A stretch of DNA of 64,000 nt. Source: Bacteroidaceae bacterium. Lineage in GTDB: Bacteria; Bacteroidota; Bacteroidia; Bacteroidales; Bacteroidaceae. This document shows positions 1 to 64,000 of the stretch, piece after piece. The notes under the pieces were generated by a model. It made no database searches. It was not told the DNA's origin and worked only from the letters and a program-made list of their open reading frames with translations. The position numbers were made by a program, and so were the translations under genes. Location: contig JAFZZI010000007.1 of the NCBI GenBank assembly GCA_017615835.1, positions 310,001 to 374,000 on the forward strand, given 5' to 3'. Numbering within the stretch: position 1 is the first letter of the stretch; each line of letters begins with the position of its first letter.

Positions 1-33
1 ACTCGACCGTGCCGACTGGGGGCGTTGACAGCG

Positions 34-846
34 TTACATTGCGAAAGAGTTGAATCCTCCGTCAACAACCGCAACGGTTCCGGTGACGAACGACGAGGCA
101 TCGCTGATGAGGTAATGAATCGTGCCGCAGAGTTCTTCGGGTTTTCCGAAACGTCCAAACGGGGTCTGTCGTATGACATCTTCCCCGCGTGGAGTCAGGG
201 ATCCGTCCGGATTAGTCAGAAGATCCTTGTTCTGACGGGTAAGGAAGAAACCTGGGGCTATGGCGTTCACCCTGATGTTGGGAGTGAACTTCTTGGCAAC
301 CTCGGTGGCCATGAAGGCGGTGAAGTTGCTTATGCCAGCCTTGGCTGCCGCATAACCCATGACACGTGTCATGGGACGGAATGCTGCCATTGACGAGAAG
401 TTAACGATGGTTCCCTTGCCGGCTTCGACCATGGGCTTCAAGAAAATCTGAGTTGGAATGACGGTGCCTGTAAGGTTGACGTTGAGAACCTTCTCGAACT
501 CGTCAATCTTAATGTCAAAAAATGTACCGGTCGGCGAAATGGTGGCTCCGGGCATATTGCCTCCTGCTGCATTCAGCAGTGAGTCAACCCTGCCATATCT
601 CGTAATGACGGCATCACAGGCTTTCTGAACAGAATCCTGATTCATCACGTCTGTCTTGATGAAAGTTGCTTCGCCCCCGGCAGATTCAATTTCGCTCACT
701 ATATTGTTGCCAATCTCTTCCTTGCGCCCTAATATTACGACCTTGGCTCCCTGACTGGCAAGATAGACAGAAATACTGTGTCCCAAGACACCGGTTCCAC
801 CGGTGATTACTACGACCTTGTCCTTTACGGAAAACAATTCATTCAT
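34..846 (-). CDS. SDR-family fructuronate reductase (D-mannonate oxidoreductase)
   Basis: A 270-residue short-chain dehydrogenase. The Rossmann glycine motif TGGTGVLG lies at residues 15-22, NAAGG at 92-96, the catalytic serine in FSSM near 151, and the Tyr/Lys pair of YAAAK at 165/169. It ends in a typical SDR tail (VDGG). It is the last gene of a minus-strand run after kdgK, eda and uxuA, 12 bases behind uxuA, so the likely reaction is NAD(P)H-dependent interconversion of D-fructuronate and D-mannonate, the step before UxuA. Bacteroidales use an SDR here in place of the long-chain polyol dehydrogenase UxuB of enterics. Family is certain; the exact substrate is inferred from the neighbours. 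A gluconate or ketogluconate reductase would be the alternative. Confidence 0.85.
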   Translation of the reverse strand: MNELFSVKDKVVVITGGTGVLGHSISVYLASQGAKVVILGRKEEIGNNIVSEIESAGGEATFIKTDVMNQDSVQKACDAVITRYGRVDSLLNAAGGNMPGATISPTGTFFDIKIDEFEKVLNVNLTGTVIPTQIFLKPMVEAGKGTIVNFSSMAAFRPMTRVMGYAAAKAGISNFTAFMATEVAKKFTPNIRVNAIAPGFFLTRQNKDLLTNPDGSLTPRGEDVIRQTPFGRFGKPEELCGTIHYLISDASSFVTGTVAVVDGGFNSFAM

Positions 847-858
847 ATAGATTATTCT

Positions 859-2040
859 TTAAATGATACCTTCGCTTATCTCTCTTCTGACCGTTGCCAT
901 TATGCCTTCAACCTGACCCAGGGCGAGCATCCTGCCGTGGAACGGATAACCTGGGTTGTAGGCAATGCGGTCATCGCCCAGCATCACCGGTGCATGGTCA
1001 ACCCGCATAGGAAGGGTTGGATCCTTCTTCTCGAATATCCGTACAAGACTTACCAGGTCAGCCCTGCCTGCCAGATGCGATGCTTCACGGAAATCTCCGT
1101 CAGGCAGTATCTCTGTGCTGCGTAGATGTACGAACTTTGTCCTGTCTGCATACTTGGCAGCAAGTGCGCTCACGTCGTTGTGGGCTCCCGAACTTAGGCT
1201 ACCGGCGCAGAACGTCAGGCCGTTGTTGTTGTCGGGTACTGCTTTCATTATCCAGTCTATATCCTCGTCACAAGTCACTATGCGCGGCAGTCCCAGCATC
1301 TGCATAGGAGGGTCGTCGGGGTGAATGCACATCCCTATTCCATATTTACCGCATACAGGCATGATTGCCTCGAGGAAGTACTTGAGATTGGTACGCAGAC
1401 CGTTTCGGTCAACACCTTCGAAAAGAGCCAGAAGCCCGTTGAAAACACGTACCGGATCGGCGGCATCCTCGCTGACATATCCTGTAAGAAATCCCTGAGT
1501 CTTGATTATTATGGTGTTGACAAGCCTTTGTACATGCTCTTGCGTCATCTTGGATTTCAGTTCTTCAACCCTTTCAAGAGTCCTGGCGTCGAAATCTTTT
1601 TCTGCGCCGGCACGTTTCAGAATGTGTATGTCAAAGTATGCAAACTCAGCTTTGTTGAAATAGAGACATGAAGTTCCGTTGGGATTGGGGAACTCCAAAT
1701 CGGTGCGTGCCCAGTCGAGTACCGGCATGAAGTTGTAACAAACCGTCCTTATGCCGGCCTTTCCCAAGTTCTCAAGGCTGGTGATGTACTGATCAATCAG
1801 TCTGTCCCTGTCGGGGCCCGCATACTTTATCTGTTCGCTTACCGGAAGACTTTCAACGACTGACCAGTGCATGCCATATTCAGCTATTCGCTGTTGAACG
1901 GTTCTGATTTCCTCAACATTCCACACATCACCGTTCTTAATATGGTGAAGCGAAGTAACGATGCCCTCGACACCTATCTGGCGCAGCATGTCAAGGGAAA
2001 CCTTGTCAGACTGGCCAAACCACCTCCATGTCTTTTCCAT
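859..2040 (-). CDS. uxuA: Mannonate dehydratase
   Basis: A cytosolic protein of 393 residues, the normal size for UxuA, which removes water from D-mannonate to give 2-keto-3-deoxygluconate using a divalent metal in a TIM-barrel fold. Recognisable family stretches are the N-terminal WRWFGQSDKVSLDMLRQIG, the VVESLPVSE strand, HPDDPP, the TFCAGSLSSGAHND loop and HLRSTE near the C-terminus. It sits 4 bases after eda and 12 bases before the SDR reductase, so the three are almost certainly co-transcribed. No missing segments or frame problems were seen. The combination with KdgK and Eda makes the pathway assignment firm. Confidence 0.95.
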   Translation of the reverse strand: MEKTWRWFGQSDKVSLDMLRQIGVEGIVTSLHHIKNGDVWNVEEIRTVQQRIAEYGMHWSVVESLPVSEQIKYAGPDRDRLIDQYITSLENLGKAGIRTVCYNFMPVLDWARTDLEFPNPNGTSCLYFNKAEFAYFDIHILKRAGAEKDFDARTLERVEELKSKMTQEHVQRLVNTIIIKTQGFLTGYVSEDAADPVRVFNGLLALFEGVDRNGLRTNLKYFLEAIMPVCGKYGIGMCIHPDDPPMQMLGLPRIVTCDEDIDWIMKAVPDNNNGLTFCAGSLSSGAHNDVSALAAKYADRTKFVHLRSTEILPDGDFREASHLAGRADLVSLVRIFEKKDPTLPMRVDHAPVMLGDDRIAYNPGYPFHGRMLALGQVEGIMATVRREISEGII

Positions 2041-2044
2041 TATG

Positions 2045-2713
2045 TCAGTTGCGAATTCTTTTTATGATGTCCAGAGTCTCGCGGCATCTGTCGGTGATGG
2101 CCTGCCAGTCTCCGGAAGCTACGACATCTTTCGGGAATAGTTTCGAGCCCATTCCAACGCAGAATACTCCGGACTTGAACCATCCTGTCAGATTTGCGGC
2201 CTCGGGCTCTACACCTCCTGTCACCATGATTTTCGACCAAGGCATGGGAGCCAGAAGACCCTTGACGAATTTTGGGCCGAGCACATCGCCCGGGAACACC
2301 TTGCACAAATCGCATCCGGCTTCCTGGGCATTTCCTACCTCTGTGACAGAACCGCATCCCGGCGAGTAGGGAACCTGCCTGCGGTTGCAGACGCGGGCAA
2401 TATCGGCATTGAACAGAGGGCCTACCACGAAGCATGCACCCATTTGTATATATAATGCGGCCGTTGCCGAATCAACGATGGAACCGACTCCAAGTGCCAT
2501 GTCGGGACACTCTTTCAAAACGAAATTAATGACGTCTGCGAAAACTTCGTGCGCCATGTCACCCCTGTTAGTGAATTCGAAAGCTCTGACGCCTCCGTCG
2601 TAACAGGCCTTAACTACTTTGCAGGCTAAATCGGGATCTGAATTGTAGAAAACCGGAACCATTCCCGTGGACTTGATTCTGTCCATCACCTGGAACTTGT
2701 CGAACTTTGCCAT
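2045..2713 (-). CDS. eda: KDPG / 4-hydroxy-2-oxoglutarate aldolase
   Basis: A class I aldolase of 222 residues that cleaves 2-keto-3-deoxy-6-phosphogluconate into pyruvate and glyceraldehyde-3-phosphate. The Schiff-base lysine is K138 in the CKVFPG motif and the catalytic glutamate is E46 in FEFTNRG; the phosphate-binding end (KIMVTGGV, from 161) is intact. It lies 15 bases after kdgK and 4 bases before uxuA, matching consecutive steps of hexuronate breakdown. The family also acts on 4-hydroxy-2-oxoglutarate, but the context favours KDPG as the physiological substrate. Confidence 0.93.
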
Positions 2714-2728
2714 ATTGATATTCTTATT

Positions 2729-3751
2729 TCATCGTTGTACGCGGCCACTGGCGTTTCCGCCTGCCAGCGATTCAACCTCTTGGACAGAGACAAGGTTGAA
2801 ATCCCCGTTGATGGTATGTTTCAGTGCAGAAGCGGCCACGGCGAATTCGAGGGCTTCGCCTTGTGTCTCCTTAGTGAGAAGTCCGTGGATGATTCCTCCC
2901 GAGAAGGAGTCACCGCCACCGACTCTGTCAACTATCGGAAGAATGTCGTAACGCTTCGATACATAGAACTCGTTGCCGTCGTAAATCATGGCCTTCCAAC
3001 CATTGTGGCTTGCCGAGAATGATTCTCTTAGCGTGGATATGACATACTTGAACCCGAACTGTTCGCGCATCGACCTGAATATTCCCTTGTAGCCCTCGGC
3101 ATCAGTGTCTCCTGTCTCTACGTCTGAGTCGGGCTTGAAACCCAGACAGAGCTGTGCATCTTCTTCATTGCCTATGCAAACATCCACGTATTCCATGAGG
3201 GGACGCATTACTGATATGGCCTTCTGTGATGTCCAGAGTTTTTTCCTGAAGTTCAGGTCAACGCTGACCGTGACACCATGACGTTTGGCTGCTATGCAGG
3301 CAAGCCTTGTAAGTTCTGCAGCATTGTCGCTGATTGCAGGGGTGATGCCACTCCAGTGGAACCAGTCGGCTCCCTTCATTATAGTATCGAAGTCAAAATC
3401 GGAAGGGACAGCATCGGCGATTGAAGAATGTGCCCTGTCGTAAATAACCTTGCCCGGACGCATGGCGGAACCTGACTCAAGGTAGTAGATGCCGACTCTG
3501 TTGCCTCCCCGGGCAATGAAGTCGGTATGGACTCCGTATCGTCTGAGGGCATTTACAGCACTCTGCCCAATCTCATGTTCCGGAAGTTTCGTTACGAAGT
3601 ATGCGTCGTGTCCGTAGTTGGCGCAACTGACAGCAACATTAGCCTCGCCTCCACCGTAAACTACGTCAAAGCTGTCGCACTGGACGAATCTCCTGTTTCC
3701 GGGAGTGGACAGCCTGAGCATTATCTCACCCAATGTAATTATCCTACCCAT
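2729..3751 (-). CDS. kdgK: 2-keto-3-deoxygluconate kinase (PfkB family)
   Basis: A PfkB/ribokinase-type sugar kinase of 340 residues. The N-terminal glycine-rich substrate region (YGGGEANVA, about residues 32-40) and the C-terminal PfkB signature GGGDSFSGG at 278-286, with catalytic Asp 281, are both present. It phosphorylates KDG to KDPG, which Eda then cleaves. It is the first gene of the hexuronate operon; a TAATTTTG box on the minus strand (3774-3781) lies about 23 bases upstream of its ATG. No local regulator gene is present in the window, so control is unknown. Substrate is assigned by context and the family resemblance. Confidence 0.92.
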
Positions 3752-3773
3752 GTCTGTTTTTGATTGTATGGTT

Positions 3774-3781
3774 CAAAATTA
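3774..3781 (-). promoter_or_regulatory. -7 box of the kdgK-eda-uxuA operon
   Basis: Reading the minus strand gives TAATTTTG, an exact fit to the Bacteroidetes TAnnTTTG -7 element, ending 22 bases before the kdgK start. No good TTTG -33 box is seen at the normal 19-21-base distance, which may mean activator dependence. Confidence 0.5.
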
Positions 3782-3805
3782 GAAAATTCTTATCAGAAAA
3801 AAGAG

Positions 3806-3813
3806 TAAATTTG
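3806..3813 (+). promoter_or_regulatory. -7 box upstream of metG
   Basis: TAAATTTG matches TAnnTTTG exactly and lies 33 bases before the chosen metG start at 3847. It overlaps the divergent control region of the kdgK operon. A transcript starting here would leave out the upstream in-frame codons, which supports the later start of metG. The -33 box is weak. Confidence 0.55.
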
Positions 3814-3846
3814 CGTCCTGTCACGACAAGAATCTATCAAAAGAAT

Positions 3847-5907
3847 ATGAAAGAATACAAAAGGACATTGGTGACCTCCGCTCTGCCTTATGCAAACGGA
3901 CCTCTGCACATAGGGCATCTGGCCGGTGCCTACATCCCTGCGGATATATATGTGCGCTATCTGCGTCTGAAAAAGAAAGATGTGCTGTTCATAGGCGGCA
4001 GCGACGAGCATGGAGTCCCCATAACCATCCGCGCAAGGAAGGAGGGCGTGTCACCCAAGGATATTATCGACCGCTACCACTATCTGATGAAAGATACCTT
4101 CGAAGGTATGGGAATTTCATTTGATATATATGGCCGTACCAGTTCACCTGTCCATGGGAAATTGGCTTCGGATTTTTTCCGCAAGCTTTATGATGAAGGG
4201 AAGTTCATTGAGAAAACAAGTGAGCAGTATTATGACCAGGAGGCTCATCTTTTCCTTGCTGACAGGTACATTACCGGCGAGTGTCCCCATTGCCACAACG
4301 AAAAAGCCTATGGCGATCAGTGCGAGAAGTGCGGAACGGCACTTTCGCCGACTGAACTCATCAATCCGGTCAGTACGATAAGCGGCAGCAAGCCTGTAAT
4401 GAAAGAGACTACACATTGGTATCTTCCGCTCGACCAGTACCAGCAATGGCTTGAGAAGTGGATTCTCGAGGAACATAAGGAATGGCGTCCCAATGTTTAC
4501 GGACAGTGCAAGAGCTGGCTTGACATGGGGCTTCAGCCTCGTGCCGTAAGCCGCGATCTGGACTGGGGGATACCTGTCCCGGTCGAAGGGGCCGAAGGAA
4601 AAGTTCTCTACGTATGGTTCGACGCTCCTATCGGATATATCAGCAACACGAAGGAACTGTGTGATGCCCATCCCGAGAAGGGCAGTTGGGAAACCTGGTG
4701 GAAGGATAAGGATACACGGTTGGTACACTTCATTGGCAAGGATAACATAGTATTCCACTGTATCGTCTTTCCCGCAATGCTGAAGGCTGAAGGCAGTTAT
4801 ATTCTGCCTGACAATGTCCCTAGCAATGAGTTCCTTAATCTTGAGGACGATAAAATATCCACTTCGCGCAACTGGGCTGTCTGGGTTCACGAGTACCTTG
4901 AAGATTTCCCGGGCAAACAGGATGTCCTGCGTTATGTGCTGACAGCCAATGCTCCTGAGACAAAGGACAACAATTTTACCTGGAAGGATTTTCAGGCACG
5001 GAACAACAACGAGTTGGTGGCTGTCTATGGAAATTTTGTCAACCGTGCACTTGTACTTACACACAAGTATTATGACGGAGTAGTGCCGGCCTGCGGAGAA
5101 CTTGACAGTTATGACCGTGACACCCTGAAAGAGTTCTCTGACGTCAAGAAACAGTTGGAGAACCTTCTGGAGAATTTCAAGTTCCGCGAAGCTCAGAAAG
5201 AGGCAATGAATCTGGCCCGGATAGGTAACAAGTATTTGGCCGACACCGAGCCTTGGCATCTCATCAAGACCAATCCTGAAAGGGTACGGACAATTCTTAA
5301 CATATCGCTCCAGTTGGTTGCTAACCTGGCCATTGCCTTTGAACCTTTCCTGCCCTTCAGCAGCGACAGGCTGCGCAGGATGATTCAACTCGATACTTTC
5401 GACTGGAACGAATTGGGAAGCCTTGACCTCTTGTCTGCCGGACACAGACTTGGCAAGCCTGAACTTCTTTTCCAGAAGATAGAGGATGATGTAATAGAGG
5501 CTCAGATTCAGAAACTTCTGGAAAGAAAGAAGGACAACGAAAGAAGAGAGGCTGCTGCAAAACCGGCAAATCCCGTCCTTTCGGATATAGAGTTCTCTGT
5601 TTTTGAGAAACTGGACATTCGTGTCGGGACTGTCTTGGAGTGTCAGAAAGTGCCCAAGGCAGACAAACTTCTTCAATTCAGGATAGACGATGGTCTCGGA
5701 GGCCGTACAATACTTTCAGGAATAGCGCAGTACTACAAGCCTGAGGAACTTGTCGGCAGACAGGTCTGCTTTATTGCCAACCTGGCTCCGCGCAAGATTC
5801 GCGGCATAGAGAGTCAGGGTATGATCCTGAGTGCGCTGGATTCAGACGGGAGCCTGGCTGTGACTATGGTCGAAAGGAAAGTGAAACCCGGCAGCGAGGT
5901 CAGATGA
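3847..5907 (+). CDS. metG: Methionyl-tRNA synthetase
   Basis: Class I aminoacyl-tRNA synthetase, 686 residues from the ATG at 3847 ([10 protein letters not shown]). The frame stays open upstream to 3760, but that part overlaps the promoter and does not look like the family. HIGH is at residues 21-24; the KMSKS loop is the variant KISTS at 336-340; a zinc knuckle with Cys 146, 149, 159 and 162 is in the connective domain. The last ~110 residues form the C-terminal EMAP-like tRNA-binding domain (from FEKLDIRVG), which dimerises the long form of the enzyme. Its stop overlaps the start of the next gene by 4 bases. Confidence 0.97.
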
Positions 5908-6611
5908 GGAATATCGGGATAATTCTGGCAGGAGGCAGCGGAACCCGCCTGGGCGCTGTCATTCCCAAGCAGTTCCTCACTCTTGCAGGTAAGACCGTCC
6001 TGGAGCACTCGGTTGACACATTCCATAAGCATCCGATGATTGACGAACTGACAATTGTCTGCACCAATTTGTGGATAGAGAAAGTCTGTCAGCTTGTCAG
6101 GGAGAGGTCATGGACCAAGGTGAAACATGTAATTGAGGGGGGTGAACAACGTCATCTTTCCAGCCTCAACGCCATTGACCTGTACCGCAAGGAACCAGAG
6201 TGCAACTTGATATTCCACGATGCGGCCAGACCTCTGGTAAGCGAAGACATCATAACCGATGTTATCCGCGCTCTCGACAAGTGGCAGGCAGTGGATGCGG
6301 CTGTACCCGCTACCGACACTGTTGTCGTTGCCGGTCAAGGACCGAAAATAGAGGCTATTCCCGACCGCAGTTCCCTATATTGCGAACAGACTCCCCAGGG
6401 TTTCCGCAAAAGCGTGATAGAAGAGGCATATCGCCTGGCTCTGCAGGATCCTGACTTTAAGTCAACCGATGATTGTGGCACTGTAGTGAAATATATGCCT
6501 CACATTATCGTCTTCCTTGTTCCGGGCAGTCAGACAAACATGAAACTGACTTATTCCGGAGATCTCCCGATACTTGAGACTCTGTACAACCTTACCGTGC
6601 GGAAAAAATGA
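5904..6611 (+). CDS. ispD: IspD/TarI-type cytidylyltransferase
   Basis: A 235-residue CTP-dependent cytidylyltransferase. The nucleotide loop GGSGTRLG is at 10-17, PKQ at 21-23, HDAARP at 105-110, an Arg at 155, and QTPQGF from 162, with the NMKLT lysine near the end. These fit IspD, which makes CDP-methylerythritol for isoprenoid synthesis, and the related TarI, which makes CDP-ribitol for surface polymers. The context (metG before, glycosyltransferase after, 4-base overlaps on both sides) does not decide; the glycosyltransferase leans slightly towards a surface-glycan role, while a HDAARP rather than a HDSVRP motif leans towards IspD. The symbol is therefore provisional. Confidence 0.7.
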
Positions 6612-7738
6612 AGATAACTGTACTGGGACCGTCATATCCTTACCGTGGGGGAATTGCTCTTTTCAATGACAGATTGACGGAAGAACTGATTGCAGCCGGA
6701 CATGAAGTTGAGGAGTGGACATTCAGACTTCAGTATCCCAGATTCCTCTTTCCCGGGAAAACCCAGTTCTCTGAGGATCCGGCGCCGGAAGGCATAGTCA
6801 CCATGCGCAAGATGAACTCGGTCAACCCTTTTAACTGGATAAAGGTTGGACGGGAACTCAAGAAGACAAAGCCGGATCTTGTCATAGTGGCGTTCTGGAT
6901 GCCGTTCATGGCTCCATGTCTGGGAACAGTTGCACGTATTGCCAGACATAACGGACATACCCGCATAACCGGACTGGTACACAATATGCTGCCGCATGAA
7001 CATCATCCTGGAGACAGACTGCTTGTCAGATACTTTGCCAACTCGGTTGACGGCTTCACTGTCATGTCCGATTCCGTGCTGCACGATGTCGAGATGTTCA
7101 ACAGGACAGCCCTCAAGGTCTTTTGCCGACATCCCCTGTATGATAATTTCGGGAAACCGGCAGATCGTTTGGAATCAATCTCTTTTCTGGGACTTGACCC
7201 AAAGTTCCGCTATGTCTTGTTCTTCGGTCTGATTCGTGACTACAAAGGGCTAGACCTCCTTATGAAGGCCTTTGCCGACAAGCGTCTGCGCCGTTTCAAC
7301 GTTAAACTACTGGTTGCAGGAGAGTTTTACTCGAACGAGTCGGGATACCGCGAACTTGAAAAGGAACTTGGACTGGAGGGACTTATCGAATGGAAGAGCG
7401 AGTTTGTGCCGAACAGTGAAGTACGCTTCTGTTTTGGTGCTGCCGACATAATTGTCCAACCCTACAAGTCCGCTACTCAAAGCGGTGTTGCCCAAATTGC
7501 ATACCACTTCGAGAAGCCTATGATTGTGACAAACGTAGGAGGCTTGGCCGAGATTGTTCCCGACGGAGTTTCAGGATATGTGGTAGAACCTGACGCAAAT
7601 CAGATAGCAGACAGGCTCACCAAGTTCTTCGAGGAGGGAAAAACAGACCTTTTCACCGAAGGATTGCGCCGTGAGAAAAGGAAATATTCGTGGAGCAACA
7701 TGGCCCGAAGCGTAATTAAGGCTTCATGGCCTGACTAA
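6608..7738 (+). CDS. GT4-type glycosyltransferase
   Basis: A 376-residue GT-B fold glycosyltransferase. The N-terminal half opens with a Rossmann strand and glycine loop (GPSYPYRGGIALFN); the C-terminal nucleotide-sugar domain has VLFFGLIRDYKGLDLL near residues 198-213 and the family stretch ending NVGGLAEIV, with its downstream glutamate as donor ligand. No membrane segment or signal peptide is obvious, so it should act at the cytoplasmic face. Acceptor and donor are unknown. It follows the cytidylyltransferase with a 4-base overlap and runs convergently into the M48 gene, the two stops overlapping by 4 bases. Confidence 0.85.
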   Translation: MKITVLGPSYPYRGGIALFNDRLTEELIAAGHEVEEWTFRLQYPRFLFPGKTQFSEDPAPEGIVTMRKMNSVNPFNWIKVGRELKKTKPDLVIVAFWMPFMAPCLGTVARIARHNGHTRITGLVHNMLPHEHHPGDRLLVRYFANSVDGFTVMSDSVLHDVEMFNRTALKVFCRHPLYDNFGKPADRLESISFLGLDPKFRYVLFFGLIRDYKGLDLLMKAFADKRLRRFNVKLLVAGEFYSNESGYRELEKELGLEGLIEWKSEFVPNSEVRFCFGAADIIVQPYKSATQSGVAQIAYHFEKPMIVTNVGGLAEIVPDGVSGYVVEPDANQIADRLTKFFEEGKTDLFTEGLRREKRKYSWSNMARSVIKASWPD

Positions 7739-8550
7739 TACTTTCCGACGTATCCTTTTGCCTTAGGCAGAAACTCCTTTATCTTGTGTATTCTTGTAGC
7801 GTTGCTGGGATGTGTGCTCAGCACTTCTGGCACCGTGCTCGAAGATCCTGCCGACATCCTTTCCCACAGTACGGGAGCCTGATCGACGTCATATCCGGCT
7901 ATTGCCATGATGATTAATCCTATCTCGTCCGCTTCAAGTTCGTGCTTTCTTGAAAAAGGCAGCATTATTCCATACTCACTGCCTATACCGAATGCCGTAT
8001 CGAATAACTGACGGGCATTGGCAGAGGTTTTGGCACCGATAATCTGACTTGCAACTGAACCTGCCATGTTCACAACGGCCTGTTGGCTCATTCTCTCATT
8101 CCCGTGGCGGGCGATGGCATGGGCAATCTCATGTCCCATAACAACCGCTACAAGGTCGGGAGTATTGGCGTACTGCATCATCCCGTCATAAAAAACGATC
8201 TTTCCGTTTGGCATGCAGAATGCGTTTACATCTTTCCCCTGCACCAGTTGATAATCCCATGAGAGGCCTTGGATAGCACTGGTCTGGCCGGTAGCAACAC
8301 AATATTTCTGCAATGCAGACGTCAGACGCATTCCAACGTTCCGGACCATCTCTGCATTTGCGGTATTCAAGGATTTCTTAGCCGTAGTCATCAGTTCTGC
8401 ATACGACTGATCGGACAGTGAGGTAATCTGGCTGTCTGAGAACATAAGCAGCCTGTTTCTGCCGGTAAAGGCCACCGTACTGCATGATACTGACACTATT
8501 GCCATCAATAATGCACAAACTGCCACTTTTATAAAACGACTCTTCATCAT
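7735..8550 (-). CDS. M48-family metalloprotease lipoprotein
   Basis: The ATG at 8550 is preferred because it gives a lipoprotein signal peptide (SRFIKVAVCALLMAIVSVSC, Cys 23 from this start); upstream codons overlap the RNase R gene. The zinc motif HEIAH is at residues 140-144 and the third ligand is in KHELEADEIG. At about 271 residues it is a small M48 peptidase like LoiP/YcaL/BepA lacking the TPR domain, probably a periplasmic protein attached to the inner leaflet of the outer membrane that degrades misassembled envelope proteins. It starts 19 bases after rnr and is probably co-transcribed. Exact substrate unknown. Confidence 0.88.
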   Translation of the reverse strand: MMKSRFIKVAVCALLMAIVSVSCSTVAFTGRNRLLMFSDSQITSLSDQSYAELMTTAKKSLNTANAEMVRNVGMRLTSALQKYCVATGQTSAIQGLSWDYQLVQGKDVNAFCMPNGKIVFYDGMMQYANTPDLVAVVMGHEIAHAIARHGNERMSQQAVVNMAGSVASQIIGAKTSANARQLFDTAFGIGSEYGIMLPFSRKHELEADEIGLIIMAIAGYDVDQAPVLWERMSAGSSSTVPEVLSTHPSNATRIHKIKEFLPKAKGYVGKY

Positions 8551-8569
8551 TGTTGTATTTAATAAATCA

Positions 8570-10744
8570 TCAGTTGCGTCCGTATTCGTCGGCCAGAGCA
8601 TAATCCATCTGTTTCTTTTCCAGATTGCATGATGTGACAACTACTCTTATGGGGTCACCAAGACGGTATTTCTTGCGGGTTGTGTGTCCTGTCAGACAAT
8701 AGTTCTTCTCATCGAACTCAAAGAAGTCTCCGCCCAGCGAACGTATAGGAATAAGTCCCTCGCACTTGTTCTCGATAATCTCTGCATAAAGTCCCCATTC
8801 GGTGACACCGCTTATGACAGCATCGTAAGCCTGTCCCATCCTTTCGCTCATGTATTCCACCTGTTTGTACTTGATACTGGCACGCTCAGCCTGTTCTGCC
8901 AGTTGCTCCATATTCGAGCAGTGTTCGCAATGCTCCTCAAATCTGCCCTGCGAAACACTGCGTCCCCCTTCAGCATATCTGGTCAGTAGCCGATGTACCA
9001 TCAGGTCAGGATAACGGCGTATAGGAGAGGTGAAATGGGTGTAGTAGTCCATTGACAGTCCGTAATGGCCGATGTTGTCGGTACTGTAGCAAGCCTTCTG
9101 CATTGCCCTCAGCGAGACAGTCTCTACAAGATTCTGCTCACGTTTACCCTTGACATCGGCAAGAAGTTTGTTCAGAGACTTTGACATCTCTGCATTTGAA
9201 CCTGTTGTCTTCACTTTGTAACCGAATTTCTGAACAAACTGGGCCAGATTCTCAAGTCGCTCCTGATCAGGCTTGTCATGTATTCTATAGACGAAGACTT
9301 TGGGTGTAGTTCCTTTTACCTTACCTATGCTTTCAGCCACGGTACGGTTTGCCAGCAGCATGAACTCCTCAACCAACTTGTTCGCTTCCTTTGACTCCTT
9401 GAAAAGCACGCTTACGGGCTTTCCCTTCTCGTCCACCTCAAAGTGAACCTCTACTCTGTCGAAATCCAATGCTCCGGCTGCCATGCGCTTCTTCCGCATA
9501 ATCTCAGCCATTGAGTTGAGAGTCATAATCTCGGCAGTCAGTTCATCACCCGGCAACGGCTCTTTTCCGCCAGACTGCTCACGTTCAATTATAGCCTGAA
9601 CCTCTTCGTAGGCAAAGCGCCGGTTGCTGCGAATAACAGTGCGTACTATTTTTGAAGAACGTACTTCGGCGGCAGCATTCATGGTGAAAATGACAGAATA
9701 TGTCAGTTTGTCCTCGTCCTGACGCAGTGAACAGAGATTGTTACACAACTTCTCAGGAAGCATCGGAACTGTTCTGTCAACAAGATATACAGACGTTGCC
9801 CGCTTGAAAGCTTCCTTGTCGATGATACTTCCCTCTTTCACGTAATAACTGACATCAGCTATATGAACGCCTATTTCCCATAATCCTTCCTTTATCCTGC
9901 GTACGGAGAGTGCATCGTCGAAATCCTTTGCATCTTTCGGATCTATGGTGAAAGTTACTGCATCGCGGAAGTCCTCGCGGCCAAAGAAGGCCTCTGCCGG
10001 TATCTCCGAGGGAATGGCATTAGCCTCTTCCTCAACATACTCCGGATACGAGTAGGGCAGACCATATTCTGCAAGAATGGCATGCATCTCGGTCTCATTT
10101 TCTCCTGCAGCACCCAGCAAGTCAATAACCTTTCCGATAGGGTTTCGTCCTCCGCTCTCGGGCCATTCGGTCACCTTTACAACCGCTTTGTCGCCGTCAC
10201 GGCCACCCTTCAGCCTGTCGCGGGGTATGAAGATGTCAATATCATTTTTGTTGCCGGTAGAAAGAAAAGCGAATTTGCGATCAACCTGCAAAGTCCCGAC
10301 AAAAGTGTCTTTTGCACGCTTCAGTATCTCTGTCACCTCGCCCTCGGGAGCAGTCCGTGCCCGGCGTGCATATTGAACTATGCGTACACGGTCGCCGTTC
10401 TGCGCTCCTTTAGAGTTCCTTTCGGCCACAAGAATGGGAAGTGTCCCGTCATCCGGAATGAGGTAGTTTTTGCCGCCTGCTCTGCGCTGTATTACTCCTT
10501 CGAGGAATTTGTCTTTGTGGGCCAACTGGTAGCGTCCTCCCTGTTCCATCAGGAAACCGTCCTCCTGAAGCTCCGTCAGAGCATCAAGGCACATGGCTTT
10601 CATGGGATGTGTCTTGAGCTTCAGAACCTCGTAAAGGTTCTTTACGCTTATTGATGAGTCCGCGTTATCCGCAAAAAAGTCTTTCACCATTTCCGTCATA
10701 ACCTTCCTGGTCACCCGGAAGCCTCCTTTATACGATCTTCCCAT
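8570..10744 (-). CDS. rnr: Ribonuclease R
   Basis: RNase II-family 3'-5' exoribonuclease, 724 residues from the ATG at 10744 (a TTG further up would add 11 residues but is a poor start). An N-terminal winged-helix segment (DFFADN to QLAHKDKF) precedes cold-shock domains; the RNB catalytic block carries the conserved aspartates in DPKDAKDFDDALSV and GVHIADVSYYV; HYGLSMDYYTHFTSPIRRYPD marks the end of RNB and an S1 domain follows to the C-terminus. It degrades structured RNA including rRNA fragments. It lies between tRNA-Phe and the M48 gene, all on the minus strand; the tRNA has its own terminator. Confidence 0.95.
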   Translation of the reverse strand: MGRSYKGGFRVTRKVMTEMVKDFFADNADSSISVKNLYEVLKLKTHPMKAMCLDALTELQEDGFLMEQGGRYQLAHKDKFLEGVIQRRAGGKNYLIPDDGTLPILVAERNSKGAQNGDRVRIVQYARRARTAPEGEVTEILKRAKDTFVGTLQVDRKFAFLSTGNKNDIDIFIPRDRLKGGRDGDKAVVKVTEWPESGGRNPIGKVIDLLGAAGENETEMHAILAEYGLPYSYPEYVEEEANAIPSEIPAEAFFGREDFRDAVTFTIDPKDAKDFDDALSVRRIKEGLWEIGVHIADVSYYVKEGSIIDKEAFKRATSVYLVDRTVPMLPEKLCNNLCSLRQDEDKLTYSVIFTMNAAAEVRSSKIVRTVIRSNRRFAYEEVQAIIEREQSGGKEPLPGDELTAEIMTLNSMAEIMRKKRMAAGALDFDRVEVHFEVDEKGKPVSVLFKESKEANKLVEEFMLLANRTVAESIGKVKGTTPKVFVYRIHDKPDQERLENLAQFVQKFGYKVKTTGSNAEMSKSLNKLLADVKGKREQNLVETVSLRAMQKACYSTDNIGHYGLSMDYYTHFTSPIRRYPDLMVHRLLTRYAEGGRSVSQGRFEEHCEHCSNMEQLAEQAERASIKYKQVEYMSERMGQAYDAVISGVTEWGLYAEIIENKCEGLIPIRSLGGDFFEFDEKNYCLTGHTTRKKYRLGDPIRVVVTSCNLEKKQMDYALADEYGRN

Positions 10745-10914
10745 AAAAGCCTGATTATTTTGTTGCAATTTATGCAAAAATCAAATACGATGCCCAAGTT
10801 TCCCGTTATTAATCAGAAAGAGTGTCTTCTGCATGGAAGATTACAACGGAAGGTTCAGCGACGGTTCCTTTTACCCGGTATCAGAAAAATATTCGGATTT
10901 GGGAGAGAAAATAC

Positions 10915-10938
10915 GAAGAAGACCCGGAGGTCTTCTTC
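10915..10938 (-). terminator. Terminator of tRNA-Phe
   Basis: A perfect 10-bp inverted repeat (GAAGAAGACC / GGTCTTCTTC) around a 4-base loop lies 3 bases downstream of the tRNA-Phe gene on the minus strand and is followed by GTATTTTCTC. The T-run is only moderate, but the stem is flawless and nothing else nearby explains it. Confidence 0.7.
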
Positions 10939-10941
10939 AAG

Positions 10942-11014
10942 TGGTGTCACCAGGAATCGAACCGGGGACACAAGGATTTTCAGTCCTTTGCTCTACCAAC
11001 TGAGCTATGACACC
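10942..11014 (-). tRNA. tRNA-Phe (anticodon GAA)
   Basis: On the minus strand the acceptor arms GGTGTCA / TGACACC pair fully. The D-arm is TAGCTCAGTTGGTAGAGC, the anticodon loop CTGAAAA sits between GGA and TCC with anticodon GAA, and the T-arm GGTTCGATTCC is canonical. The length is 73 bases with discriminator A; the CCA end is not encoded. It is transcribed divergently from tRNA-Pro. Confidence 0.96.
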
Positions 11015-11046
11015 ATACTCAATGCTTGTAGCAGCGAATGCGGGTG

Positions 11047-11078
11047 CAAAAATACATGCTTTTTTTTCTTTATGCAAG
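11047..11078 (-). promoter_or_regulatory. Promoter of tRNA-Phe
   Basis: On the minus strand CTTG (11078-11075) is followed after 20 bases by TATTTTTG (11054-11047), matching the Bacteroidetes -33/-7 pattern with one mismatch in the -33 box. Transcription would start near 11040, about 25 bases before the tRNA. Confidence 0.65.
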
Positions 11079-11118
11079 TTTTTGACCCTAAAAACGTTCA
11101 CCTCTCAAAAAAATGCCT

Positions 11119-11126
11119 TACCTTTG
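11119..11126 (+). promoter_or_regulatory. -7 box of tRNA-Pro
   Basis: TACCTTTG fits TAnnTTTG exactly and ends 19 bases before the tRNA. No clear TTTG is seen 19-21 bases further up. Confidence 0.6.
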
Positions 11127-11145
11127 CACTGTCTTATCGGACAAT

Positions 11146-11218
11146 CGGAATGTAGCGCAGTTGGTAGCGCACTACGTTCGGGACGTAGGGGTCGGGCGTT
11201 CGAGTCGCCTCATTCCGA
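11146..11218 (+). tRNA. tRNA-Pro (anticodon CGG)
   Basis: Acceptor arms CGGAATG / CATTCCG pair completely. The D-arm is GCGCAGTTGGTAGCGC, the anticodon stem CTACG / CGTAG encloses TTCGGGA with anticodon CGG, and the T-arm GGGCGTTCGAGTCGCCT is normal. It is 73 bases with discriminator A and no encoded CCA. The C1-G72 pair at the acceptor end is typical of bacterial tRNA-Pro. Confidence 0.96.
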
Positions 11219-11221
11219 CAG

Positions 11222-11266
11222 AGAGACAGAAGTTGCAAAATTGCAGTTTCTGTCTCTTTTTTTTTT
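11222..11266 (+). terminator. Terminator of tRNA-Pro
   Basis: A 10-bp perfect stem (AGAGACAGAA at 11222-11231, TTCTGTCTCT at 11248-11257) runs straight into a tract of nine further T residues. An inner TGCA/TGCA pairing lengthens the stem. It begins 3 bases after the tRNA. Confidence 0.9.
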
Positions 11267-11387
11267 GTTTTGTCAGATTTTTTATCACTGAAAACAGCTC
11301 TTTGAACAGCATTTTTCCTACTGAAACATATCGCTACACAGACGGACTGACACCGTTTTCAGGGCAACGGGACATCCCGTATGAAAA

Positions 11388-11486
11388 AGATATGGGTCTG
11401 AATGAAAAAACACCCATATCTGAACGAAAAGTTACCCATATCTGAACGACAAAGATATATGGGTCTTTTTTTACTCAGATATGGGT
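11388..11486. repeat. Cluster of five copies of AGATATGGGT / ACCCATATCT
   Basis: Copies lie at 11388-11397 (+), 11412-11421 (-), 11434-11443 (-), 11453-11464 (+, with an extra TA) and 11477-11486 (+). The two minus copies are followed by GAACGA and form a 16-base unit with a 22-base period. Copies 1 and 2 make a perfect 10-bp hairpin; copies 3 and 4 make another, followed by TCTTTTTTT. On the minus strand TATCTTTG (11457-11450) fits a -7 box and the copy 2/1 hairpin is followed by TTTTT, so the cluster could be a very short transcription unit. Function unknown. Confidence 0.7.
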
Positions 11487-11591
11487 ATTTTCTACGCGCG
11501 CGAACCTTATTATCACTTATCGTAGAGAACACGATTGGGTGTGCAGTAAAAAGGTTCTCTTTGTACACCTGATCAGTAAGTAAACAAAAAA

Positions 11592-11634
11592 GTACACAGA
11601 AGGAACAGTCACCTCTGTGTACTTCTGTGTGTAC
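11592..11634. repeat. GTACACAGA / TCTGTGTAC inverted repeat with a second right arm
   Basis: GTACACAGA at 11592-11600 pairs exactly with TCTGTGTAC at 11614-11622; directly behind it lies a second, imperfect right arm (CTTCTGTGTGTAC, 11622-11634), so the left arm could pair with either. There is no T-run after the structure on either strand. Confidence 0.5.
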
Positions 11635-11748
11635 AGATAAGTTTCTTAAGTGCACACGGGCCGATTACGTTTTATCGGAGAGGTGTATGAACCACTACAC
11701 CATCTATTGCGGGACTTGCCGTTGAAGTTTCCCTGCTGAGTATTCAGT

Positions 11749-13230
11749 TTAGAATTCTGCCAGATGCATGTCACCCTTCTCTGCCAGAGCCTTGTGCATT
11801 GCAAAGGCCTTCTCAAGGCAATGTGATGTCTGACCTTTCTGCGAAATCCTGAGATAATCCCACATCAGCTGCTTGTAGTCAGGATGTACACAATTTTCGA
11901 TAATGCACTTTGCGCGCTCAGCGGGCGATTTGCCTCTGAGGTCAGCAATGCCCTGCTCTGTTATAAGAACCTTGACGCTGTGCTCGTTGTGGTCAATGTG
12001 AGTACACATCGGAACTATGGCACTGATCTTCCCGCCCTTGGCAACCGACGGACAGCTGAATATTGAGATGAAGGCATTGCGTGTGAAGTCTGCAGAACCG
12101 CCTATTCCGTTCATCATCTTGACACCGCTTACGTGGGTTGAGTTGACATTTCCGTAGATATCTGCTTCAAGAGCAGTGTTCATCGCAATAAGTCCGAGTC
12201 TGCGTGCTACTTCCGGACTGTTTGAAACCTCTGTCGGACGGAGCACCAGTTTGTCTTTGAAGAAGTCCATGTCTTCGTAGATGCCCTGAAGGGTCTCGTT
12301 GCTGACACTGAGCGAAGAGCTGGAACCGAATTTGCAGTGACCCTCGCGCATCAGGCTGATAACAGAATCCTGAATCACCTCGGTGTACATTTCAAAAGCC
12401 GGAACACTTGCATCCTCTCCGAGGGCCCCAAGTACGGCGTTTGCAACATTGCCTACACCGCTCTGAAGGGGCAGGAAGGAGGAGGGTATCACACCGCGTT
12501 TCAGGTCGCTGATAAGGAACTGGGCTACATTGTGTCCTATCTGCAGGGTTGTCTCGTCGGGTGCCGTGAATCCACGGGCCTCATCAGGAATATCAACTTC
12601 TACGATACCCAGAATCTTTGAGGGATCGACCTGGATGTAGTTTTTGCCTATACGGTCACTTGGCTTGTAAACCGGAATCTCGCGTCTGCATGGAGGGTCA
12701 GCCGGCTCATATATGTCGTGCAGACCTTTGGCGCATCTGGAGTGTGCTGCATTAAGTTCAATGATGAGTTTGTCGGCCAGACGAGCCACGGTGGGAGCTA
12801 TGCCGACGCCTGCAGTTACCCATATTTTGCCGTCGTCTGTAACATCAAAGGCTTCCATGATACCTATGTTGAGCTTGCCCATGAAACCGTAGCGCAGTTC
12901 CTGTGCCATCTGGCTCAGATTGATGTCGTTATAGGCAATCTCGCCGTTGTTTACAGCGGTTCTGAAGTCCTTGTTTGTCGTGTAGGGGGCACGATAGCGG
13001 ATTGCATGTTCACGGGAAAGAATGCCGTCGCAACTGTCGCCTGTAGAGGCTCCTGTAAAGATCCCGATCTGGAAGGGGAGTCCCTTCTCGTGCAGCTGAT
13101 GCGCCATGATTCCGATTTCGTGCGTTACTGCCTTGGGTGTACCTGCGGGAGTAAAGCCGCTCAATCCGATGTTGTAACCGTCTTTAACATACTGGGCCGC
13201 TTCGGCCGCTGTCAATCTGTTGAATCCCAT
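11749..13230 (-). CDS. Acetyl-CoA hydrolase/transferase family (succinate CoA transferase)
   Basis: A 493-residue protein of the Ach1/ScpC CoA-transferase family. The N-terminal region has GLSGFTPAGTPKAV (about 22-35) and the C-terminal half has LQSGVGNVANAVLGALG, where the CoA-binding glycine loop is expected, followed by the EMYTEVIQDSV stretch; full length is normal. Members move CoA between acetyl- or propionyl-CoA and succinate. In propionate- and acetate-forming Bacteroidales it would regenerate succinyl-CoA in the succinate-propionate pathway. Which acyl-CoA is preferred cannot be read from sequence. It is monocistronic, divergent from miaB. A degenerate -7 box (TAAATTCG, minus strand 13276-13269) lies about 40 bases upstream. 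Confidence 0.9.
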   Translation of the reverse strand: MGFNRLTAAEAAQYVKDGYNIGLSGFTPAGTPKAVTHEIGIMAHQLHEKGLPFQIGIFTGASTGDSCDGILSREHAIRYRAPYTTNKDFRTAVNNGEIAYNDINLSQMAQELRYGFMGKLNIGIMEAFDVTDDGKIWVTAGVGIAPTVARLADKLIIELNAAHSRCAKGLHDIYEPADPPCRREIPVYKPSDRIGKNYIQVDPSKILGIVEVDIPDEARGFTAPDETTLQIGHNVAQFLISDLKRGVIPSSFLPLQSGVGNVANAVLGALGEDASVPAFEMYTEVIQDSVISLMREGHCKFGSSSSLSVSNETLQGIYEDMDFFKDKLVLRPTEVSNSPEVARRLGLIAMNTALEADIYGNVNSTHVSGVKMMNGIGGSADFTRNAFISIFSCPSVAKGGKISAIVPMCTHIDHNEHSVKVLITEQGIADLRGKSPAERAKCIIENCVHPDYKQLMWDYLRISQKGQTSHCLEKAFAMHKALAEKGDMHLAEF

Positions 13231-13358
13231 TATTATTCGATTTTAAGGTCTTTTCTTGAGTCAGTCCGCGAATTTACACATTATTTCTCCATCATGACAG
13301 TACAACACATTAAAAAGAATCCGAAAATGAGTAACTTCGCCGCAGAAAGAAATACTGT

Positions 13359-14690
13359 ATGACAGAGGAAGCGGTAAAGGGTCTCTTCATAGAGACGTAC
13401 GGGTGTCAGATGAACGTTGCCGACAGCGAGGTTATAGCATCTGTCATGCGCATGGCCGGTTACGAGCCTGTTACCGACATTGAAAAAGCCGATGCAATAT
13501 TCCTTAATACCTGTTCAATTCGCGAGAATGCCGAACAGAAGATCTGGAATCGTCTTGAGGCTCTGTATTCGATGAAAAAGAAGAAATCCAGCCTGATACT
13601 GGGAGTGATGGGCTGCATGGCTGAACGTGTAAAGGAAGATCTGATAGAGCATCATCATGTGGATGTGGTTGCAGGTCCGGATGCATATCTGTCGCTGCCC
13701 GGACTCGTGGCGCAGGCAGAAAGCGGAATGAAAGCAATCAACACGGAATTGTCTCTTTCTGAAACTTACCGGGAAATAATACCTGACAGAATATGCGGAA
13801 ACCGTATAAGCGGTTTCGTTTCGATCATGCGCGGGTGCAATAATTTCTGTCATTACTGCATAGTTCCATATACGAGAGGCCGAGAGCGCAGCCGTGATGT
13901 ACAAAGCATTCTGAACGAGGTCAGGGACCTGCGCGACAGAGGATTCAGGGAGGTTACCCTTCTTGGACAGAATGTCAACTCGTACAGATATGACGAGGGA
14001 GGCAGCATCATCGGTTTTGCCGCACTTCTGCGTAAAGTTGCCGAATCCGTACCCGAGATGAGGGTTCGGTTCACCACGTCACACCCGAAGGACATGAGTG
14101 ACGAAACCCTTCACGTCATTGCCGATATTCCTAACGTGTGCCGCCACATACACCTTCCCGTTCAGAGCGGAAGTAACCGCATACTTGCGTTGATGAACCG
14201 TAAATATACCCGTGAGTGGTATCTGGAGAGGGTTGAGGCAATTCGCCGCATTATTCCCGACTGTGGTCTGACAACTGATATGTTTACAGGCTATCATTCT
14301 GAAACGGAAGAAGATCACCAACTATCTCTGTCGCTCATGCGTGAATGCCGTTTTGATGCTTCGTTCAATTTCAAGTATTCGGAAAGGCCCGGAACTTATG
14401 CAAGCCGTAATCTTCCTGACGATGTTCCTGACGAGGTCAAGATAAGACGCCTGAACGAAATGATAGCACTTCAGGGCGAACTGTCGCTTGAATGTCACAG
14501 AAAATGTATAGGACAAACCTATGAGGTTCTCGCTGAGGGCTTTTCAAAACGTTCCCGTAATCAACTGTACGGACGCACGGAACAGAACCGCACCGTCGTT
14601 TTCGACAAAGGATCCTTCAGACCTGGTGATTTTCTCAAGGTGACTGTTCTGGATGCAACTTCGGCAACACTCATTGGGAAAACTGAGTAA
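13359..14690 (+). CDS. miaB: tRNA-2-methylthio-N6-dimethylallyladenosine synthase
   Basis: Radical-SAM methylthiotransferase, 443 residues, that adds a methylthio group to i6A37 of tRNAs reading UNN codons. The N-terminal UPF0004 domain supplies the auxiliary 4Fe-4S ligands C16 (YGCQMN), C52 (NTCSIRENAE) and C86 (GCMAER); the radical-SAM motif CNNFCHYC gives C160, C164 and C167; a TRAM domain ends the protein. Start ATG at 13359; a near-consensus -7 box TAACTTCG is at 13332-13339. The nucleoside permease follows after 1 base, so both may be on one transcript. Confidence 0.95.
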   Translation: MTEEAVKGLFIETYGCQMNVADSEVIASVMRMAGYEPVTDIEKADAIFLNTCSIRENAEQKIWNRLEALYSMKKKKSSLILGVMGCMAERVKEDLIEHHHVDVVAGPDAYLSLPGLVAQAESGMKAINTELSLSETYREIIPDRICGNRISGFVSIMRGCNNFCHYCIVPYTRGRERSRDVQSILNEVRDLRDRGFREVTLLGQNVNSYRYDEGGSIIGFAALLRKVAESVPEMRVRFTTSHPKDMSDETLHVIADIPNVCRHIHLPVQSGSNRILALMNRKYTREWYLERVEAIRRIIPDCGLTTDMFTGYHSETEEDHQLSLSLMRECRFDASFNFKYSERPGTYASRNLPDDVPDEVKIRRLNEMIALQGELSLECHRKCIGQTYEVLAEGFSKRSRNQLYGRTEQNRTVVFDKGSFRPGDFLKVTVLDATSATLIGKTE

Positions 14691-14691
14691 A

Positions 14692-15978
14692 ATGGCCGAC
14701 AGGAAGACTGAACGTGTAACAAGACTACGGCTGATAGTCATGAGTTTCCTCCAATTTGCCGTATGGGGGGCTTATCTTCCTTCTCTTGGCCGATATCTTG
14801 GACAGGTGGGGCTTGGTCCCGAAATCAAATGGTTCTTCGCCTTGCAGGGAATAGTATCACTATTCATGCCTGCTCTTGCCGGAATAGTGGCAGACCGTCT
14901 GATTCCTGCTCAGAAATTGCTCTCTTTCTGTCACGCTTTGGCCGGAACTTTCATGATATCGGCCGGTGCATACAGTGCGAATATTGCTTCGGCTCCCGAA
15001 TTCACTCCTTTGTTCGTGCTGTATGGGTGCAGTGTGGCTTTCTATATGCCTACCATATCATTAAGCAGTTCTGTTGCATATCACGCTCTCTCCGTAGCCG
15101 GAATGGATCCAGTAATCAACTGGCCTCCGATAAGGGCCTTCGGTACAGTGGGCTTCATCTTCTGCATGCTTGCCGTAAACTGGCTGAAAGTGGGGGGTGT
15201 GGCTATCCAGAATTCCCACATGCAGTTGTTTCTGTCGGGAGCCCTGTCGCTGGTGCTCTCTCTCTATTCCCTTTCGCTTCCAAGGTGTAAGACAAACAGC
15301 GGAAAAAAAGGAAAATCCTTCGCTGAATCTCTGGGAATAAAGGCTTTATATCTGTTCAGACAACGTAGAATGGCGGTGTTCTTTCTTTTTGCCATGATGA
15401 TAGGAGCCGCCATGAAGGTGACCGATGCCTATTCGAATACCTTCCTTGCGTCTTTTGGAGCGATTCCGCAATTCGCAGACTCTTTTGCTGTCCGCAATTC
15501 TAATGCCCTTCTGGCTATTTCGCAAACTTCTGAAACGTTGTGCATACTGTTGATCCCTTTCTTTATGAAGAGATTCGGAATAAAGAAGGTGATGCTGATT
15601 TCAGTTGTAGCATGGACTCTCAGATTCGGATTCTTTGCAATAGGAGAACCTGACATGCCAAGAGTGTTGTTCCTTATCCTGAGCTGCATGGTATATGGGG
15701 TGGCCTTTGATTTCTTCAACGTGTCGGGTTCGCTGTTCGTAGAGCAGAATTCAGACAGTGACATACGTTCCTCGGCTCAAGGTCTTATGATTCTGATGAC
15801 AAATGGCCTCGGCGGTTCAATCGGCACTCTGGCTGCCGGTTCCGTAGTTGACAGGTATGTCTATGAAGCAGCTGCCCCCTCCTGGCCGACAGTCTGGGCT
15901 ATATTCGCAACCTACGTGTTGGTCGTGGGCATACTTTTCGCCTTTCTTTTCAAGGAAGAGGGCGGACGTAAATCCTGA
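14692..15978 (+). CDS. Nucleoside:H+ symporter (NupG/XapB-type MFS)
   Basis: An inner-membrane transporter of 428 residues from the ATG at 14692, just after the miaB stop; upstream codons lie inside miaB. It shows about 12 hydrophobic segments and family features of NupG-type proteins: RLRLIVMSFLQFAVWGAYLPSLG at the start of TM1 and NWPPIRAFGTVGFI in TM5. It probably imports purine and pyrimidine nucleosides with protons. It ends 11 bases before the convergent myo-inositol-phosphate synthase gene. Exact substrate range is unknown. Confidence 0.85.
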   Translation: MADRKTERVTRLRLIVMSFLQFAVWGAYLPSLGRYLGQVGLGPEIKWFFALQGIVSLFMPALAGIVADRLIPAQKLLSFCHALAGTFMISAGAYSANIASAPEFTPLFVLYGCSVAFYMPTISLSSSVAYHALSVAGMDPVINWPPIRAFGTVGFIFCMLAVNWLKVGGVAIQNSHMQLFLSGALSLVLSLYSLSLPRCKTNSGKKGKSFAESLGIKALYLFRQRRMAVFFLFAMMIGAAMKVTDAYSNTFLASFGAIPQFADSFAVRNSNALLAISQTSETLCILLIPFFMKRFGIKKVMLISVVAWTLRFGFFAIGEPDMPRVLFLILSCMVYGVAFDFFNVSGSLFVEQNSDSDIRSSAQGLMILMTNGLGGSIGTLAAGSVVDRYVYEAAAPSWPTVWAIFATYVLVVGILFAFLFKEEGGRKS

Positions 15979-15989
15979 GCAGAAAGAGG

Positions 15990-17321
15990 TCAGTCAAGTT
16001 CCTGGTCGGCTTCGTACCCCCCCAATTCCCGTATTTTGTTCTTCAGCATGGCAAATTGCTGGAAGAGGTCATGCACGGGTCTTTCTCCATCGTATGTCAT
16101 AGGCTTCTTGACATAGAACGACAGCCAATGCTGAACTCCGCTCAACCCTGCCCGCAAGGCGACATCTGAAAAGAGCAGCAGGTCAAGACATATAGGGGCG
16201 GCAAGGATGGAGTCGCGGCAGAGGAAATTGACCTTTATCTGCATAGGATAGTTCATCCATCCGAAAATATCAATATTGTCCCAACTCTCCTTGTTGTCTT
16301 TGCGCGGAGGATAGTAGTTTATCTTGACTTTATGGTAGATGTCCGAATAGAGTTCGGGATACTCTTCTTCTTCAAGAATCCACTCTACCGGTGAAGACTT
16401 GCTGATGCGCTTCGTTTCAAAGTTCATGGGATTGTCGGTTACCTGGCCGTCACGGTTGCCCAGAATATTGGTGGAGAACCATCCTTCAACGCCGAGAAGG
16501 CGTGTGCGGAAGGTGGGGGCGAGTGCGCTCTTCATCATTGTCTGGCCGCTCTTGAAATCCTTGCCTATTATAGGAAGTCCTTTCTGTTGCGATAGTTCGA
16601 ACATTGCCGGAATGTCAACGCACAGATTCGGTGCACCCATGATGAAGGGACAGCCCTCCTGCAGGGCCGCGTAAGCGTAAATCATTGAAGGAGGAAGATT
16701 CTTCCTGTCGTCTGCCTTCATCGCCGCCTCGAATCCTGCCAACGAACCATGTACCGCTTCGTTGCGGGGAATATAGTACTCAGTACTTGCTATCCAGAAA
16801 ACGATGACGCGGCTACAATTGTTCTCCTTTTTGAAGCGGCGGATATCCTCGCGTAAATTCTGTGCCCAGTTCCAACGGGTATCGGGTTCCATCGCCCACA
16901 AGGGTTCCGGAATACGGCCGAATGAAGGGTTCAACAGGTTGTCTGCGAAGAAAGGGTCGTAACATGCCTTCATCGGCTTTATGGACTCCAATTCTTCGCG
17001 CACAGGCTCGATATCCTCTTTTTTCAGAACCTGACAGTAAAGGGCGCTTTCATAGGCATTGTCCGTGAAAATATCCCAGGCTCCGAAAACTATGTCGTTA
17101 AGGTCTGCAATGGGAATGATGTCGGCTACATGAAGATATCTCTTTTCCTTACCTCTCCCGACACGCATTTTGCCCATCTGGGTAAATGAACCTATCGGAT
17201 TTGCCAATCCTTTTCTGGCCATTAACGTTCCCACGATAAGCGTAGAGGCTACACCACCCAGGCCAACGCACATGACTCCAAGCTTGCCTTCCGCCGGCTT
17301 TATCTTTACTTTTCCCTCCAT
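15990..17321 (-). CDS. myo-Inositol-1-phosphate synthase
   Basis: 443 residues from the ATG at 17321 (an upstream TTG at 17351 would add 10). The NAD-binding glycine loop is VMCVGLGGVASTLIVG near the N-terminus; the catalytic region has IGKDFKSGQT and the following NILGNRDGQ block with the conserved NPMNFETKRISKS lysines. The enzyme isomerises glucose-6-phosphate to inositol phosphate, the entry to inositol lipids made by some Bacteroidetes. It is the last gene of the long minus-strand run, 64 bases after the GSCFA gene. No CDP-alcohol phosphatidyltransferase or inositol phosphatase is nearby, so its product must be used by genes elsewhere or by the neighbouring nucleotidyltransferase. Confidence 0.92.
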   Translation of the reverse strand: MEGKVKIKPAEGKLGVMCVGLGGVASTLIVGTLMARKGLANPIGSFTQMGKMRVGRGKEKRYLHVADIIPIADLNDIVFGAWDIFTDNAYESALYCQVLKKEDIEPVREELESIKPMKACYDPFFADNLLNPSFGRIPEPLWAMEPDTRWNWAQNLREDIRRFKKENNCSRVIVFWIASTEYYIPRNEAVHGSLAGFEAAMKADDRKNLPPSMIYAYAALQEGCPFIMGAPNLCVDIPAMFELSQQKGLPIIGKDFKSGQTMMKSALAPTFRTRLLGVEGWFSTNILGNRDGQVTDNPMNFETKRISKSSPVEWILEEEEYPELYSDIYHKVKINYYPPRKDNKESWDNIDIFGWMNYPMQIKVNFLCRDSILAAPICLDLLLFSDVALRAGLSGVQHWLSFYVKKPMTYDGERPVHDLFQQFAMLKNKIRELGGYEADQELD

Positions 17322-17385
17322 ATCTTTCAAGAAAACATTTCTGATACGCAAACTTAATGAATAATTCCGATGGTTGTCTGATTTT

Positions 17386-18321
17386 TTAAGAATCTTTCCT
17401 TCCCAGTTCTTTCAGAAAAGTTGAAAGGGCTTTCTCGCGTGAAGAGATGAACTCTGCCGACAGTTCAGAACCTGGGATAATCGGACGGTGTTCCATCTGG
17501 GAAAGCAACTTCCTGGCCCTTTCCAGCAGAACCATATCTTCACTCTTCAAAGCGTATTCGATGAACCTTTCGAAAATATGACCGGCAGCCTGCGAAGATA
17601 CATGCAACATGTCCTCCGCATAGAACCTATAGTCCCTGAGTTCGTCAAGTACTATCTCGTAAGCAGGAAAATAGTGGGCATTGGAACAGTCGGCCAAAAT
17701 CTCTTCCACTCCCAGAAGCAACGTTGACTTGCTCAATTGGTTAGCGTGCATCCCATCAGCAGCATGTCTCACGGGGCTTACCGTAAAAATCCACTGCCGG
17801 GAAGTATCCTTTTTTACAAAAGGGACAAGTGAGTCGTAAACTTGCCTGGGGTTCAGCATATATTTTTCGAAATCCGCAGCAGGAAGTTTCAGGCAGTTTG
17901 CCACACTTTTTCCTCTTCCCTTGTGCCTGTAAACAAATGCAGTGCCCAATGTAACGACTATCCATTTTGCTCCGGCATAGAATTCACGGGATTTCAGAAG
18001 TTCAGCATTTGCATCCCGCAGAAAAGCGGAGGATGATTCTCTGGCAAAGGAAGAGTGATGGTAGAGAGAGCAATATCCGACAGGTGATTTCACCACATCT
18101 TTTTCACTCAGAAGGCAGTTCCCCTCTAACAGACGGAGACTTTCGGCAATGGAACACGGATTGAAAAGCACTCCGAAGGGGTTAACTTTTACAACCATCC
18201 ACAGACTGCGGCAACGTGATCCGATAGTGTCGGCAAAACATGACCCCAGGAACATCATACTGTCCTTGTAGCCCAGGCCGATTTCAAGCGGAGTTACATT
18301 GACCGGTGTCTGAAGTTTCAT
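17386..18321 (-). CDS. GSCFA-domain protein (SGNH-like)
   Basis: A 311-residue member of the GSCFA family, named after the motif seen here (LGSCFADTIG, about residues 26-35), where the serine is the presumed nucleophile. Other family signs are NPFGVLFNP, the TLGTAFVY strand, TVSPVRH and the late YFPAYEIVLDELRDYRFYAEDMLH block holding the possible Asp/His pair. The fold is SGNH hydrolase-like; no member has a well established reaction, and esterase or acyltransferase activity is an inference. No signal peptide is seen. Its ATG overlaps the preceding stop (ATGA), so translation is probably coupled to the nucleotidyltransferase. Confidence 0.88.
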   Translation of the reverse strand: MKLQTPVNVTPLEIGLGYKDSMMFLGSCFADTIGSRCRSLWMVVKVNPFGVLFNPCSIAESLRLLEGNCLLSEKDVVKSPVGYCSLYHHSSFARESSSAFLRDANAELLKSREFYAGAKWIVVTLGTAFVYRHKGRGKSVANCLKLPAADFEKYMLNPRQVYDSLVPFVKKDTSRQWIFTVSPVRHAADGMHANQLSKSTLLLGVEEILADCSNAHYFPAYEIVLDELRDYRFYAEDMLHVSSQAAGHIFERFIEYALKSEDMVLLERARKLLSQMEHRPIIPGSELSAEFISSREKALSTFLKELGRKDS

Positions 18322-19055
18322 TCTATTATTCCCTTATACTCTTCGCAAACTTTGCGATAAGACTCCAGATTGCCTATATCAAACCTTCTGCCCGGCATCT
18401 CCATTGCATGCACGGGAACTACCGTGCTCAACCATGCTATGAAACTCCCCGGAGCATCTGTCCCGCAGCCTGAGTCAATGCCTTTTTTTACAAGGCGGGC
18501 ATCTGCCTTTGTGTAGAAATAGAAAGGAGGACAGCACCAGTGAGACTTCGGCTTTTCAGGTTTTTCCTCCATGCTCAGCACAATGTCGTCTTTGTCTGTC
18601 TCGACAACTCCGCATTTGTGAAGGCGCTTTTCGTCCGGCTCGTAATACCGCATGATGCACGAAGTTCCGCAACCGTGTGCGTAACGGACGAACTTTTTGA
18701 GCGAGAAGTCCAGAACATTGTCGCCTGCTATCACCAGCAAGTCATCATCCATTTTCAGTGTATCTATGGCAAATAATATGTCACGCACAGCCCCAAGGCG
18801 CGTCTCGTTGGTCGATGTCCCGTCATCAACTACGGTAATTCTTACCTTCTTGCCGGCAGCCCATTCTTCAAAGTGCCGTGCAAACTTGTGATTGCTGATT
18901 ATTATGTATTCGTCTACCAGACCTGCACCGTCAATGTCGTCAATCAGCCAGTCGAGAATAGTCTTGTCGCCTACTTTGAGAAGCGGTTTCGGAAAGTTCT
19001 CCGTCAGGGGATAGAGGCGTGTTGCGTAACCTGCCGCCAAAATCAGACATTTCAT
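18318..19055 (-). CDS. Sugar-1-phosphate nucleotidyltransferase
   Basis: A 245-residue nucleotidyltransferase of the RmlA/GlmU class. The NTP-binding loop is LILAAGYATRLYPLTENFPKPLL at the N-terminus; GDNVLDF near 106 carries the metal-binding aspartate and DIGNLESY closes the C-terminus. It has no hexapeptide acyltransferase domain. The start at 19055 overlaps the stop of the kinase gene as ATGA, and its own stop overlaps the GSCFA start the same way, so kinase, nucleotidyltransferase and GSCFA protein should be made together. The natural reading is that the kinase makes a sugar-1-phosphate that this enzyme activates; inositol-1-phosphate from the last gene is a second candidate substrate. 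Confidence 0.85.
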   Translation of the reverse strand: MKCLILAAGYATRLYPLTENFPKPLLKVGDKTILDWLIDDIDGAGLVDEYIIISNHKFARHFEEWAAGKKVRITVVDDGTSTNETRLGAVRDILFAIDTLKMDDDLLVIAGDNVLDFSLKKFVRYAHGCGTSCIMRYYEPDEKRLHKCGVVETDKDDIVLSMEEKPEKPKSHWCCPPFYFYTKADARLVKKGIDSGCGTDAPGSFIAWLSTVVPVHAMEMPGRRFDIGNLESYRKVCEEYKGIIE

Positions 19056-20224
19056 AGTTTTACACCATCTGCAGAGTGGCAAATAACAACCTGGTATTTG
19101 CCTTCCAGTTCGGGGAATGCCTTCAAGTATTTCCTCGTCACTATTTCGTTTATGCTTTCTCTGTAATTCGGGTCAGTCAGTGCCATGCAACAGCCTTTGA
19201 AACCGGCTCCGCTGAATCTGCCGCCGTAGATTCCTTCCGTTTCACACATAATGTCATAAAGTGTTTTCAGTTCGGGAGAACCGGTTTCCCAATTATATAC
19301 GGAGGAGTATCCGCTGGCAAAGCTGAGCCTGCCATATTCCTCAAGGTCTCCCCTGCGCCACGCCTCAGCACCTGCCACAACCCTCTCCTGTTCAGTGTAC
19401 CAGTGTTCTGCCCTTTTGCGCCAGTTGTCGGGCAGACGGTCCTTGAACTCGTCGTAGACATTGCGGGGAACATCCCGGAAATATGTCTCGCTGTACTTGC
19501 CGTACTCCATTCCCGCGTATGCCATCAGCGCATAGGCTGCACTGCGGCATTCGTCAACCCTCATGTTGAACTTGCTGCCGGCAAGAGTGCGCTCAACGCC
19601 GCTGAAGAATATTGTAATGTCATAAGGCTTCATTGCAGGCGAAGTCGGTATCAGTTCGTAGGTGTCGTCCTTTGTGTCAAGGTACAGCAAATGATCCTTT
19701 TTGGAATACATCTCACAGCTCTGATCCAGTTTGCCGCTGCTTACGCCGACATACTTGTTCTCCGATGCCATTGCAATAGTAATCATCTCAAGCGGAGTAA
19801 GCCTGATACTGTTAACCCTGCACAGGGCTGCCAGATATACCAGACATACAGCAGCCGATGAGGACAGGCCACCTATGGGCAGGGTTCCTTCAATCACACC
19901 CGAAATACCGGTGGAAAGAGTGTATCTTTGGGCAAGGGCAATTGTTACTCCGCGAAGATAATCTGCCCAGTCATTCTGTTTTACGTCAGCAACCTCACGT
20001 ATATGGAACTGGGCACGCTTGTCAAACTGGAGTGACATGAGTTCAATAACACCGTTCTGTTTCGGACTGTAGGCAAAGTAAATGCCTTTGTCTATTGCAA
20101 GTCCGGTTATGCGGCCCAACTGATGGTCAACATGAGCTCCTATAGGACATATCCGGTAAGGACAGAAAGCCACACCTTCCGGCAGCTTGCGGTAAACCTC
20201 GTAAAATTTCTCTTCACACTTCAT
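19052..20224 (-). CDS. Galacturonokinase-like GHMP sugar kinase
   Basis: A 390-residue GHMP kinase (ATG at 20224; the open frame extends upstream into lpdA). It is galactokinase-like, with PYRICPIGAHVDHQ near residue 19 in place of PGRVNLIGEHTDY, the ATP loop GGLSSSAAVCLVYLAAL and a C-terminal GRFSGAGFKGCC. From memory, PYRICP(I/L)GAH(V/I)DHQ, the RAEHW/RAEHY helix and the GARFSGAGF(K/R)GCC motif are the marks of plant galacturonic acid kinase rather than of GalK. A role in making a uronic-acid or related sugar-1-phosphate is therefore more likely than galactose catabolism, and no galT or galE is near. It starts 22 bases after lpdA. Confidence 0.82.
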   Translation of the reverse strand: MKCEEKFYEVYRKLPEGVAFCPYRICPIGAHVDHQLGRITGLAIDKGIYFAYSPKQNGVIELMSLQFDKRAQFHIREVADVKQNDWADYLRGVTIALAQRYTLSTGISGVIEGTLPIGGLSSSAAVCLVYLAALCRVNSIRLTPLEMITIAMASENKYVGVSSGKLDQSCEMYSKKDHLLYLDTKDDTYELIPTSPAMKPYDITIFFSGVERTLAGSKFNMRVDECRSAAYALMAYAGMEYGKYSETYFRDVPRNVYDEFKDRLPDNWRKRAEHWYTEQERVVAGAEAWRRGDLEEYGRLSFASGYSSVYNWETGSPELKTLYDIMCETEGIYGGRFSGAGFKGCCMALTDPNYRESINEIVTRKYLKAFPELEGKYQVVICHSADGVKL

Positions 20225-20246
20225 GATTTGTGTAACAGTTTTTAGT

Positions 20247-21545
20247 TCATTGATGGAAAGCTGACTGCAGTACCTCGCTAAGTGAAGGATGGGCGTGAAT
20301 AACATCGCGCATTCCGTCTGTTTTCAGGCCGCATTTCATTGCAACTGCCATCTCATGAACAAGGTCGGAGGAATGGGCTCCCATCAGATGACAGCCCAGT
20401 ATTTCTCCGGAAACGGCCGACGTTATTATCTTACAGTAGCCGTCAGTCTCGTCCATAGAGACGGCTTTGCCATTTGCGCGATAGAACGATTTAAGGCACT
20501 TTATATCGATACCCCTTTCGCGACACTCTTTTTCGGTAAGTCCGACTGCAGCGGCCTCGGGTATGGTGAATACTGCTGCAGGAACGAGATCGTAGCGTAT
20601 TGAGTCTTTTCTTCCCTCTATGTGGTTTAGAGCACGACGCCCTTGAAAAACAGCAACATGGGCCAGCATCATTCCTCCGGTAACGTCGCCTATGGCGTAG
20701 ATGCCGGGAACCGAAGTCTGACAATTGGAATCAATCTTAATGCCCTTACCGGTATATTCTATGCCGGCGGCTTCAAGGTTCAGGCCTTCGGTTAACGGCT
20801 TGCGCCCTACTGCCATCAGAACCCGGTCGGCTTCTGTGGATAACTGCTTCCCCTTTTTGACATATGTCACCATATGACCGTCTATGGTTGTCACCTGTGC
20901 TTGTGTCTCGACAGTTATACCCCTGCGCGAGAGCGACTGTCTCAGGCGTTTTGCCATGTCGTCATCGAAGCGGGGCAATATTTCCGGGCAGAACTCCAGC
21001 ACTGTTACCTCGGAGCCGAAACTGCGGAAAATGGAGGCGAATTCCAGTCCAATGACTCCGCCTCCAATTACGCAGAGGCGTTCGGGTATGATAGTCAGGT
21101 TAAGCATTTCGCGGGATGTGAGTGTGCTGTCTGCACCGGGAACAGGCAGTGTCGAACTGACAGAGCCCGTAGCTATTATTATGCGGTCAGCCGTATATTC
21201 AGTCCCGTTGCAGACGACGGTCCGGTCGTCTTTGAAGGATGCTTTCCCGCAAACTACCGTTACATTTCGGAGCAATGATTCTATTCCACTGCGAAGTCTT
21301 GTCACCACCTCTTCCTTGCGGGAAACCATGCTCCCAAAGTCAAGGGAAGCCTCAAAACCCGCCTTGCGACTACTCTCTGCCAACTCTGCGTAGTGACAGA
21401 AGGTCTTGGTGGGAATGCATCCTTCATTCAGACATGTGCCACCGAGAGGACCTTCGCTTATAAGCGTAACCTCCATTCCCTGTTTCGCGCCCTCGACAGC
21501 GGTCTCATATCCGCCAGGGCCGGCTCCTATTATCAGCAGTCGCAT
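20247..21545 (-). CDS. lpdA: Dihydrolipoyl dehydrogenase (glycine cleavage L protein)
   Basis: FAD-linked disulfide reductase, 432 residues, slightly short for the family (about 460) but complete. FAD loop GAGPGG at 7-12; redox disulfide C38/C43 in GGTCLNEGCIP; NAD domain VIGGGVIGLEFAS; and the C-terminal HAHPSLSE active-site His/Glu. It reoxidises the lipoyl arm of GcvH. The gene overlaps gcvPB by 13 bases, which ties it to the glycine cleavage system rather than to a 2-oxoacid dehydrogenase, none of which is nearby. Confidence 0.94.
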   Translation of the reverse strand: MRLLIIGAGPGGYETAVEGAKQGMEVTLISEGPLGGTCLNEGCIPTKTFCHYAELAESSRKAGFEASLDFGSMVSRKEEVVTRLRSGIESLLRNVTVVCGKASFKDDRTVVCNGTEYTADRIIIATGSVSSTLPVPGADSTLTSREMLNLTIIPERLCVIGGGVIGLEFASIFRSFGSEVTVLEFCPEILPRFDDDMAKRLRQSLSRRGITVETQAQVTTIDGHMVTYVKKGKQLSTEADRVLMAVGRKPLTEGLNLEAAGIEYTGKGIKIDSNCQTSVPGIYAIGDVTGGMMLAHVAVFQGRRALNHIEGRKDSIRYDLVPAAVFTIPEAAAVGLTEKECRERGIDIKCLKSFYRANGKAVSMDETDGYCKIITSAVSGEILGCHLMGAHSSDLVHEMAVAMKCGLKTDGMRDVIHAHPSLSEVLQSAFHQ

Positions 21546-22948
21546 CCGTCCTGATATTTGAGTATCGGATTGCGGGCAGCCAAAGTCTCGTCCGGTCTTC
21601 CAATGGGAGTGTTGTGCGGGGCACCGTGAAGAATGTCGGGATTGGCAGCTGCTTCACCGGCAATAGTGCGCATGACTTCAATGAATCCGTCAAGTGTTTC
21701 TTTCGATTCAGTCTCAGTCGGTTCAATCATAATCGACTGATGGAACAGCAGCGGGAAGTATATTGTAGGGGCATGATAGCCATAGTCCAGCAGACGCTTG
21801 GCCACGTCAAGTGTAGTAGCACCCTCTTTTCCCTCACCGGAACCGTCATTCACCAGTCCGTCAAACACGAATTCATGCTTGCATATGCTACTGACAGGCA
21901 GTTTGTAGAGATCCTTCAGCGACTCTTTAATATAGTTGGCACCGAGGGTTGCAAGTTTGCCGCACATTCCTACATTCTGCTTTCCAAGCATCAGTATGTA
22001 AGCGTATGCCCGGAGAATTACACCGAAATTTCCATGGAACCCCGAAACACATAAATCCAGGAAAGGTACCAGTCTGGCGCAGACTCCGACAGGTCCGCTG
22101 CCGGGACCGCCGCCTCCATGTGGTGTAGAGAATGACTTGTGCAGGTTCAGGTGCATTACGTCGAATCCCATGTCTCCAGGGCGTACCATTCCAATCAGGG
22201 GGTTCATGTTGGCTCCGTCGTAGTAAAGCAGACCGCCGGCCTCATGTACAAGTTCGGCTATGCGTCGAATGTCTTTTTCGAACAGACCGAGAGTGTTGGG
22301 GTTCGTCATCATGATTCCGGCAATGGTATCGTCAAGCAACGGCTTGAGGTCATTGACATCTACCAGTCCGTCCGCGTTTGATTTTACTTCAACAATTTCA
22401 AGCCCGCACACTGCCGCACTTGCAGGATTTGTGCCGTGAGCGCTGTCGGGAACTATTATGCGGGTACGTTTAAGGTCACCTCTGGAAATGTGGTACTCGC
22501 GGATTATCATCAACCCTGTCAACTCTCCGTGTGCACCGGCACAGGGCCTGAAAGTGAAGTGCTTCATTCCCGTGATAGCGGCCAAAGCGCGGTCCATGCC
22601 TTCATAGACAGCTTTCGCTCCAGGTGTCGTCCACTCTGCCTGAAGGGGATGTAACCCCTGGAAAGCGGGCATCGAAGCTATTTCCTCGTTGATTTTCGGA
22701 TTGTACTTCATAGTACAGCTGCCCAAAGGGTAGAAGCCTGTATCAACACCGAAGTTCATTTGCGACAGGTTGGTATAGTGGCGGACAACATCCAATTCGC
22801 TCACTTCCGGCAATGCCGGTGCTGAAGAACGTCTCAGAACGGCTGGCAGAGTTTCTGTGCCGATGCTGTCAGAGGAGGATGCAGGCAGTGAAAAACCTGT
22901 ACGTCCCTTCCTTGACAGTTCAAAAATCAGTTTATCGTAATATTTCAT
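21533..22948 (-). CDS. gcvPB: Glycine dehydrogenase (decarboxylating) subunit 2
   Basis: The 471-residue PLP-binding half of the P protein. The Schiff-base lysine lies in LNLHKSFSTPHGGGGPGSGP, and LGSCTMKYNPKIN is the usual N-terminal family block. With GcvPA it decarboxylates glycine and passes the aminomethyl group to lipoyl-GcvH. It starts 4 bases after gcvPA ends and overlaps lpdA. The frame is intact, and the split into two genes is the form also found in Gram-positives, Thermotoga and archaea rather than a frameshift: both halves have good starts and ends. Confidence 0.95.
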   Translation of the reverse strand: MKYYDKLIFELSRKGRTGFSLPASSSDSIGTETLPAVLRRSSAPALPEVSELDVVRHYTNLSQMNFGVDTGFYPLGSCTMKYNPKINEEIASMPAFQGLHPLQAEWTTPGAKAVYEGMDRALAAITGMKHFTFRPCAGAHGELTGLMIIREYHISRGDLKRTRIIVPDSAHGTNPASAAVCGLEIVEVKSNADGLVDVNDLKPLLDDTIAGIMMTNPNTLGLFEKDIRRIAELVHEAGGLLYYDGANMNPLIGMVRPGDMGFDVMHLNLHKSFSTPHGGGGPGSGPVGVCARLVPFLDLCVSGFHGNFGVILRAYAYILMLGKQNVGMCGKLATLGANYIKESLKDLYKLPVSSICKHEFVFDGLVNDGSGEGKEGATTLDVAKRLLDYGYHAPTIYFPLLFHQSIMIEPTETESKETLDGFIEVMRTIAGEAAANPDILHGAPHNTPIGRPDETLAARNPILKYQDGCDC

Positions 22949-22952
22949 GACA

Positions 22953-24278
22953 CTATCCGTTTATCGTTGCGACCAGTCTGTCTATCTCTTCCTTTGTACG
23001 TTTCTCTGTAACACAGAAGCTTACATACCCGTCTTCTGTTTCAAGGGCGCCGAAGAACCCTGCATCATACAGTCTCTTCTGCAGCCCGGATACAGAAGTC
23101 AGAGGTTCCATGACAAACTCCTTCAGGAACGGGGCTCCGGGGAACACCTCTCTGAACTTTCCTGTCTTGAGCAGTTCGTTGTAAAGGTAGTGAGAACGCT
23201 CGAAGCATATATCGTTCAGCCGCTTCATACCTTCCGGCCCCATCAGCGACATATAGACGGTTACCCATAGTGCCATCAGACTCTCGTTCGAACAGATGTT
23301 GCTTGTGGCCTTTTCGCGGCGTATGTGTTGTTCGCGGGCCTGAAGTGTCAGGACAAACGACCGGCGTCCTGCTGCATCCTTGGTCTGACCCACTATACGG
23401 CCGGGCAGTTTGCGCATATATTCTTTGCGGCAAGACATGAAACCGACGTAAGGTCCTCCATAGCAGAGAGGAATACCCAAGGACTGACCGTCACCCACTG
23501 CAACGTCTGCGCCCCATTCAGACGGGGTTCTGAGAACAGAAAGTGTCGAAGGATCACAGTAAAGCACGAACATTGCCTTTGCCTCGTGTATCATGTCGGC
23601 AAAACCGGTCAGATTCTCGATTATTCCGTATCGGTTGACAGAGGGTACCAGAACACCGGCTACATCGCCGCTGCAAAGCAACTCTTTCAGACCGTCTGCC
23701 GAGGTCTGGCCGGACAGGGTTTCGATGTAGGCTGTCTTTATCCCGTAATAGCGCGAATAGGTTTCCACTACTCTGCGGACATGCGGCAGCAGGGTCTTTG
23801 AGAGAAGGACGGTGCCTTTCTTTCTGCCCGATACTACTGCCATGCGCATTGCTTCGGCCGCGGCTGTAGGTCCGTCATACATTGAGGCGTTGCTGACATC
23901 CATGCCGGTCAGTGTGCAGATCATACTCTGATACTCAAAAATGTATCGGAGTGTACCTTGAGATATTTCGCACTGGTAAGGAGTGTAAGCGGTGAGAAAC
24001 TCAGAACGCTGAGTGATGTAGGGAATTACACTTGGGGTGTAGTGGTCGTAGGCGCCTGATCCGGCAAAAACCGTCAGTCTGGGGTTCCTGGAAGCCAGAT
24101 CTTCGAAGAAGGATCGCACCTCTTGCTCAGTCATGGCATCCTGCAGGTCGTATTCGCCCTTATAGATGTAATCCGCAGGGACGTCGGCATAGAGGTCGTC
24201 CAGTGAAGAAACGCCTATGCGGTTCAGCATAAGCCGGATGTCCTCGTCTGTTTGCGGGAAATAGGGAAAACCAGCCAT
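22953..24278 (-). CDS. gcvPA: Glycine dehydrogenase (decarboxylating) subunit 1
   Basis: The 441-residue N-terminal half of the split P protein (start FPYFPQTDEDIRLML). Family blocks include the PYTPYQCEISQGTLR-like TAYTPYQCEISQGTL, the YDGPTAAAEAM stretch and the C-terminal LTLQAREQHIRREKATSNIC. The ATG at 24278 shares one base with the gcvH stop (TGATG), so translation is probably coupled; a GTG one codon upstream is also possible. It forms the heterotetramer with GcvPB. Confidence 0.94.
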   Translation of the reverse strand: MAGFPYFPQTDEDIRLMLNRIGVSSLDDLYADVPADYIYKGEYDLQDAMTEQEVRSFFEDLASRNPRLTVFAGSGAYDHYTPSVIPYITQRSEFLTAYTPYQCEISQGTLRYIFEYQSMICTLTGMDVSNASMYDGPTAAAEAMRMAVVSGRKKGTVLLSKTLLPHVRRVVETYSRYYGIKTAYIETLSGQTSADGLKELLCSGDVAGVLVPSVNRYGIIENLTGFADMIHEAKAMFVLYCDPSTLSVLRTPSEWGADVAVGDGQSLGIPLCYGGPYVGFMSCRKEYMRKLPGRIVGQTKDAAGRRSFVLTLQAREQHIRREKATSNICSNESLMALWVTVYMSLMGPEGMKRLNDICFERSHYLYNELLKTGKFREVFPGAPFLKEFVMEPLTSVSGLQKRLYDAGFFGALETEDGYVSFCVTEKRTKEEIDRLVATING

Positions 24279-24658
24279 CACTTCTCTGTCAGAGCCTTAT
24301 ATGCAGAAGCGTCCATCAGAGATTCAAGTTCCGAAGGATTGCTCATCTCTATTTTGATTATCCAGTTGGCGAAGGCGTCACTGTTGACCAGTTCAGGACT
24401 GTCAACGACGGCATTGTTAACCTCAATTACGACACCTGAAACAGGGCAGAAGAGGTCGCTGCTGGCCTTTACGCTCTCAAGGGCTCCGAATTCCTCTCCT
24501 TTTTCCAGTTCGTCATCTACCTCGGGACAGTCGATATATGTAATGTCTCCCATCTCTTTTTGGGCAAAATCGGTTACTCCTATGACGGCAACATTACCTT
24601 CAACCCTTACCCACTCGTGGGTTTCGCTGTACTTCAGTCCTTCAATAATCTTGTTCAT
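24278..24658 (-). CDS. gcvH: Glycine cleavage system H protein
   Basis: A 126-residue lipoyl carrier. The lipoylated lysine is in ALESVKASSD (around residue 64), in the position of the conserved ESVKAASD motif. The protein shuttles the aminomethyl group from the P to the T protein. It lies 7 bases after gcvT and directly before gcvPA; the lipoate ligase at the head of the same operon could modify it. Confidence 0.96.
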   Translation of the reverse strand: MNKIIEGLKYSETHEWVRVEGNVAVIGVTDFAQKEMGDITYIDCPEVDDELEKGEEFGALESVKASSDLFCPVSGVVIEVNNAVVDSPELVNSDAFANWIIKIEMSNPSELESLMDASAYKALTEK

Positions 24659-24665
24659 CTCGTTA

Positions 24666-25769
24666 TTATTTTTTGTAGTTTGTCTGATAAAACCGTTTTT
24701 TCACAACAATTCCCGGGAAGGTTTTTTTGCGGATTCTTATCCACAGAGGAGTTCCTAATGCGGAATATTGGGTAGCGACAAGTGCGAAACAGATGCTCTT
24801 GTCAAGCGATATGCTGTGATAACCCGTGGTTACCTCACCCACAACGGTACCGTCCTCAAGTTCAACGGAATAACCGTGGCGAGGGATGGCACGGTCTGCA
24901 ATCTCTATTCCCACAAGTTTTTTAAGGGTTCCGCTGTTTTTTTGGACTGTCAGGGCTTCCTTGCCTATGAACTCCTCCTTATCCAGTTTGCAGAACGTTC
25001 CCAGACCTGCTTCGATGGGTGTGATATTGGCGGAAAGTTCATCCCCGTAAAGAGGAAGCCCGGCCTCAAAGCGCAGCGTGTCGCGACAACCGAGTCCGCA
25101 GGGTTCCACACCGGCCTCCAGGAGTCTGTTCCAAAGAGACACAGTGTCTTCGGGTGTGGCGTACAGTTCAAAACCGTCCTCTCCCGTATAGCCTGTGCGG
25201 CTTACAATCATGCGGTTTGAGTTCCATTCCGATTCTTCATACTCGTAGAATCCGAGGTCGGCAGCACCGTCCAGTCCGAGAATACCGGTCATGATGTTCT
25301 CTGCCTCAGGGCCTTGGATTGCAATCTGTCCCCAGCGTTCCGAGGCATTGTCCAAAGTCACGTCGAATCCCTCGCTGTTCTTCTGCATCCACTCGAAATC
25401 CTTGTCAATGTTTGCTGCATTTATTACCAGAAGGAAACTTCCAGGCTCAAACAGACGGTACACCAGCAGATCGTCAACTACGCCTCCATCGGGGTAGAGC
25501 ATCATTCCGTAAAGGATCTTGCCGGGTTTGTATCCACGCAACTCGTTTGTGAAAATGTGGTTCACGTATTTTTCGGCGTCCGGTCCGCTGACGAAGACCT
25601 CGCCCATGTGGCTCACATCGAACATTCCTGCTTTTTTTCTTACCGCCAGATGCTCAGGTGTTATGCCCTTGTACTGGATTGGCATCTCAAATCCTGCGAA
25701 AGGACTCATCTGTGCCCCGAGGGCCAGATGGCTGTCGTACAGACAGGTTCTTTTAAACTCTTCTGCCAT
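24666..25769 (-). CDS. gcvT: Aminomethyltransferase (glycine cleavage T protein)
   Basis: 367 residues, normal length. Opens with CLYDSHLALGAQMSPFAGFEMP, with MFDVSHMGE following; YTGEDGFELY and GCRDTLRFEAGLPLYG are the folate-binding and catalytic landmarks. The enzyme releases ammonia and moves the methylene group to tetrahydrofolate. Its start overlaps the end of the lipoate ligase by 17 bases. Confidence 0.96.
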   Translation of the reverse strand: MAEEFKRTCLYDSHLALGAQMSPFAGFEMPIQYKGITPEHLAVRKKAGMFDVSHMGEVFVSGPDAEKYVNHIFTNELRGYKPGKILYGMMLYPDGGVVDDLLVYRLFEPGSFLLVINAANIDKDFEWMQKNSEGFDVTLDNASERWGQIAIQGPEAENIMTGILGLDGAADLGFYEYEESEWNSNRMIVSRTGYTGEDGFELYATPEDTVSLWNRLLEAGVEPCGLGCRDTLRFEAGLPLYGDELSANITPIEAGLGTFCKLDKEEFIGKEALTVQKNSGTLKKLVGIEIADRAIPRHGYSVELEDGTVVGEVTTGYHSISLDKSICFALVATQYSALGTPLWIRIRKKTFPGIVVKKRFYQTNYKK

Positions 25770-26463
25770 ATCTTATGAAATTGTCGTCCAGATATCCCTG
25801 CTCAATTCCGGCTATCTGCCCTAGGGCCATATCGGAAAGAACCTCTTCTCTTCTGCAAAAATAGTGAATAATATTGAGTTTTACATCCTCAAGCGACAAC
25901 TCCAGTCCAAGTTCCTTCAGATTGGCCACACGCTGCCTTACCGACTTGATTCCCTTGCTGTCCAGTTTTGTTGAGGAGGGTGTTATTGCCCGCTCCATCT
26001 GCCCGAAGTCTGTGTCGTAAAGAAGTGTGCCATGAACTATGCAGCCCTGGTTTGTGGCATAGCATGCATTGCCCGAAACCTTGCGCCCGTCCACAAGTAC
26101 ATCGTTATTTGCTGTTGTCACGGCGTCGAACCCCATTTCCCGAAGTACTGTGGCCAACTTTTCAAGATAATCCATGAAAACCTCCTCCACGTCGGTACGG
26201 GAAGTGATGTAAGAAATCATCAGGTTTCCCCAATCTGCATAGACACAGCCGCCACCGCTCTTCCTCCTGTACATTTCTATGCCCTGTGTGAGACAATAGG
26301 GAACGTTCACTTCGGCCTCCATGTCCTGGTTGCGTCCGAAAATCACCGTTGGTCCCACACTCCACAAAAACAATGACTCAGGAGCATTCCGGACGGCCCA
26401 TTCTTCGGCCGCCAGATAGAAAACCAGGCGCCGGAAGCCTCCATGAATTAAAAGGTTGGTCAT
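25753..26463 (-). CDS. Lipoate-protein ligase family protein
   Basis: A 236-residue protein of the LplA/biotinyl-ligase fold. Landmarks are FGRNQDMEAEVN (about 37-48), the RKSGGGCVYADWGN substrate loop from 67 and the VSGNACY motif. It is shorter than E. coli LplA and lacks most of the C-terminal accessory domain, as in LplJ or LipM-like enzymes, so it may be a ligase using free lipoate or an amidotransferase. First gene of the glycine cleavage run, with the promoter 41 bases upstream; GcvH is the likely target. Confidence 0.88.
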   Translation of the reverse strand: MTNLLIHGGFRRLVFYLAAEEWAVRNAPESLFLWSVGPTVIFGRNQDMEAEVNVPYCLTQGIEMYRRKSGGGCVYADWGNLMISYITSRTDVEEVFMDYLEKLATVLREMGFDAVTTANNDVLVDGRKVSGNACYATNQGCIVHGTLLYDTDFGQMERAITPSSTKLDSKGIKSVRQRVANLKELGLELSLEDVKLNIIHYFCRREEVLSDMALGQIAGIEQGYLDDNFIRYGRRV

Positions 26464-26510
26464 AGTTCCCAGTTTGTGACATCGGAATTGCGAATATATG
26501 AAAGATCAGC

Positions 26511-26518
26511 CAAAAATA
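26511..26518 (-). promoter_or_regulatory. -7 box of the glycine cleavage / inositol operon
   Basis: The minus strand reads TATTTTTG, an exact TAnnTTTG match, about 47 bases before the lipoate ligase ATG. It lies back to back with the plus-strand box at 26521, so the two promoters share DNA and could exclude each other. Confidence 0.55.
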
Positions 26519-26520
26519 AC

Positions 26521-26528
26521 TAACTTTG
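26521..26528 (+). promoter_or_regulatory. -7 box of the GT4 glycosyltransferase gene
   Basis: TAACTTTG fits the consensus exactly and ends 19 bases before the ATG at 26548. No convincing -33 box at the normal spacing. Confidence 0.6.
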
Positions 26529-26547
26529 CACCCGTTTATGGAAAAAT

Positions 26548-27693
26548 ATGAAAATTCTCTTTGTATGTAATGATTTTTATGCTCTGGGTAACGGTCTTTC
26601 CTCTTCAGCCCGTACGACAGCAAGGTACCTCCGGCAGGCGGGGATGGACGTAAGGCTTCTGGCAGCAGGGAACCCGGATCCCGAAGGACCGCAACCGGAG
26701 TTCAGGTTAGAGAAACTGCATTTCCCTCTTTTGCAGCCCATCATTGAGGCACAGACTTTCTGCTTCGCAAAAAGTGACCGCAAGGTTATCCGGACGGCTG
26801 TGGAATGGGCCGATGTCATACATATTGAGGATCCTTTTGTCATAAACAAGCAGGCGATGGACATTGCCGCCGGAATGGGTAAGCCTACGGTCGCCACTTT
26901 CCACATGCATCCCGAAAACATCATATCTTCTCTCGGTCTGGGGTGGAGCAGGTCTCTCAATGCCTTGCTGCTGAAGTCTTTTCAGAAAATCATCTATGAC
27001 AAGTGCACGGATATCCAGTGCCCCACCGAAAGTGCAGCACAGCGTCTCAGGTCTTTCCATTTTAAAGCCCGTCTGCATGTTATCAGCAATGGAATGACAA
27101 CAGATTTCGAATCATGTGAAAACAATCCTGAAACCGACCCGTATATGATATTGTGCATCGGCCGTCTTTCAGTGGAGAAAGATCAGTACACTCTGCTTCG
27201 CGCCATGCGTTATTCGCGTCACGCCCGAAATATCAGACTGTGTTTTGCCGGAAGCGGTCCGAAAGCAAAATCAATAAAAAAGATGGCTCACCGTCTGTAT
27301 TCTGAAGGAGTACTCGCTTATGAGCCTTCCTTTGGCTTCTACAGCCAGCACGAGCTCAACACACTCTCAGGCAAGGCGTATCTGTACATCCATTGCGCAC
27401 CGGTTGAAGTCGAGGGCCTGTCGTGTCTTGAAGCTTTACGGACAGGAGTGGTTCCCGTTATTGCCGAAAGCCGCCTGTCGGCAACCTCGCAGTTTGCTCT
27501 CGACAGTCGCAGTCTCTTTGCTGCACGCGACCCCAAGTCTCTTGCCGAGCGTATAGACTGGTGGATAGAGCATCCGGCCGAGCGTCAGGAAATGGTTCCC
27601 AGATACGCAGCTTCAGTCAGCAGGTACGATATCCGCGATTCTATTCAGGAACTGATTGAAATGTACCGTCTTGCGTTAACCGGAAACAAGTAA
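26548..27693 (+). CDS. GT4-type glycosyltransferase
   Basis: A GT-B glycosyltransferase of 381 residues. The N-terminal acceptor domain has NDFYALGNGLSSSARTTARYL and the HMHPENI segment seen in glycolipid-forming GT4 enzymes such as diglucosyl-diacylglycerol synthases; the donor domain has ILCIGRLSVEKDQYTLL, CFAGSGP and EVEGLSCLEALRTGVVPV, holding the EX7E pair. No signal peptide is present. The specific donor and lipid acceptor are unknown; a membrane glycolipid role is a reasonable guess from the HPENI resemblance. It is monocistronic, followed by a separate promoter for ahcY. Confidence 0.85.
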   Translation: MKILFVCNDFYALGNGLSSSARTTARYLRQAGMDVRLLAAGNPDPEGPQPEFRLEKLHFPLLQPIIEAQTFCFAKSDRKVIRTAVEWADVIHIEDPFVINKQAMDIAAGMGKPTVATFHMHPENIISSLGLGWSRSLNALLLKSFQKIIYDKCTDIQCPTESAAQRLRSFHFKARLHVISNGMTTDFESCENNPETDPYMILCIGRLSVEKDQYTLLRAMRYSRHARNIRLCFAGSGPKAKSIKKMAHRLYSEGVLAYEPSFGFYSQHELNTLSGKAYLYIHCAPVEVEGLSCLEALRTGVVPVIAESRLSATSQFALDSRSLFAARDPKSLAERIDWWIEHPAERQEMVPRYAASVSRYDIRDSIQELIEMYRLALTGNK

Positions 27694-27719
27694 AATACTG
27701 AGCCCGGAAAACAATTCAT

Positions 27720-27727
27720 TATCTTTG
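27720..27727 (+). promoter_or_regulatory. -7 box of ahcY
   Basis: TATCTTTG, exact TAnnTTTG match, ending 29 bases before the ahcY ATG. Confidence 0.6.
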
Positions 27728-27756
27728 TAACCCGCACGTTTACTTATAATACAAAA

Positions 27757-29178
27757 ATGACAGAACTGTTCTCACAGATGCCTTACAAGGTGGCCGATAT
27801 ATCTCTGGCAGATTACGGTCGCAAGGAGATTGAAATGGCCGAAAAGGAGATGCCCGGACTTATGGCTGTCCGTCGGAAATATGCCGCCTCGAAGCCATTG
27901 AAGGGAGCGCGAATTACGGGCTCCCTTCACATGACCATACAGACTGCAGTACTCATCGAAACTCTTAGCGAACTTGGGGCTACAGTCCGTTGGTGCTCCT
28001 GCAATATATATTCCACACAAGATCATGCCGCCGCTGCCATAGCCCGCGACGGAGGCGCTGCTGTATTCGCCTGGAAGGGAGAGACTCCTGCCGAGTACTG
28101 GTGGTGCACTTTGCAGGCTTTCAACTTTGGATCGGGAGAAGGTCCCGACCTGATTGTCGATGATGGCGGTGATGCCACGCTTATGGTCCATCTTGGAGTT
28201 AAAGGGGAGAATTGTCCTTCTTCACTCGAATACAAGGCCTCTTCCGAGGACGAGGCCGAACTCCTCTCTTTGCTCCGCCTGGTTGACGGAGTCAAGGGTA
28301 AAACCTTTTGGCACGATATTGCAGGACGCATAAAGGGCGTAAGCGAGGAAACCACTACGGGTGTCCACCGGCTTTATCAGATGGAGAAGAGGGGTGAATT
28401 GCTTTTCCCTGCATTCAATGTCAACGATTCTGTCACCAAGAGCAAGTTTGACAACCTGTACGGTTGCCGCGAATCACTGGCTGACGGAATAAAGAGGGCT
28501 ACCGATGTGATGATAGCGGGAAAAGTCTGCGTTGTCTGCGGCTACGGCGAGGTGGGCAAAGGATGTGCTCAGAGTCTGCGCTCGTATGGTGCAAACGTTC
28601 TGGTAACAGAAATTGACCCAATCTGCGCACTTCAGGCGGCAATGGAGGGATTCAGGGTCGTAACAATGGACGAGGCTGCATCTCAGGGCAACATATTCGT
28701 AACGACAACCGGCAATATCGATGTCATCACTGTCAGTCACATGCAGCGTATGCCCGACCAGGCCATCGTCTGCAATATAGGTCACTTTGACAGTGAAATA
28801 CAGGTCAGTGCCTTGAAGAGTGTTCCGGGAATACGCCGTCAGAATATAAAACCGCAGGTTGACCGCTACTTCTTTGAAGACGGTCACAGTATCATTCTCC
28901 TGGCAGACGGGCGTCTTGTAAATCTGGGTTGCGCCACCGGCCACCCCAGTTTCGTCATGAGCAACAGTTTTACTAATCAGACTCTAGCCCAGATTGAACT
29001 ATGGCAGAACAGTTACGCACCGGGTGTCTATCGTCTGCCCAAGTATCTGGACGAAGAAGTAGCTCGGCTCCACCTTGACAGCGTAGGTGCCCACCTTACT
29101 AAACTGACCCGGCGTCAGGCAGACTATTTGGGAGTTCCGGTAGATGGACCTTATAAGGCTGAACATTACCGTTACTGA
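27757..29178 (+). CDS. ahcY: S-Adenosylhomocysteine hydrolase
   Basis: A 473-residue NAD-dependent enzyme splitting S-adenosylhomocysteine into adenosine and homocysteine, as part of the methyl cycle. Substrate domain: [15 protein letters not shown] and [15 protein letters not shown]; catalytic region [24 protein letters not shown] loop [13 protein letters not shown]-terminal tail ending in HYRY with the conserved lysine and tyrosine for the neighbouring subunit. Length is that of the bacterial long form with the ~40-residue insert relative to mammals. The LOG-family gene follows after 1 base. Confidence 0.97.
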
Positions 29179-29179
29179 T

Positions 29180-29734
29180 ATGGAAAAGAAACTTGCAGTC
29201 GGTGTCTTCTGCGCGGCAAGTCCCAAAGTTGACCGCAAATATCTTGATGCCGCATTTGAAACGGGACGTCTGCTGGGCATGAAAGGATTCCGCACAGTGA
29301 CGGGAGGCGGCAGCATGGGACTTATGGCCAGTGTCGAGGAGGGGGCTCTTTCTGTGGGCGGTGAAGTTACGGCCTTCATTCCACGGTTCATGATAGATGC
29401 CGGTTGGCTTCATCCTTCGCTGACTGATGTCGTCGCAACGGAAACAATGCAGCAGCGCAAGCAACTGATGTTTGATATTTCTGACGCCATTATAACTCTT
29501 CCGGGAGGCTGCGGAACTCTTGATGAACTTTTTGAGGTTGTAACATCCAAGCAGCTCGGATTGTTGAATTGTCCGCTGGTGATTCTCAATACTGACGGCT
29601 TCTATGATCATCTGCTGCGCCATCTTGATCGCGTGGCCGATGAGGGTTTTATGAGACCTTGTGATGTTGAACTTTGGTCGGTAGCCGGTTCTCCTGAAGA
29701 GGCAGTTTCGAGTATGATGCTGAAACTGAAGTAA
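29180..29734 (+). CDS. LOG-family nucleoside 5'-monophosphate phosphoribohydrolase (TIGR00730)
   Basis: 184 residues from the ATG at 29180, which follows the ahcY stop by one base; an earlier in-frame ATG at 29144 lies inside ahcY and gives an unnatural N-terminus. Family motif PGGCGTLDE is intact, preceded by MQQRKQLM, the other half of the AMP-binding site. LOG enzymes remove the ribose-phosphate from cytokinin or purine nucleotides. In bacteria a role in nucleotide salvage or clearing is more likely than hormone production. Being next to ahcY suggests an adenosine-related function. Confidence 0.85.
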   Translation: MEKKLAVGVFCAASPKVDRKYLDAAFETGRLLGMKGFRTVTGGGSMGLMASVEEGALSVGGEVTAFIPRFMIDAGWLHPSLTDVVATETMQQRKQLMFDISDAIITLPGGCGTLDELFEVVTSKQLGLLNCPLVILNTDGFYDHLLRHLDRVADEGFMRPCDVELWSVAGSPEEAVSSMMLKLK

Positions 29735-29762
29735 GAAGAGAGTGGCTTTTTCTTGTCTTTTC

Positions 29763-29794
29763 ATGCAAAATAATCCTTTTTAGTTTGCATTTTC
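29763..29794 (+). terminator. Weak terminator after the LOG gene
   Basis: A 7-bp stem, ATGCAAA (29763-29769) and TTTGCAT (29784-29790), with a T-rich loop and only TTTC after it. It may serve as terminator of the ahcY unit. Low stability. Confidence 0.35.
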
Positions 29795-29816
29795 ATCGAC
29801 TTTCCCAAAAAATACC

Positions 29817-29824
29817 TAACTTTG
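29817..29824 (+). promoter_or_regulatory. -7 box of the hemD-rnpA-yidD-tatD unit
   Basis: TAACTTTG, exact consensus, 75 bases before the chosen hemD start. A TTTG at 29784-29787 is present but 29 bases away instead of 19-21. Confidence 0.55.
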
Positions 29825-29899
29825 TGCGCCCAAATGCGAGAAGGCCTTTCCTTGTCTCATCACCAGGGCGAACGTTTGCTACTAAGAACAGACAGTGCA

Positions 29900-30634
29900 A
29901 TGAAGATTCTAATCTCACAGCCTCAGCCTACGACCGCCAAGTCTCCCTACTTCGACTTGAGTGAAAAATATGGGGTGGAAGTTGTCTTCCGTCCATTCAT
30001 AAAGGTCGAGAGTCTCACCGCTAAGGAATTTCGCTCACAGAAGGTTTCCATACTTGACCATACTGCAGTCGTGTTCACCTCACGGCACGCAGTTGACCAT
30101 TTTTTTGAGTTGAGCAAGGAGATGCGTATTGCGATACCCGATACGATGAAGTATTTCTGTATATCAGACTTGGTGGCCAATTACATACAGAAGTACGTCC
30201 AGTACAGAAAGCGTAAGGTCTTCTTTGGTGATAACGGCCGTGTTGACGGTATTATGCCCTCGATAATCAAGCATAAGGACGAGAAATACTTCGTGCCGGT
30301 GTCAGACGTTCATACGAGTGAACTCAAGAACCTGCTTGACCAGAACGGGATTTTCCATTCGGAAGCCGTAATGTACCGTACAGTAAGTAATAACTTCGAA
30401 CCTGATGAACTGAAGGGATTTGACATGATGGTCTTCTTCAGTCCTGCCGGTGTCGATTCTCTCAAGAAGAACGCTCCCGATTTTGTACAGGGCGATGTTG
30501 TGATAGGCTGTTTCGGTGATGTCACTGCAAAAGCAGTAGAGAATGCCGGCCTCAGACTTGACATAAAGGCTCCGTCACCGGGTATAACCTCCATGGCTGC
30601 CGCTATCGATCAGTTCCTTGCAAAAAAGAAGTGA
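29900..30634 (+). CDS. hemD: Uroporphyrinogen-III synthase
   Basis: 244 residues from the ATG at 29900 (MKILISQPQ); the frame is open upstream to 29822 but this falls on the promoter. HemD is poorly conserved; the evidence is the overall two-lobed pattern, with VVFTSRHAVDHFF in lobe 1 and MMVFFSPAGVDSL in lobe 2, plus the C-terminal SPGITSMAAAIDQFL. The enzyme closes hydroxymethylbilane to uroporphyrinogen III in haem or sirohaem synthesis. No other haem gene is near. The same order, HemD-like gene then rnpA, yidD and tatD, is frequent in Bacteroidales to the best of my knowledge. Confidence 0.78.
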   Translation: MKILISQPQPTTAKSPYFDLSEKYGVEVVFRPFIKVESLTAKEFRSQKVSILDHTAVVFTSRHAVDHFFELSKEMRIAIPDTMKYFCISDLVANYIQKYVQYRKRKVFFGDNGRVDGIMPSIIKHKDEKYFVPVSDVHTSELKNLLDQNGIFHSEAVMYRTVSNNFEPDELKGFDMMVFFSPAGVDSLKKNAPDFVQGDVVIGCFGDVTAKAVENAGLRLDIKAPSPGITSMAAAIDQFLAKKK

Positions 30635-30639
30635 ATTAC

Positions 30640-30697
30640 TTGCGGGCAAACTGTCGGCGGAACCTCTCCGCACAGTGTGCCCGTAAACTTTTTTATT
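30640..30697 (+). promoter_or_regulatory. Long stem-loop with T-run abutting the rnpA start
   Basis: TTGCGGGCAAACTGT (30640-30654) pairs over 15 positions, with one mismatch and one G-T pair, with ACAGTGTGCCCGTAA (30672-30686). An inner GCGGA / TCCGC stem sits on top, and ACTTTTTTATT follows, ending at the rnpA ATG. By form it is a rho-independent terminator, but the T-run lies directly on the translation start of the next gene, so it may be an attenuator or RNA-processing site separating hemD from rnpA. Confidence 0.7.
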
Positions 30698-31117
30698 ATG
30701 GAACGCTTTACGTTGCCAAAAGAAGAACGACTGTGCAGCAGCCAACTGACGGACAGACTTTTCAGTGAAGGCAAGTCTGTCTCCTGTTTTCCTCTGAGGG
30801 CCGTTTTTCTTCCGACAGAATCTCATGAAGGATTACTTGTCATGTTCAGCGTTTCGAAGAGGAAACTTCATCTTGCAGTTGACCGTAATCGTGTGAAACG
30901 TCAGCTCCGTGAACTTTACCGTCATTCGAAAGCGTATCTGACCCGCTCTCTGACAACGCCGGGCAAAGGCATGGCTCTGTCTTTTGTCTTCATTGACTCT
31001 CATCCCTGGAAAAGTTCAGAATTGGAACAGAAGTATGAGCGTCTGACTGAAAAGCTGATAGAATCACAATCCCCTGACAGTACGGTTTCTCAGACATTTA
31101 TAAATTCTTCTGAATGA
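30698..31117 (+). CDS. rnpA: Ribonuclease P protein component
   Basis: A 139-residue basic protein that assists the RNase P RNA in tRNA 5' maturation. The family motif is [15 protein letters not shown] (about residues 64-78). The start at 30698 ([12 protein letters not shown]) is chosen over a GTG 21 bases upstream that falls in the hairpin. It overlaps yidD by 4 bases (ATGA). Confidence 0.95.
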
Positions 31118-31380
31118 ATGCAGAATCCATGAACGTTTTAAAGAAAACAGTCAAGTTCCTGTCAGATGTACTTGGGTGGATACTTCTTCTTCCGGTTCAC
31201 TTCTACCGTTACTGCATTTCACCCATGACACCTCCGTCATGCCGCTTTACCCCTACCTGTTCTGAATACGCAGTACAGGCTGTACGCAAATACGGCCCGT
31301 TCAAGGGCTTCTGGCTGGCTATAAAACGCATTCTTCGCTGTCGTCCCGGAGGGGGCTCCGGCTACGACCCGGTTCCATGA
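31114..31380 (+). CDS. yidD: Membrane protein insertion efficiency factor
   Basis: An 88-residue protein with an N-terminal hydrophobic/amphipathic segment and the family signature [20 protein letters not shown], plus the tail [13 protein letters not shown]. YidD helps YidC-dependent membrane insertion. In most bacteria it sits between rnpA and yidC; here it follows rnpA with a 4-base overlap but leads to a TatD-type gene instead. A second ATG six codons in (31129) could also be used. Confidence 0.95.
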
Positions 31381-32018
31381 CCATGCTGACAGATATCCAT
31401 ACTCACAACATCCCTTTCACGCAAGGTGCAGCGCTGTATAATCTTCCTCTCCTGATTGACGACATACCTGTGGATCAGCCTTGTAGTGTTGGACTTCATC
31501 CCTGGCAGATAGATTCTGAATGGGAGAAATCTCTTGCGTGGGTGGTTTCGGTTGCCGGAAGAGAATCCGTCCTTGCTGTCGGCGAGGCAGGCCTCGACAG
31601 ATTAAGAGGACCGTCGCTTGAACTTCAGGAAACAGTTTTCAAGGCCCAGGTGTCCTTAGGAGAAATGTTGCGCAAGCCTCTGATCGTTCACAATGTAAGG
31701 TGTGACGGCCAATTGTTGCGGCTTCACAGAGACCTTTCACCCTCAATGCCCTGGGTTGTTCACGGTTTTAGGGGCAATTCCTTGCAGGCCGCTTCGTTTG
31801 CCGATCAGGGAATCTGGATGTCTTTCGGACTTCGCTTCGACCCCCAGGCACTCAGGACAGTCGGTTTGAACAAACTTCTGATAGAGACGGACGAGTATCC
31901 CGAATTGACAGATGTTGTAAATAATATTTCTGCTGTATTGAACGTGCCCGCTACTGAAGTGCTTACTGTTGCCTCCAATAATGCCGCCCGCTTTTTGGGA
32001 ATAGATTTTGAACCGTGA
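31377..32018 (+). CDS. TatD-family metal-dependent hydrolase, short form
   Basis: 213 residues, about 45 fewer than E. coli TatD. The N-terminal metal motif DIHTHN is at 6-11, GEAGLDR carries the acidic ligand, IVHNVR and VVHGF supply histidines, and ETDEYPE holds the last aspartate. The family includes Mg-dependent DNases and tRNA-processing candidates; function in this short Bacteroidetes type is not known. The start overlaps the yidD stop by 4 bases. The 3' end overlaps the tyrS promoter region. Confidence 0.85.
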
Positions 32019-32037
32019 AAAAAGAGTTGTACCTTTG
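32007..32037 (+). promoter_or_regulatory. Consensus promoter of tyrS
   Basis: TTTG at 32007-32010 and TACCTTTG at 32030-32037 are separated by 19 bases, a full match to the Bacteroidetes -33/-7 promoter. The -33 box lies in the last codons of the tatD-type gene. Start of transcription would be near 32044, about 30 bases before the ATG. Confidence 0.85.
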
Positions 32038-32072
32038 TGCCCTCTAACGAAATTGTAATAAAAAACTGAAAT

Positions 32073-33365
32073 ATGAACTTTTTAGAAGAACTTACCTGGA
32101 GAGGCATGGTCCACCAGACTATGCCAGGAACAGACGAGCTACTTGCGAAAGAGCAGGTTACGGCATACGTCGGTTTTGACCCGACGGCCGATTCCCTTCA
32201 CATAGGACATCTTTGCAGTATAATGATATTGCGTCACTTCCAGCGTTGCGGCCACAAGCCTCTTGCTCTTGTCGGTGGTGCAACCGGAATGATCGGCGAT
32301 CCCAGCGGCAAGTCGCAGGAGAGGAATCTGCTTAACGAAGAGTCTCTCCTCCATAACGTTGACTGTATAAAGAAACAGCTTTCAAAATTTCTTGACTTTG
32401 ACGACGATGCTCCCAACAAAGCAGAACTTGTAAATAATTATGATTGGTTGAAGGACTTGTCGTTTCTCGACTTCACCCGTAACATAGGCAAGCACATCAC
32501 CGTCAATTACATGATGGCAAAAGATTCTGTACGCCGCCGTCTGAGCGGTGAGGCAAGGGATGGACTCTCATTCACGGAGTTCACCTACCAGCTGCTTCAG
32601 GGATATGACTTCCTCTACCTGAACGAACATAAAGGATGCAAACTCCAGATGGGCGGAGCTGATCAGTGGGGAAATATTACCACGGGAGCCGAGCTTATCC
32701 GCCGAATCAATGGAGCCGAGTGTTTCGCGCTTACATGTCCGCTGATTACAAAGTCCGACGGAACGAAGTTCGGGAAGACCGAAGGCGGCAATATCTGGCT
32801 TAATCCCGAGTACACTTCGCCATACAAGTTCTATCAGTTCTGGCTTAATACCAGCGATGAGGACGCAAAGCGCTACGTAAAGATATTTACGAATATCGGC
32901 AAAGAAGAATGCGAGGAGTTGACAGCAAGCCATGACGCTGCTCCGCACTTGCGTCTCATACAGAAACGCCTCGCGAAGGACGTAACGCTAATGGTTCACG
33001 GGGAATCTGAGTATAAGGCTGCAGAGGAAGCTTCTTCTATACTGTTTGGCGGAGGTTCGTCCGATGATTTGAAACAGATCAGCGAGGAGATGCTTCTGAA
33101 TGTGTTCGACGGGGTTCCTCAATACAGGTTTCAGCGTTCCGTTCTAAGCGAGAATCTCAAGGCTTCCGACTTTCTGACTGACATTTGCCCGGTGTTTTTC
33201 TCGAAGAGCGAAGCCCGCAAGATGATGCAGGGTGGCGGAGTTTCGGTCAATAAGGAAAAACTCTACGATCATGGCCGCTCCTTTACGGCGGCAGACCTGA
33301 TAGACGACAGGTACATAATTCTCCAGAGGGGAAAGAAAAACTACTACCTGCTTATTGCCGAATAA
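32073..33365 (+). CDS. tyrS: Tyrosyl-tRNA synthetase
   Basis: Class I synthetase, 430 residues. [16 protein letters not shown] contains the HIGH motif at about 44-47; the KMSKS equivalent is KFGKT in [13 protein letters not shown]; the tyrosine-specific [11 protein letters not shown] is present; an S4-like RNA-binding domain (from [16 protein letters not shown]) ends the protein. Complete and ordinary for a TyrRS1-type enzyme. Confidence 0.97.
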
Positions 33366-33384
33366 AACGTATTTGATAACTTTG
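33354..33384 (+). promoter_or_regulatory. Promoter of tRNA-Gln
   Basis: ATTG at 33354-33357 and TAACTTTG at 33377-33384, spacer 19 bases; the -7 box is exact, the -33 box has one mismatch. It overlaps the tyrS stop codon and gives a leader of about 35 bases before the tRNA. Confidence 0.65.
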
Positions 33385-33423
33385 CACAGCATTCCTTCCG
33401 AAAGGAAATGCGCCACGGGTGAT

Positions 33424-33494
33424 TGTCGTATGGTGTAATGGTAGCACAACAGGTTTTGGTTCTGTTTGTCGAGGTTCGAATCCTCGTACGACAG
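33424..33494 (+). tRNA. tRNA-Gln (anticodon TTG)
   Basis: Acceptor arms TGTCGTA / TACGACA pair completely, with the U1-A72 pair typical of tRNA-Gln. The D-arm is GGTGTAATGGTAGCAC, the anticodon loop TTTTGGT gives TTG, and the T-arm GAGGTTCGAATCCTC is canonical. The length is 71 bases with discriminator G; CCA is not encoded. Confidence 0.96.
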
Positions 33495-33498
33495 CAGG

Positions 33499-33527
33499 CG
33501 GGGAGAACGAAAAATCTCCCCGTTTTT
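33499..33527 (+). terminator. Terminator of tRNA-Gln
   Basis: CGGGGAGA (33499-33506) and TCTCCCCG (33515-33522) form a perfect 8-bp stem followed by TTTTT, beginning 4 bases after the tRNA. Confidence 0.92.
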
Positions 33528-33694
33528 CATGAATCTGCTATGTTTTTCTGAAGAGTGACGGATTTGGATATTTCGGCTGTCTGATATTGCTCATGTTCAT
33601 AAAAAATGCAAGTTTGGGATGCCTGAGTCCTAATGTTGGCACAAAAACGAACATTTTCGTAACGTAACGGAAAGCCGCCTCCCGGAAGACAGGC

Positions 33695-33820
33695 TATCTT
33701 TGCGACGTAAGTTTTCATGCACATATTTGGTTAGTAATTGACTTTCGTGTTTTGCCCAGCATCTGTGAAGATACCTGTGGCAACGGACAGAGGCGCCTCG
33801 GGTGCCTCTTGTTTTTTTCT
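33695..33820 (+). ncRNA. Candidate small RNA
   Basis: TATCTTTG (33695-33702) is an exact -7 box, predicting a start near 33709. About 80 bases further on, AGAGGCGC (33789-33796) and GTGCCTCT (33802-33809) form an 8-bp stem with a CTCGG loop, followed by TGTTTTTTTC, a strong intrinsic terminator. No gene lies between, and the tRNA-Gln upstream has its own terminator, so the second one needs another transcript to serve. The product would be about 105-110 bases. No -33 box and no match to a family I know, so the call is tentative; an SRP or 6S RNA identity was considered and not supported. Confidence 0.4.
33789..33818 (+). terminator. Stand-alone intrinsic terminator
   Basis: An 8-bp stem with one G-T pair around CTCGG, then seven T residues in a row. 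It ends whatever is transcribed from upstream and isolates the GH43 promoter. Confidence 0.8.
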
Positions 33821-33915
33821 TCTCTTCTCTGTCTTCCCTTGCCGATCTGTTGTCTGTAATGCGTCACGGCCGAATTATATTTTTAGAAATAATCACAAAA
33901 ATTTGTATAAAATGT

Positions 33916-33945
33916 GTTGATAAAAGAAAAATATGCCTATCTTTG
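33916..33945 (+). promoter_or_regulatory. Promoter of the GH43 / fasciclin-SusCD locus
   Basis: GTTG (33916-33919), 18 bases, then TATCTTTG (33938-33945): exact -7 and near-exact -33 box. The leader would be about 38 bases. Its position supports the ATG at 33990 rather than the earlier frame opening at 33933, which lies inside the promoter. Confidence 0.7.
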
Positions 33946-33989
33946 ACCGCTTAAAGGTGTATAATATAAAAATAACATATACGAGCAGT

Positions 33990-34952
33990 ATGAAAAAGCG
34001 CTATCTCTTCCCCGCTGACTATATGGCGGATCCGTCTGTTCACGTGTTCAACGGCAGGGTGTACATATACCCTTCGCATGACTGGGAGAGCGATAATGTC
34101 GAGAACGACAATGGCGACCAGTACATAATGAAGGACTATCATGTTCTTTCGACTGACGATATCATGAATGGTGAGGTCATAGATCACGGAAAGATTCTCG
34201 ATCTGGAGGATATTCCCTGGGCCGGCCGGCAGCTCTGGGACTGCGATGTGGCGGAGAAAGACGGCAAGTATTATCTTTACTTCCCGATGAAGGACCGCAA
34301 TGACGTGTTTCATCACGGTGTTGCAATTGCCGACCGTCCGGAAGGGCCGTTCATTCCACAGCCAGATCCTATCCGCGGAAGCTATAGCATCGACATGTGT
34401 GTTTTCAAGGATGACGGTGAGTACTACATGTATTTCGGAGGACTTTGGGGCGGACAACTTCAGCGCTACAAGGACAACAAGGCTCTTGAAGAGCCATATC
34501 TCCCTTCCGGTAAGGAACCTTCACTTCCCAGTCGTGTTGTAAAGCTCTCTGAAGATATGCTTCAGTTTGCTGAAGAACCGCGTCCCGTATATGTTGTCGA
34601 TGAGAACGGCAAGACCCTGACTGCCGATGACCCACACCGCTTTTTCGAAGCCCAGTGGGTGTTCAAGAAGGATGGAAAATATTATTTTACCTACTCTACG
34701 GGCGATTCGCACCTCCTGTGCTATGCAACGTCCGACAACCGTTTCGGACCTTTCACCTATCAGGGAGTAATACTCACTCCGGTGGTAGGTTGGACTACGC
34801 ACCATGCAATTATCGAGTACAAGGGCAAGTGGTATCTGTTCCATCATGACAGTGTTCCTTCGGGAGGAAAGTCATGGCTGAGAAGCCTTAAGGTCTGCGA
34901 ACTCGAATTCGATGCTGAGGGTCGAATAAAAACAATTGAAGGCAAAGACTGA
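33990..34952 (+). CDS. Family 43 glycoside hydrolase, cytoplasmic
   Basis: 320 residues from the ATG at 33990. The five-bladed propeller pattern is visible as repeated xDGKYYLYF strands. The catalytic set of GH43 fits D14 (base, MADPSVHVF), D135 (SIDMCVF) and E220 (acid, RFFEAQW); GWTTHHAII holds the metal-binding histidine. Typical members are beta-xylosidases or alpha-L-arabinofuranosidases acting on arabinoxylan-derived oligosaccharides. There is no signal peptide, so it should work on imported oligosaccharides in the cytoplasm. It is the only carbohydrate enzyme near the SusCD genes and is 91 bases upstream of the first fasciclin gene. Substrate not determinable. Confidence 0.88.
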   Translation: MKKRYLFPADYMADPSVHVFNGRVYIYPSHDWESDNVENDNGDQYIMKDYHVLSTDDIMNGEVIDHGKILDLEDIPWAGRQLWDCDVAEKDGKYYLYFPMKDRNDVFHHGVAIADRPEGPFIPQPDPIRGSYSIDMCVFKDDGEYYMYFGGLWGGQLQRYKDNKALEEPYLPSGKEPSLPSRVVKLSEDMLQFAEEPRPVYVVDENGKTLTADDPHRFFEAQWVFKKDGKYYFTYSTGDSHLLCYATSDNRFGPFTYQGVILTPVVGWTTHHAIIEYKGKWYLFHHDSVPSGGKSWLRSLKVCELEFDAEGRIKTIEGKD

Positions 34953-35043
34953 CGAAGGGTTCAGTTCAGGCACATCCGATATATTATATAAGGTGTCTGA
35001 GTTACGAGCGAGAAATTCAAAACAATAATAAAATATTAAGTAG

Positions 35044-38000
35044 ATGAAAAATTTCAATTCTGAAGGAAACCGTTCAGGGCTGCTGAAAGTTGCTTTTGTG
35101 GCTGTTGCGGCTGTTCTCGGGCTGGCTTCCTGTCAAAAAGAGTACAATCTGGACGAGACTGTGCCGGAGTGGCTGGGATCAAGTATCTACGAGTACCTGG
35201 TTGACAACGGTTACACTACCTATCAGAGACTGATTGATGACCTTGGATATCAGGAGGTCATGTCGAGGACAGGTAGTAAGACTCTTTTCATCGCGGATGA
35301 AGCTGCAGTCAACCGTTTCTATGCAAAGGGCATTTTCAAGAAGGCCGACGGAACTAATGTCACCCGCTACGAGGATCTTTCGGTTGCACAGAAGAAACTG
35401 ATGCTTTTCGGTGCAATGCTGAACAATGTATATCAGGTGGCCATGCTCTCTAGCACCGAGGGTACACCTCCGGTAGAGGGTGACGCCATGAGAAGAATAT
35501 CCTCTATCTCAATATGGGACACTGTCCCGTATCTGACTCCGGAGGTGATGCCTGAAAACAAATACTGGAATGATTTCAGGAATCGCGCCGGAATACGCTG
35601 TCTGATGGATGCAACAGACAGACCGATGGTATTCTTTACCAACAAGTTCCTCACTCTGAAAAAGATTACAGGCGACGACTATGACTTCCTGTTCAATCAG
35701 GGTCGTTATGCTCATGGCAACGGACGCGAAGGTATTACACATCAGCCTCAGGATGCCAGCGTGAACGGTGTAAACATCAAGACCCAGAACATCAAGTGTT
35801 TCAACGGCTTCATAGATGTAATGGAAGAAGTTATCTATCCTCTACCCAACATGGCCGAGTTCCTCACTGAGAGTGAGTCGACAAAGATATACGGATCGCT
35901 GCTCGAACGCTATTGTGCTCCATACTTCAGGTCGACAAACGACATTGAAGGAGCAACACCGTATCTTACCCAAACCTATAACCGGCTGAATCCCGATAGC
36001 CAGGTTGATACCGTGTATCAGAAGCGCTACTTCTCAAAGAGGTCTCAGGGTAACAATGAACTCAACATTACTGCCTATAACGTATCGGTAGCCGAGACTC
36101 TTCTCAAGTTCGATCCGGGTTGGAGTTCATACTATTCTTCAACCGCATCTACCACGGCTGCTTCTGTGGCTCTTCAGCAGAATATGGGCGTAATGCTTGT
36201 ACCCGATGATGATGCAATGCTTGCATGGTGGCTTACAGGTGGTGGTAAAACCCTGCGTGAGCGTTATGGCAAGCCGGAACTTGCCGGTTTGTCCACACTC
36301 ACGATGGATCAGTTTGTTGAGGATATTGCGGGTGTTCCGGATGATGTTATCATCGAACTTCTCAACAACAACATGCTCAACTCGTTTGTAAACTCCGTAC
36401 CTAGCAAGTTTGCGAACGTTCTTGACGACGCCAACGACCCGATGGGCCTTGAGACTAAGGATGTCAAGTCAGTACAGATGTGCTCGAACGGTGCCATTTA
36501 CTTTACAAATACGGTATTCAGCCCCACATCCTACAGGTCTGTCTCTTTCCCGGCACTTGTGGGCGAGGCCCTCAAGATAATCTACTGGTCTATTCATGAC
36601 GATGTCTGCGGTTTCAAGCCTTACCTCAACTCAATGGTTTCAACCTACAGCTTTTTCATTCCGAAGGCCAGCATACATCCTACACTTGAGGGATTGGAGG
36701 ATGTTCCGACTATCCTGTATCTTGACCCTGTGTCAGGCGGAGAGAAATATACTCAGGCCATAGCTTTCTATTATGATGAGTCGCAGATTGAATACACCGA
36801 AAAGGTGCAGGCAAAGATATATCGGTACCATCTTGAGGACGGTCAGCCGGTCATTGACGGCAAGATTGCAGATGATGTTGATTTCAGTGTAATCAAGGAC
36901 CGTCTGGAAGACCTGCTCGACTACCACATAATAATAGGTGACGTTGAGGATGGCAACAGTCTGGGAACGCCCAGCCGTTACCAGTATTTCCAGACCAAGG
37001 GCCGCGGTACCGTCAGGTTCACACTGGACGGCACCGGAAAGCGAACCGTCTGGGGCGGTTATCAGGTTGAAAACAATTCAGGTATCGAAATTGATCCCGA
37101 CTTTGTGTATGACATGAAAAAGTCCAATGGTAACGGACGTACCTACATTATTGACGAACCGCTTGCCTCGTCGGACAACTCGGTTTTTGACATTGTCAGC
37201 AATAATGCTACATATCCCGAGTTTGCAACGTTTGCCGACATGATGCTGCCTGTTTTCGCAAACGGCCAGATAAACAACCACATGACCGGCGGTACGGTTG
37301 TAAGTACTTTCAATACATATCACTATACTGTATATGTTCCCAAGAAAGAGACGCTTGACCAGATGCTTGCAGACTATAAGTTGATTGACGCCGAAATGAT
37401 ATCCGATCTCTCCGACTACTATGATGATCTGCAGGTCGGCGAAGAAGAAGATTATGTTAAGGCAATGACTCGCCTTTCGAAGGTTACCCGTGGCTCTGCC
37501 AAGACGACCTTCGCTGCAAAGAAGGCGGAATTCGAGGCTGCAAATGCAGGCTGCAATATATGGAATCCGGCAGATGCCAAGTACGCTCAGTTCTGGAACG
37601 AAGCGAATGCCATAATCGACGCTTGTCCTGACAAAGAGGGCGAAATTGACCATACCTCTTTCCTGCATGCCGACTACATCGCTTCTCTTGAGAAGTGGCT
37701 CACCGACTTTGTCAAATATCACATTCAGGATAACTCCGTATATGTCGGTGGCGAGTTTAAGATTGACACCATTCATGTAAACGATCCTTATGCACATTAC
37801 GAGACTGCCTACATGAACAGCAAGGCTCAGTTTGAGAAACTCTCGGTACGCTCGACTCCCGATGGCGTCATAACAGTCATCGACGCGAAGAACAATACTC
37901 ACAATGTCATAACCACTCCTGTAGGAGGTCAGACATACTATAATATAATGTGCCGTGAGTATGAGTACAATGCTGTAACGAATCCCACTCAGTTGGAGAC

Positions 38001-38076
38001 ATCCTCTTTCGCAGTCATCCATCTGATAGGTGAGCCTCTTGACAACGGTGTGCCTTTTACGTATTTTAAGTTCTAA
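35044..38076 (+). CDS. Large fasciclin-type lipoprotein
   Basis: A 1010-residue surface or periplasmic lipoprotein: signal peptide with lipobox LASC, Cys about residue 30. After SIYEYLVDNGYTTYQRLIDDLG, a FAS1-like opening, several FAS1-type segments can be traced: about 40-260 (SKTLFIADEAAVNRFY), about 265-500 (MGVMLVPDDDAMLAWW) and about 720-985 (HYTVYVPKKETLDQML), each ending in a G-x-hydrophobic strand such as NGFIDVMEEVIYPLP. FAS1 domains mediate adhesion or ligand binding; no catalytic residues are seen. It precedes SusC by 18 bases. Function inferred only: binding subunit for the ligand of the adjacent transporter. Confidence 0.75.
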   Translation: MKNFNSEGNRSGLLKVAFVAVAAVLGLASCQKEYNLDETVPEWLGSSIYEYLVDNGYTTYQRLIDDLGYQEVMSRTGSKTLFIADEAAVNRFYAKGIFKKADGTNVTRYEDLSVAQKKLMLFGAMLNNVYQVAMLSSTEGTPPVEGDAMRRISSISIWDTVPYLTPEVMPENKYWNDFRNRAGIRCLMDATDRPMVFFTNKFLTLKKITGDDYDFLFNQGRYAHGNGREGITHQPQDASVNGVNIKTQNIKCFNGFIDVMEEVIYPLPNMAEFLTESESTKIYGSLLERYCAPYFRSTNDIEGATPYLTQTYNRLNPDSQVDTVYQKRYFSKRSQGNNELNITAYNVSVAETLLKFDPGWSSYYSSTASTTAASVALQQNMGVMLVPDDDAMLAWWLTGGGKTLRERYGKPELAGLSTLTMDQFVEDIAGVPDDVIIELLNNNMLNSFVNSVPSKFANVLDDANDPMGLETKDVKSVQMCSNGAIYFTNTVFSPTSYRSVSFPALVGEALKIIYWSIHDDVCGFKPYLNSMVSTYSFFIPKASIHPTLEGLEDVPTILYLDPVSGGEKYTQAIAFYYDESQIEYTEKVQAKIYRYHLEDGQPVIDGKIADDVDFSVIKDRLEDLLDYHIIIGDVEDGNSLGTPSRYQYFQTKGRGTVRFTLDGTGKRTVWGGYQVENNSGIEIDPDFVYDMKKSNGNGRTYIIDEPLASSDNSVFDIVSNNATYPEFATFADMMLPVFANGQINNHMTGGTVVSTFNTYHYTVYVPKKETLDQMLADYKLIDAEMISDLSDYYDDLQVGEEEDYVKAMTRLSKVTRGSAKTTFAAKKAEFEAANAGCNIWNPADAKYAQFWNEANAIIDACPDKEGEIDHTSFLHADYIASLEKWLTDFVKYHIQDNSVYVGGEFKIDTIHVNDPYAHYETAYMNSKAQFEKLSVRSTPDGVITVIDAKNNTHNVITTPVGGQTYYNIMCREYEYNAVTNPTQLETSSFAVIHLIGEPLDNGVPFTYFKF

Positions 38077-38094
38077 CCGGCAAACAAAAGGAAT

Positions 38095-41000
38095 ATGAAA
38101 AATATAAAGAACAGAATGTTGAAGGGAGTATCAGTTCTTGCTCTCAGTCTGCTTCCGGGTATGGTTTTCGCCCAGAAGGCCGGTGACATCATCAGCGGTA
38201 CCGTTTCGGACAGTGAGGGCCCGATGATGATGGTCAACGTCATCGAGGTTGACGCCTCGGACCGTATCATCGAACATGCCATCACCGATACGGAGGGTAA
38301 CTTCTCTTTCAGGCTTGGTAGTCCCAATGATAAAATCAAGATTTCGTATGTTGGTTACGAAACAGTAATACTTCCCATTAACAAAACACGTTTCGACATC
38401 GTACTGAAGGACAACTACGAGATAACTCAGGTAGAAATCACTGCAGACCGCGTAACTGAATCGACCGGACTTGCAATCCCTATCCGTGAGGTCTCCAACG
38501 CTTCTCAACGCATTTCGATGGAGGAGTTCGAGGGACTCGGCATCACAACTGTCGATGAGGCCCTGCAGGGACGTATCGCCGGTCTTGACATCGTGTTCAA
38601 CTCGGGTGACCTCGGTGCCGGTTCGACAATGCACCTCCGTGGCGTCTCGACCATCACAGGTGATTCCAACCCGCTTATAGTTGTTGACGGAAACGTATGG
38701 AACAACGACTTCGGCAACAGTATCGATTACGCAACGGCAAACGAGGAGAAGTTCGCAGAACTGCTTAATGTAAATCCTGAGGATATCTCCAGCATCACTG
38801 TGCTCAAGGATGCCGCGGCTGCCGGTATTTGGGGCGCTCAGGGTGCCAACGGTGTAATCGAAATAAAGACGAAGCGTGGTAGCCGGGGCAAGACAAGGGT
38901 TACCTTCTCATACCGTATGAACGGTACATGGCAGCCCTCGAGCTATAACCTCCTGACAGGTGATCAGTATACAATGTTCCTCAAGGAGAGCTACTTCAAT
39001 CCGGAACTCAGTGACCAGGCTTCGGATATACCCGAAATCAACTACAACCCCAACTTCTCCGAGTACAACATGTTCAACGACAACACCGACTGGGTGTCGC
39101 TCGTGAAGTGTTTCGGAGCACAACACTCTTTTAACCTTTCCATACAGGGTGGTGGTGAGAAGGCCAACTTCCGTATATCCGCCGGTTTTGACACCCAGAA
39201 CGGTTCTGTTATAGGACAGCGTCTGAACCGTTTCACTACCCGTGTGGCACTCGACTACTTCATCTCCGACCGTATCAAGGTTGTGACAAACTACAACATG
39301 ACCTATACCCAGAGGCCGAGTTCGAGCAGCACTTCAATAGATGCAGCAATGAGGAGGATGCCTAACCTTTCGCCCTACTACGAGGATGAATTCGGCAACG
39401 ATACCGATGAGTACTACCATATGCTGCCTTATCAGAATTCCGAATCGGGCAGAAGCGATGCTCTCAGCGACCAGCGTCGTGAGCAGAATCCTCTCGCAGT
39501 CGCCTATGACAAAATCAACACTTCGACATCCCTGCAGATTCAGCCGGAGTTCCAGCTTGTCTATAACATTCTGGGCCTTGAGAACGATAAGACTAAGCTG
39601 ACATATGACGGTCGTATATCGTTTAATGTGTTCAACGATGTTTCTGACAAATTCTCGCCTGCAAGCCTCATCACTTCCGGTTGGTCGTCTGACCAGAACA
39701 ACAGGGCCGAAAACAACTCGAACAAGAGAATGAACTGGCAGACAACCCATCAGTTGACCCTTGTTCCTCATTTCAACAACTCTAACCACTCACTCATGGC
39801 TATGGCCAGGTTCCAGATAGGTGCAAGTACAGACAAGAGTCAGCGCTCTTCTGTATATGGACTTCCTTCCGGAACATTTACTTCGACTGCTCTCCCCGGT
39901 ATCATCGGTGATTTCAGCACTGGTGCAGGACAGGGCAGGTCAGCCAATGGTGTTCTCCAGGTTCACTATGCGTTCAAGGGCAAGTACATTGCCGACTTCA
40001 CAGTCCGCGCCGACGGTTCGACCGTATTCGGTGATGACAAGCGCTGGGGTGTGTTCCCGACAGTGTCGCTCAGGTGGAATATCAGTGACGAGCCCTTCAT
40101 AAGAGACAATGTCGGCTGGATTTCCATGCTCGCCATACGTCCCAGCTGGGGTATCAACGGTAGGACTCCAAACGGTGAAGGTCTGTATTACAGTAAGTAC
40201 AGAGCCGGTAATGCCTACCTCGGCATCGCTTCCATGTATCCTTCGAACATACGACTCAGCACCATGCAGTGGGAGGAGAGCCACCAATGGAATCTCGGTT
40301 TCAATGTCGGACTCTTCAACGATAAGATAGCCATTGATGTTGACCTGTACATGAAGAATACTGAAAAATTGCTTCTGAACAACTATGGTATTCCTACATC
40401 ATCTGGTTTCAGCAACCTCTCAAGCAGGAACGACGGTCGTATGCGCAATACCGGTTGGGAGTTCAACATTACGGCTAACCGTTTCATAAATATCGGAAAG
40501 TTCAATGTTACTGCTAACGCTACTTTCTCGGACAACCGCAACAGAATTCTTGAAATCAGTCCGACTTTCCTCGAAACCCTGAACGCTGAGTTCAATTTCC
40601 GTAACGGACAGAATCAGGGTGACTGGCTTACCTACGTACAGATTAATAACCCCTTCGGTTCGATCTACGGTTTCAAATATCTGGGCGTTTACCAGTACAG
40701 TGACTACAGCGAAGTTGAAGTGCCCGGTGTAAGCGGTCCGAATGCACCTGTCGTGAAGGATGCTGACGGCAAAGTTATTCTCAACCAGAAGGGTAAGACA
40801 AAGCCGATGATGTTCGCTTACGGTGAGACCAACGAGTATGAGTTCGTGGGCGGCGATGCCATCTATGAAGATATAAACCATGACGGTAACATCAACGAAC
40901 TTGATATTGTCTATCTGGGAAGTTCACTCCCGAAAATAACTGGCGGTTTCGGTTTCAGGTTCTCTTATGGACGTCTTTCGCTGAATACCCAGTTCAACTT

Positions 41001-41421
41001 CCGTTATGGCAACAAGGTTATCAACCAGGCACGCATGAACCTCGAAAACATGTACAGCAACGACAATGCTTCGGCTGCAGTCAACTGGAGGTGGCGTGTA
41101 GAGGGTGACATTACGGAAATTCCGCGTGCACTGCACCAGTACGGTTACAACTTCCTTACAAGCGATCGCTTTGTAGAGGACGGTTCTATGCTGCGTCTCA
41201 ACTATGTGCAGCTCTCCTATTCTCTGGATCCCCAAAAGCTTAAGAACATAGGCATCCAGGGTCTTTCGCTCACTGCTTCCTTAAACAACGTCTTTGTTCT
41301 TTCAAAGTATTCCGGTGCAGATCCTGAAATCGCCGCCGGCGGTTCGTGGGGCCTCTCCGTTGATAACTCCAAGACTCCTCGTTCGAAGCAGTTCACAGTT
41401 GGTCTGACTGTTAATTTCTAA
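38095..41421 (+). CDS. SusC-like TonB-dependent outer-membrane transporter (first)
   Basis: 1108 residues with signal peptide (cleavage after VFAQ). An N-terminal carboxypeptidase-regulatory-like domain (IISGTVSDSEGPMMMVNV to VGYETVILP, about 32-105) is followed by the plug with RISMEEFEGLGITTVDEALQGRIAGLDI and the SusC signature LRGVSTITGDSNPLIVVDG. A 22-strand barrel follows, ending in an aromatic-type terminal strand (FTVGLTVNF). It imports large ligands together with the SusD lid encoded next, 12 bases downstream. Ligand unknown. Confidence 0.95.
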   Translation: MKNIKNRMLKGVSVLALSLLPGMVFAQKAGDIISGTVSDSEGPMMMVNVIEVDASDRIIEHAITDTEGNFSFRLGSPNDKIKISYVGYETVILPINKTRFDIVLKDNYEITQVEITADRVTESTGLAIPIREVSNASQRISMEEFEGLGITTVDEALQGRIAGLDIVFNSGDLGAGSTMHLRGVSTITGDSNPLIVVDGNVWNNDFGNSIDYATANEEKFAELLNVNPEDISSITVLKDAAAAGIWGAQGANGVIEIKTKRGSRGKTRVTFSYRMNGTWQPSSYNLLTGDQYTMFLKESYFNPELSDQASDIPEINYNPNFSEYNMFNDNTDWVSLVKCFGAQHSFNLSIQGGGEKANFRISAGFDTQNGSVIGQRLNRFTTRVALDYFISDRIKVVTNYNMTYTQRPSSSSTSIDAAMRRMPNLSPYYEDEFGNDTDEYYHMLPYQNSESGRSDALSDQRREQNPLAVAYDKINTSTSLQIQPEFQLVYNILGLENDKTKLTYDGRISFNVFNDVSDKFSPASLITSGWSSDQNNRAENNSNKRMNWQTTHQLTLVPHFNNSNHSLMAMARFQIGASTDKSQRSSVYGLPSGTFTSTALPGIIGDFSTGAGQGRSANGVLQVHYAFKGKYIADFTVRADGSTVFGDDKRWGVFPTVSLRWNISDEPFIRDNVGWISMLAIRPSWGINGRTPNGEGLYYSKYRAGNAYLGIASMYPSNIRLSTMQWEESHQWNLGFNVGLFNDKIAIDVDLYMKNTEKLLLNNYGIPTSSGFSNLSSRNDGRMRNTGWEFNITANRFINIGKFNVTANATFSDNRNRILEISPTFLETLNAEFNFRNGQNQGDWLTYVQINNPFGSIYGFKYLGVYQYSDYSEVEVPGVSGPNAPVVKDADGKVILNQKGKTKPMMFAYGETNEYEFVGGDAIYEDINHDGNINELDIVYLGSSLPKITGGFGFRFSYGRLSLNTQFNFRYGNKVINQARMNLENMYSNDNASAAVNWRWRVEGDITEIPRALHQYGYNFLTSDRFVEDGSMLRLNYVQLSYSLDPQKLKNIGIQGLSLTASLNNVFVLSKYSGADPEIAAGGSWGLSVDNSKTPRSKQFTVGLTVNF

Positions 41422-41433
41422 TCTTAATTGCAG

Positions 41434-43164
41434 ATGAAGATGAAAAAGATATTCAATATAGCGTTATCAGCAATCATAGGAATTTCCCTTTCCGGCTGCT
41501 CGAAGTTCTTGACACTTCTTCCTTTGAACGATGTGGTATTCGAGAATTTCTGGACCGACAAAGCTGACGTGGAGAGCGTGCTTCTTGGTACCTATTCCGC
41601 ACTTGAGAGTTCCGACTGCATCGTCAGAATGTCAATGTGGGGAGAGATGCGTTCCGATAACATCGTGGCCGGAAACAATCCCAGTGACGACCTCCTTCAG
41701 ATAACCAAGGAGAATCTGCTTGAAACCAACAGTCTCATGAGTTGGAGTTGTTTCTATGATGTTATAAACCGTGCAAATACCGTTATAAAATTTGCCCCGG
41801 GTGTCAATGATCCCAACTATACTCCTGCAGAGCTTGACGGAAACCTCGCGGAAGCCTATACTCTGCGCAGTCTCTGCTATTTCTACCTTATACGTGCATA
41901 CCGTGACGTACCCTATGTCACCAGACCTTCCGCCGAGGATACTGAAGAGTTTGTGATAGAAGCTACGCCCTTCGAAGCAGTTCTCGACTCACTTATTGAG
42001 ACTATGGAGTATTGGGCTGAAAAGGCAGTCAAAAAATATGCCGCCACCTCAAACTATACTGAGGAGCAGGCCAATACCGGCCGTATTACCCAAACTGCTG
42101 CCTATGCCCTGCTTGCCGACCTTTATCTTTGGAAAGGCGAGTGGCAGAAGTGCAGTGATATCTGTGACAAAGTTCTTGCACGCAAGGTCATCGACTATAA
42201 GGAGCTGAAAGAGAAGCAGGGTTCAGACTGTCTCGTTGTCTATGATCCTGCAACGAATCCGATACCGATGTATAAAGAGACGACCGGTTCCACTACGGCA
42301 GGTACTGCGTACAATCAGATTTTCGGTAGAGGTTTCTCGTTCGAGAGTCTCTTCGAACTGGCTTTCATGGACAACCAGAGCGTTTCGAACAGTTTCGTTT
42401 CCAGTTATTATGGAGGACGGAACAGTTCCGGTAACCTTTCTGCCTATTCCCGTCTCTTCATTGACGCCTCTTCTACTTCCGGCAATGAGTATTTCAAGCC
42501 TTATGACTGCCGTTACCTTGAGTGTATGGCCGATGGTTCTTCAACGTACCCAATTCGTAAATATGTTGCTTTCAACACTGGTTTCGACCTTGTTTCCGCA
42601 TCTACTTCCGCGCCTGTTGCGAATATTCAGTACCGCAACGAAAACCAGAATGCAAACTGGATTGTCTATCGTCTGACAGATGTCATGCTGATGAAGGCGG
42701 AGGCAAAGGTGCAGCTTGCCAACGAAATCGGAGGCGGTGCTGTCGCTTCTGCTGAGGTGACGGACCTTCTCAGAGAAGCTTTTGATATTGTTTCTGCAAT
42801 ATATAACCGCTCCATTAACTATCCTACCAATGCAAGGGCTATTCCTTTGGTCTTTGCAGATTACTCCGGTTCCATAAAGTCAATGGAGGAACTTGTGCTT
42901 CTTGAGCGCAGACGTGAACTTCTGTTCGAAGGTAAGAGATGGTTTGATCTTGTCCGTATGTGCAGAAGGGATGGCTCTACCCGTCGTCTGGTTTCAACCG
43001 TCATACCTAAATTCACGGAAAACCAGAGTGCCATCCGTATCAAGCTGGCCGACATGGACGCTATTTATTTCCCGATTGCGAAGAGTGAACTTAAGATAAA
43101 TCCTCTTCTTCACCAGAATCCCGCATATATTGAGGACGAGTATACTGCAAAGGCTAGTAACTAA
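41434..43164 (+). CDS. SusD-like surface lipoprotein (first)
   Basis: 576 residues from the ATG at 41434 (another ATG two codons on). The signal peptide ends in the lipobox LSGC. SusD/RagB features: FLTLLPLNDVVFENFWTDKADVE at the N-terminus, the TPR-rich body with AEAYTLRSLCYFYLIRAYRDVPYVT, and the C-terminal LLERRRELLFEGKRWFDLVRM. It forms the extracellular lid over the SusC barrel. Ends 18 bases before the second fasciclin gene. Confidence 0.95.
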   Translation: MKMKKIFNIALSAIIGISLSGCSKFLTLLPLNDVVFENFWTDKADVESVLLGTYSALESSDCIVRMSMWGEMRSDNIVAGNNPSDDLLQITKENLLETNSLMSWSCFYDVINRANTVIKFAPGVNDPNYTPAELDGNLAEAYTLRSLCYFYLIRAYRDVPYVTRPSAEDTEEFVIEATPFEAVLDSLIETMEYWAEKAVKKYAATSNYTEEQANTGRITQTAAYALLADLYLWKGEWQKCSDICDKVLARKVIDYKELKEKQGSDCLVVYDPATNPIPMYKETTGSTTAGTAYNQIFGRGFSFESLFELAFMDNQSVSNSFVSSYYGGRNSSGNLSAYSRLFIDASSTSGNEYFKPYDCRYLECMADGSSTYPIRKYVAFNTGFDLVSASTSAPVANIQYRNENQNANWIVYRLTDVMLMKAEAKVQLANEIGGGAVASAEVTDLLREAFDIVSAIYNRSINYPTNARAIPLVFADYSGSIKSMEELVLLERRRELLFEGKRWFDLVRMCRRDGSTRRLVSTVIPKFTENQSAIRIKLADMDAIYFPIAKSELKINPLLHQNPAYIEDEYTAKASN

Positions 43165-43182
43165 TTGTCTAACCGTTTACAG

Positions 43183-45207
43183 ATGAAGGCTTTCACTAAA
43201 ATATGTAAGACTGCTGTCATTTCCGGTATTGTAATGGCGTCAGCACTTCTCCTTGGAAGTTGTTTCAGGGAGGATGCCCCTACGCATTATTACACCTTTA
43301 CCGGAAAGACCATAGCAGATTACTTGAGTGATGACCCTGAAAACTTCAGCGACTTCATTACAGTATTGAAGCGTTCAGAAATATGGGGTGAGCTGGATAC
43401 TTATGGTGAATTCACCTGTTTTGCACCTACAAACGATGCTTTTAAAGCCTATCTGAAAGCAAAGGAAAGAAAGTCTGCCGACGAGGGTAGTCCACGTATA
43501 TACAATACAGTTGACGATCTTTCGCGCGAGGATTGTGACACTTTGGGTTGGACCCATCTCATACGTGCTACTCTCTTCATGTCCGACCAGGTTGAAGGTA
43601 GTCTTCCTTCGGTAAACATGAACAACCGTTTCCTTACACTTTCGTTCGATTCTGTCCTCTCGGAAGATGGTTCAAGATATCGTCTGAGGCACTGCATCAA
43701 CAAGAATTCTCACATTATCGAACTGGATGATACTGTTCAGAACGGTGTGATGCAGATTGTTGACAGCGTCATTACGGTCTCCGGAGACTACATATACGAT
43801 ATGATCAAGAATGATCCGAAGCTCAGCATCTTCGCCTCTGCTCTGCAACTGGTAGGACTTGAAGACTCCCTGAAATACTGGAAGGATGAGACTTATCATA
43901 TCTCGGATGACTCCGTTGAGGAGGGAATTTGGGGAGATGGTGGCGGTTCTCAATACCATGTATATTATTGGGGTGAACGAAGGGTGAATTTCACGGTTCT
44001 CGCCGAGACTGACGATGTTCTTGCAAAGTATGGGATTACAAGTATCGACAGCCTGATTTCCTATTCAAAGAGAATTTACGGGGCTTCGTATCCCGAGGAT
44101 GCGGGAACGTATGATGAGGAGGATTATCATGACCGCAGACACCCGCTCAACAGGTTTATATCATACCATATTCTGCCTTTTGCGGTGCCTTCGAGCGCGA
44201 ACTTCAATTGTCGTCCCGACATAATTCAGTCTCGCTGCATTCTTGAGTATATTGATCCTGAAGATTATTTTGAGACTTATATGCCTCACTCTATTATCAG
44301 GGTCTCTTCTGTCAAGAGTGGTGACAACTATGGTGTCTATGTAAACCGCAGAGGTATAGGAACCAGTGACGTAGAGTTTGAAGACAAGCCCAATGTGCGC
44401 GGCGTCAAGGTCCTGAGTGCCACAGAGATGAACGATGTGGAGAATGAGGGCTGCAACGGGTATTATCATTATATTGACGACATACTGACGTATGACGTTA
44501 ATACAAGGTATGATGTACTTAACAGGCGAATCAGAATTGACTGTTGTACACTGTCACCCGACTTTATGACTTCCGGAGCCCGTCAGATAGCTCAGAAGAA
44601 CACAGGTTTCAAGCAGCCGCTGAATTTCCATTCATACACTGACGATTACATTATGTGGGTTCGTCAGGCTGTGACCGGAAACTGGAGTTACCAGGGTGAC
44701 GGACTAGACCTTCAGGGTAATTTCGACCTTTACCTCAAACTACCTCCCGTTCCGTTTGACGGTACATGGGAACTCAGACTCTCTTACCGAGGCTATGAGA
44801 ATTGTGGAGTGGTGCAGAACTATGTCGGCGACTCTCCCTATACTCTTCAGCCGTGCGGAATTCCGACAGATCTCAGACTTGCTGCCAATACCAATCCGAA
44901 TATAGGATGGGTTTCCGACGACGAACTGATGGAAGAAGGTGGCGAGGAGGCTGTAAAGGCTCTGGACAAAGCCATGCACAACAGGGGTTACATGAAGGGT
45001 CCCGACTCTCATACCAACGGCTCGGATGCCTTCAGAACACTTTCGACCATGGCCCGCAGGATTATAACCACCCAGTATTTCTACTCGGGTAAGGATTATT
45101 ACCTGCGCATGAAGCTGGTTTCGGACAATCCTAAGGCTGAGATGAATTTTGACTATATGGAATGGTGTCCAAAAAGTGTCTATGATTATAATGAGGACAA
45201 GCATTAA
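43183..45207 (+). CDS. Fasciclin-domain lipoprotein with C-terminal beta domain
   Basis: 674 residues, start at the ATG 43183; lipobox LLGSC. FAS1 domain 1 (about 35-230) shows the classic motifs SDFITVLKRSEIW, FTCFAPTNDAFKAY and VMQIVDSVI; domain 2 (about 240-455) has NFTVLAETDDVLAKY, NRFISYHIL and GYYHYIDDIL. The last ~200 residues (VPFDGTWELRLSYRGYENCGVV) look like a jelly-roll/galactose-binding fold. Probably exposed on the outer membrane as an accessory subunit of the SusCD complex. Function unknown; no enzymatic motif. Confidence 0.85.
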   Translation: MKAFTKICKTAVISGIVMASALLLGSCFREDAPTHYYTFTGKTIADYLSDDPENFSDFITVLKRSEIWGELDTYGEFTCFAPTNDAFKAYLKAKERKSADEGSPRIYNTVDDLSREDCDTLGWTHLIRATLFMSDQVEGSLPSVNMNNRFLTLSFDSVLSEDGSRYRLRHCINKNSHIIELDDTVQNGVMQIVDSVITVSGDYIYDMIKNDPKLSIFASALQLVGLEDSLKYWKDETYHISDDSVEEGIWGDGGGSQYHVYYWGERRVNFTVLAETDDVLAKYGITSIDSLISYSKRIYGASYPEDAGTYDEEDYHDRRHPLNRFISYHILPFAVPSSANFNCRPDIIQSRCILEYIDPEDYFETYMPHSIIRVSSVKSGDNYGVYVNRRGIGTSDVEFEDKPNVRGVKVLSATEMNDVENEGCNGYYHYIDDILTYDVNTRYDVLNRRIRIDCCTLSPDFMTSGARQIAQKNTGFKQPLNFHSYTDDYIMWVRQAVTGNWSYQGDGLDLQGNFDLYLKLPPVPFDGTWELRLSYRGYENCGVVQNYVGDSPYTLQPCGIPTDLRLAANTNPNIGWVSDDELMEEGGEEAVKALDKAMHNRGYMKGPDSHTNGSDAFRTLSTMARRIITTQYFYSGKDYYLRMKLVSDNPKAEMNFDYMEWCPKSVYDYNEDKH

Positions 45208-45227
45208 GAATAATAATTATTAAAGAT

Positions 45228-46976
45228 ATGAAGCATTTTTTCAGTACAACTAAAACAATCCTGGCCCTTCTGGCTGTGGGTCTCTGCGTTTCCTGCTCGG
45301 ATACCTGGAAGGATCACTATTCGGTAGATCCGGAGGTAGTTCCGGATGTGTCAATCCTGGACCGTCTGGAGGGTAATGCCCAGACAAGTAATTTTGTCAA
45401 GGTTCTGAAGACTACAAAGACCTTCAATGGCAAGAAGATTGTCGATGATGTGTCCTACTACGATCTTCTCGGTGCCGATCAGTTCCTTACAGTCTGGGCT
45501 CCCGTGAACAGTGCTGTTCCCGATTCACTTTGGAACATCTACATGAAGGAGAACAAGAATTATGAGGAGAATTATGAAACCAGCCTCCGTTTCATCAAGA
45601 ACCACATTGCCCGTTTCAACCATCCGGTCGGCAGGGAAGAGACTGTTACGATGATGAGTGCAAAGCGATTCCTGATGAAGAGTGATGAGATACAGCACTC
45701 GAAGTACATCGCCAGCAATCAGTCCTGCAAGAATGGAATCCTCCATATAGTTGACAAGCAGATAGAGTTCACTCCGAGTCTTTACGAATTCATTACAACC
45801 GATCCCCAGTTCAAGGATAATCTCGGTGCTTTCTTCGCCTCATATACCAAGTATGAAATTAATGAAGAGAAGAGTGTTCCGGCAGGTATCAAGGACGGTA
45901 AGATGGTCTATGTTGATTCTGTCCTTGACGAGAAGAGCATCCTTATGGACAAATTCGGCTATATCAACAGGGAGGACAGTAACTACATCGTAGTACTTCC
46001 GACCGGACAGGGATGGAAGTCAATGTACGAGAAGATTCTTCCGAGATTCGACTACGCCTATTACGAGGGTGCCGATTCCCTGTCGAGACTTTGGGTTAGC
46101 GAATCTCTTCTGCAGGATGCGTTCTTCAATGCAAACTCCTATGCACAAAAGTTCGGCGATGTCTGGATGACGACTACTTTTGACCGTGATGATTATCTCC
46201 AGACAGGCAAGCCATATCATCTCTATCCTTCAAATGCGTTTGAACAGGACGGATACTTCGGCAGTCATACGATTGAGATTGTAGAGTGCAGTAACGGAAA
46301 GGTCTATCTCTGCGATGAGTGGCCCTTCGATCCTGATTTCACCTACGATGCTCCCGTGATTCGTGAGGCTGAGAATCCTGAGGGTTTCACAATGGAGAAC
46401 GAGACTTCTGTAACTAATGAAAAGAGACCTACCAGACTCAACAACGTGCCGTGGCTTGATGACGGAAGACCTGCTTTCACTCTTTCCGATATATCTCGCG
46501 GCAAGCTTCTGCAGATAAAGGGCCCGTTGGCTACCAGTAAGTGGGATGTTTTCTTCGGCCTCTATGACAATCTCAGTACAGACACCCTTACGAACACCGG
46601 TTACTATGACGTGAAGATTGTAGTGTTCCCGTGGACGATTGTTGAGAAGCAGATGGACGAAGGTGAGCCTGCGTATCCGAATATTTTCACTGCTGCCCTT
46701 GAGTATTACGACAAGGACGGAAAGTATCAGATTCTTACTGCATTGAATGAAAAAGGCAGAAAGAAGGAATTCGAGAATAACATGGGGCGTGCAGACACAA
46801 TCACACTGTTCAGCAATGTGAATCTGCCGGTATGCAACTTTGAGATGGAAGGCGAGCCTAATGTGGTACTCAATCTGACCAGTGCCATCACTGCGACCAA
46901 AGCGAGGAACCATTTCAACACGATGCTCCTTGACTGCATTATTCTTGAGCCGGTAAAGCCTGTTGCTGACGAATAA
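45228..46976 (+). CDS. Smaller fasciclin-type lipoprotein
   Basis: 582 residues, lipobox CVSC (Cys about 23). The N-terminal FAS1-like domain is recognisable from NFVKVLKTTKTF, LTVWAPVNSAVPDSLW and NGILHIVDKQIEF (about 43-180), a second divergent one from 180 to about 350 (SNYIVVLPTGQGWKSMY, NGKVYLCDEWPF), and a C-terminal beta-rich domain (GKLLQIKGPLATSKWDVFFGL). The architecture copies the preceding gene, suggesting duplication and divergence. It starts 20 bases after that gene and 12 bases before SusC 2. Role unknown. Confidence 0.78.
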   Translation: MKHFFSTTKTILALLAVGLCVSCSDTWKDHYSVDPEVVPDVSILDRLEGNAQTSNFVKVLKTTKTFNGKKIVDDVSYYDLLGADQFLTVWAPVNSAVPDSLWNIYMKENKNYEENYETSLRFIKNHIARFNHPVGREETVTMMSAKRFLMKSDEIQHSKYIASNQSCKNGILHIVDKQIEFTPSLYEFITTDPQFKDNLGAFFASYTKYEINEEKSVPAGIKDGKMVYVDSVLDEKSILMDKFGYINREDSNYIVVLPTGQGWKSMYEKILPRFDYAYYEGADSLSRLWVSESLLQDAFFNANSYAQKFGDVWMTTTFDRDDYLQTGKPYHLYPSNAFEQDGYFGSHTIEIVECSNGKVYLCDEWPFDPDFTYDAPVIREAENPEGFTMENETSVTNEKRPTRLNNVPWLDDGRPAFTLSDISRGKLLQIKGPLATSKWDVFFGLYDNLSTDTLTNTGYYDVKIVVFPWTIVEKQMDEGEPAYPNIFTAALEYYDKDGKYQILTALNEKGRKKEFENNMGRADTITLFSNVNLPVCNFEMEGEPNVVLNLTSAITATKARNHFNTMLLDCIILEPVKPVADE

Positions 46977-46988
46977 CCAACCCTCCCA

Positions 46989-49900
46989 ATGATTAAAATT
47001 ATGAAGATGAATATAAGTAGAATGGTAAAGGGTTTAATTCCCATGGGAATCCTCAGCCTTGTGCTGATGTTTCCTGCAGTTATTTCCGCGCAGAGCAACG
47101 CGGGCAATATGAGGACCATCTCGGGTACTGTCGTGGATGCCGCTACCGGCAATGCCATGAGCGGCGTAACGGTGCAGGCTTATGGAAATTCAGGCTATAC
47201 CGCAACGACTGATGGCAGTGGAGCTTATTCCATCAGCATCCCTTCGGGTGTTGACATGCTTTCGTTCCTGCGGAGCGGATTCGTTACCGTCAACTCGCCT
47301 ATTTCGCATCTTGGCGAGCCGGTGGTTATGTGGAAGGGCAACTCAGGCGGAGCATCAGCTCCTGTTTCGGGTGGAATGCGTACTGTTACCGGAACCGTGT
47401 ATGACGGTGCCTTCGGTACTCCTATGCCCGGTGTACGTATTCAGGCTTACAACAACGGCCTCCATGCTGCAATGACCAAAGAGGACGGTACCTACTCCAT
47501 CCAGGTTCCTGATTACATCACCTCGCTTACCTTTATGGTTGACGGATGCAACAACACCGTCAGTTCAATAGCAGGCAAGAGCGGCCCTGTTGACGTGCTG
47601 ATGTTCCCTGAAAAGTTCTCCGAACTCTATGCAACAAAGACAGATGCCACCATATCCAAGAAATCTCTTGTCAGCAGTATGAACGCCGACCTGAGTGTTG
47701 ACCAGCAGATTCAGTCAGGTCTTCTTGGTGATGTAAGGGCTATTACAAGGTCCGGTCAGTTAGGTGCAGGCGTTGACCTTCTGGTGTCAGGTATCAATTC
47801 TCTGAACATCAACACCCAGCCGCTGTTTGTGATTGACGGTGTCATCATGGATGTCCAGTCAACGCGTGAAACCATTCATGACGGATATTTCAATAACATC
47901 CTCTCAAACTTAATGGTTGATGATATCGAGAGCGTTACGGTGCTGAAGAACGGTCTTGCAATATATGGCTCGAAGGGTGCCAACGGCGTTATCCTGATTG
48001 ATACCAAGCGTAACCACAGCATGGCTACCAGGATTGACGTTTCGCTTGCCGGCAACTATCAGCTGATGCCCAAGTATCCCGACATGATGAATGCTTCGCA
48101 GTACAGAAGTTATGTGTCGGAGTTGCTGGGTACTACTACTGCAGAGGTTTCGGATGACTATAAGTTCCTGCAGCTTGATCCCAACTACTACTACTACAAT
48201 ACCTATCACAATGACACAGACTGGGGCAAGGAAGCTTACAGAAATGCTTTCGTACAGAGTTACAGCATAAACGTCGACGGTGGTGATGACATTGCAAAGT
48301 ATAACCTTTCGGTAGGTTTCGCAAACGGCAACGCTACTCTGAAGAGTAATGACTACCAGCGCTTCAACCTGAGACTTAACTCGGACATCATCCTTGGCAA
48401 CAAGGTTTCCGTCCGTTTCGATGCTTCCTATAGTGACGTAACCCGTGACCTTCGTGATGACGGTGTCCCGTCAGACGTAGATGACGCAACCATAACGGCA
48501 CCTGCGTTCCTGTCGCTGATCAAGTCTCCTTTCCTTACAGCCTATTCGTATGACATTAACAAGCAACCGTCGCCGTTCCTTGCAAAGAACGATGACTATC
48601 TTGAGGAGGTCTTGGGCGAGGAGGTGTCTCTTGCCAACCCGGTGTCAATTCTTCAGAACGGTGAAGGCACCAATAAGAACTATCTTGGAAGCCGTCTGAT
48701 AAACATCGCAATTACACCGAAAATCTCGATTAACCGTTTCTGGTCTATCAGCGAGCATTTCAGCTATACGATGACCAGTGTTGACGAGAACTATTACATT
48801 CCAATCTTCGGAACACCTTCGTTCAAGGTTGCCGGAGTCGGTGAGGTGGACAACAAGGTTGCTGCCATGTCGTCACAGCAGAGCGCTTTCATGAGTAATA
48901 CATACTTTAACTTTGACAAGCGCGTGAAGGCCAGCAACTGGCATGTTTCCGCCGGTTTCCGCTGGATAAGCAACGTTTATAAGCAGAATTCGATGCTGGG
49001 CTACAACTCAGGTAACGACAAGACTCCGAACATGTCAACGAACCTGCAGTACAAGTCAACGGCAGGTATCGATGACAAGGATGTATCGCTGACTTGGTGG
49101 GCTCAGGGAAATTACAGCTTCCGCGAGAGATATTACATTTACGCAGGTCTGGGTCTTTCAGCTTCGTCGCGTTTCGGCGGTGATGTTTCCAACGGGCTGA
49201 AACTGGCAGGCGTCCCATGGGGAATCTTCCCGTCGGCAGCCTTCTCTTGGGTTATGTCGTCTGAGCCGTGGTTCAAGGCCCGTTTCATCAACTATCTCAA
49301 GTTGAATGCTGCATTCGATCTGACCGGCAACGACGGATTCAACGATACCGCCTCCCGCACATACTTCTCGCCGATACACATCCTCGGAGAGTCTGGTGCT
49401 TCAGGTCTTTCGATGGCCAATATCGGTAACAGTACCCTTCAGTGGGAAACGACCACAAGGTATTCTGCCGGACTTGACATCAACCTGTTCAAGAACTACC
49501 TCAGCATTTCGGCAAATGCTTTCTTGAGCTACACCAACAACCTTCTTTCAATCAGCCGCCTTTCCTATATGACGGGTATTGAGGACTCGTGGAGTAACGG
49601 TGGTTCTCTGAAGAACATCGGATTTGACGTCAGTGCAATCCTGAAACTTGTAAATCACAAGAATTTCGCATGGGAGGCCGGGCTAAGCGTAGGCAAGTAT
49701 AAGAACGAGCTTACTTCACTTCCCGACAATGACCGCGCCTTCAACACCAACATCTACGGAGCAAATGTCCGCTCGATGGTAGGTGAGCCTGTGGGTATCT
49801 TCTGGGGTTATAAGACAGATGGCGTATTCTCTACAACTACCGAAGCAAATGCCGCAAATCTTTATATGAAGGCGGTTACCGGTCAGGATATGCCGTTCGA

Positions 49901-50489
49901 GGCTGGAGATGTAAAATTCGTCAACACGTACACTGCTGACGATGTGAACGGAAAACATTACATCAATGAGAAGGACATGGTGAAGATCGGTGATCCCAAT
50001 CCTAAGTTGTTCGGTCACATCTACACCAAGGCCTCGTTCAAGGGCTTGACTCTCAGTGCCACATTCACATATTCTTGGGGCAATGACGTGTTCAACTACC
50101 AGAGGATGATTCTTGAGAGCGGTTCGCGCTTCAACAATCAGACCGTGGCAATGGTGAACCGCTGGACCTGTGAGGGTCAGGTTACGCAGATTCCTTCTGC
50201 AAACTACGGTGATCCTATGCAGAATGCCCGCTTCTCAGACCGTTGGATTGAGGACGGTTCTTATCTGCGCCTCAAGAACGTGACTTTGAGTTATAAACTT
50301 CCTGTCCGCAACAACATAATTCAGGGTATCACAATCTGGGGTGCTGCAAACAACCTCTTCACCCTGACCAAGTACCTTGGTGCTGATCCGGAGTTCTCAT
50401 TGAGCAACAATATCCTGACTCAGGGTATTGACCGTGGTCTGCTGCCTCAGAGCAGGAATTTCTCTATCGGTTTGAAGATTAACCTCTAA
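46989..50489 (+). CDS. SusC-like TonB-dependent transporter (second), with tandem N-terminal domains
   Basis: 1166 residues with signal peptide (cleavage near VISAQ34). Two carboxypeptidase-regulatory-like domains lie in tandem: about 41-105 (MRTISGTVVDAATGNAMSGV) and 130-190 (MRTVTGTVYDGAFGTPMPGV), the second clearly a copy of the first. The plug has a degenerate SusC signature (VSGINSLNINTQPLFVIDG) and the barrel ends in FSIGLKINL. SusCs normally have one such domain. Alternative ATGs at 47001 and 47007 would shorten the signal peptide slightly. Pairs with the next SusD, 5 bases on. Ligand unknown. Confidence 0.93.
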   Translation: MIKIMKMNISRMVKGLIPMGILSLVLMFPAVISAQSNAGNMRTISGTVVDAATGNAMSGVTVQAYGNSGYTATTDGSGAYSISIPSGVDMLSFLRSGFVTVNSPISHLGEPVVMWKGNSGGASAPVSGGMRTVTGTVYDGAFGTPMPGVRIQAYNNGLHAAMTKEDGTYSIQVPDYITSLTFMVDGCNNTVSSIAGKSGPVDVLMFPEKFSELYATKTDATISKKSLVSSMNADLSVDQQIQSGLLGDVRAITRSGQLGAGVDLLVSGINSLNINTQPLFVIDGVIMDVQSTRETIHDGYFNNILSNLMVDDIESVTVLKNGLAIYGSKGANGVILIDTKRNHSMATRIDVSLAGNYQLMPKYPDMMNASQYRSYVSELLGTTTAEVSDDYKFLQLDPNYYYYNTYHNDTDWGKEAYRNAFVQSYSINVDGGDDIAKYNLSVGFANGNATLKSNDYQRFNLRLNSDIILGNKVSVRFDASYSDVTRDLRDDGVPSDVDDATITAPAFLSLIKSPFLTAYSYDINKQPSPFLAKNDDYLEEVLGEEVSLANPVSILQNGEGTNKNYLGSRLINIAITPKISINRFWSISEHFSYTMTSVDENYYIPIFGTPSFKVAGVGEVDNKVAAMSSQQSAFMSNTYFNFDKRVKASNWHVSAGFRWISNVYKQNSMLGYNSGNDKTPNMSTNLQYKSTAGIDDKDVSLTWWAQGNYSFRERYYIYAGLGLSASSRFGGDVSNGLKLAGVPWGIFPSAAFSWVMSSEPWFKARFINYLKLNAAFDLTGNDGFNDTASRTYFSPIHILGESGASGLSMANIGNSTLQWETTTRYSAGLDINLFKNYLSISANAFLSYTNNLLSISRLSYMTGIEDSWSNGGSLKNIGFDVSAILKLVNHKNFAWEAGLSVGKYKNELTSLPDNDRAFNTNIYGANVRSMVGEPVGIFWGYKTDGVFSTTTEANAANLYMKAVTGQDMPFEAGDVKFVNTYTADDVNGKHYINEKDMVKIGDPNPKLFGHIYTKASFKGLTLSATFTYSWGNDVFNYQRMILESGSRFNNQTVAMVNRWTCEGQVTQIPSANYGDPMQNARFSDRWIEDGSYLRLKNVTLSYKLPVRNNIIQGITIWGAANNLFTLTKYLGADPEFSLSNNILTQGIDRGLLPQSRNFSIGLKINL

Positions 50490-50494
50490 TTATT

Positions 50495-52324
50495 ATGACA
50501 ATGAAAACGAAATCCACTATATTCACAGCGTGTGCAGCTGTCCTGTTCGGTCTGACTTCCTGCCAGAAGATGCTGACGACGGAATCTACCATCGTTATGT
50601 TCGAGCAGGATCATGAACTGAATGAATCTACGGATACTCTTTATTCAGTTGTCGGTATTCTCCAGAAGATTCAGAAGATTGCAGACCGGACTGTCCTGTT
50701 CGGTGAATTGAGGGGCGACCTTACATCCCTGAACGAGTATGCTTCTTCAGACCTGTCTGAAATAAGCAACTTCAGTGTTTCCAAGGAGAACAAGTACAAC
50801 AATGCACTTGACTATTATGCCGTAATCAACAACTGCAACTACTATCTTGCAAAGGCTGATACTTCCTACAAGAAGAATAAGCGCTATATCTTCCGTGACG
50901 AGTACGGAGTGGTTCTCGGCTATCGTGCCTGGGCTTACATCAAGTTGGCTGAAGCCTACGGAAAGGTCCCCTTCGTTACAGAACCTATAGTTAACGGCGC
51001 CATGGCTGACGCTTCGCTCTACCCGTTGCTTGACATAAAGGAGATTTCAAAGCGCCTGATTCCGGACCTTGAGCCATTCGTTGACATCGAACAGCCCAAG
51101 TACGGCACCATGGGCGATTTCAACTCGGCCGACTTCTTCCTTCCTACCCGTCTTATCCTTGCAGAGCTCTGTCTCTGGGCTGGAGACGGATACTATGTGA
51201 AGGCTGCAAAGTATCTGCACGACTATGTATCTTCGGTTGACAGGCATGTCTATACAAACCTTCACCATGTCTGGTGGAGGACGCGTGATTTCGTGTCAAC
51301 TGACGATTCTTACTCTTCACTGTTCGGACAGTCCAGAGCAGAGCAGATTATCTCCTTCATTCCGATGGAGTCTCAGGAGTTCATGGGTGTTACCAGTGAG
51401 TTGGATGACATCTACACCTCAACGAAGGATAATTATTACTACTTCAAGGCTACGGCGTCGCCGGCACTCCGTTCTCTTGCTGCAAGTCAGGCCTTCTGCT
51501 TTGTCGAGTACGACCCGCTGCCGAACGAGTATTATGTTTCTCCCGAAGAGATGCCTGATCAGCTGACTAAGGGTGACCTTCGTCTCTACTCTGTACTTGA
51601 TGTTGACGATGACATTGCAGATGAGAAACTTGCATCTACCTTCAATACGAGGAAACAGATTCTTAGAAAAATTGACCCCTTAAGAATTTGTGTATTTAGA
51701 AAAGACCTTGTATATTTGCGACTGGCAGAGGCTTTAAATTGCGCAGGTATGCCCGAAGCGGCATTTGCTGTGCTGAAATATGGCTTGTGCGAAGATTATG
51801 TTATGGAGTACGTAAGCAAGGAGGAGAGGGCTATGGCAGAACCCAACAAACTGCTTGATTTCAGCAGAAACTATTTCTACCAGTATGCTTACAGTCCCAC
51901 TCAGGGCGGCGTCAATTCCAGGAGTAATACTCAGGGAATCCACAGCCGCGGATCAGGTGAGGCTCAGCTTGATACCACTTACGTCCTCAAGTGCCATCCG
52001 GATACTCTTTCTGCAAGGTATCTTGCAATGAGCGACGCGGACAAGTCCGCATATCTGGATTCTGTAAGGAGTGAGCAACAGATTGAAGTTGAGGAGTATC
52101 TCATCAACGAACTTGCTCTGGAAACTTCGTTCGAAGGCAACCGTTTCGGCGATCTCGTCAGGTTCTCGATGCATCGCGCCGAGAAGAACGGCGGTTATAC
52201 CGACAATGCTTTCGTCGCGGAGAGAGTTGCAAAGAGGAATGGTGCCTTGGATCAGGCCCTTTATGACAAACTTAAAGGCGACGGTACCGGATATAACAAG
52301 GACTGGTACCTTCAGCTTCCTTAA
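50495..52324 (+). CDS. SusD-like surface lipoprotein (second)
   Basis: 609 residues; lipobox LTSC (Cys about 23). SusD features: VLGYRAWAYIKLAEAYGKVPFVT (TPR part), YLRLAEALNCAGMPEAAF and the late INELALETSFEGNRFGDLVRFS, which stands for the LxxERxxELxxEGxRxxDLxR element. A patch at 51660-51740 is much richer in A+T and in rare codons (TTA, AGA) than the rest and contains an exact promoter sequence. The protein body is otherwise intact. Forms the lid of SusC 2. Confidence 0.92.
   Translation: MTMKTKSTIFTACAAVLFGLTSCQKMLTTESTIVMFEQDHELNESTDTLYSVVGILQKIQKIADRTVLFGELRGDLTSLNEYASSDLSEISNFSVSKENKYNNALDYYAVINNCNYYLAKADTSYKKNKRYIFRDEYGVVLGYRAWAYIKLAEAYGKVPFVTEPIVNGAMADASLYPLLDIKEISKRLIPDLEPFVDIEQPKYGTMGDFNSADFFLPTRLILAELCLWAGDGYYVKAAKYLHDYVSSVDRHVYTNLHHVWWRTRDFVSTDDSYSSLFGQSRAEQIISFIPMESQEFMGVTSELDDIYTSTKDNYYYFKATASPALRSLAASQAFCFVEYDPLPNEYYVSPEEMPDQLTKGDLRLYSVLDVDDDIADEKLASTFNTRKQILRKIDPLRICVFRKDLVYLRLAEALNCAGMPEAAFAVLKYGLCEDYVMEYVSKEERAMAEPNKLLDFSRNYFYQYAYSPTQGGVNSRSNTQGIHSRGSGEAQLDTTYVLKCHPDTLSARYLAMSDADKSAYLDSVRSEQQIEVEEYLINELALETSFEGNRFGDLVRFSMHRAEKNGGYTDNAFVAERVAKRNGALDQALYDKLKGDGTGYNKDWYLQLP
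51687..51718 (+). promoter_or_regulatory. Promoter-like sequence inside the second SusD gene
   Basis: TTTG (51687-51690), 20 bases, TATATTTG (51711-51718): a full match to the Bacteroidetes promoter, in sense orientation within codons for the VYLRLAEALN region. It could start a shorter transcript covering the end of SusD 2 and the secreted protein. Chance occurrence in an A+T-rich patch is possible. Confidence 0.4.
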
Positions 52325-52334
52325 CGCATATTTG

Positions 52335-52364
52335 CCTGGCACTGCGTATATCGCAGGTGCCGGG
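52335..52364 (+). other. Intercistronic hairpin after the second SusD gene
   Basis: CCTGGCACTGCG (52335-52346) pairs with CGCAGGTGCCGGG (52352-52364) in about 12 base pairs with one bulge around TATAT. There is no T-run, so rather than a terminator it may stabilise the upstream mRNA or mark a processing site and make expression of the next gene differ from that of SusCD. Confidence 0.55.
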
Positions 52365-52424
52365 TAGATTATTTGAGAGAGAAATTTGTGTTATTAACCT
52401 TTTTATTAACTAAACAAAAAGTTT

Positions 52425-55400
52425 ATGAAAAAACTTAACTTGTTGTTGGCTGGTTCACTTCTGCTGATGGGCGCTAACGTCCAGGCACAGGAACTGATCT
52501 GGTCAGAAGATTTCGAGCAGGGTCTGGGCTTCTTTACAGACTCTATTCCCGCAGGCTATATCGACGGCCTGGATTATTACATCGGCAGGACTGCCGGAAA
52601 CGGTACTTGGGATGTAAACACCCACAAGAACGGTTTCCTGCATGTTGACACCATGATTGCCCTTTATCATTCAATCGCTCCGGTGAACACCCCGGGCCAG
52701 CGTATTGACGAGGTTTCCGTTGTCGAGGCTGACGCTGCTCATGCCAAGACTCTCGAGAAACTCGGCGGCGAAGGTGGCAGCTACTATCTGAGGTATGTTT
52801 CTGGCCCCAGCTCCTACGGTTTCAACCAGTGGGGTGGCAAGCCCGGTGTTACCAACGACTATCAGGCTAACGTTTTCGTTCGTGGTATTCCAATCGAGGA
52901 GAACACTTCGTATCGTGTTGTTTATTTCATGAACATGGGTAGCCCTGTTGACTCGGCTCAGCTTGACCTCCGTCTGATGCGTGGCTGGTACAACTCTGAG
53001 AAGGCTTTCACCACCAGCGGTGCTTCAGGTGCGACAGAGTTCACCCAGCAGGTTACAATGGGTGACAGTACCTTCAAGAATGGCCAGTGGGACCGTTACA
53101 CCTACATGACTTACTACACCACCGACTCAATTGCCAACCATGCAGTTCATCAGAATGGTTACTGGTGGGTCGACGAGTGGAAAGGTGTGTTGTGGTCTCG
53201 CAGGAACCAGTTCTCAGAGGACACCATCAGGATGTTCGCCGAATACAATGGCGGTGCTCTGCCCGATACCCTTCCTGTTGATTCTGCTACCAATGCAAGG
53301 TGGGGATGGATTGTCCAGCCGGACACCTATATGCTCCGCTTCTCTTTCCAGGGCCCGAACGGAACCTACCTGGTTGATGATATTTCACTCTACAAGTCAT
53401 TTATCGGTGCTGCCGAGTACAGCGGCGATATGATTCGTGTTGACTTCGGTTATAAGACCAACCTTGGAGATCTTTGCGATCCCAACGGTGTTGGTGCCGC
53501 TGCCGTTCCTGCTGACTGCATCGAGGTTACCGTTGCTGATGGTGACGGGCGTTCTACCCTTGATGTTCTTGACGCTGAATATCACAGCGATGGCTATCTG
53601 TACTTGTGGCTCGAGGACGAGGTTGAGTACTATGATGATATCAGAATCAACTTCAAGAACCCGTCAGATCCCGCATTCCAGCTGAAGTATACTTCAAGCA
53701 GCCGTTATCCGAAGGCTAACGACGCTGACTGGGTTGATGCCGGCAAGATCGTTCCTGACTTCCAGAACGAGTTCGTACTCCCGAGAGCTTTCTCAGCTGT
53801 TTCAATTCCTTACCTTGCTCCTTCTGTAAAGGATTCCGATCCTGATGAGGGTTCATTCGGCCTTGACGGTGCTAAGAACCGTGAGATCATCGTTACCTTC
53901 AACAAGCCTGTTGCAAACGAGGCTGTTGCCTTCATCTCAGGTGAGGGGTGCGAGGATGTCCAGTTGACCAATGCAGGTTATGTCGATGAGGAGAAGAAGG
54001 TCATCAAGTTTGAGTTCACAAACAAGGTTCCGACCAACCTCAATGGTGACTATGTAATTCTCGTTGACAGGCTGAAGGCTAAGTCAGAGCAGAGCGACAA
54101 GGCTGCCACCGGTGCAGAACAGGGTCCGAGCTTCAAGATCAACATTTCTTACGGCGAGCCCGATGTTACCGTTCCCGGTTCAGCTAAGACCAACTATGAC
54201 AAGCTTGTCAAGTCTTACAATGCTGCTGACGAGCAGATTGTCAAGGGTGAGAGCGATCTCGCCAACTATGGTGGTACTGCTTTCGAGGCATTCCAGGCTC
54301 TCGTTGCTCAGTATGAGCCGACTGCTTTCCTGAAGAACAACACTTCACCGAAGGCTTATACCGCTGCTTCAAAGGCTCTTGATGATGCTACCACAGAGAT
54401 CAAGGCTCGTTTTGCTAATGTTGACGCTCTGAAGTCAATTCTTGACAAGTCAGATGTTCTCCTTGCAGATTATGCTGACAAGTTCGGCTCATATTCAGAG
54501 TATGCTGATCTCTACGCTAAGGTTGCAGATGCTAAGGCTGTATCTGTTCCTTCAACCAGCAATGCTGACATTCAGGCACTCGTTGACGGCTTGACCGCTT
54601 CTTACGATGACGCTGACGCTGTTATCCAGACAGTCCTGGTTACTACCGATCAGATCAACAAGCTGTATGATCTTGCCAAGTCTCTGGATGCTTCTCTCGG
54701 TGTCAAGTATGCTGACGCTGTGACAGCTGCCGTTTCTGACGATCAGGATCTTGCACAGATTCTCAAGCTCGAGGCTACCAAGGCTCTCTACACCCAGATT
54801 GTTGCCGGAAGTACAGATACAGTTGACGTAACCGGTTTCATCACCAACCCGACTCTCTACACCACAGCTCTTCTTGACAAGGATGTTCAGTACTACTATT
54901 ACAACTGGGGTGATCCGCACGACAAGTGGAGAGTTATTTACACAACCGATGATGGTACAAACTCTATCTTCCCGGGCTGGAATCTTGTAAACAAGTCTGG
55001 TAACCTCCATGTTGCTAACGGTCCTTGGGGCGGTGGCAATGGTGATCAGGGTTACTATGCAAAGGCAGAGGGCTTTGCTGTAGCAGGTCACCTTGCAGCT
55101 GACTGGTCAACCGACTTCAGACTTACACAGACTGTTGAGGATCTGCCCGCAGGTATTTACTCTCTTGGTGTAAACTACGGTGGTGGTGAGAACAATAAGG
55201 CTAAGCAGTGCCTTATCGCCGACAATTTTGTCAAGGCTGACTCCGTTGCTGCTGATCCCGGTCAGTATCAGGCTCCGATTTCTGTTGACAGTGTTGTCAT
55301 TGGCAGCTCTATGAAGATTACGGCTGTTCACACTGGCGGTAACTTCTGGTCAAGACTTGACAACTTCAGCCTGAAGTTCACAGGCAAGCTTGATAACTAC

Positions 55401-55574
55401 AATTATGTGATGGCTATCGCCGGTCTTGAGGAGGAAATCACCAAGGTTGCTCCGCTGGAGAGCGATCAGTCTGTCAAGTTCTATGACATGAACGGTATCG
55501 AGATTCCTGCTCCTGAGAAGGGCCGCATCTCAATCCGCGTATCCAATGGCGTAGCTACCAAGGTATTTGAATAA
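52425..55574 (+). CDS. Large secreted multidomain protein
   Basis: 1049 residues with a classical signal peptide (LLLAGSLLLMGANVQAQ) and no lipobox, so secreted. Domains by eye: an N-terminal beta-sandwich (FEQGLGFF to YLVDDISLYKS, about 30-325) like carbohydrate-binding modules; an Ig-like segment with EIIVTFNKPV (about 470-580); an alanine-rich helical part (585-800) with repeated YDKLVKSYNAADEQ-like heptads; another beta-sandwich ending NFWSRLDNFSLKF (about 810-1000); and a short tail VKFYDMNGIEI...GVATKVFE resembling type IX secretion sorting tails, but shorter. Codon choice suggests strong expression. It lies 100 bases after SusD 2 and is closed by a strong terminator. No catalytic site seen. 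Confidence 0.75.
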   Translation: MKKLNLLLAGSLLLMGANVQAQELIWSEDFEQGLGFFTDSIPAGYIDGLDYYIGRTAGNGTWDVNTHKNGFLHVDTMIALYHSIAPVNTPGQRIDEVSVVEADAAHAKTLEKLGGEGGSYYLRYVSGPSSYGFNQWGGKPGVTNDYQANVFVRGIPIEENTSYRVVYFMNMGSPVDSAQLDLRLMRGWYNSEKAFTTSGASGATEFTQQVTMGDSTFKNGQWDRYTYMTYYTTDSIANHAVHQNGYWWVDEWKGVLWSRRNQFSEDTIRMFAEYNGGALPDTLPVDSATNARWGWIVQPDTYMLRFSFQGPNGTYLVDDISLYKSFIGAAEYSGDMIRVDFGYKTNLGDLCDPNGVGAAAVPADCIEVTVADGDGRSTLDVLDAEYHSDGYLYLWLEDEVEYYDDIRINFKNPSDPAFQLKYTSSSRYPKANDADWVDAGKIVPDFQNEFVLPRAFSAVSIPYLAPSVKDSDPDEGSFGLDGAKNREIIVTFNKPVANEAVAFISGEGCEDVQLTNAGYVDEEKKVIKFEFTNKVPTNLNGDYVILVDRLKAKSEQSDKAATGAEQGPSFKINISYGEPDVTVPGSAKTNYDKLVKSYNAADEQIVKGESDLANYGGTAFEAFQALVAQYEPTAFLKNNTSPKAYTAASKALDDATTEIKARFANVDALKSILDKSDVLLADYADKFGSYSEYADLYAKVADAKAVSVPSTSNADIQALVDGLTASYDDADAVIQTVLVTTDQINKLYDLAKSLDASLGVKYADAVTAAVSDDQDLAQILKLEATKALYTQIVAGSTDTVDVTGFITNPTLYTTALLDKDVQYYYYNWGDPHDKWRVIYTTDDGTNSIFPGWNLVNKSGNLHVANGPWGGGNGDQGYYAKAEGFAVAGHLAADWSTDFRLTQTVEDLPAGIYSLGVNYGGGENNKAKQCLIADNFVKADSVAADPGQYQAPISVDSVVIGSSMKITAVHTGGNFWSRLDNFSLKFTGKLDNYNYVMAIAGLEEEITKVAPLESDQSVKFYDMNGIEIPAPEKGRISIRVSNGVATKVFE

Positions 55575-55604
55575 CTAAGGTTAGACTTATATCTGATAAA
55601 TTGA

Positions 55605-55638
55605 TAGCGGGGAGATTGCCTCCCCGCTATTTTTTTTG
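55605..55638 (+). terminator. Terminator of the fasciclin-SusCD operon
   Basis: ATAGCGGGGAG (55605-55615) and CTCCCCGCTAT (55621-55631) make a perfect 11-bp stem with an ATTGC loop, followed directly by a run of T residues. Very strong. Confidence 0.95.
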
Positions 55639-55708
55639 CTATATATAGTTCTTTCGGTATTTTTTATTATTTTTGTGCAATTTGATAAAAATTCATACAC
55701 TGTTATTT

Positions 55709-57565
55709 ATGGCAAATCAGTCTTCAGGTCTTGGTGAAGCTCAGGGCTACTACAAGTTAAACTGGCTTCAGCGTATAGGCTTCGGTTCGGGTGACATGGC
55801 CCAGAACCTTATTTATCAGACAATAAGTATCTGGCTTCTTTTCTTCTACACAAACGTCTTCGGTTTACCGGCAGGGGTGGCTGCAACTATGTTCCTTGTG
55901 GTACGTCTTGTAGATGTCCTGTGGGATCCGGTTGTTGGCGCAATGATAGACAAGAATCATCCTAAACTTGGCAAATACCGCTCTTGGCTTATTTTCGGAG
56001 GTATTCCACTTACCGGTCTTGCGATTCTCTGTTTCTGGAATGGTGTACATGACCATAAACTTCTTTACGCTTACCTGACTTATGTCGGTATGTCTATGTG
56101 CTATACGCTTGTGAACGTTCCGTATGGCGCAATCAATTCTTCTCTTACGCGCGATACAAACGAAATCACCATATTGACTTCGACCCGTATGTTCATGGCT
56201 AACCTTGGCGGTCTCATCGTAAAGACTGTTCCTCTGATTGTTGCTGGAGTTTTTCTCTCTCAGCAGGGTACCAAGTTCAATGGGATAGGTGATTTTGTAA
56301 AGAAAACTGCTGCCAGCGACAACATCCTGAAGAGCCCTGATTCCGCTCATGCGTGGTTTGTTACGATGCTCATTTTCGCTCTTGCCGGTCTGGTTTTCCT
56401 TATTTTCTGCTTCACTCAGTCGAAGGAGAAGGTAGTCATGGACGAAAAAGAGGCTGCAAACGTCAAGGCTTCTGACCTCTTTACAGAGTTTGTCAGAAAC
56501 AGACCGCTCCGTATCCTTGCATTCTTTTTTATCACAGCTTTCGCTATGATGAGTATAAGCAATGCTGCTGACTCATATTATATGACTTATAATCTTCATG
56601 CCAACTCTGGCCAGACGACACTTTTCATGTGGCTCGGAACTATTCCGGCATTCATTTTCATGCCTCTTGTTCCAGCAATCAAGAAGAAGGTCGGCAAGAA
56701 CGGAATGTTCTACCTTTTCCTTTCATGCGCCATTGTCGGTATGGCATTACAGTATATTTTTACCCAGACGGCACTCTTTGAGGGTAAGTTCTGGCTCCTC
56801 TACTGCGTCCAGTTTATCAAGTCAACCGGTATCATCGTTGCTACAGGTTACATGTGGGCTCTCGTTCCCGAAGTCGTGGCTTATGGCGAGTTCACTACAG
56901 GCCGCCGTATCGCCGGTATCGTCAATGCCCTGACTGGAATCTTCTTCAAGGCAGGAATGGCTCTTGGCGGTGTCGTCCCGGGTCTTGTAATAGCAGCAGT
57001 AGGTTTCTACCGTCCCCAGGAAAAATCGATGGCTGAACTTGTAACGGACGAATCGGCCAAGGTTACTCAGATAGTAGCTTCTGCCAATGGATCAACCTCT
57101 TCTTTGCAGTCTTCATACGATGCCTTGATGTTTGCTGCCTCAGACACTTTGTCGGGATCTCTCCAGTCTTATGCAGAGAGCGTCAATGCAAAGGCAATCT
57201 CGTTCTTTGAGGCTGCAAAACAGGCAGACAGCAGTATGGGCTCTGCTTCGAAGGAGGTAAGCAAGGTGCTAGGAAAGTTGAAGAAAGATTCTAAACAGAT
57301 TGTAAAGCAGACCGGTGAATTGGTCAAGTATTCTACGACCTTGACAAAGAACGGTGAGAGTTATCCTGCAAGCGCCGTTGCCTCGTTGATGAAGGAGCCT
57401 GTCCAGACTTCTTTGGCAAAGCAGGGAATTCTGTGGCTGGTAACAATTATTCCTGCCATACTACTGATGCTTGCTATCTGGATTATCAGCAAATATGAAC
57501 TCTCCGATGAAAAGATGGATGAGATAAACGCTGCCATTGAAGCTAAGGCTGCCAATGAGAAATAA
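55709..57565 (+). CDS. GPH-family sugar:cation symporter with inserted domain
   Basis: 618 residues from the ATG at 55709 (about 12 codons after a TTG). N-terminal part LQRIGFGSGDMAQNLIYQTISIWLLFFYTNVFG and DPVVGAMIDK are marks of the MelB/XynB glycoside-pentoside-hexuronide symporters; 12 membrane helices are expected. Normal members have about 450-500 residues; here residues 434-573 form a polar helical domain (SMAELVTDESAKV to QTSLAKQG) inserted between helices 11 and 12, where the loop should be periplasmic. It probably imports the oligosaccharides released at the surface. Own transcription unit: upstream and downstream terminators. Confidence 0.9.
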   Translation: MANQSSGLGEAQGYYKLNWLQRIGFGSGDMAQNLIYQTISIWLLFFYTNVFGLPAGVAATMFLVVRLVDVLWDPVVGAMIDKNHPKLGKYRSWLIFGGIPLTGLAILCFWNGVHDHKLLYAYLTYVGMSMCYTLVNVPYGAINSSLTRDTNEITILTSTRMFMANLGGLIVKTVPLIVAGVFLSQQGTKFNGIGDFVKKTAASDNILKSPDSAHAWFVTMLIFALAGLVFLIFCFTQSKEKVVMDEKEAANVKASDLFTEFVRNRPLRILAFFFITAFAMMSISNAADSYYMTYNLHANSGQTTLFMWLGTIPAFIFMPLVPAIKKKVGKNGMFYLFLSCAIVGMALQYIFTQTALFEGKFWLLYCVQFIKSTGIIVATGYMWALVPEVVAYGEFTTGRRIAGIVNALTGIFFKAGMALGGVVPGLVIAAVGFYRPQEKSMAELVTDESAKVTQIVASANGSTSSLQSSYDALMFAASDTLSGSLQSYAESVNAKAISFFEAAKQADSSMGSASKEVSKVLGKLKKDSKQIVKQTGELVKYSTTLTKNGESYPASAVASLMKEPVQTSLAKQGILWLVTIIPAILLMLAIWIISKYELSDEKMDEINAAIEAKAANEK

Positions 57566-57585
57566 CAGTCTCTTGATGTGACTGA

Positions 57586-57617
57586 AAAAGGGGCTGCGGT
57601 TTCTCGGAGCCCCTTTT
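57586..57617 (+). terminator. Terminator of the symporter gene
   Basis: AAAAGGGGCT (57586-57595) and AGCCCCTTTT (57608-57617) form a 10-bp stem, and the T-run is part of the right arm; it could act in both directions. Confidence 0.85.
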
Positions 57618-57681
57618 AATTATGCTTGCATTCTTTAAGAACAATAGACATTTGTTATTCAAGAATAATGCAATAAAATAG

Positions 57682-57689
57682 TAACTTTG
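57682..57689 (+). promoter_or_regulatory. -7 box of purH
   Basis: TAACTTTG, exact consensus, 29 bases before the purH ATG. A TTTG at 57651 is 27 bases upstream, too far for the normal spacing. Confidence 0.6.
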
Positions 57690-57718
57690 CGGAACAGAAC
57701 AATAATCTTTTCAAACAA

Positions 57719-59242
57719 ATGGCAGGTATTAAGAAAATATCGTCAGCACTGATTTCGGTGTATCATAAAGACGGGCTTGATGAGATAGTTTCTATGCTTC
57801 ATGCTGAAGGAGTGAGGCTTATTTCAACGGGTGGTACGCAGCGTTTCATCGAGTCTCTCGGTGTGCCTTGTGATGCAGTTGAGGATCTGACTGGTTATCC
57901 TTCTATTCTGGGAGGTAGAGTCAAAACGCTTCATCCAAAGGTCTTTGGCGGTATTCTCTGCCGTAGGGAAGAAGAGTCTGATATGTTGCAGACCGTTAAT
58001 TATGAGATTCCGGAAATTGATCTGGTCATAGTTGACCTTTATCCTTTTGAGGACACGGTGGCAAGTGGCGCGTCGCATCAGGATATTATTGAAAAGATAG
58101 ATATTGGCGGAATATCCCTGATAAGGGCCGGAGCCAAGAATTACAATGATGTCGTGATAGTCGCCAGCAAGGCACAGTATCAGCCTCTTTCAGATATTCT
58201 TAAGAATAACGGAGCCCAGACAACACTTGAGCAGCGCCGTTGGTTTGCCAAGGAGGCCTTTGCCGTATCGTCACGCTACGACAGCGCGATATATAATTAC
58301 TTCGGTGCAGGAGAGGACGGCCATTTCCGTTATGCAGTTGATGACCATAAACCTTTGCGTTACGGTGAGAATCCTCATCAGAAAGCGTTGTTCTATGGTG
58401 ATTTTGATTCAATGTTCGACCAGCTCCACGGAAAGGAAATCTCATATAACAACTTGTTGGATATCACTGCAGCCGTTGAACTGATTGATGAATTTGAAGA
58501 GACTACTTTCGCAATTCTGAAGCACAATAATGCATGCGGCCTGGCTTCGCGTCCCGTTTTGCTCGATGCATGGAAGGCTGCATTGGCAGGTGACCCTGTT
58601 TCTGCTTTCGGCGGAGTGCTGATAACGAATACTGTTGTTGACAAGGATACCGCCGAGGCCGTTAACGAACTGTTTTTTGAGGTAATAATTGCTCCTGACT
58701 ATGATTTTCAGGCTTTGGAAATTCTTGGTCAGAAAAAGAACCGCATAATTCTTGTCCGCAAGGAGCAGTCTCTTCCCAAGATACAGTTCCGAACTGCTTT
58801 GAATGGTATATTGGTACAGGATAAGGATTCAAAGGTTGAAACTCCCGATGACTTGCGCCTTGTTACTTCACGCAAGCCCTCTGACGATGAGATTCAGGAT
58901 ATGCTGTTTGCCAACAAGATTGTAAAGAACAGCAAGAGTAACTCTATTGTCTTTGCAAAGAATCGTCAGCTCATTGCCAGTGGAGTTGGTCAGACTTCGA
59001 GGGTTGACGCTCTGAAACAGGCTGTCGAGAAGGCTCATTCTTTCGGCTTTGACCTCAATGGAGCTTCTATGGCCAGTGATGCTTTCTTCCCGTTCCCTGA
59101 CTGTGTGGAACTTGCTGATGAGGCCGGTGTGAAGAATGTTATTCACCCGGGAGGTTCAATTCGCGATGAGCAGTCTATAGAGTATTGCGAAAATCATGAA
59201 ATGACAATGGTCATAACCGGATTCCGCCATTTCAAACATTAA
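57719..59242 (+). CDS. purH: Bifunctional AICAR formyltransferase / IMP cyclohydrolase
   Basis: 507 residues, normal length. The N-terminal MGS-like IMP cyclohydrolase domain has LISTGGTQRFIESLGV and GRVKTLHPKVFGGIL (about 36-80); the C-terminal formyltransferase domain carries KHNNACGLA (usually KHTNPCG), RYGENPHQKA before it, and HPGGSIRDEQ near the end. Performs the last two steps of purine biosynthesis. mreB starts 22 bases downstream without a terminator, so read-through to the shape genes is likely. Confidence 0.96.
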   Translation: MAGIKKISSALISVYHKDGLDEIVSMLHAEGVRLISTGGTQRFIESLGVPCDAVEDLTGYPSILGGRVKTLHPKVFGGILCRREEESDMLQTVNYEIPEIDLVIVDLYPFEDTVASGASHQDIIEKIDIGGISLIRAGAKNYNDVVIVASKAQYQPLSDILKNNGAQTTLEQRRWFAKEAFAVSSRYDSAIYNYFGAGEDGHFRYAVDDHKPLRYGENPHQKALFYGDFDSMFDQLHGKEISYNNLLDITAAVELIDEFEETTFAILKHNNACGLASRPVLLDAWKAALAGDPVSAFGGVLITNTVVDKDTAEAVNELFFEVIIAPDYDFQALEILGQKKNRIILVRKEQSLPKIQFRTALNGILVQDKDSKVETPDDLRLVTSRKPSDDEIQDMLFANKIVKNSKSNSIVFAKNRQLIASGVGQTSRVDALKQAVEKAHSFGFDLNGASMASDAFFPFPDCVELADEAGVKNVIHPGGSIRDEQSIEYCENHEMTMVITGFRHFKH

Positions 59243-59264
59243 TAACAAATAACACAACTGCAAG

Positions 59265-60290
59265 GTGGGACTTTTTTCATTAACTCAGGAGTTGTCGATG
59301 GATCTTGGCACAGCCAACACCATCATTATGTACAACGACAAGATAGTTGTCAACGAGCCGTCGATTGTTGCTCTTGACAAGAAAACCGAGAAGACCATTG
59401 CGGTCGGTTCAAAGGCAAAACTGATGCAGGATAAGGCTTCTGAAGACCTTATCAAAGTGGTGCGCCCGTTGCGCGACGGTGTTATAGCAGACTTCTATGC
59501 ATGTGAACAGATGATTCGTGGCTTGGTCGGTATGGTTAATATGGGTCACCGCCTGTTTACTCCTTCCTTCAAGATGGTTATTGGTGTTCCCTCCGGCAGC
59601 ACTGAGGTGGAACTCCGTGCCGTGCGTGATTCTGCAGAACATGCCGGAGGACACGAGGTGTATCTTTTGTACGAACCTATGGCTGCAGCCATTGGGATAG
59701 GACTTGATGTTGAAGCACCGGAGGGCAATATGATTGTTGATATAGGAGGCGGCAGTACCGAGATTGCCGTTATCTCGCTAGGTGGCATTGTGACGAACAG
59801 TTCTATTCGCGTTGCCGGCGATGACTTCACTGCCGATATTCTTGAGTATATGGGACGTCAGCATAATGTCAGGGTAAGTGAGCGTATGGCCGAACGTATC
59901 AAGATAAATGTCGGTTCTGCACTGACAGATCTTGGCGAGGAGGCACCGGAGGACTATATCGTCTATGGCCCGAACAAGATAACCGCACTTCCGATGTCAG
60001 TTCCTGTCTGTTATCAGGAGATTGCTCATTGCCTTGACCGTTCTATCAACAAGATAGAGTCTGCTATCCTGACAGCACTTGAGCACACTCCGCCCGAACT
60101 ATATGCAGACATTGTGCACAATGGTATATATCTTGCGGGAGGCGGAGCCCTGTTGCGTGGCTTGAGCAAGCGTCTGACCGACAAGATCAACATTCCTTTC
60201 CATGTTGCTGACGAGCCCCTTCTCAGCGTTGCCAAGGGAACAGGTGTGGCTCTCAAGAATGCTGAACGATTCACTTTCCTTATGAGATAA
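59265..60290 (+). CDS. mreB: Rod-shape determining actin homologue
   Basis: 341 residues from a GTG at 59265 (MGLFSLTQELSMDLGTANT), a start supported by the standard N-terminus; no ATG is near. Phosphate-binding loops: DLGTANT at the N-terminus, IVDIGGGSTEIAV (about 150-162) and YLAGGGALLRGL (about 287-298). MreB filaments organise side-wall synthesis. mreC follows after 10 bases. Confidence 0.96.
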   Translation: MGLFSLTQELSMDLGTANTIIMYNDKIVVNEPSIVALDKKTEKTIAVGSKAKLMQDKASEDLIKVVRPLRDGVIADFYACEQMIRGLVGMVNMGHRLFTPSFKMVIGVPSGSTEVELRAVRDSAEHAGGHEVYLLYEPMAAAIGIGLDVEAPEGNMIVDIGGGSTEIAVISLGGIVTNSSIRVAGDDFTADILEYMGRQHNVRVSERMAERIKINVGSALTDLGEEAPEDYIVYGPNKITALPMSVPVCYQEIAHCLDRSINKIESAILTALEHTPPELYADIVHNGIYLAGGGALLRGLSKRLTDKINIPFHVADEPLLSVAKGTGVALKNAERFTFLMR

Positions 60291-60300
60291 ATCCGTATCC

Positions 60301-61098
60301 GTGCGCTCGCCTCTCGATTTCCTCGTTAAGTTGCGGTACCTGATGCTGTTTCTTGCGTTGGAGGCGGTTTGCATGATACTTTTGCATCGTCATGCGACCA
60401 TGCGTGACAATGTTGTGTTTACTACGGCTGGAACTGTTTCCGGTTTTGTAAACAGAGTATCCTCGTCTGTTTCCAGTTACTTTAGTCTTCGGAAGGAGAA
60501 TGACCGGCTGTCATCTGAGATTGCTTCTCTCAGGTCGCAGTTATATGAATTGCGCGATTCAGCCGAGGTAGCAAGTCTTCCGGATGCAGGGGAAGGCTTT
60601 GCTGTTGCCAGAGTCATAAATAACACAATCAACCGTCAGCAGAATTTTATCACTATAGATAAGGGTTCCGGTGATGGAATAGCTGAAGGTATGGGCGTCT
60701 GCGGTCTTGACGGTGTAGTTGGAGTCGTATACAAAGTGAGCCGCGGCTATGCTCTCGTTATGCCTCTGCTCAACAGGAACAGTCATATAAGCTGCAAGGT
60801 GATTGGTCAGGAAACCTTTGGCTTTCTCAGTTGGAACGGCGGCGATCCTCATATAGCAAATCTTATTGACCTTCCTTCCCGCTCGGGCGTTGCAGTCGGC
60901 GATACAGTCCTGACCAGCGGTTATTCTTCCATTTTTCCAAAAGGGCTTCCGATAGGGAAGATATGCTCTGTAAATAACGATGAAATCGGCAATCCTGAAG
61001 TCTTTGTCGAACTTGCGACAGACTTTAGCAGATTGAACTACGTATATGTCAATACGAATACTGTTCCCGATGATCTGTCTGAAATAAGCGATTGGTAA
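60301..61098 (+). CDS. mreC: Rod-shape determining protein
   Basis: 265 residues, GTG start. One N-terminal membrane helix (LRYLMLFLALEAVCMILL), a coiled coil around 55-85 (SLRKENDRLSSEIASLRSQL), then the double beta-barrel periplasmic domain (FITIDKGSGDGIAEGMGV, VLTSGYSSIFPKGLPIGKI). It links MreB to the PBP2-RodA complex. mreD follows by 1 base. Confidence 0.93.
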   Translation: MRSPLDFLVKLRYLMLFLALEAVCMILLHRHATMRDNVVFTTAGTVSGFVNRVSSSVSSYFSLRKENDRLSSEIASLRSQLYELRDSAEVASLPDAGEGFAVARVINNTINRQQNFITIDKGSGDGIAEGMGVCGLDGVVGVVYKVSRGYALVMPLLNRNSHISCKVIGQETFGFLSWNGGDPHIANLIDLPSRSGVAVGDTVLTSGYSSIFPKGLPIGKICSVNNDEIGNPEVFVELATDFSRLNYVYVNTNTVPDDLSEISDW

Positions 61099-61099
61099 T

Positions 61100-61618
61100 A
61101 TGGAAAAGTTCTTTAAGAGACTGACCGCTTGTCTGCTGCTTCTGTTTGTTCAGATACTCCTTTTGAACCGGTTGATAATAATGGGCCATATTGTACCGTT
61201 CGCATACTTTATGCTGGTACTGATTCTTGACTCAGACGTATCGTCTTCTAAGCGCATGATTTGGGGGTTTGCCATGGGACTTGTTGTGGATGTTTTCATG
61301 AATACTCCCGGGCTTCAGGCTTCGGTAATGACTTTGTTGGCATATATACAACGTTATCTTTTGCGTCTTTTCGTCTCTTTTGACCGTCGTGACAGACTTG
61401 AGCCGGGTGTGGTCTCGATGGGCATGCGTTACTATTCATTTTATCTGATCTTAGGTTCCTTTGTATTCAATTCGGGCTACTACCTCCTTGTCACCTCTCT
61501 GAATGACGGCTGGAAGTATCTGCTGGTTGAGGTACTGTTAGGAACTGCTATTTCTGTACTTATGATGCTGGTTTTCGAATACCTGTTCAGGAGAAACATT
61601 AGGAGAAGGTTAAGGTGA
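61100..61618 (+). CDS. mreD: Rod-shape determining membrane protein
   Basis: 172 residues with 5 or so predicted membrane helices (LLLLFVQILLLNRLIIMG, FAYFMLVLILDS, GFAMGLVVDVFMNTPGLQA). Weakly conserved family; the identity comes from its place between mreC and the PBP2 gene and its topology. Overlaps the next gene by 4 bases (GTGA). Confidence 0.88.
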   Translation: MEKFFKRLTACLLLLFVQILLLNRLIIMGHIVPFAYFMLVLILDSDVSSSKRMIWGFAMGLVVDVFMNTPGLQASVMTLLAYIQRYLLRLFVSFDRRDRLEPGVVSMGMRYYSFYLILGSFVFNSGYYLLVTSLNDGWKYLLVEVLLGTAISVLMMLVFEYLFRRNIRRRLR

Positions 61619-63459
61619 AGTATCACGGATTCGATAATCGCAGGTATGTGTTCAGTGCAATGGTAATCGTTGTTGTGCTTACCTACATCATACGGCTCTT
61701 TTATCTGCAGGTTCTCAGTACAGAATACCGTGATTCTGCAAAAAGTAATGCTTTCCTGAAGCGAACCCTTCTTCCGGAACGTGGTGCCATCTATGACAGG
61801 CAGGGTCGTATGCTTGTCGGCAACCAGTCTTCATTCGATGTAATGGTTGTCATGCGAAATGTCAGGAATCTGGATACTCTGCGCTTTTGCAATACGCTTG
61901 ACATTACTGTCGATGAGTTCAGGAATCGCATGGCAGACATCCGCAACACCCGCAAGAATCCAGGCTATTCCAGTTATGTCGGGCAGGTGTTTATGAATCA
62001 GCTGACCCTTGAAGAGATTTCACGACTCAGAGAGAGTCTATATCTCTTTCCTGGCTTTTCCATTCAGAGCAACAGTTTCAGACAGTACCGGTATTCGGCT
62101 GCAGCCCATTTACTCGGCGATATGGGAGAAGTTTCTAAAAGCGAGATGGAGAGTGATCCTTACTATTCCAGAGGCGATTTCATCGGAAAACAAGGCGTAG
62201 AAAAACAGTATGAAACTTATCTGCGTGGAGTCAAGGGGACCGAAATACTTCTTCGAGATGCAGTCGGCCGCATCCAAGGCCACTATCTTGACGGCGCTCT
62301 GGATCGTCCGTCTGTTCCCGGAAGCAGTATTACCCTTTCGATTGACATAGAATTGCAGATGCTTGGCGAGCGTCTGATGAAAAACAAGATTGGCAGTATC
62401 GTCGCCATCGAGCCTTCAACCGGTGAGGTTCTTTGCATGGTGTCTTCTCCTACTTACGATCCGTCAGATCTTGTCGGACGTCACCGTAGTGCCAATTACG
62501 GCCAGCTTTCATCAACTTGGTCAAAACCTTTGCTCAACCGTACAATCATGGGCACTTACCCTCCCGGTTCGACTTTCAAGACTGCTCAGGCATTGACAAT
62601 GTTGCAGGAAGGCATAATAACCACCGAAACTCTGTTTCCTTGTTCCAGAGGCTTCGTCTTCAGGAATCTCAGGGTAGGATGCCATTCTCATCCTTCACCA
62701 TTACGGTTGCGTGAGGCAATAGCCACGTCATGTAACGGCTATTTCTGTTGGGGGTATTACCGTTTCATAGGTTCTGACAAATACAAGTCACCGCAGGAAG
62801 CTCTTACCGTCTGGAAGGACTATATGGTTGCGATGGGGTTCGGTTATACCTTGGGCATAGACCTTCCGGGCGAGAAACGCGGAATGATACCTAATGCCCA
62901 ATACTACGATAAGGCCTATGGCAGGCATTGGAACGGCCTGACCATAATCAGCAATTCAATCGGACAGGGTGAGATAACCCTGACTCCTTTACAGATAGCC
63001 AACCTTGGAGCCACCATAGCCAACAGAGGCTGGTTCTATACCCCTCACGTAGTCAAGGCCATTGAGGACAACGAGATTGATTCGACATATAAGGTTCGTC
63101 ATTCTACAGGCATCGACAGACAGAACTATGAGTATGTAGTTGAAGGAATGCGCCAGTCTGTTATCAGCGGGACATGTGTATCAGCCGCTTCAGGCGATTA
63201 TATAGTCTGCGGAAAGACAGGGACTGCCGAGAACAGAGGGCATGATCATTCTGTCTTCATGGGATTTGCTCCGATGGAAAACCCTCGCATAGCTATTGCC
63301 GTATATGTTGAGAACGGTGGCTTCGGAGCCGTTTATGGCGTTCCCATCGGTGCTTTGATGATGGAACAGTTCATCAACGGTTATTTGTCGGAGGCTAGTC
63401 TTGCGAAAGCCGAACAGATGGAAAACCGTATTGTAACATACGATGAACAGGAAAGATAG
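61615..63459 (+). CDS. mrdA: Penicillin-binding protein 2 (elongation transpeptidase)
   Basis: 614 residues, GTG start coupled to mreD. One N-terminal membrane helix, a dimerisation domain (LLPERGAIYDRQGRMLVGN), and the transpeptidase: active-site serine in PPGSTFKTAQ (near residue 320), ATSCNGYF for the SxN motif and CGKTGTAEN for KTG. It cross-links new peptidoglycan of the cylinder. rodA starts 17 bases before its end in another frame. Confidence 0.95.
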   Translation: MKYHGFDNRRYVFSAMVIVVVLTYIIRLFYLQVLSTEYRDSAKSNAFLKRTLLPERGAIYDRQGRMLVGNQSSFDVMVVMRNVRNLDTLRFCNTLDITVDEFRNRMADIRNTRKNPGYSSYVGQVFMNQLTLEEISRLRESLYLFPGFSIQSNSFRQYRYSAAAHLLGDMGEVSKSEMESDPYYSRGDFIGKQGVEKQYETYLRGVKGTEILLRDAVGRIQGHYLDGALDRPSVPGSSITLSIDIELQMLGERLMKNKIGSIVAIEPSTGEVLCMVSSPTYDPSDLVGRHRSANYGQLSSTWSKPLLNRTIMGTYPPGSTFKTAQALTMLQEGIITTETLFPCSRGFVFRNLRVGCHSHPSPLRLREAIATSCNGYFCWGYYRFIGSDKYKSPQEALTVWKDYMVAMGFGYTLGIDLPGEKRGMIPNAQYYDKAYGRHWNGLTIISNSIGQGEITLTPLQIANLGATIANRGWFYTPHVVKAIEDNEIDSTYKVRHSTGIDRQNYEYVVEGMRQSVISGTCVSAASGDYIVCGKTGTAENRGHDHSVFMGFAPMENPRIAIAVYVENGGFGAVYGVPIGALMMEQFINGYLSEASLAKAEQMENRIVTYDEQER

Positions 63460-64000
63460 AGTTTGGAACAAGTTGGACTGGACAACCGTAGTGTTGTTCC
63501 TGGTCTTGCTGACATGCGGATGGCTAAGTATCTGTGGAGCAGGATACAGTTTTGACAGTTCTACTTTGTTTGACTTTTCCTCACGCTCTGGAAAGCAGTT
63601 GGTATGGATTGCCTGTTCCTTCGTGCTGGCAGTCGTCGTACTCTCTTTCAATCAGAACGTCTACCGTACTTACTCCTATGTATTTTATGCTCTGATTCTC
63701 TTTCTTTTGTTCATTACCATATTTCTGGCAAAAGATATAAAAGGGTCCCGCTCATGGCTGGATCTTGGCCCTGTCAGTTTTCAGCCTGCCGAGTTTGCCA
63801 AATTTGCTACTGCTATTGCCCTTGCCCGATTTATCGATGAATTCGGCTTTGACAGTCACAAAATCAGGGATCTGCTCCGGACTTCACTCTTCTTCATCGT
63901 TCCGTTGGTCCTCATAATCTGCGAGAAAGAAACTGGTACAGCGCTTGTATTTTTGGCATTCTTCCTGGTGTTGTACAGAGAAGGTATGAACGGACTCCTT
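63443..64000 (+). CDS. rodA: Rod-shape SEDS glycosyltransferase, partial
   Basis: The first 186 residues, reaching the end of the window without a stop. Starts MNRKDRVWNKLDWTTVVL at the ATG 63443, overlapping mrdA by 17 bases in another frame. SEDS features: several membrane helices, DIKGSRSWLDLGPVSFQPAEFAK, the well known loop after helix 4, and EKETGTALVFL, where the catalytic Asp of other RodAs (PDLGTA) is replaced by E-T in this reading: typical is PDxGT; here CEKETGT. It polymerises lipid II for side-wall growth with PBP2. Confidence 0.93.
   Translation, partial: MNRKDRVWNKLDWTTVVLFLVLLTCGWLSICGAGYSFDSSTLFDFSSRSGKQLVWIACSFVLAVVVLSFNQNVYRTYSYVFYALILFLLFITIFLAKDIKGSRSWLDLGPVSFQPAEFAKFATAIALARFIDEFGFDSHKIRDLLRTSLFFIVPLVLIICEKETGTALVFLAFFLVLYREGMNGLL

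Follow-up and report, generated by a model that had tools for sequence, protein, structure and literature searches.

A conserved Bacteroidales gene cassette combines two unlike SusCD pairs with FAS1 lipoproteins and probably serves glycan uptake

Introduction

Why should one bacterial operon carry two different SusCD pairs with fasciclin-like lipoproteins placed before and between them? SusCD systems are one of the main polysaccharide uptake routes in gut and rumen Bacteroidota, and the surface partners described for them so far are glycan-binding proteins and hydrolases. The locus studied here lies in a 64,000-nucleotide stretch of DNA (the window) from a Bacteroidaceae bacterium. The source organism is a gut bacterium in plant-eating animals. 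We found that the pattern is more general than is visible from the window alone. On balance, we consider it probable that these genes encode a single module for glycan uptake across the outer membrane, in which two unlike SusCD transporters are combined with two or three surface lipoproteins of the FAS1 type. The module would have been passed on and have diversified as a whole within Bacteroidales, and here it most likely imports (glucurono)xylan fragments. No published description of a FAS1-SusCD cassette was found in the literature.

Results

Organization of the locus

Open reading frame coordinates, together with Pfam and TIGR matches, confirmed the gene order claimed in the original prediction, from the first FAS1 gene through the secreted protein. 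All features lie on the forward strand in the order GH43, FASa-SusC1-SusD1-FASb-FASc-SusC2-SusD2, secreted protein (SEC), terminator and GPH symporter, with intergenic gaps from GH43 to the symporter, calculated from the coordinates, of 91, 18, 6, 0, 20, 12, 5, 100 and 98 bases. The GH43 gene (33933..34952; PF04616, 80 bits) is predicted to encode a cytoplasmic beta-xylosidase; its real start may be an internal ATG at residue 20, and no signal sequence was seen by eye. TTG is the listed start for SusD1, FASb and the symporter, and in FASb an ATG is located six codons inside the listed start.

SusC1 (38095..41421; 628.9 bits) and SusC2 (46989..50489; 543.8 bits) are TonB-dependent transporters that both pass the TIGR04056 cut-off of 368 bits, and SusC2 also matches CarboxypepD_reg in two stretches. 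Among solved structures, both are closest to the dextran SusC 8aa4. SusC1 belongs to a distinct clade: when the Paraprevotella clara SusC1 was used as the query, seven members (query included) scored at least 1004 bits and the next match scored 185 bits. The SusD1 lipoprotein (41428..43164) exceeds both Pfam cut-offs (PF07980, 80 bits; PF14322, 48 bits). The divergent SusD2 lipoprotein (50495..52324) exceeds one of the two (PF14322, 27.8 bits with a cut-off of 27; PF07980, 21.8 bits with a cut-off of 23.1).

SEC (52425..55574) has a signal-like N-terminus without a lipobox, and the lipobox pattern was found in none of 17 relatives. It was considered as T9SS cargo or an enzyme; family matches were limited to a weak Big_5 match and, in the P. 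clara relative, a weak CBM_4_9 match, both below cut-off. SEC is possibly a non-catalytic glycan-binding protein. The strong terminator and the GPH symporter that had been predicted to follow were both recovered, the former as an intrinsic terminator (55603..55638) whose 12-pair stem with a T tract was placed at 55603-55631, and the latter as a cation:sugar symporter of the GPH family (55673..57565; TIGR00792, 320 bits; PF13347, 324 bits).

Three FAS1 lipoproteins

The curated cut-off for Pfam Fasciclin (PF02469) is 22 bits. FASa (35044..38076), a large lipoprotein of 1010 aa, scored 29.1 bits with no stretch passing singly, and FASb (43165..45207) scored 49.7 bits over residues 60-203, so that both belong to the family by this measure; FASc (45228..46976) fell just below at 20.0 bits. 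Fasciclin was matched by all 51 aligned FASa members (best 4.5e-19). When FASc relatives were scanned, one gave 28.8 bits, one gave 38.4 bits and a third (L129) gave no match; FASc matched FASb in a profile comparison (probability 98.3), and its family profile matched periostin (E 1.2e-19). Within FASa, profile comparison returned a late match at residues 710-790 (probability 90) as well as fragments around residues 45-136 and 239-275, which suggests at least two FAS1-like regions. Since the matches between the early pieces and the late one were weak, four FAS1 domains are not claimed. The C-terminal regions of FASb and FASc are without a Pfam match.

A loose lipobox pattern was set aside as proof of lipidation since it also fires on 41 of 108 SusC1 proteins, and an invariant cysteine column was used instead. 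Alignments of the window protein with its counterparts from 50 (FASa), 50 (FASb) and 29 (FASc) of the 54 full-order loci described below revealed an invariant cysteine behind the signal-like N-terminus in each family (C30 of FASa, 51/51; C33 of FASb, 51/51; C23 of FASc, 30/30). This is consistent with three predicted surface lipoproteins.

The cassette is conserved as a unit

The original prediction could be checked by asking whether the FAS1-SusCD-FAS1 order is conserved in Bacteroidales, and it is. The full seven-gene order was present in 54 of the best 80 of 444 FASb relatives, with six more loci ending at contig ends, and in 36 of 40 sampled paralogues, with contig ends interrupting three of the other four. 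In other families of the order Bacteroidales, four of five fetched loci (L272-L275, four families) had the full order and the fifth ended at a contig end. Since gene order is kept in relatives, a chance arrangement is excluded.

Among 150 relative genomes, strong FASa matches and strong SusC1 matches share the same 59 genomes. FASa is directly upstream of SusC1 for 83 of 83 strong SusC1 matches, and SusC1 follows next after FASa for 83 of 85 strong FASa matches; these counts leave out FASa matches with E values above 1e-100 and nine SusC matches below 750 bits, and SusC1 matches were taken only at E 1e-150 or better. When the nine dropped SusC loci were fetched (L272-L279, L281), eight proved to be distant complete cassettes, and L277 shows no SusD1 in ORF picking. 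All seven SusC1-clade members of P. clara belong to cassettes of this kind, of which one lacks FASb at its position. Across 106 cassettes, the seven genes show correlated pairwise distances (r 0.89-0.96), with a maximum of 0.15 in 200 shuffles of FASa against SusC1. Such co-divergence is, however, expected for any jointly inherited genes. The SEC family is downstream of the cassette in 18 of the 54 full-order loci.

The FAS1 proteins could instead be independent glycan-binding lipoproteins that share an operon with the transporters and bind xylan or the plant wall without touching them, an account that we regard as unlikely and that draws its evidence from FASb. By positions among the matches listed, FASb is not in the operon for 22 of 36 FASa copies in the window's genus (its absence was read in 9 of 9 checked), and it is also missing from cassettes L174 and L234. 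FASb is thus not obligatory in cis, and cassettes without it (hexads) rule it out as an obligate subunit. Conversely, 20 of the best 80 FASb loci have no SusC or SusD match in the retrieved stretch, and genome G028 has FASb without FASa or a strong SusC1 match. One such FASb stands beside a glucuronate isomerase (L088), and of the FASb paralogues in the window genome, two adjoin GH8, two GH43 genes and a sugar kinase (L056) and a FASb is near an arabinofuranosidase (L057). The window genome thus keeps part of its xylan-type enzymes away from this locus. FASb may therefore have a role of its own. The FASb of Candidatus Minthosoma is 41% identical to that of the window, a level typical of other genera, which gives no support to a tie between Candidatus Minthosoma and the window's genus. 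FASa and FASc, however, stay by the SusCD pairs in paralogues with differing neighbours, and they keep their place in other families, where the cassette proteins are 19-30% identical to the nearest query. A structural partner of the transporters therefore fits them better than a substrate-specific binder. The proposal that FAS1 proteins are accessory to SusCD was thus borne out as far as regular companionship is concerned, and an accessory part is its best reading; physical assembly would be a further step.

Xylan is the likely substrate

Compared with solved structures, the window GH43 protein is by far closest to the beta-xylosidase 4mlg (E 1.9e-158, residues 21-337). In 11 of the 54 full-order loci, a GH43 relative is the gene immediately before the cassette, and the genus has nine other members with a gene ahead of the cassette that shares 76-84% identity with the window GH43. 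An MFS relative is found upstream of GH43 in L185, L186 and L188, and also in L156 with a GH10 gene in between. In P. clara, the cassette is preceded by a GPH symporter, GH10, GH43 and GH67 and is followed by SEC and then by GH115, an esterase and GH43; a downstream gene of 1362 aa (L158:3695-7783) is HTCS-like, as judged by sequence only. A ligand that needs no digestion, as once suggested for this locus, finds no support in a cassette that is surrounded by these enzymes in P. clara. Together with the GH43 relationship, the Paraprevotella neighbourhood makes xylan the likely substrate of the window orthologue.

The mere presence of xylan enzymes says little because the control family GH97 is as ubiquitous as GH10 and GH115, each being present in 50 of 50 genomes. 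Among the matches listed that share a contig with the orthologue cassette and lie no more than 20 kb from it, we counted GH115 in 10 of 50 genomes, GH10 in 11 of 50, GH67 in 6 of 20 and GH97 in 4 of 50, where chance would give 2.7 for GH115, 3.1 for GH10 and 4.2 for GH97 if the listings were complete (totals of 153, 178 and 235 matches); same-contig matches were tabulated by eye, the counts are lower bounds, that for GH97 most of all, and related genomes are not independent.

It is rather improbable, in our estimate, that the cargo here is something other than xylan, such as an arabinan or pectin fragment, with the xylan link confined to relatives. No xylanase adjoins the window cassette, and the GH43 family includes enzymes of different specificities. 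Among the matches listed, GH10, GH67 or GH115 lies within 20 kb in only 16 of 50 orthologue loci and in none of the six members of the window's genus among these 50 (GH67 was searched in three of the six). Paralogous cassettes, moreover, border GH27, GH28-GH10, GH29 and a GH88-like protein. In the genus, the xylan link therefore rests on GH43, the symporter and a locus of the same genus (L191) whose downstream genes include one that matches GH30 weakly (24.1 bits, cut-off 23) and a GH43 that ends in a beta-xylosidase C-terminal domain. Against a different cargo stand the closeness to 4mlg, the retention of GH43 ahead of the cassette in the genus and the enzymes of L191.

Discussion

We propose that SusD1, SusD2 and the FAS1 lipoproteins would capture and present the chain at the cell surface, and that TonB energy would drive the import of oligosaccharides through SusC1 and SusC2. 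The GPH symporter would then move short xylo-oligosaccharides to the cytoplasm, where the GH43 beta-xylosidase would free xylose. Since paralogues lie beside other enzymes, the cassette resembles a chassis that can be reused. More tentatively, it may represent a novel class of Bacteroidales outer-membrane nutrient importer, a hetero-paired SusC1D1-SusC2D2 machine whose unlike transporters would be joined or supplied by FAS1 lipoproteins (FASa at SusC1, FASc at SusC2, and FASb as a detachable capture arm). Its core would stay the same for many glycans, and the surrounding enzymes would vary around this fixed chassis. That the FAS1 proteins serve to attach the cell to plant particles or to a host surface, with the transporters merely as neighbours, is very improbable: periostin and TGFBIp are their best matches among solved structures and animal FAS1 domains mediate adhesion according to the part of PMC6032426 used here, but the same text warns that adhesion is context-dependent and possibly misleading for walled cells, and FASa is one-to-one with a single SusC clade.

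A FAS1 unit with two unlike SusCD pairs, found in seven copies in P. clara and in several families, suggests a standard machine that annotation has left as 'fasciclin domain protein'. With this reading it becomes possible to test why such loci hold two different SusCD pairs, and FAS1 domains gain a proposed bacterial role. FASa also provides a search handle, as 83 of 85 strong matches marked such a system.

How does the cassette compare with known systems? As in a Sus-like PUL, susC and susD genes are adjacent, here as two pairs. The original prediction had held the locus to be unlike a classical one because secreted enzymes and regulators were absent. The absence stands, with neither a regulator nor a secreted glycoside hydrolase matched among 19 larger ORFs scanned (29822-63459, small and antisense ORFs lying outside the scan) and the cytoplasmic-type GH43 as the only such enzyme in the window; the contrast with classical loci does not extend to relatives such as P. 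clara, where the cassette lies within a xylan PUL with surface or periplasmic hydrolases.

The FAS1 domains are shared with periostin and TGFBIp, but the cassette proteins are putative bacterial lipoproteins with other C-terminal regions and are tied to SusCD genes. In the utilisomes with which Bacteroides thetaiotaomicron handles levan and dextran, a SusCD core and further surface lipoproteins form one complex, as described in passages of PMC7618045. The cassette, known here from its genes, likewise brings SusCD together with predicted surface lipoproteins; it has two unlike pairs and FAS1 proteins and no surface hydrolase, whereas the utilisomes of that account have one SusCD pair, a glycoside hydrolase and an SGBP.

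According to PMC8002723 and PMC11784079, both in excerpt, tandem SusCD pairs also serve xylan, as xusABCD in Prevotella bryantii and NQ_13805-13865 in Segatella copri, and the S. copri locus further includes a GH10, an arabinofuranosidase and an HTCS. Two SusCD pairs are common to these loci and to the cassette, which in P. clara lies among GH10, GH43, GH67 and GH115. The excerpts mention no FAS1 gene, and a count of the terms 'fasciclin' and 'FAS1 domain' in PMC11784079 gave none. In contrast to the contiguous pairs of xus-type loci, a comparison of gene arrangement and not of sequence, the window has FAS1 genes both before and between its pairs, with FASb and FASc intervening in the window and FASc alone in the hexads read.

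Conservation and co-divergence of the cassette

The locus in the window consists of ten plus-strand genes between tyrosyl-tRNA synthetase and purH, namely GH43, FASa, SusC1, SusD1, FASb, FASc, SusC2, SusD2, SEC (a secreted protein) and a GPH symporter, where FASa, FASb and FASc are the three FAS1 (fasciclin) proteins. Intergenic gaps within the seven-gene core from FASa to SusD2, here termed the cassette, are 0-20 bases, and a terminator of 12 pairs plus a T tract lies between SEC and the symporter. The latter (window 55673-57565) seems to contain about 120 extra Ser/Ala/Lys-rich residues, placed by eye at roughly 455-580, ahead of its last membrane helix; Pfam and TIGR matches end at about residue 450-456.

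The FAS1-SusCD-FAS1 order, from which the original prediction had proposed FAS1 lipoproteins as accessory SusCD subunits, proved to be conserved in the Bacteroidales. A profile scan of genome contigs with the FASb family gave 444 relatives. Among the best 80 of these 444 loci, 54 had the exact seven-gene order, 6 were partial and ended at a contig edge, and 20 had no SusC or SusD match within the stretch examined. Full-order loci included those of Paraprevotella clara (L129), P. xylaniphila (L133), Hallella seregens (L118), Xylanibacter muris (L143) and Prevotella sp. MGM1 (L142). Loci L076-L079, of the window's own genus, derive from MAGs of horse, buffalo and yak.

We then counted linkage in 150 related genomes. 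Strong FASa (E < 1e-100) and strong SusC1 (> 750 bits) matches occurred in the same 59 genomes. FASa lay directly upstream of SusC1 in 83/83 strong SusC1 matches, at distances of 12-522 bases, and SusC1 directly followed FASa in 83 of the 85 strong FASa matches. Weaker matches outside this count (L272-L282) were viewed separately. The seven-gene order was present in four other families of the Bacteroidales, in L272 (f30), L273 (f59; FASa extends past the contig end), L274 (f8) and L275 (f24; second SusD labelled by a SusD1 query), with FAS1 proteins of 19-35% identity to the nearest query (window or P. clara). Cassettes were complete in L276, L278, L279 and L281 (family f1); L277 had no SusD1 among the ORFs picked, L280 (f39) was broken by a contig end after the SusC1 start, and SusC1 of L282 was split over two ORFs.

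Overall, 108 of 139 loci (138 from relatives plus the window) carried a complete ordered cassette. Pairwise distances of the seven genes correlated at 0.89-0.96 (106 of the 108 complete cassettes), whereas none of 200 label shuffles took the FASa-SusC1 correlation above 0.15. This correlated divergence shows joint inheritance; it is also consistent with physical contact between the cassette proteins, without proving it.

Profile comparison relates the FAS1 proteins to each other, with a probability of 98.3 for FASb against FASc and 97.7 for FASa against FASb, and among solved structures their families match periostin and TGFBIp. A cysteine past a signal-like N-terminus was invariant in the alignments of FASa (51/51), FASb (51/51) and FASc (30/30), the pattern expected of lipoproteins.

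Paralogous cassettes and the detachable FASb

Additional FASa copies were present in most of 50 genomes searched, although match counts include fragments. From the listed, better-scoring matches we took 40 further copies, leaving out the locus that introduced each genome. The order was exact in 36, broken by a contig end in three, and FASb was absent from one (L234). All five Hallella cassettes were complete, as were six of seven in P. clara, the other having no FASb in place. When P. clara was queried with one of its own SusC1 proteins, the seven SusC at 1004 bits or more were the seven cassette SusC1 proteins, and the next match scored 185 bits. In P. clara L174 and L175, two FASb-like genes lie just upstream of FASa in a cassette without in-place FASb, and a GH29 alpha-fucosidase lies downstream.

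The downstream neighbour was identified at 36 of 50 loci, several being housekeeping genes. Ten neighbours were scanned; matches were GH3 with CBM6, GH28-GH10, Glyco_hydro_cc, GH27, DUF2264/GH88-like, GH29, an esterase, FG-GAP repeats and a BspA-type LRR, and one neighbour had no match. The GH28-GH10 gene (L198:17295-19847, + strand), directly 3' of a paralogous cassette, encodes a GH28 then a GH10 domain, a pectinase-xylanase fusion. Since order is kept among paralogues with varied neighbours, the cassette stays constant while its surroundings change.

Within the window's genus, FASa and SusC1 were found in 35 of 37 genomes; G025 and G028 had neither FASa at E < 1e-100 nor SusC1 at > 750 bits. 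Among the matches listed, FASb was in place in 14 of the genus's 36 FASa copies and not in place in 22, and all nine FASb-less copies read (L285, L286-L293) ran directly SusD1-FASc-SusC2. Solo FASb genes also occur. In the window's own genome, one FASb relative adjoins two GH43 genes, GH8 and an FGGY kinase (L056) and a second lies near an arabinofuranosidase, GH43, GH31 and GH95 (L057); in a relative, solo FASb adjoins glucuronate isomerase (L088). Several genus members share this isomerase neighbour (L088:9980-12031, L090:9932-12055, L284:13618-15637), its UxaC identity being Pfam-confirmed in L088 and assigned by sequence look in L090 and L284; the L284 FASb gene is broken into two ORFs. 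FASb is thus a frequent, detachable member, and the stable core is the hexad FASa-SusC1-SusD1-FASc-SusC2-SusD2.

Substrate of the window copy

The nearest match of the window GH43 was the beta-xylosidase of solved structure 4mlg (E 1.9e-158), and inspection by eye showed no signal sequence in it. P. clara carries, in this order, an MFS_2 symporter, GH10, GH43 and GH67 ahead of the cassette; SEC comes next, and among the genes beyond it are GH115, an esterase and GH43 genes. These enzymes make up a glucuronoxylan set. P. xylaniphila (L192, L193) has the same layout.

We examined enzyme proximity within 20 kb of the orthologous cassette in 50 genomes (20 for GH67), using GH97, a starch-type family, as control. 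Among the matches listed, of which the share was smallest for GH97, and in genomes that are related and hence not independent, GH115 was nearby in at least 10/50, GH10 in at least 11/50, GH67 in at least 6/20, any of the three in at least 16/50, and GH97 in at least 4/50; chance expectations, assuming 3.2 Mb genomes, were about 2.7 for GH115, 3.1 for GH10 and 4.2 for GH97. Counting against the xylan reading, none of the six window-genus genomes among the 50 had GH10 or GH115, and none of three searched had GH67, within 20 kb among the matches listed. In one of the six (L191), the genes after the cassette include one with a weak match to GH30 and a GH43 that carries a beta-xylosidase C-terminal domain. 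The original prediction's absence of secreted enzymes therefore holds as a layout trait of the window's genus but not for the system overall.

In L191, from a horse-gut genus member, two consecutive SEC relatives (L191:11181-17001, - strand; one of 1244 aa, the other incomplete at the stretch border) follow the cassette and precede the protein with the weak GH30 match, which also has InlB B-repeats. SEC seems to duplicate.

The source genome (G000) is 2.34 Mb and 81.8% complete, and the window covers positions 310001-374000 of its contig C32. A SusC1 query returned only three SusC genes, two of them from the window cassette, and TIGR04056 gave 14 matches including weak ones, three of them among the matches listed. 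With two of three SusC genes in the cassette, the organism may depend largely on this system.

Discussion

The cassette is best read as a surface machine with two transporters. Xylan fragments would be caught at the surface by the SusD lids together with the FAS1 lipoproteins, SusC1 and SusC2 would bring them in, the GPH symporter would move short xylo-oligosaccharides inward, and GH43 would liberate xylose. The FAS1 proteins may be docked subunits of SusCD, and SusC1 and SusC2 may form a mixed pair. The B. theta utilisomes show stable docking of surface lipoproteins on SusCD to be possible (PMC7618045).

Among the matches listed in the open-licence literature, we recognised no description of FAS1 with SusCD, including passages of PMC10199937, PMC6032426, PMC7661554 and PMC2668756; one may exist elsewhere. 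Within that scope, we found no earlier account of a Sus-like system with a widely conserved FAS1 partner set. Among solved structures, SusC1 and SusC2 both lie nearest to the SusC of the B. theta dextran utilisome. P. bryantii and S. copri are known to have SusCD pairs in tandem that serve xylan, and the source passages mention no FAS1 gene there (PMC8002723, PMC11784079), whereas the window cassette has FAS1 genes.
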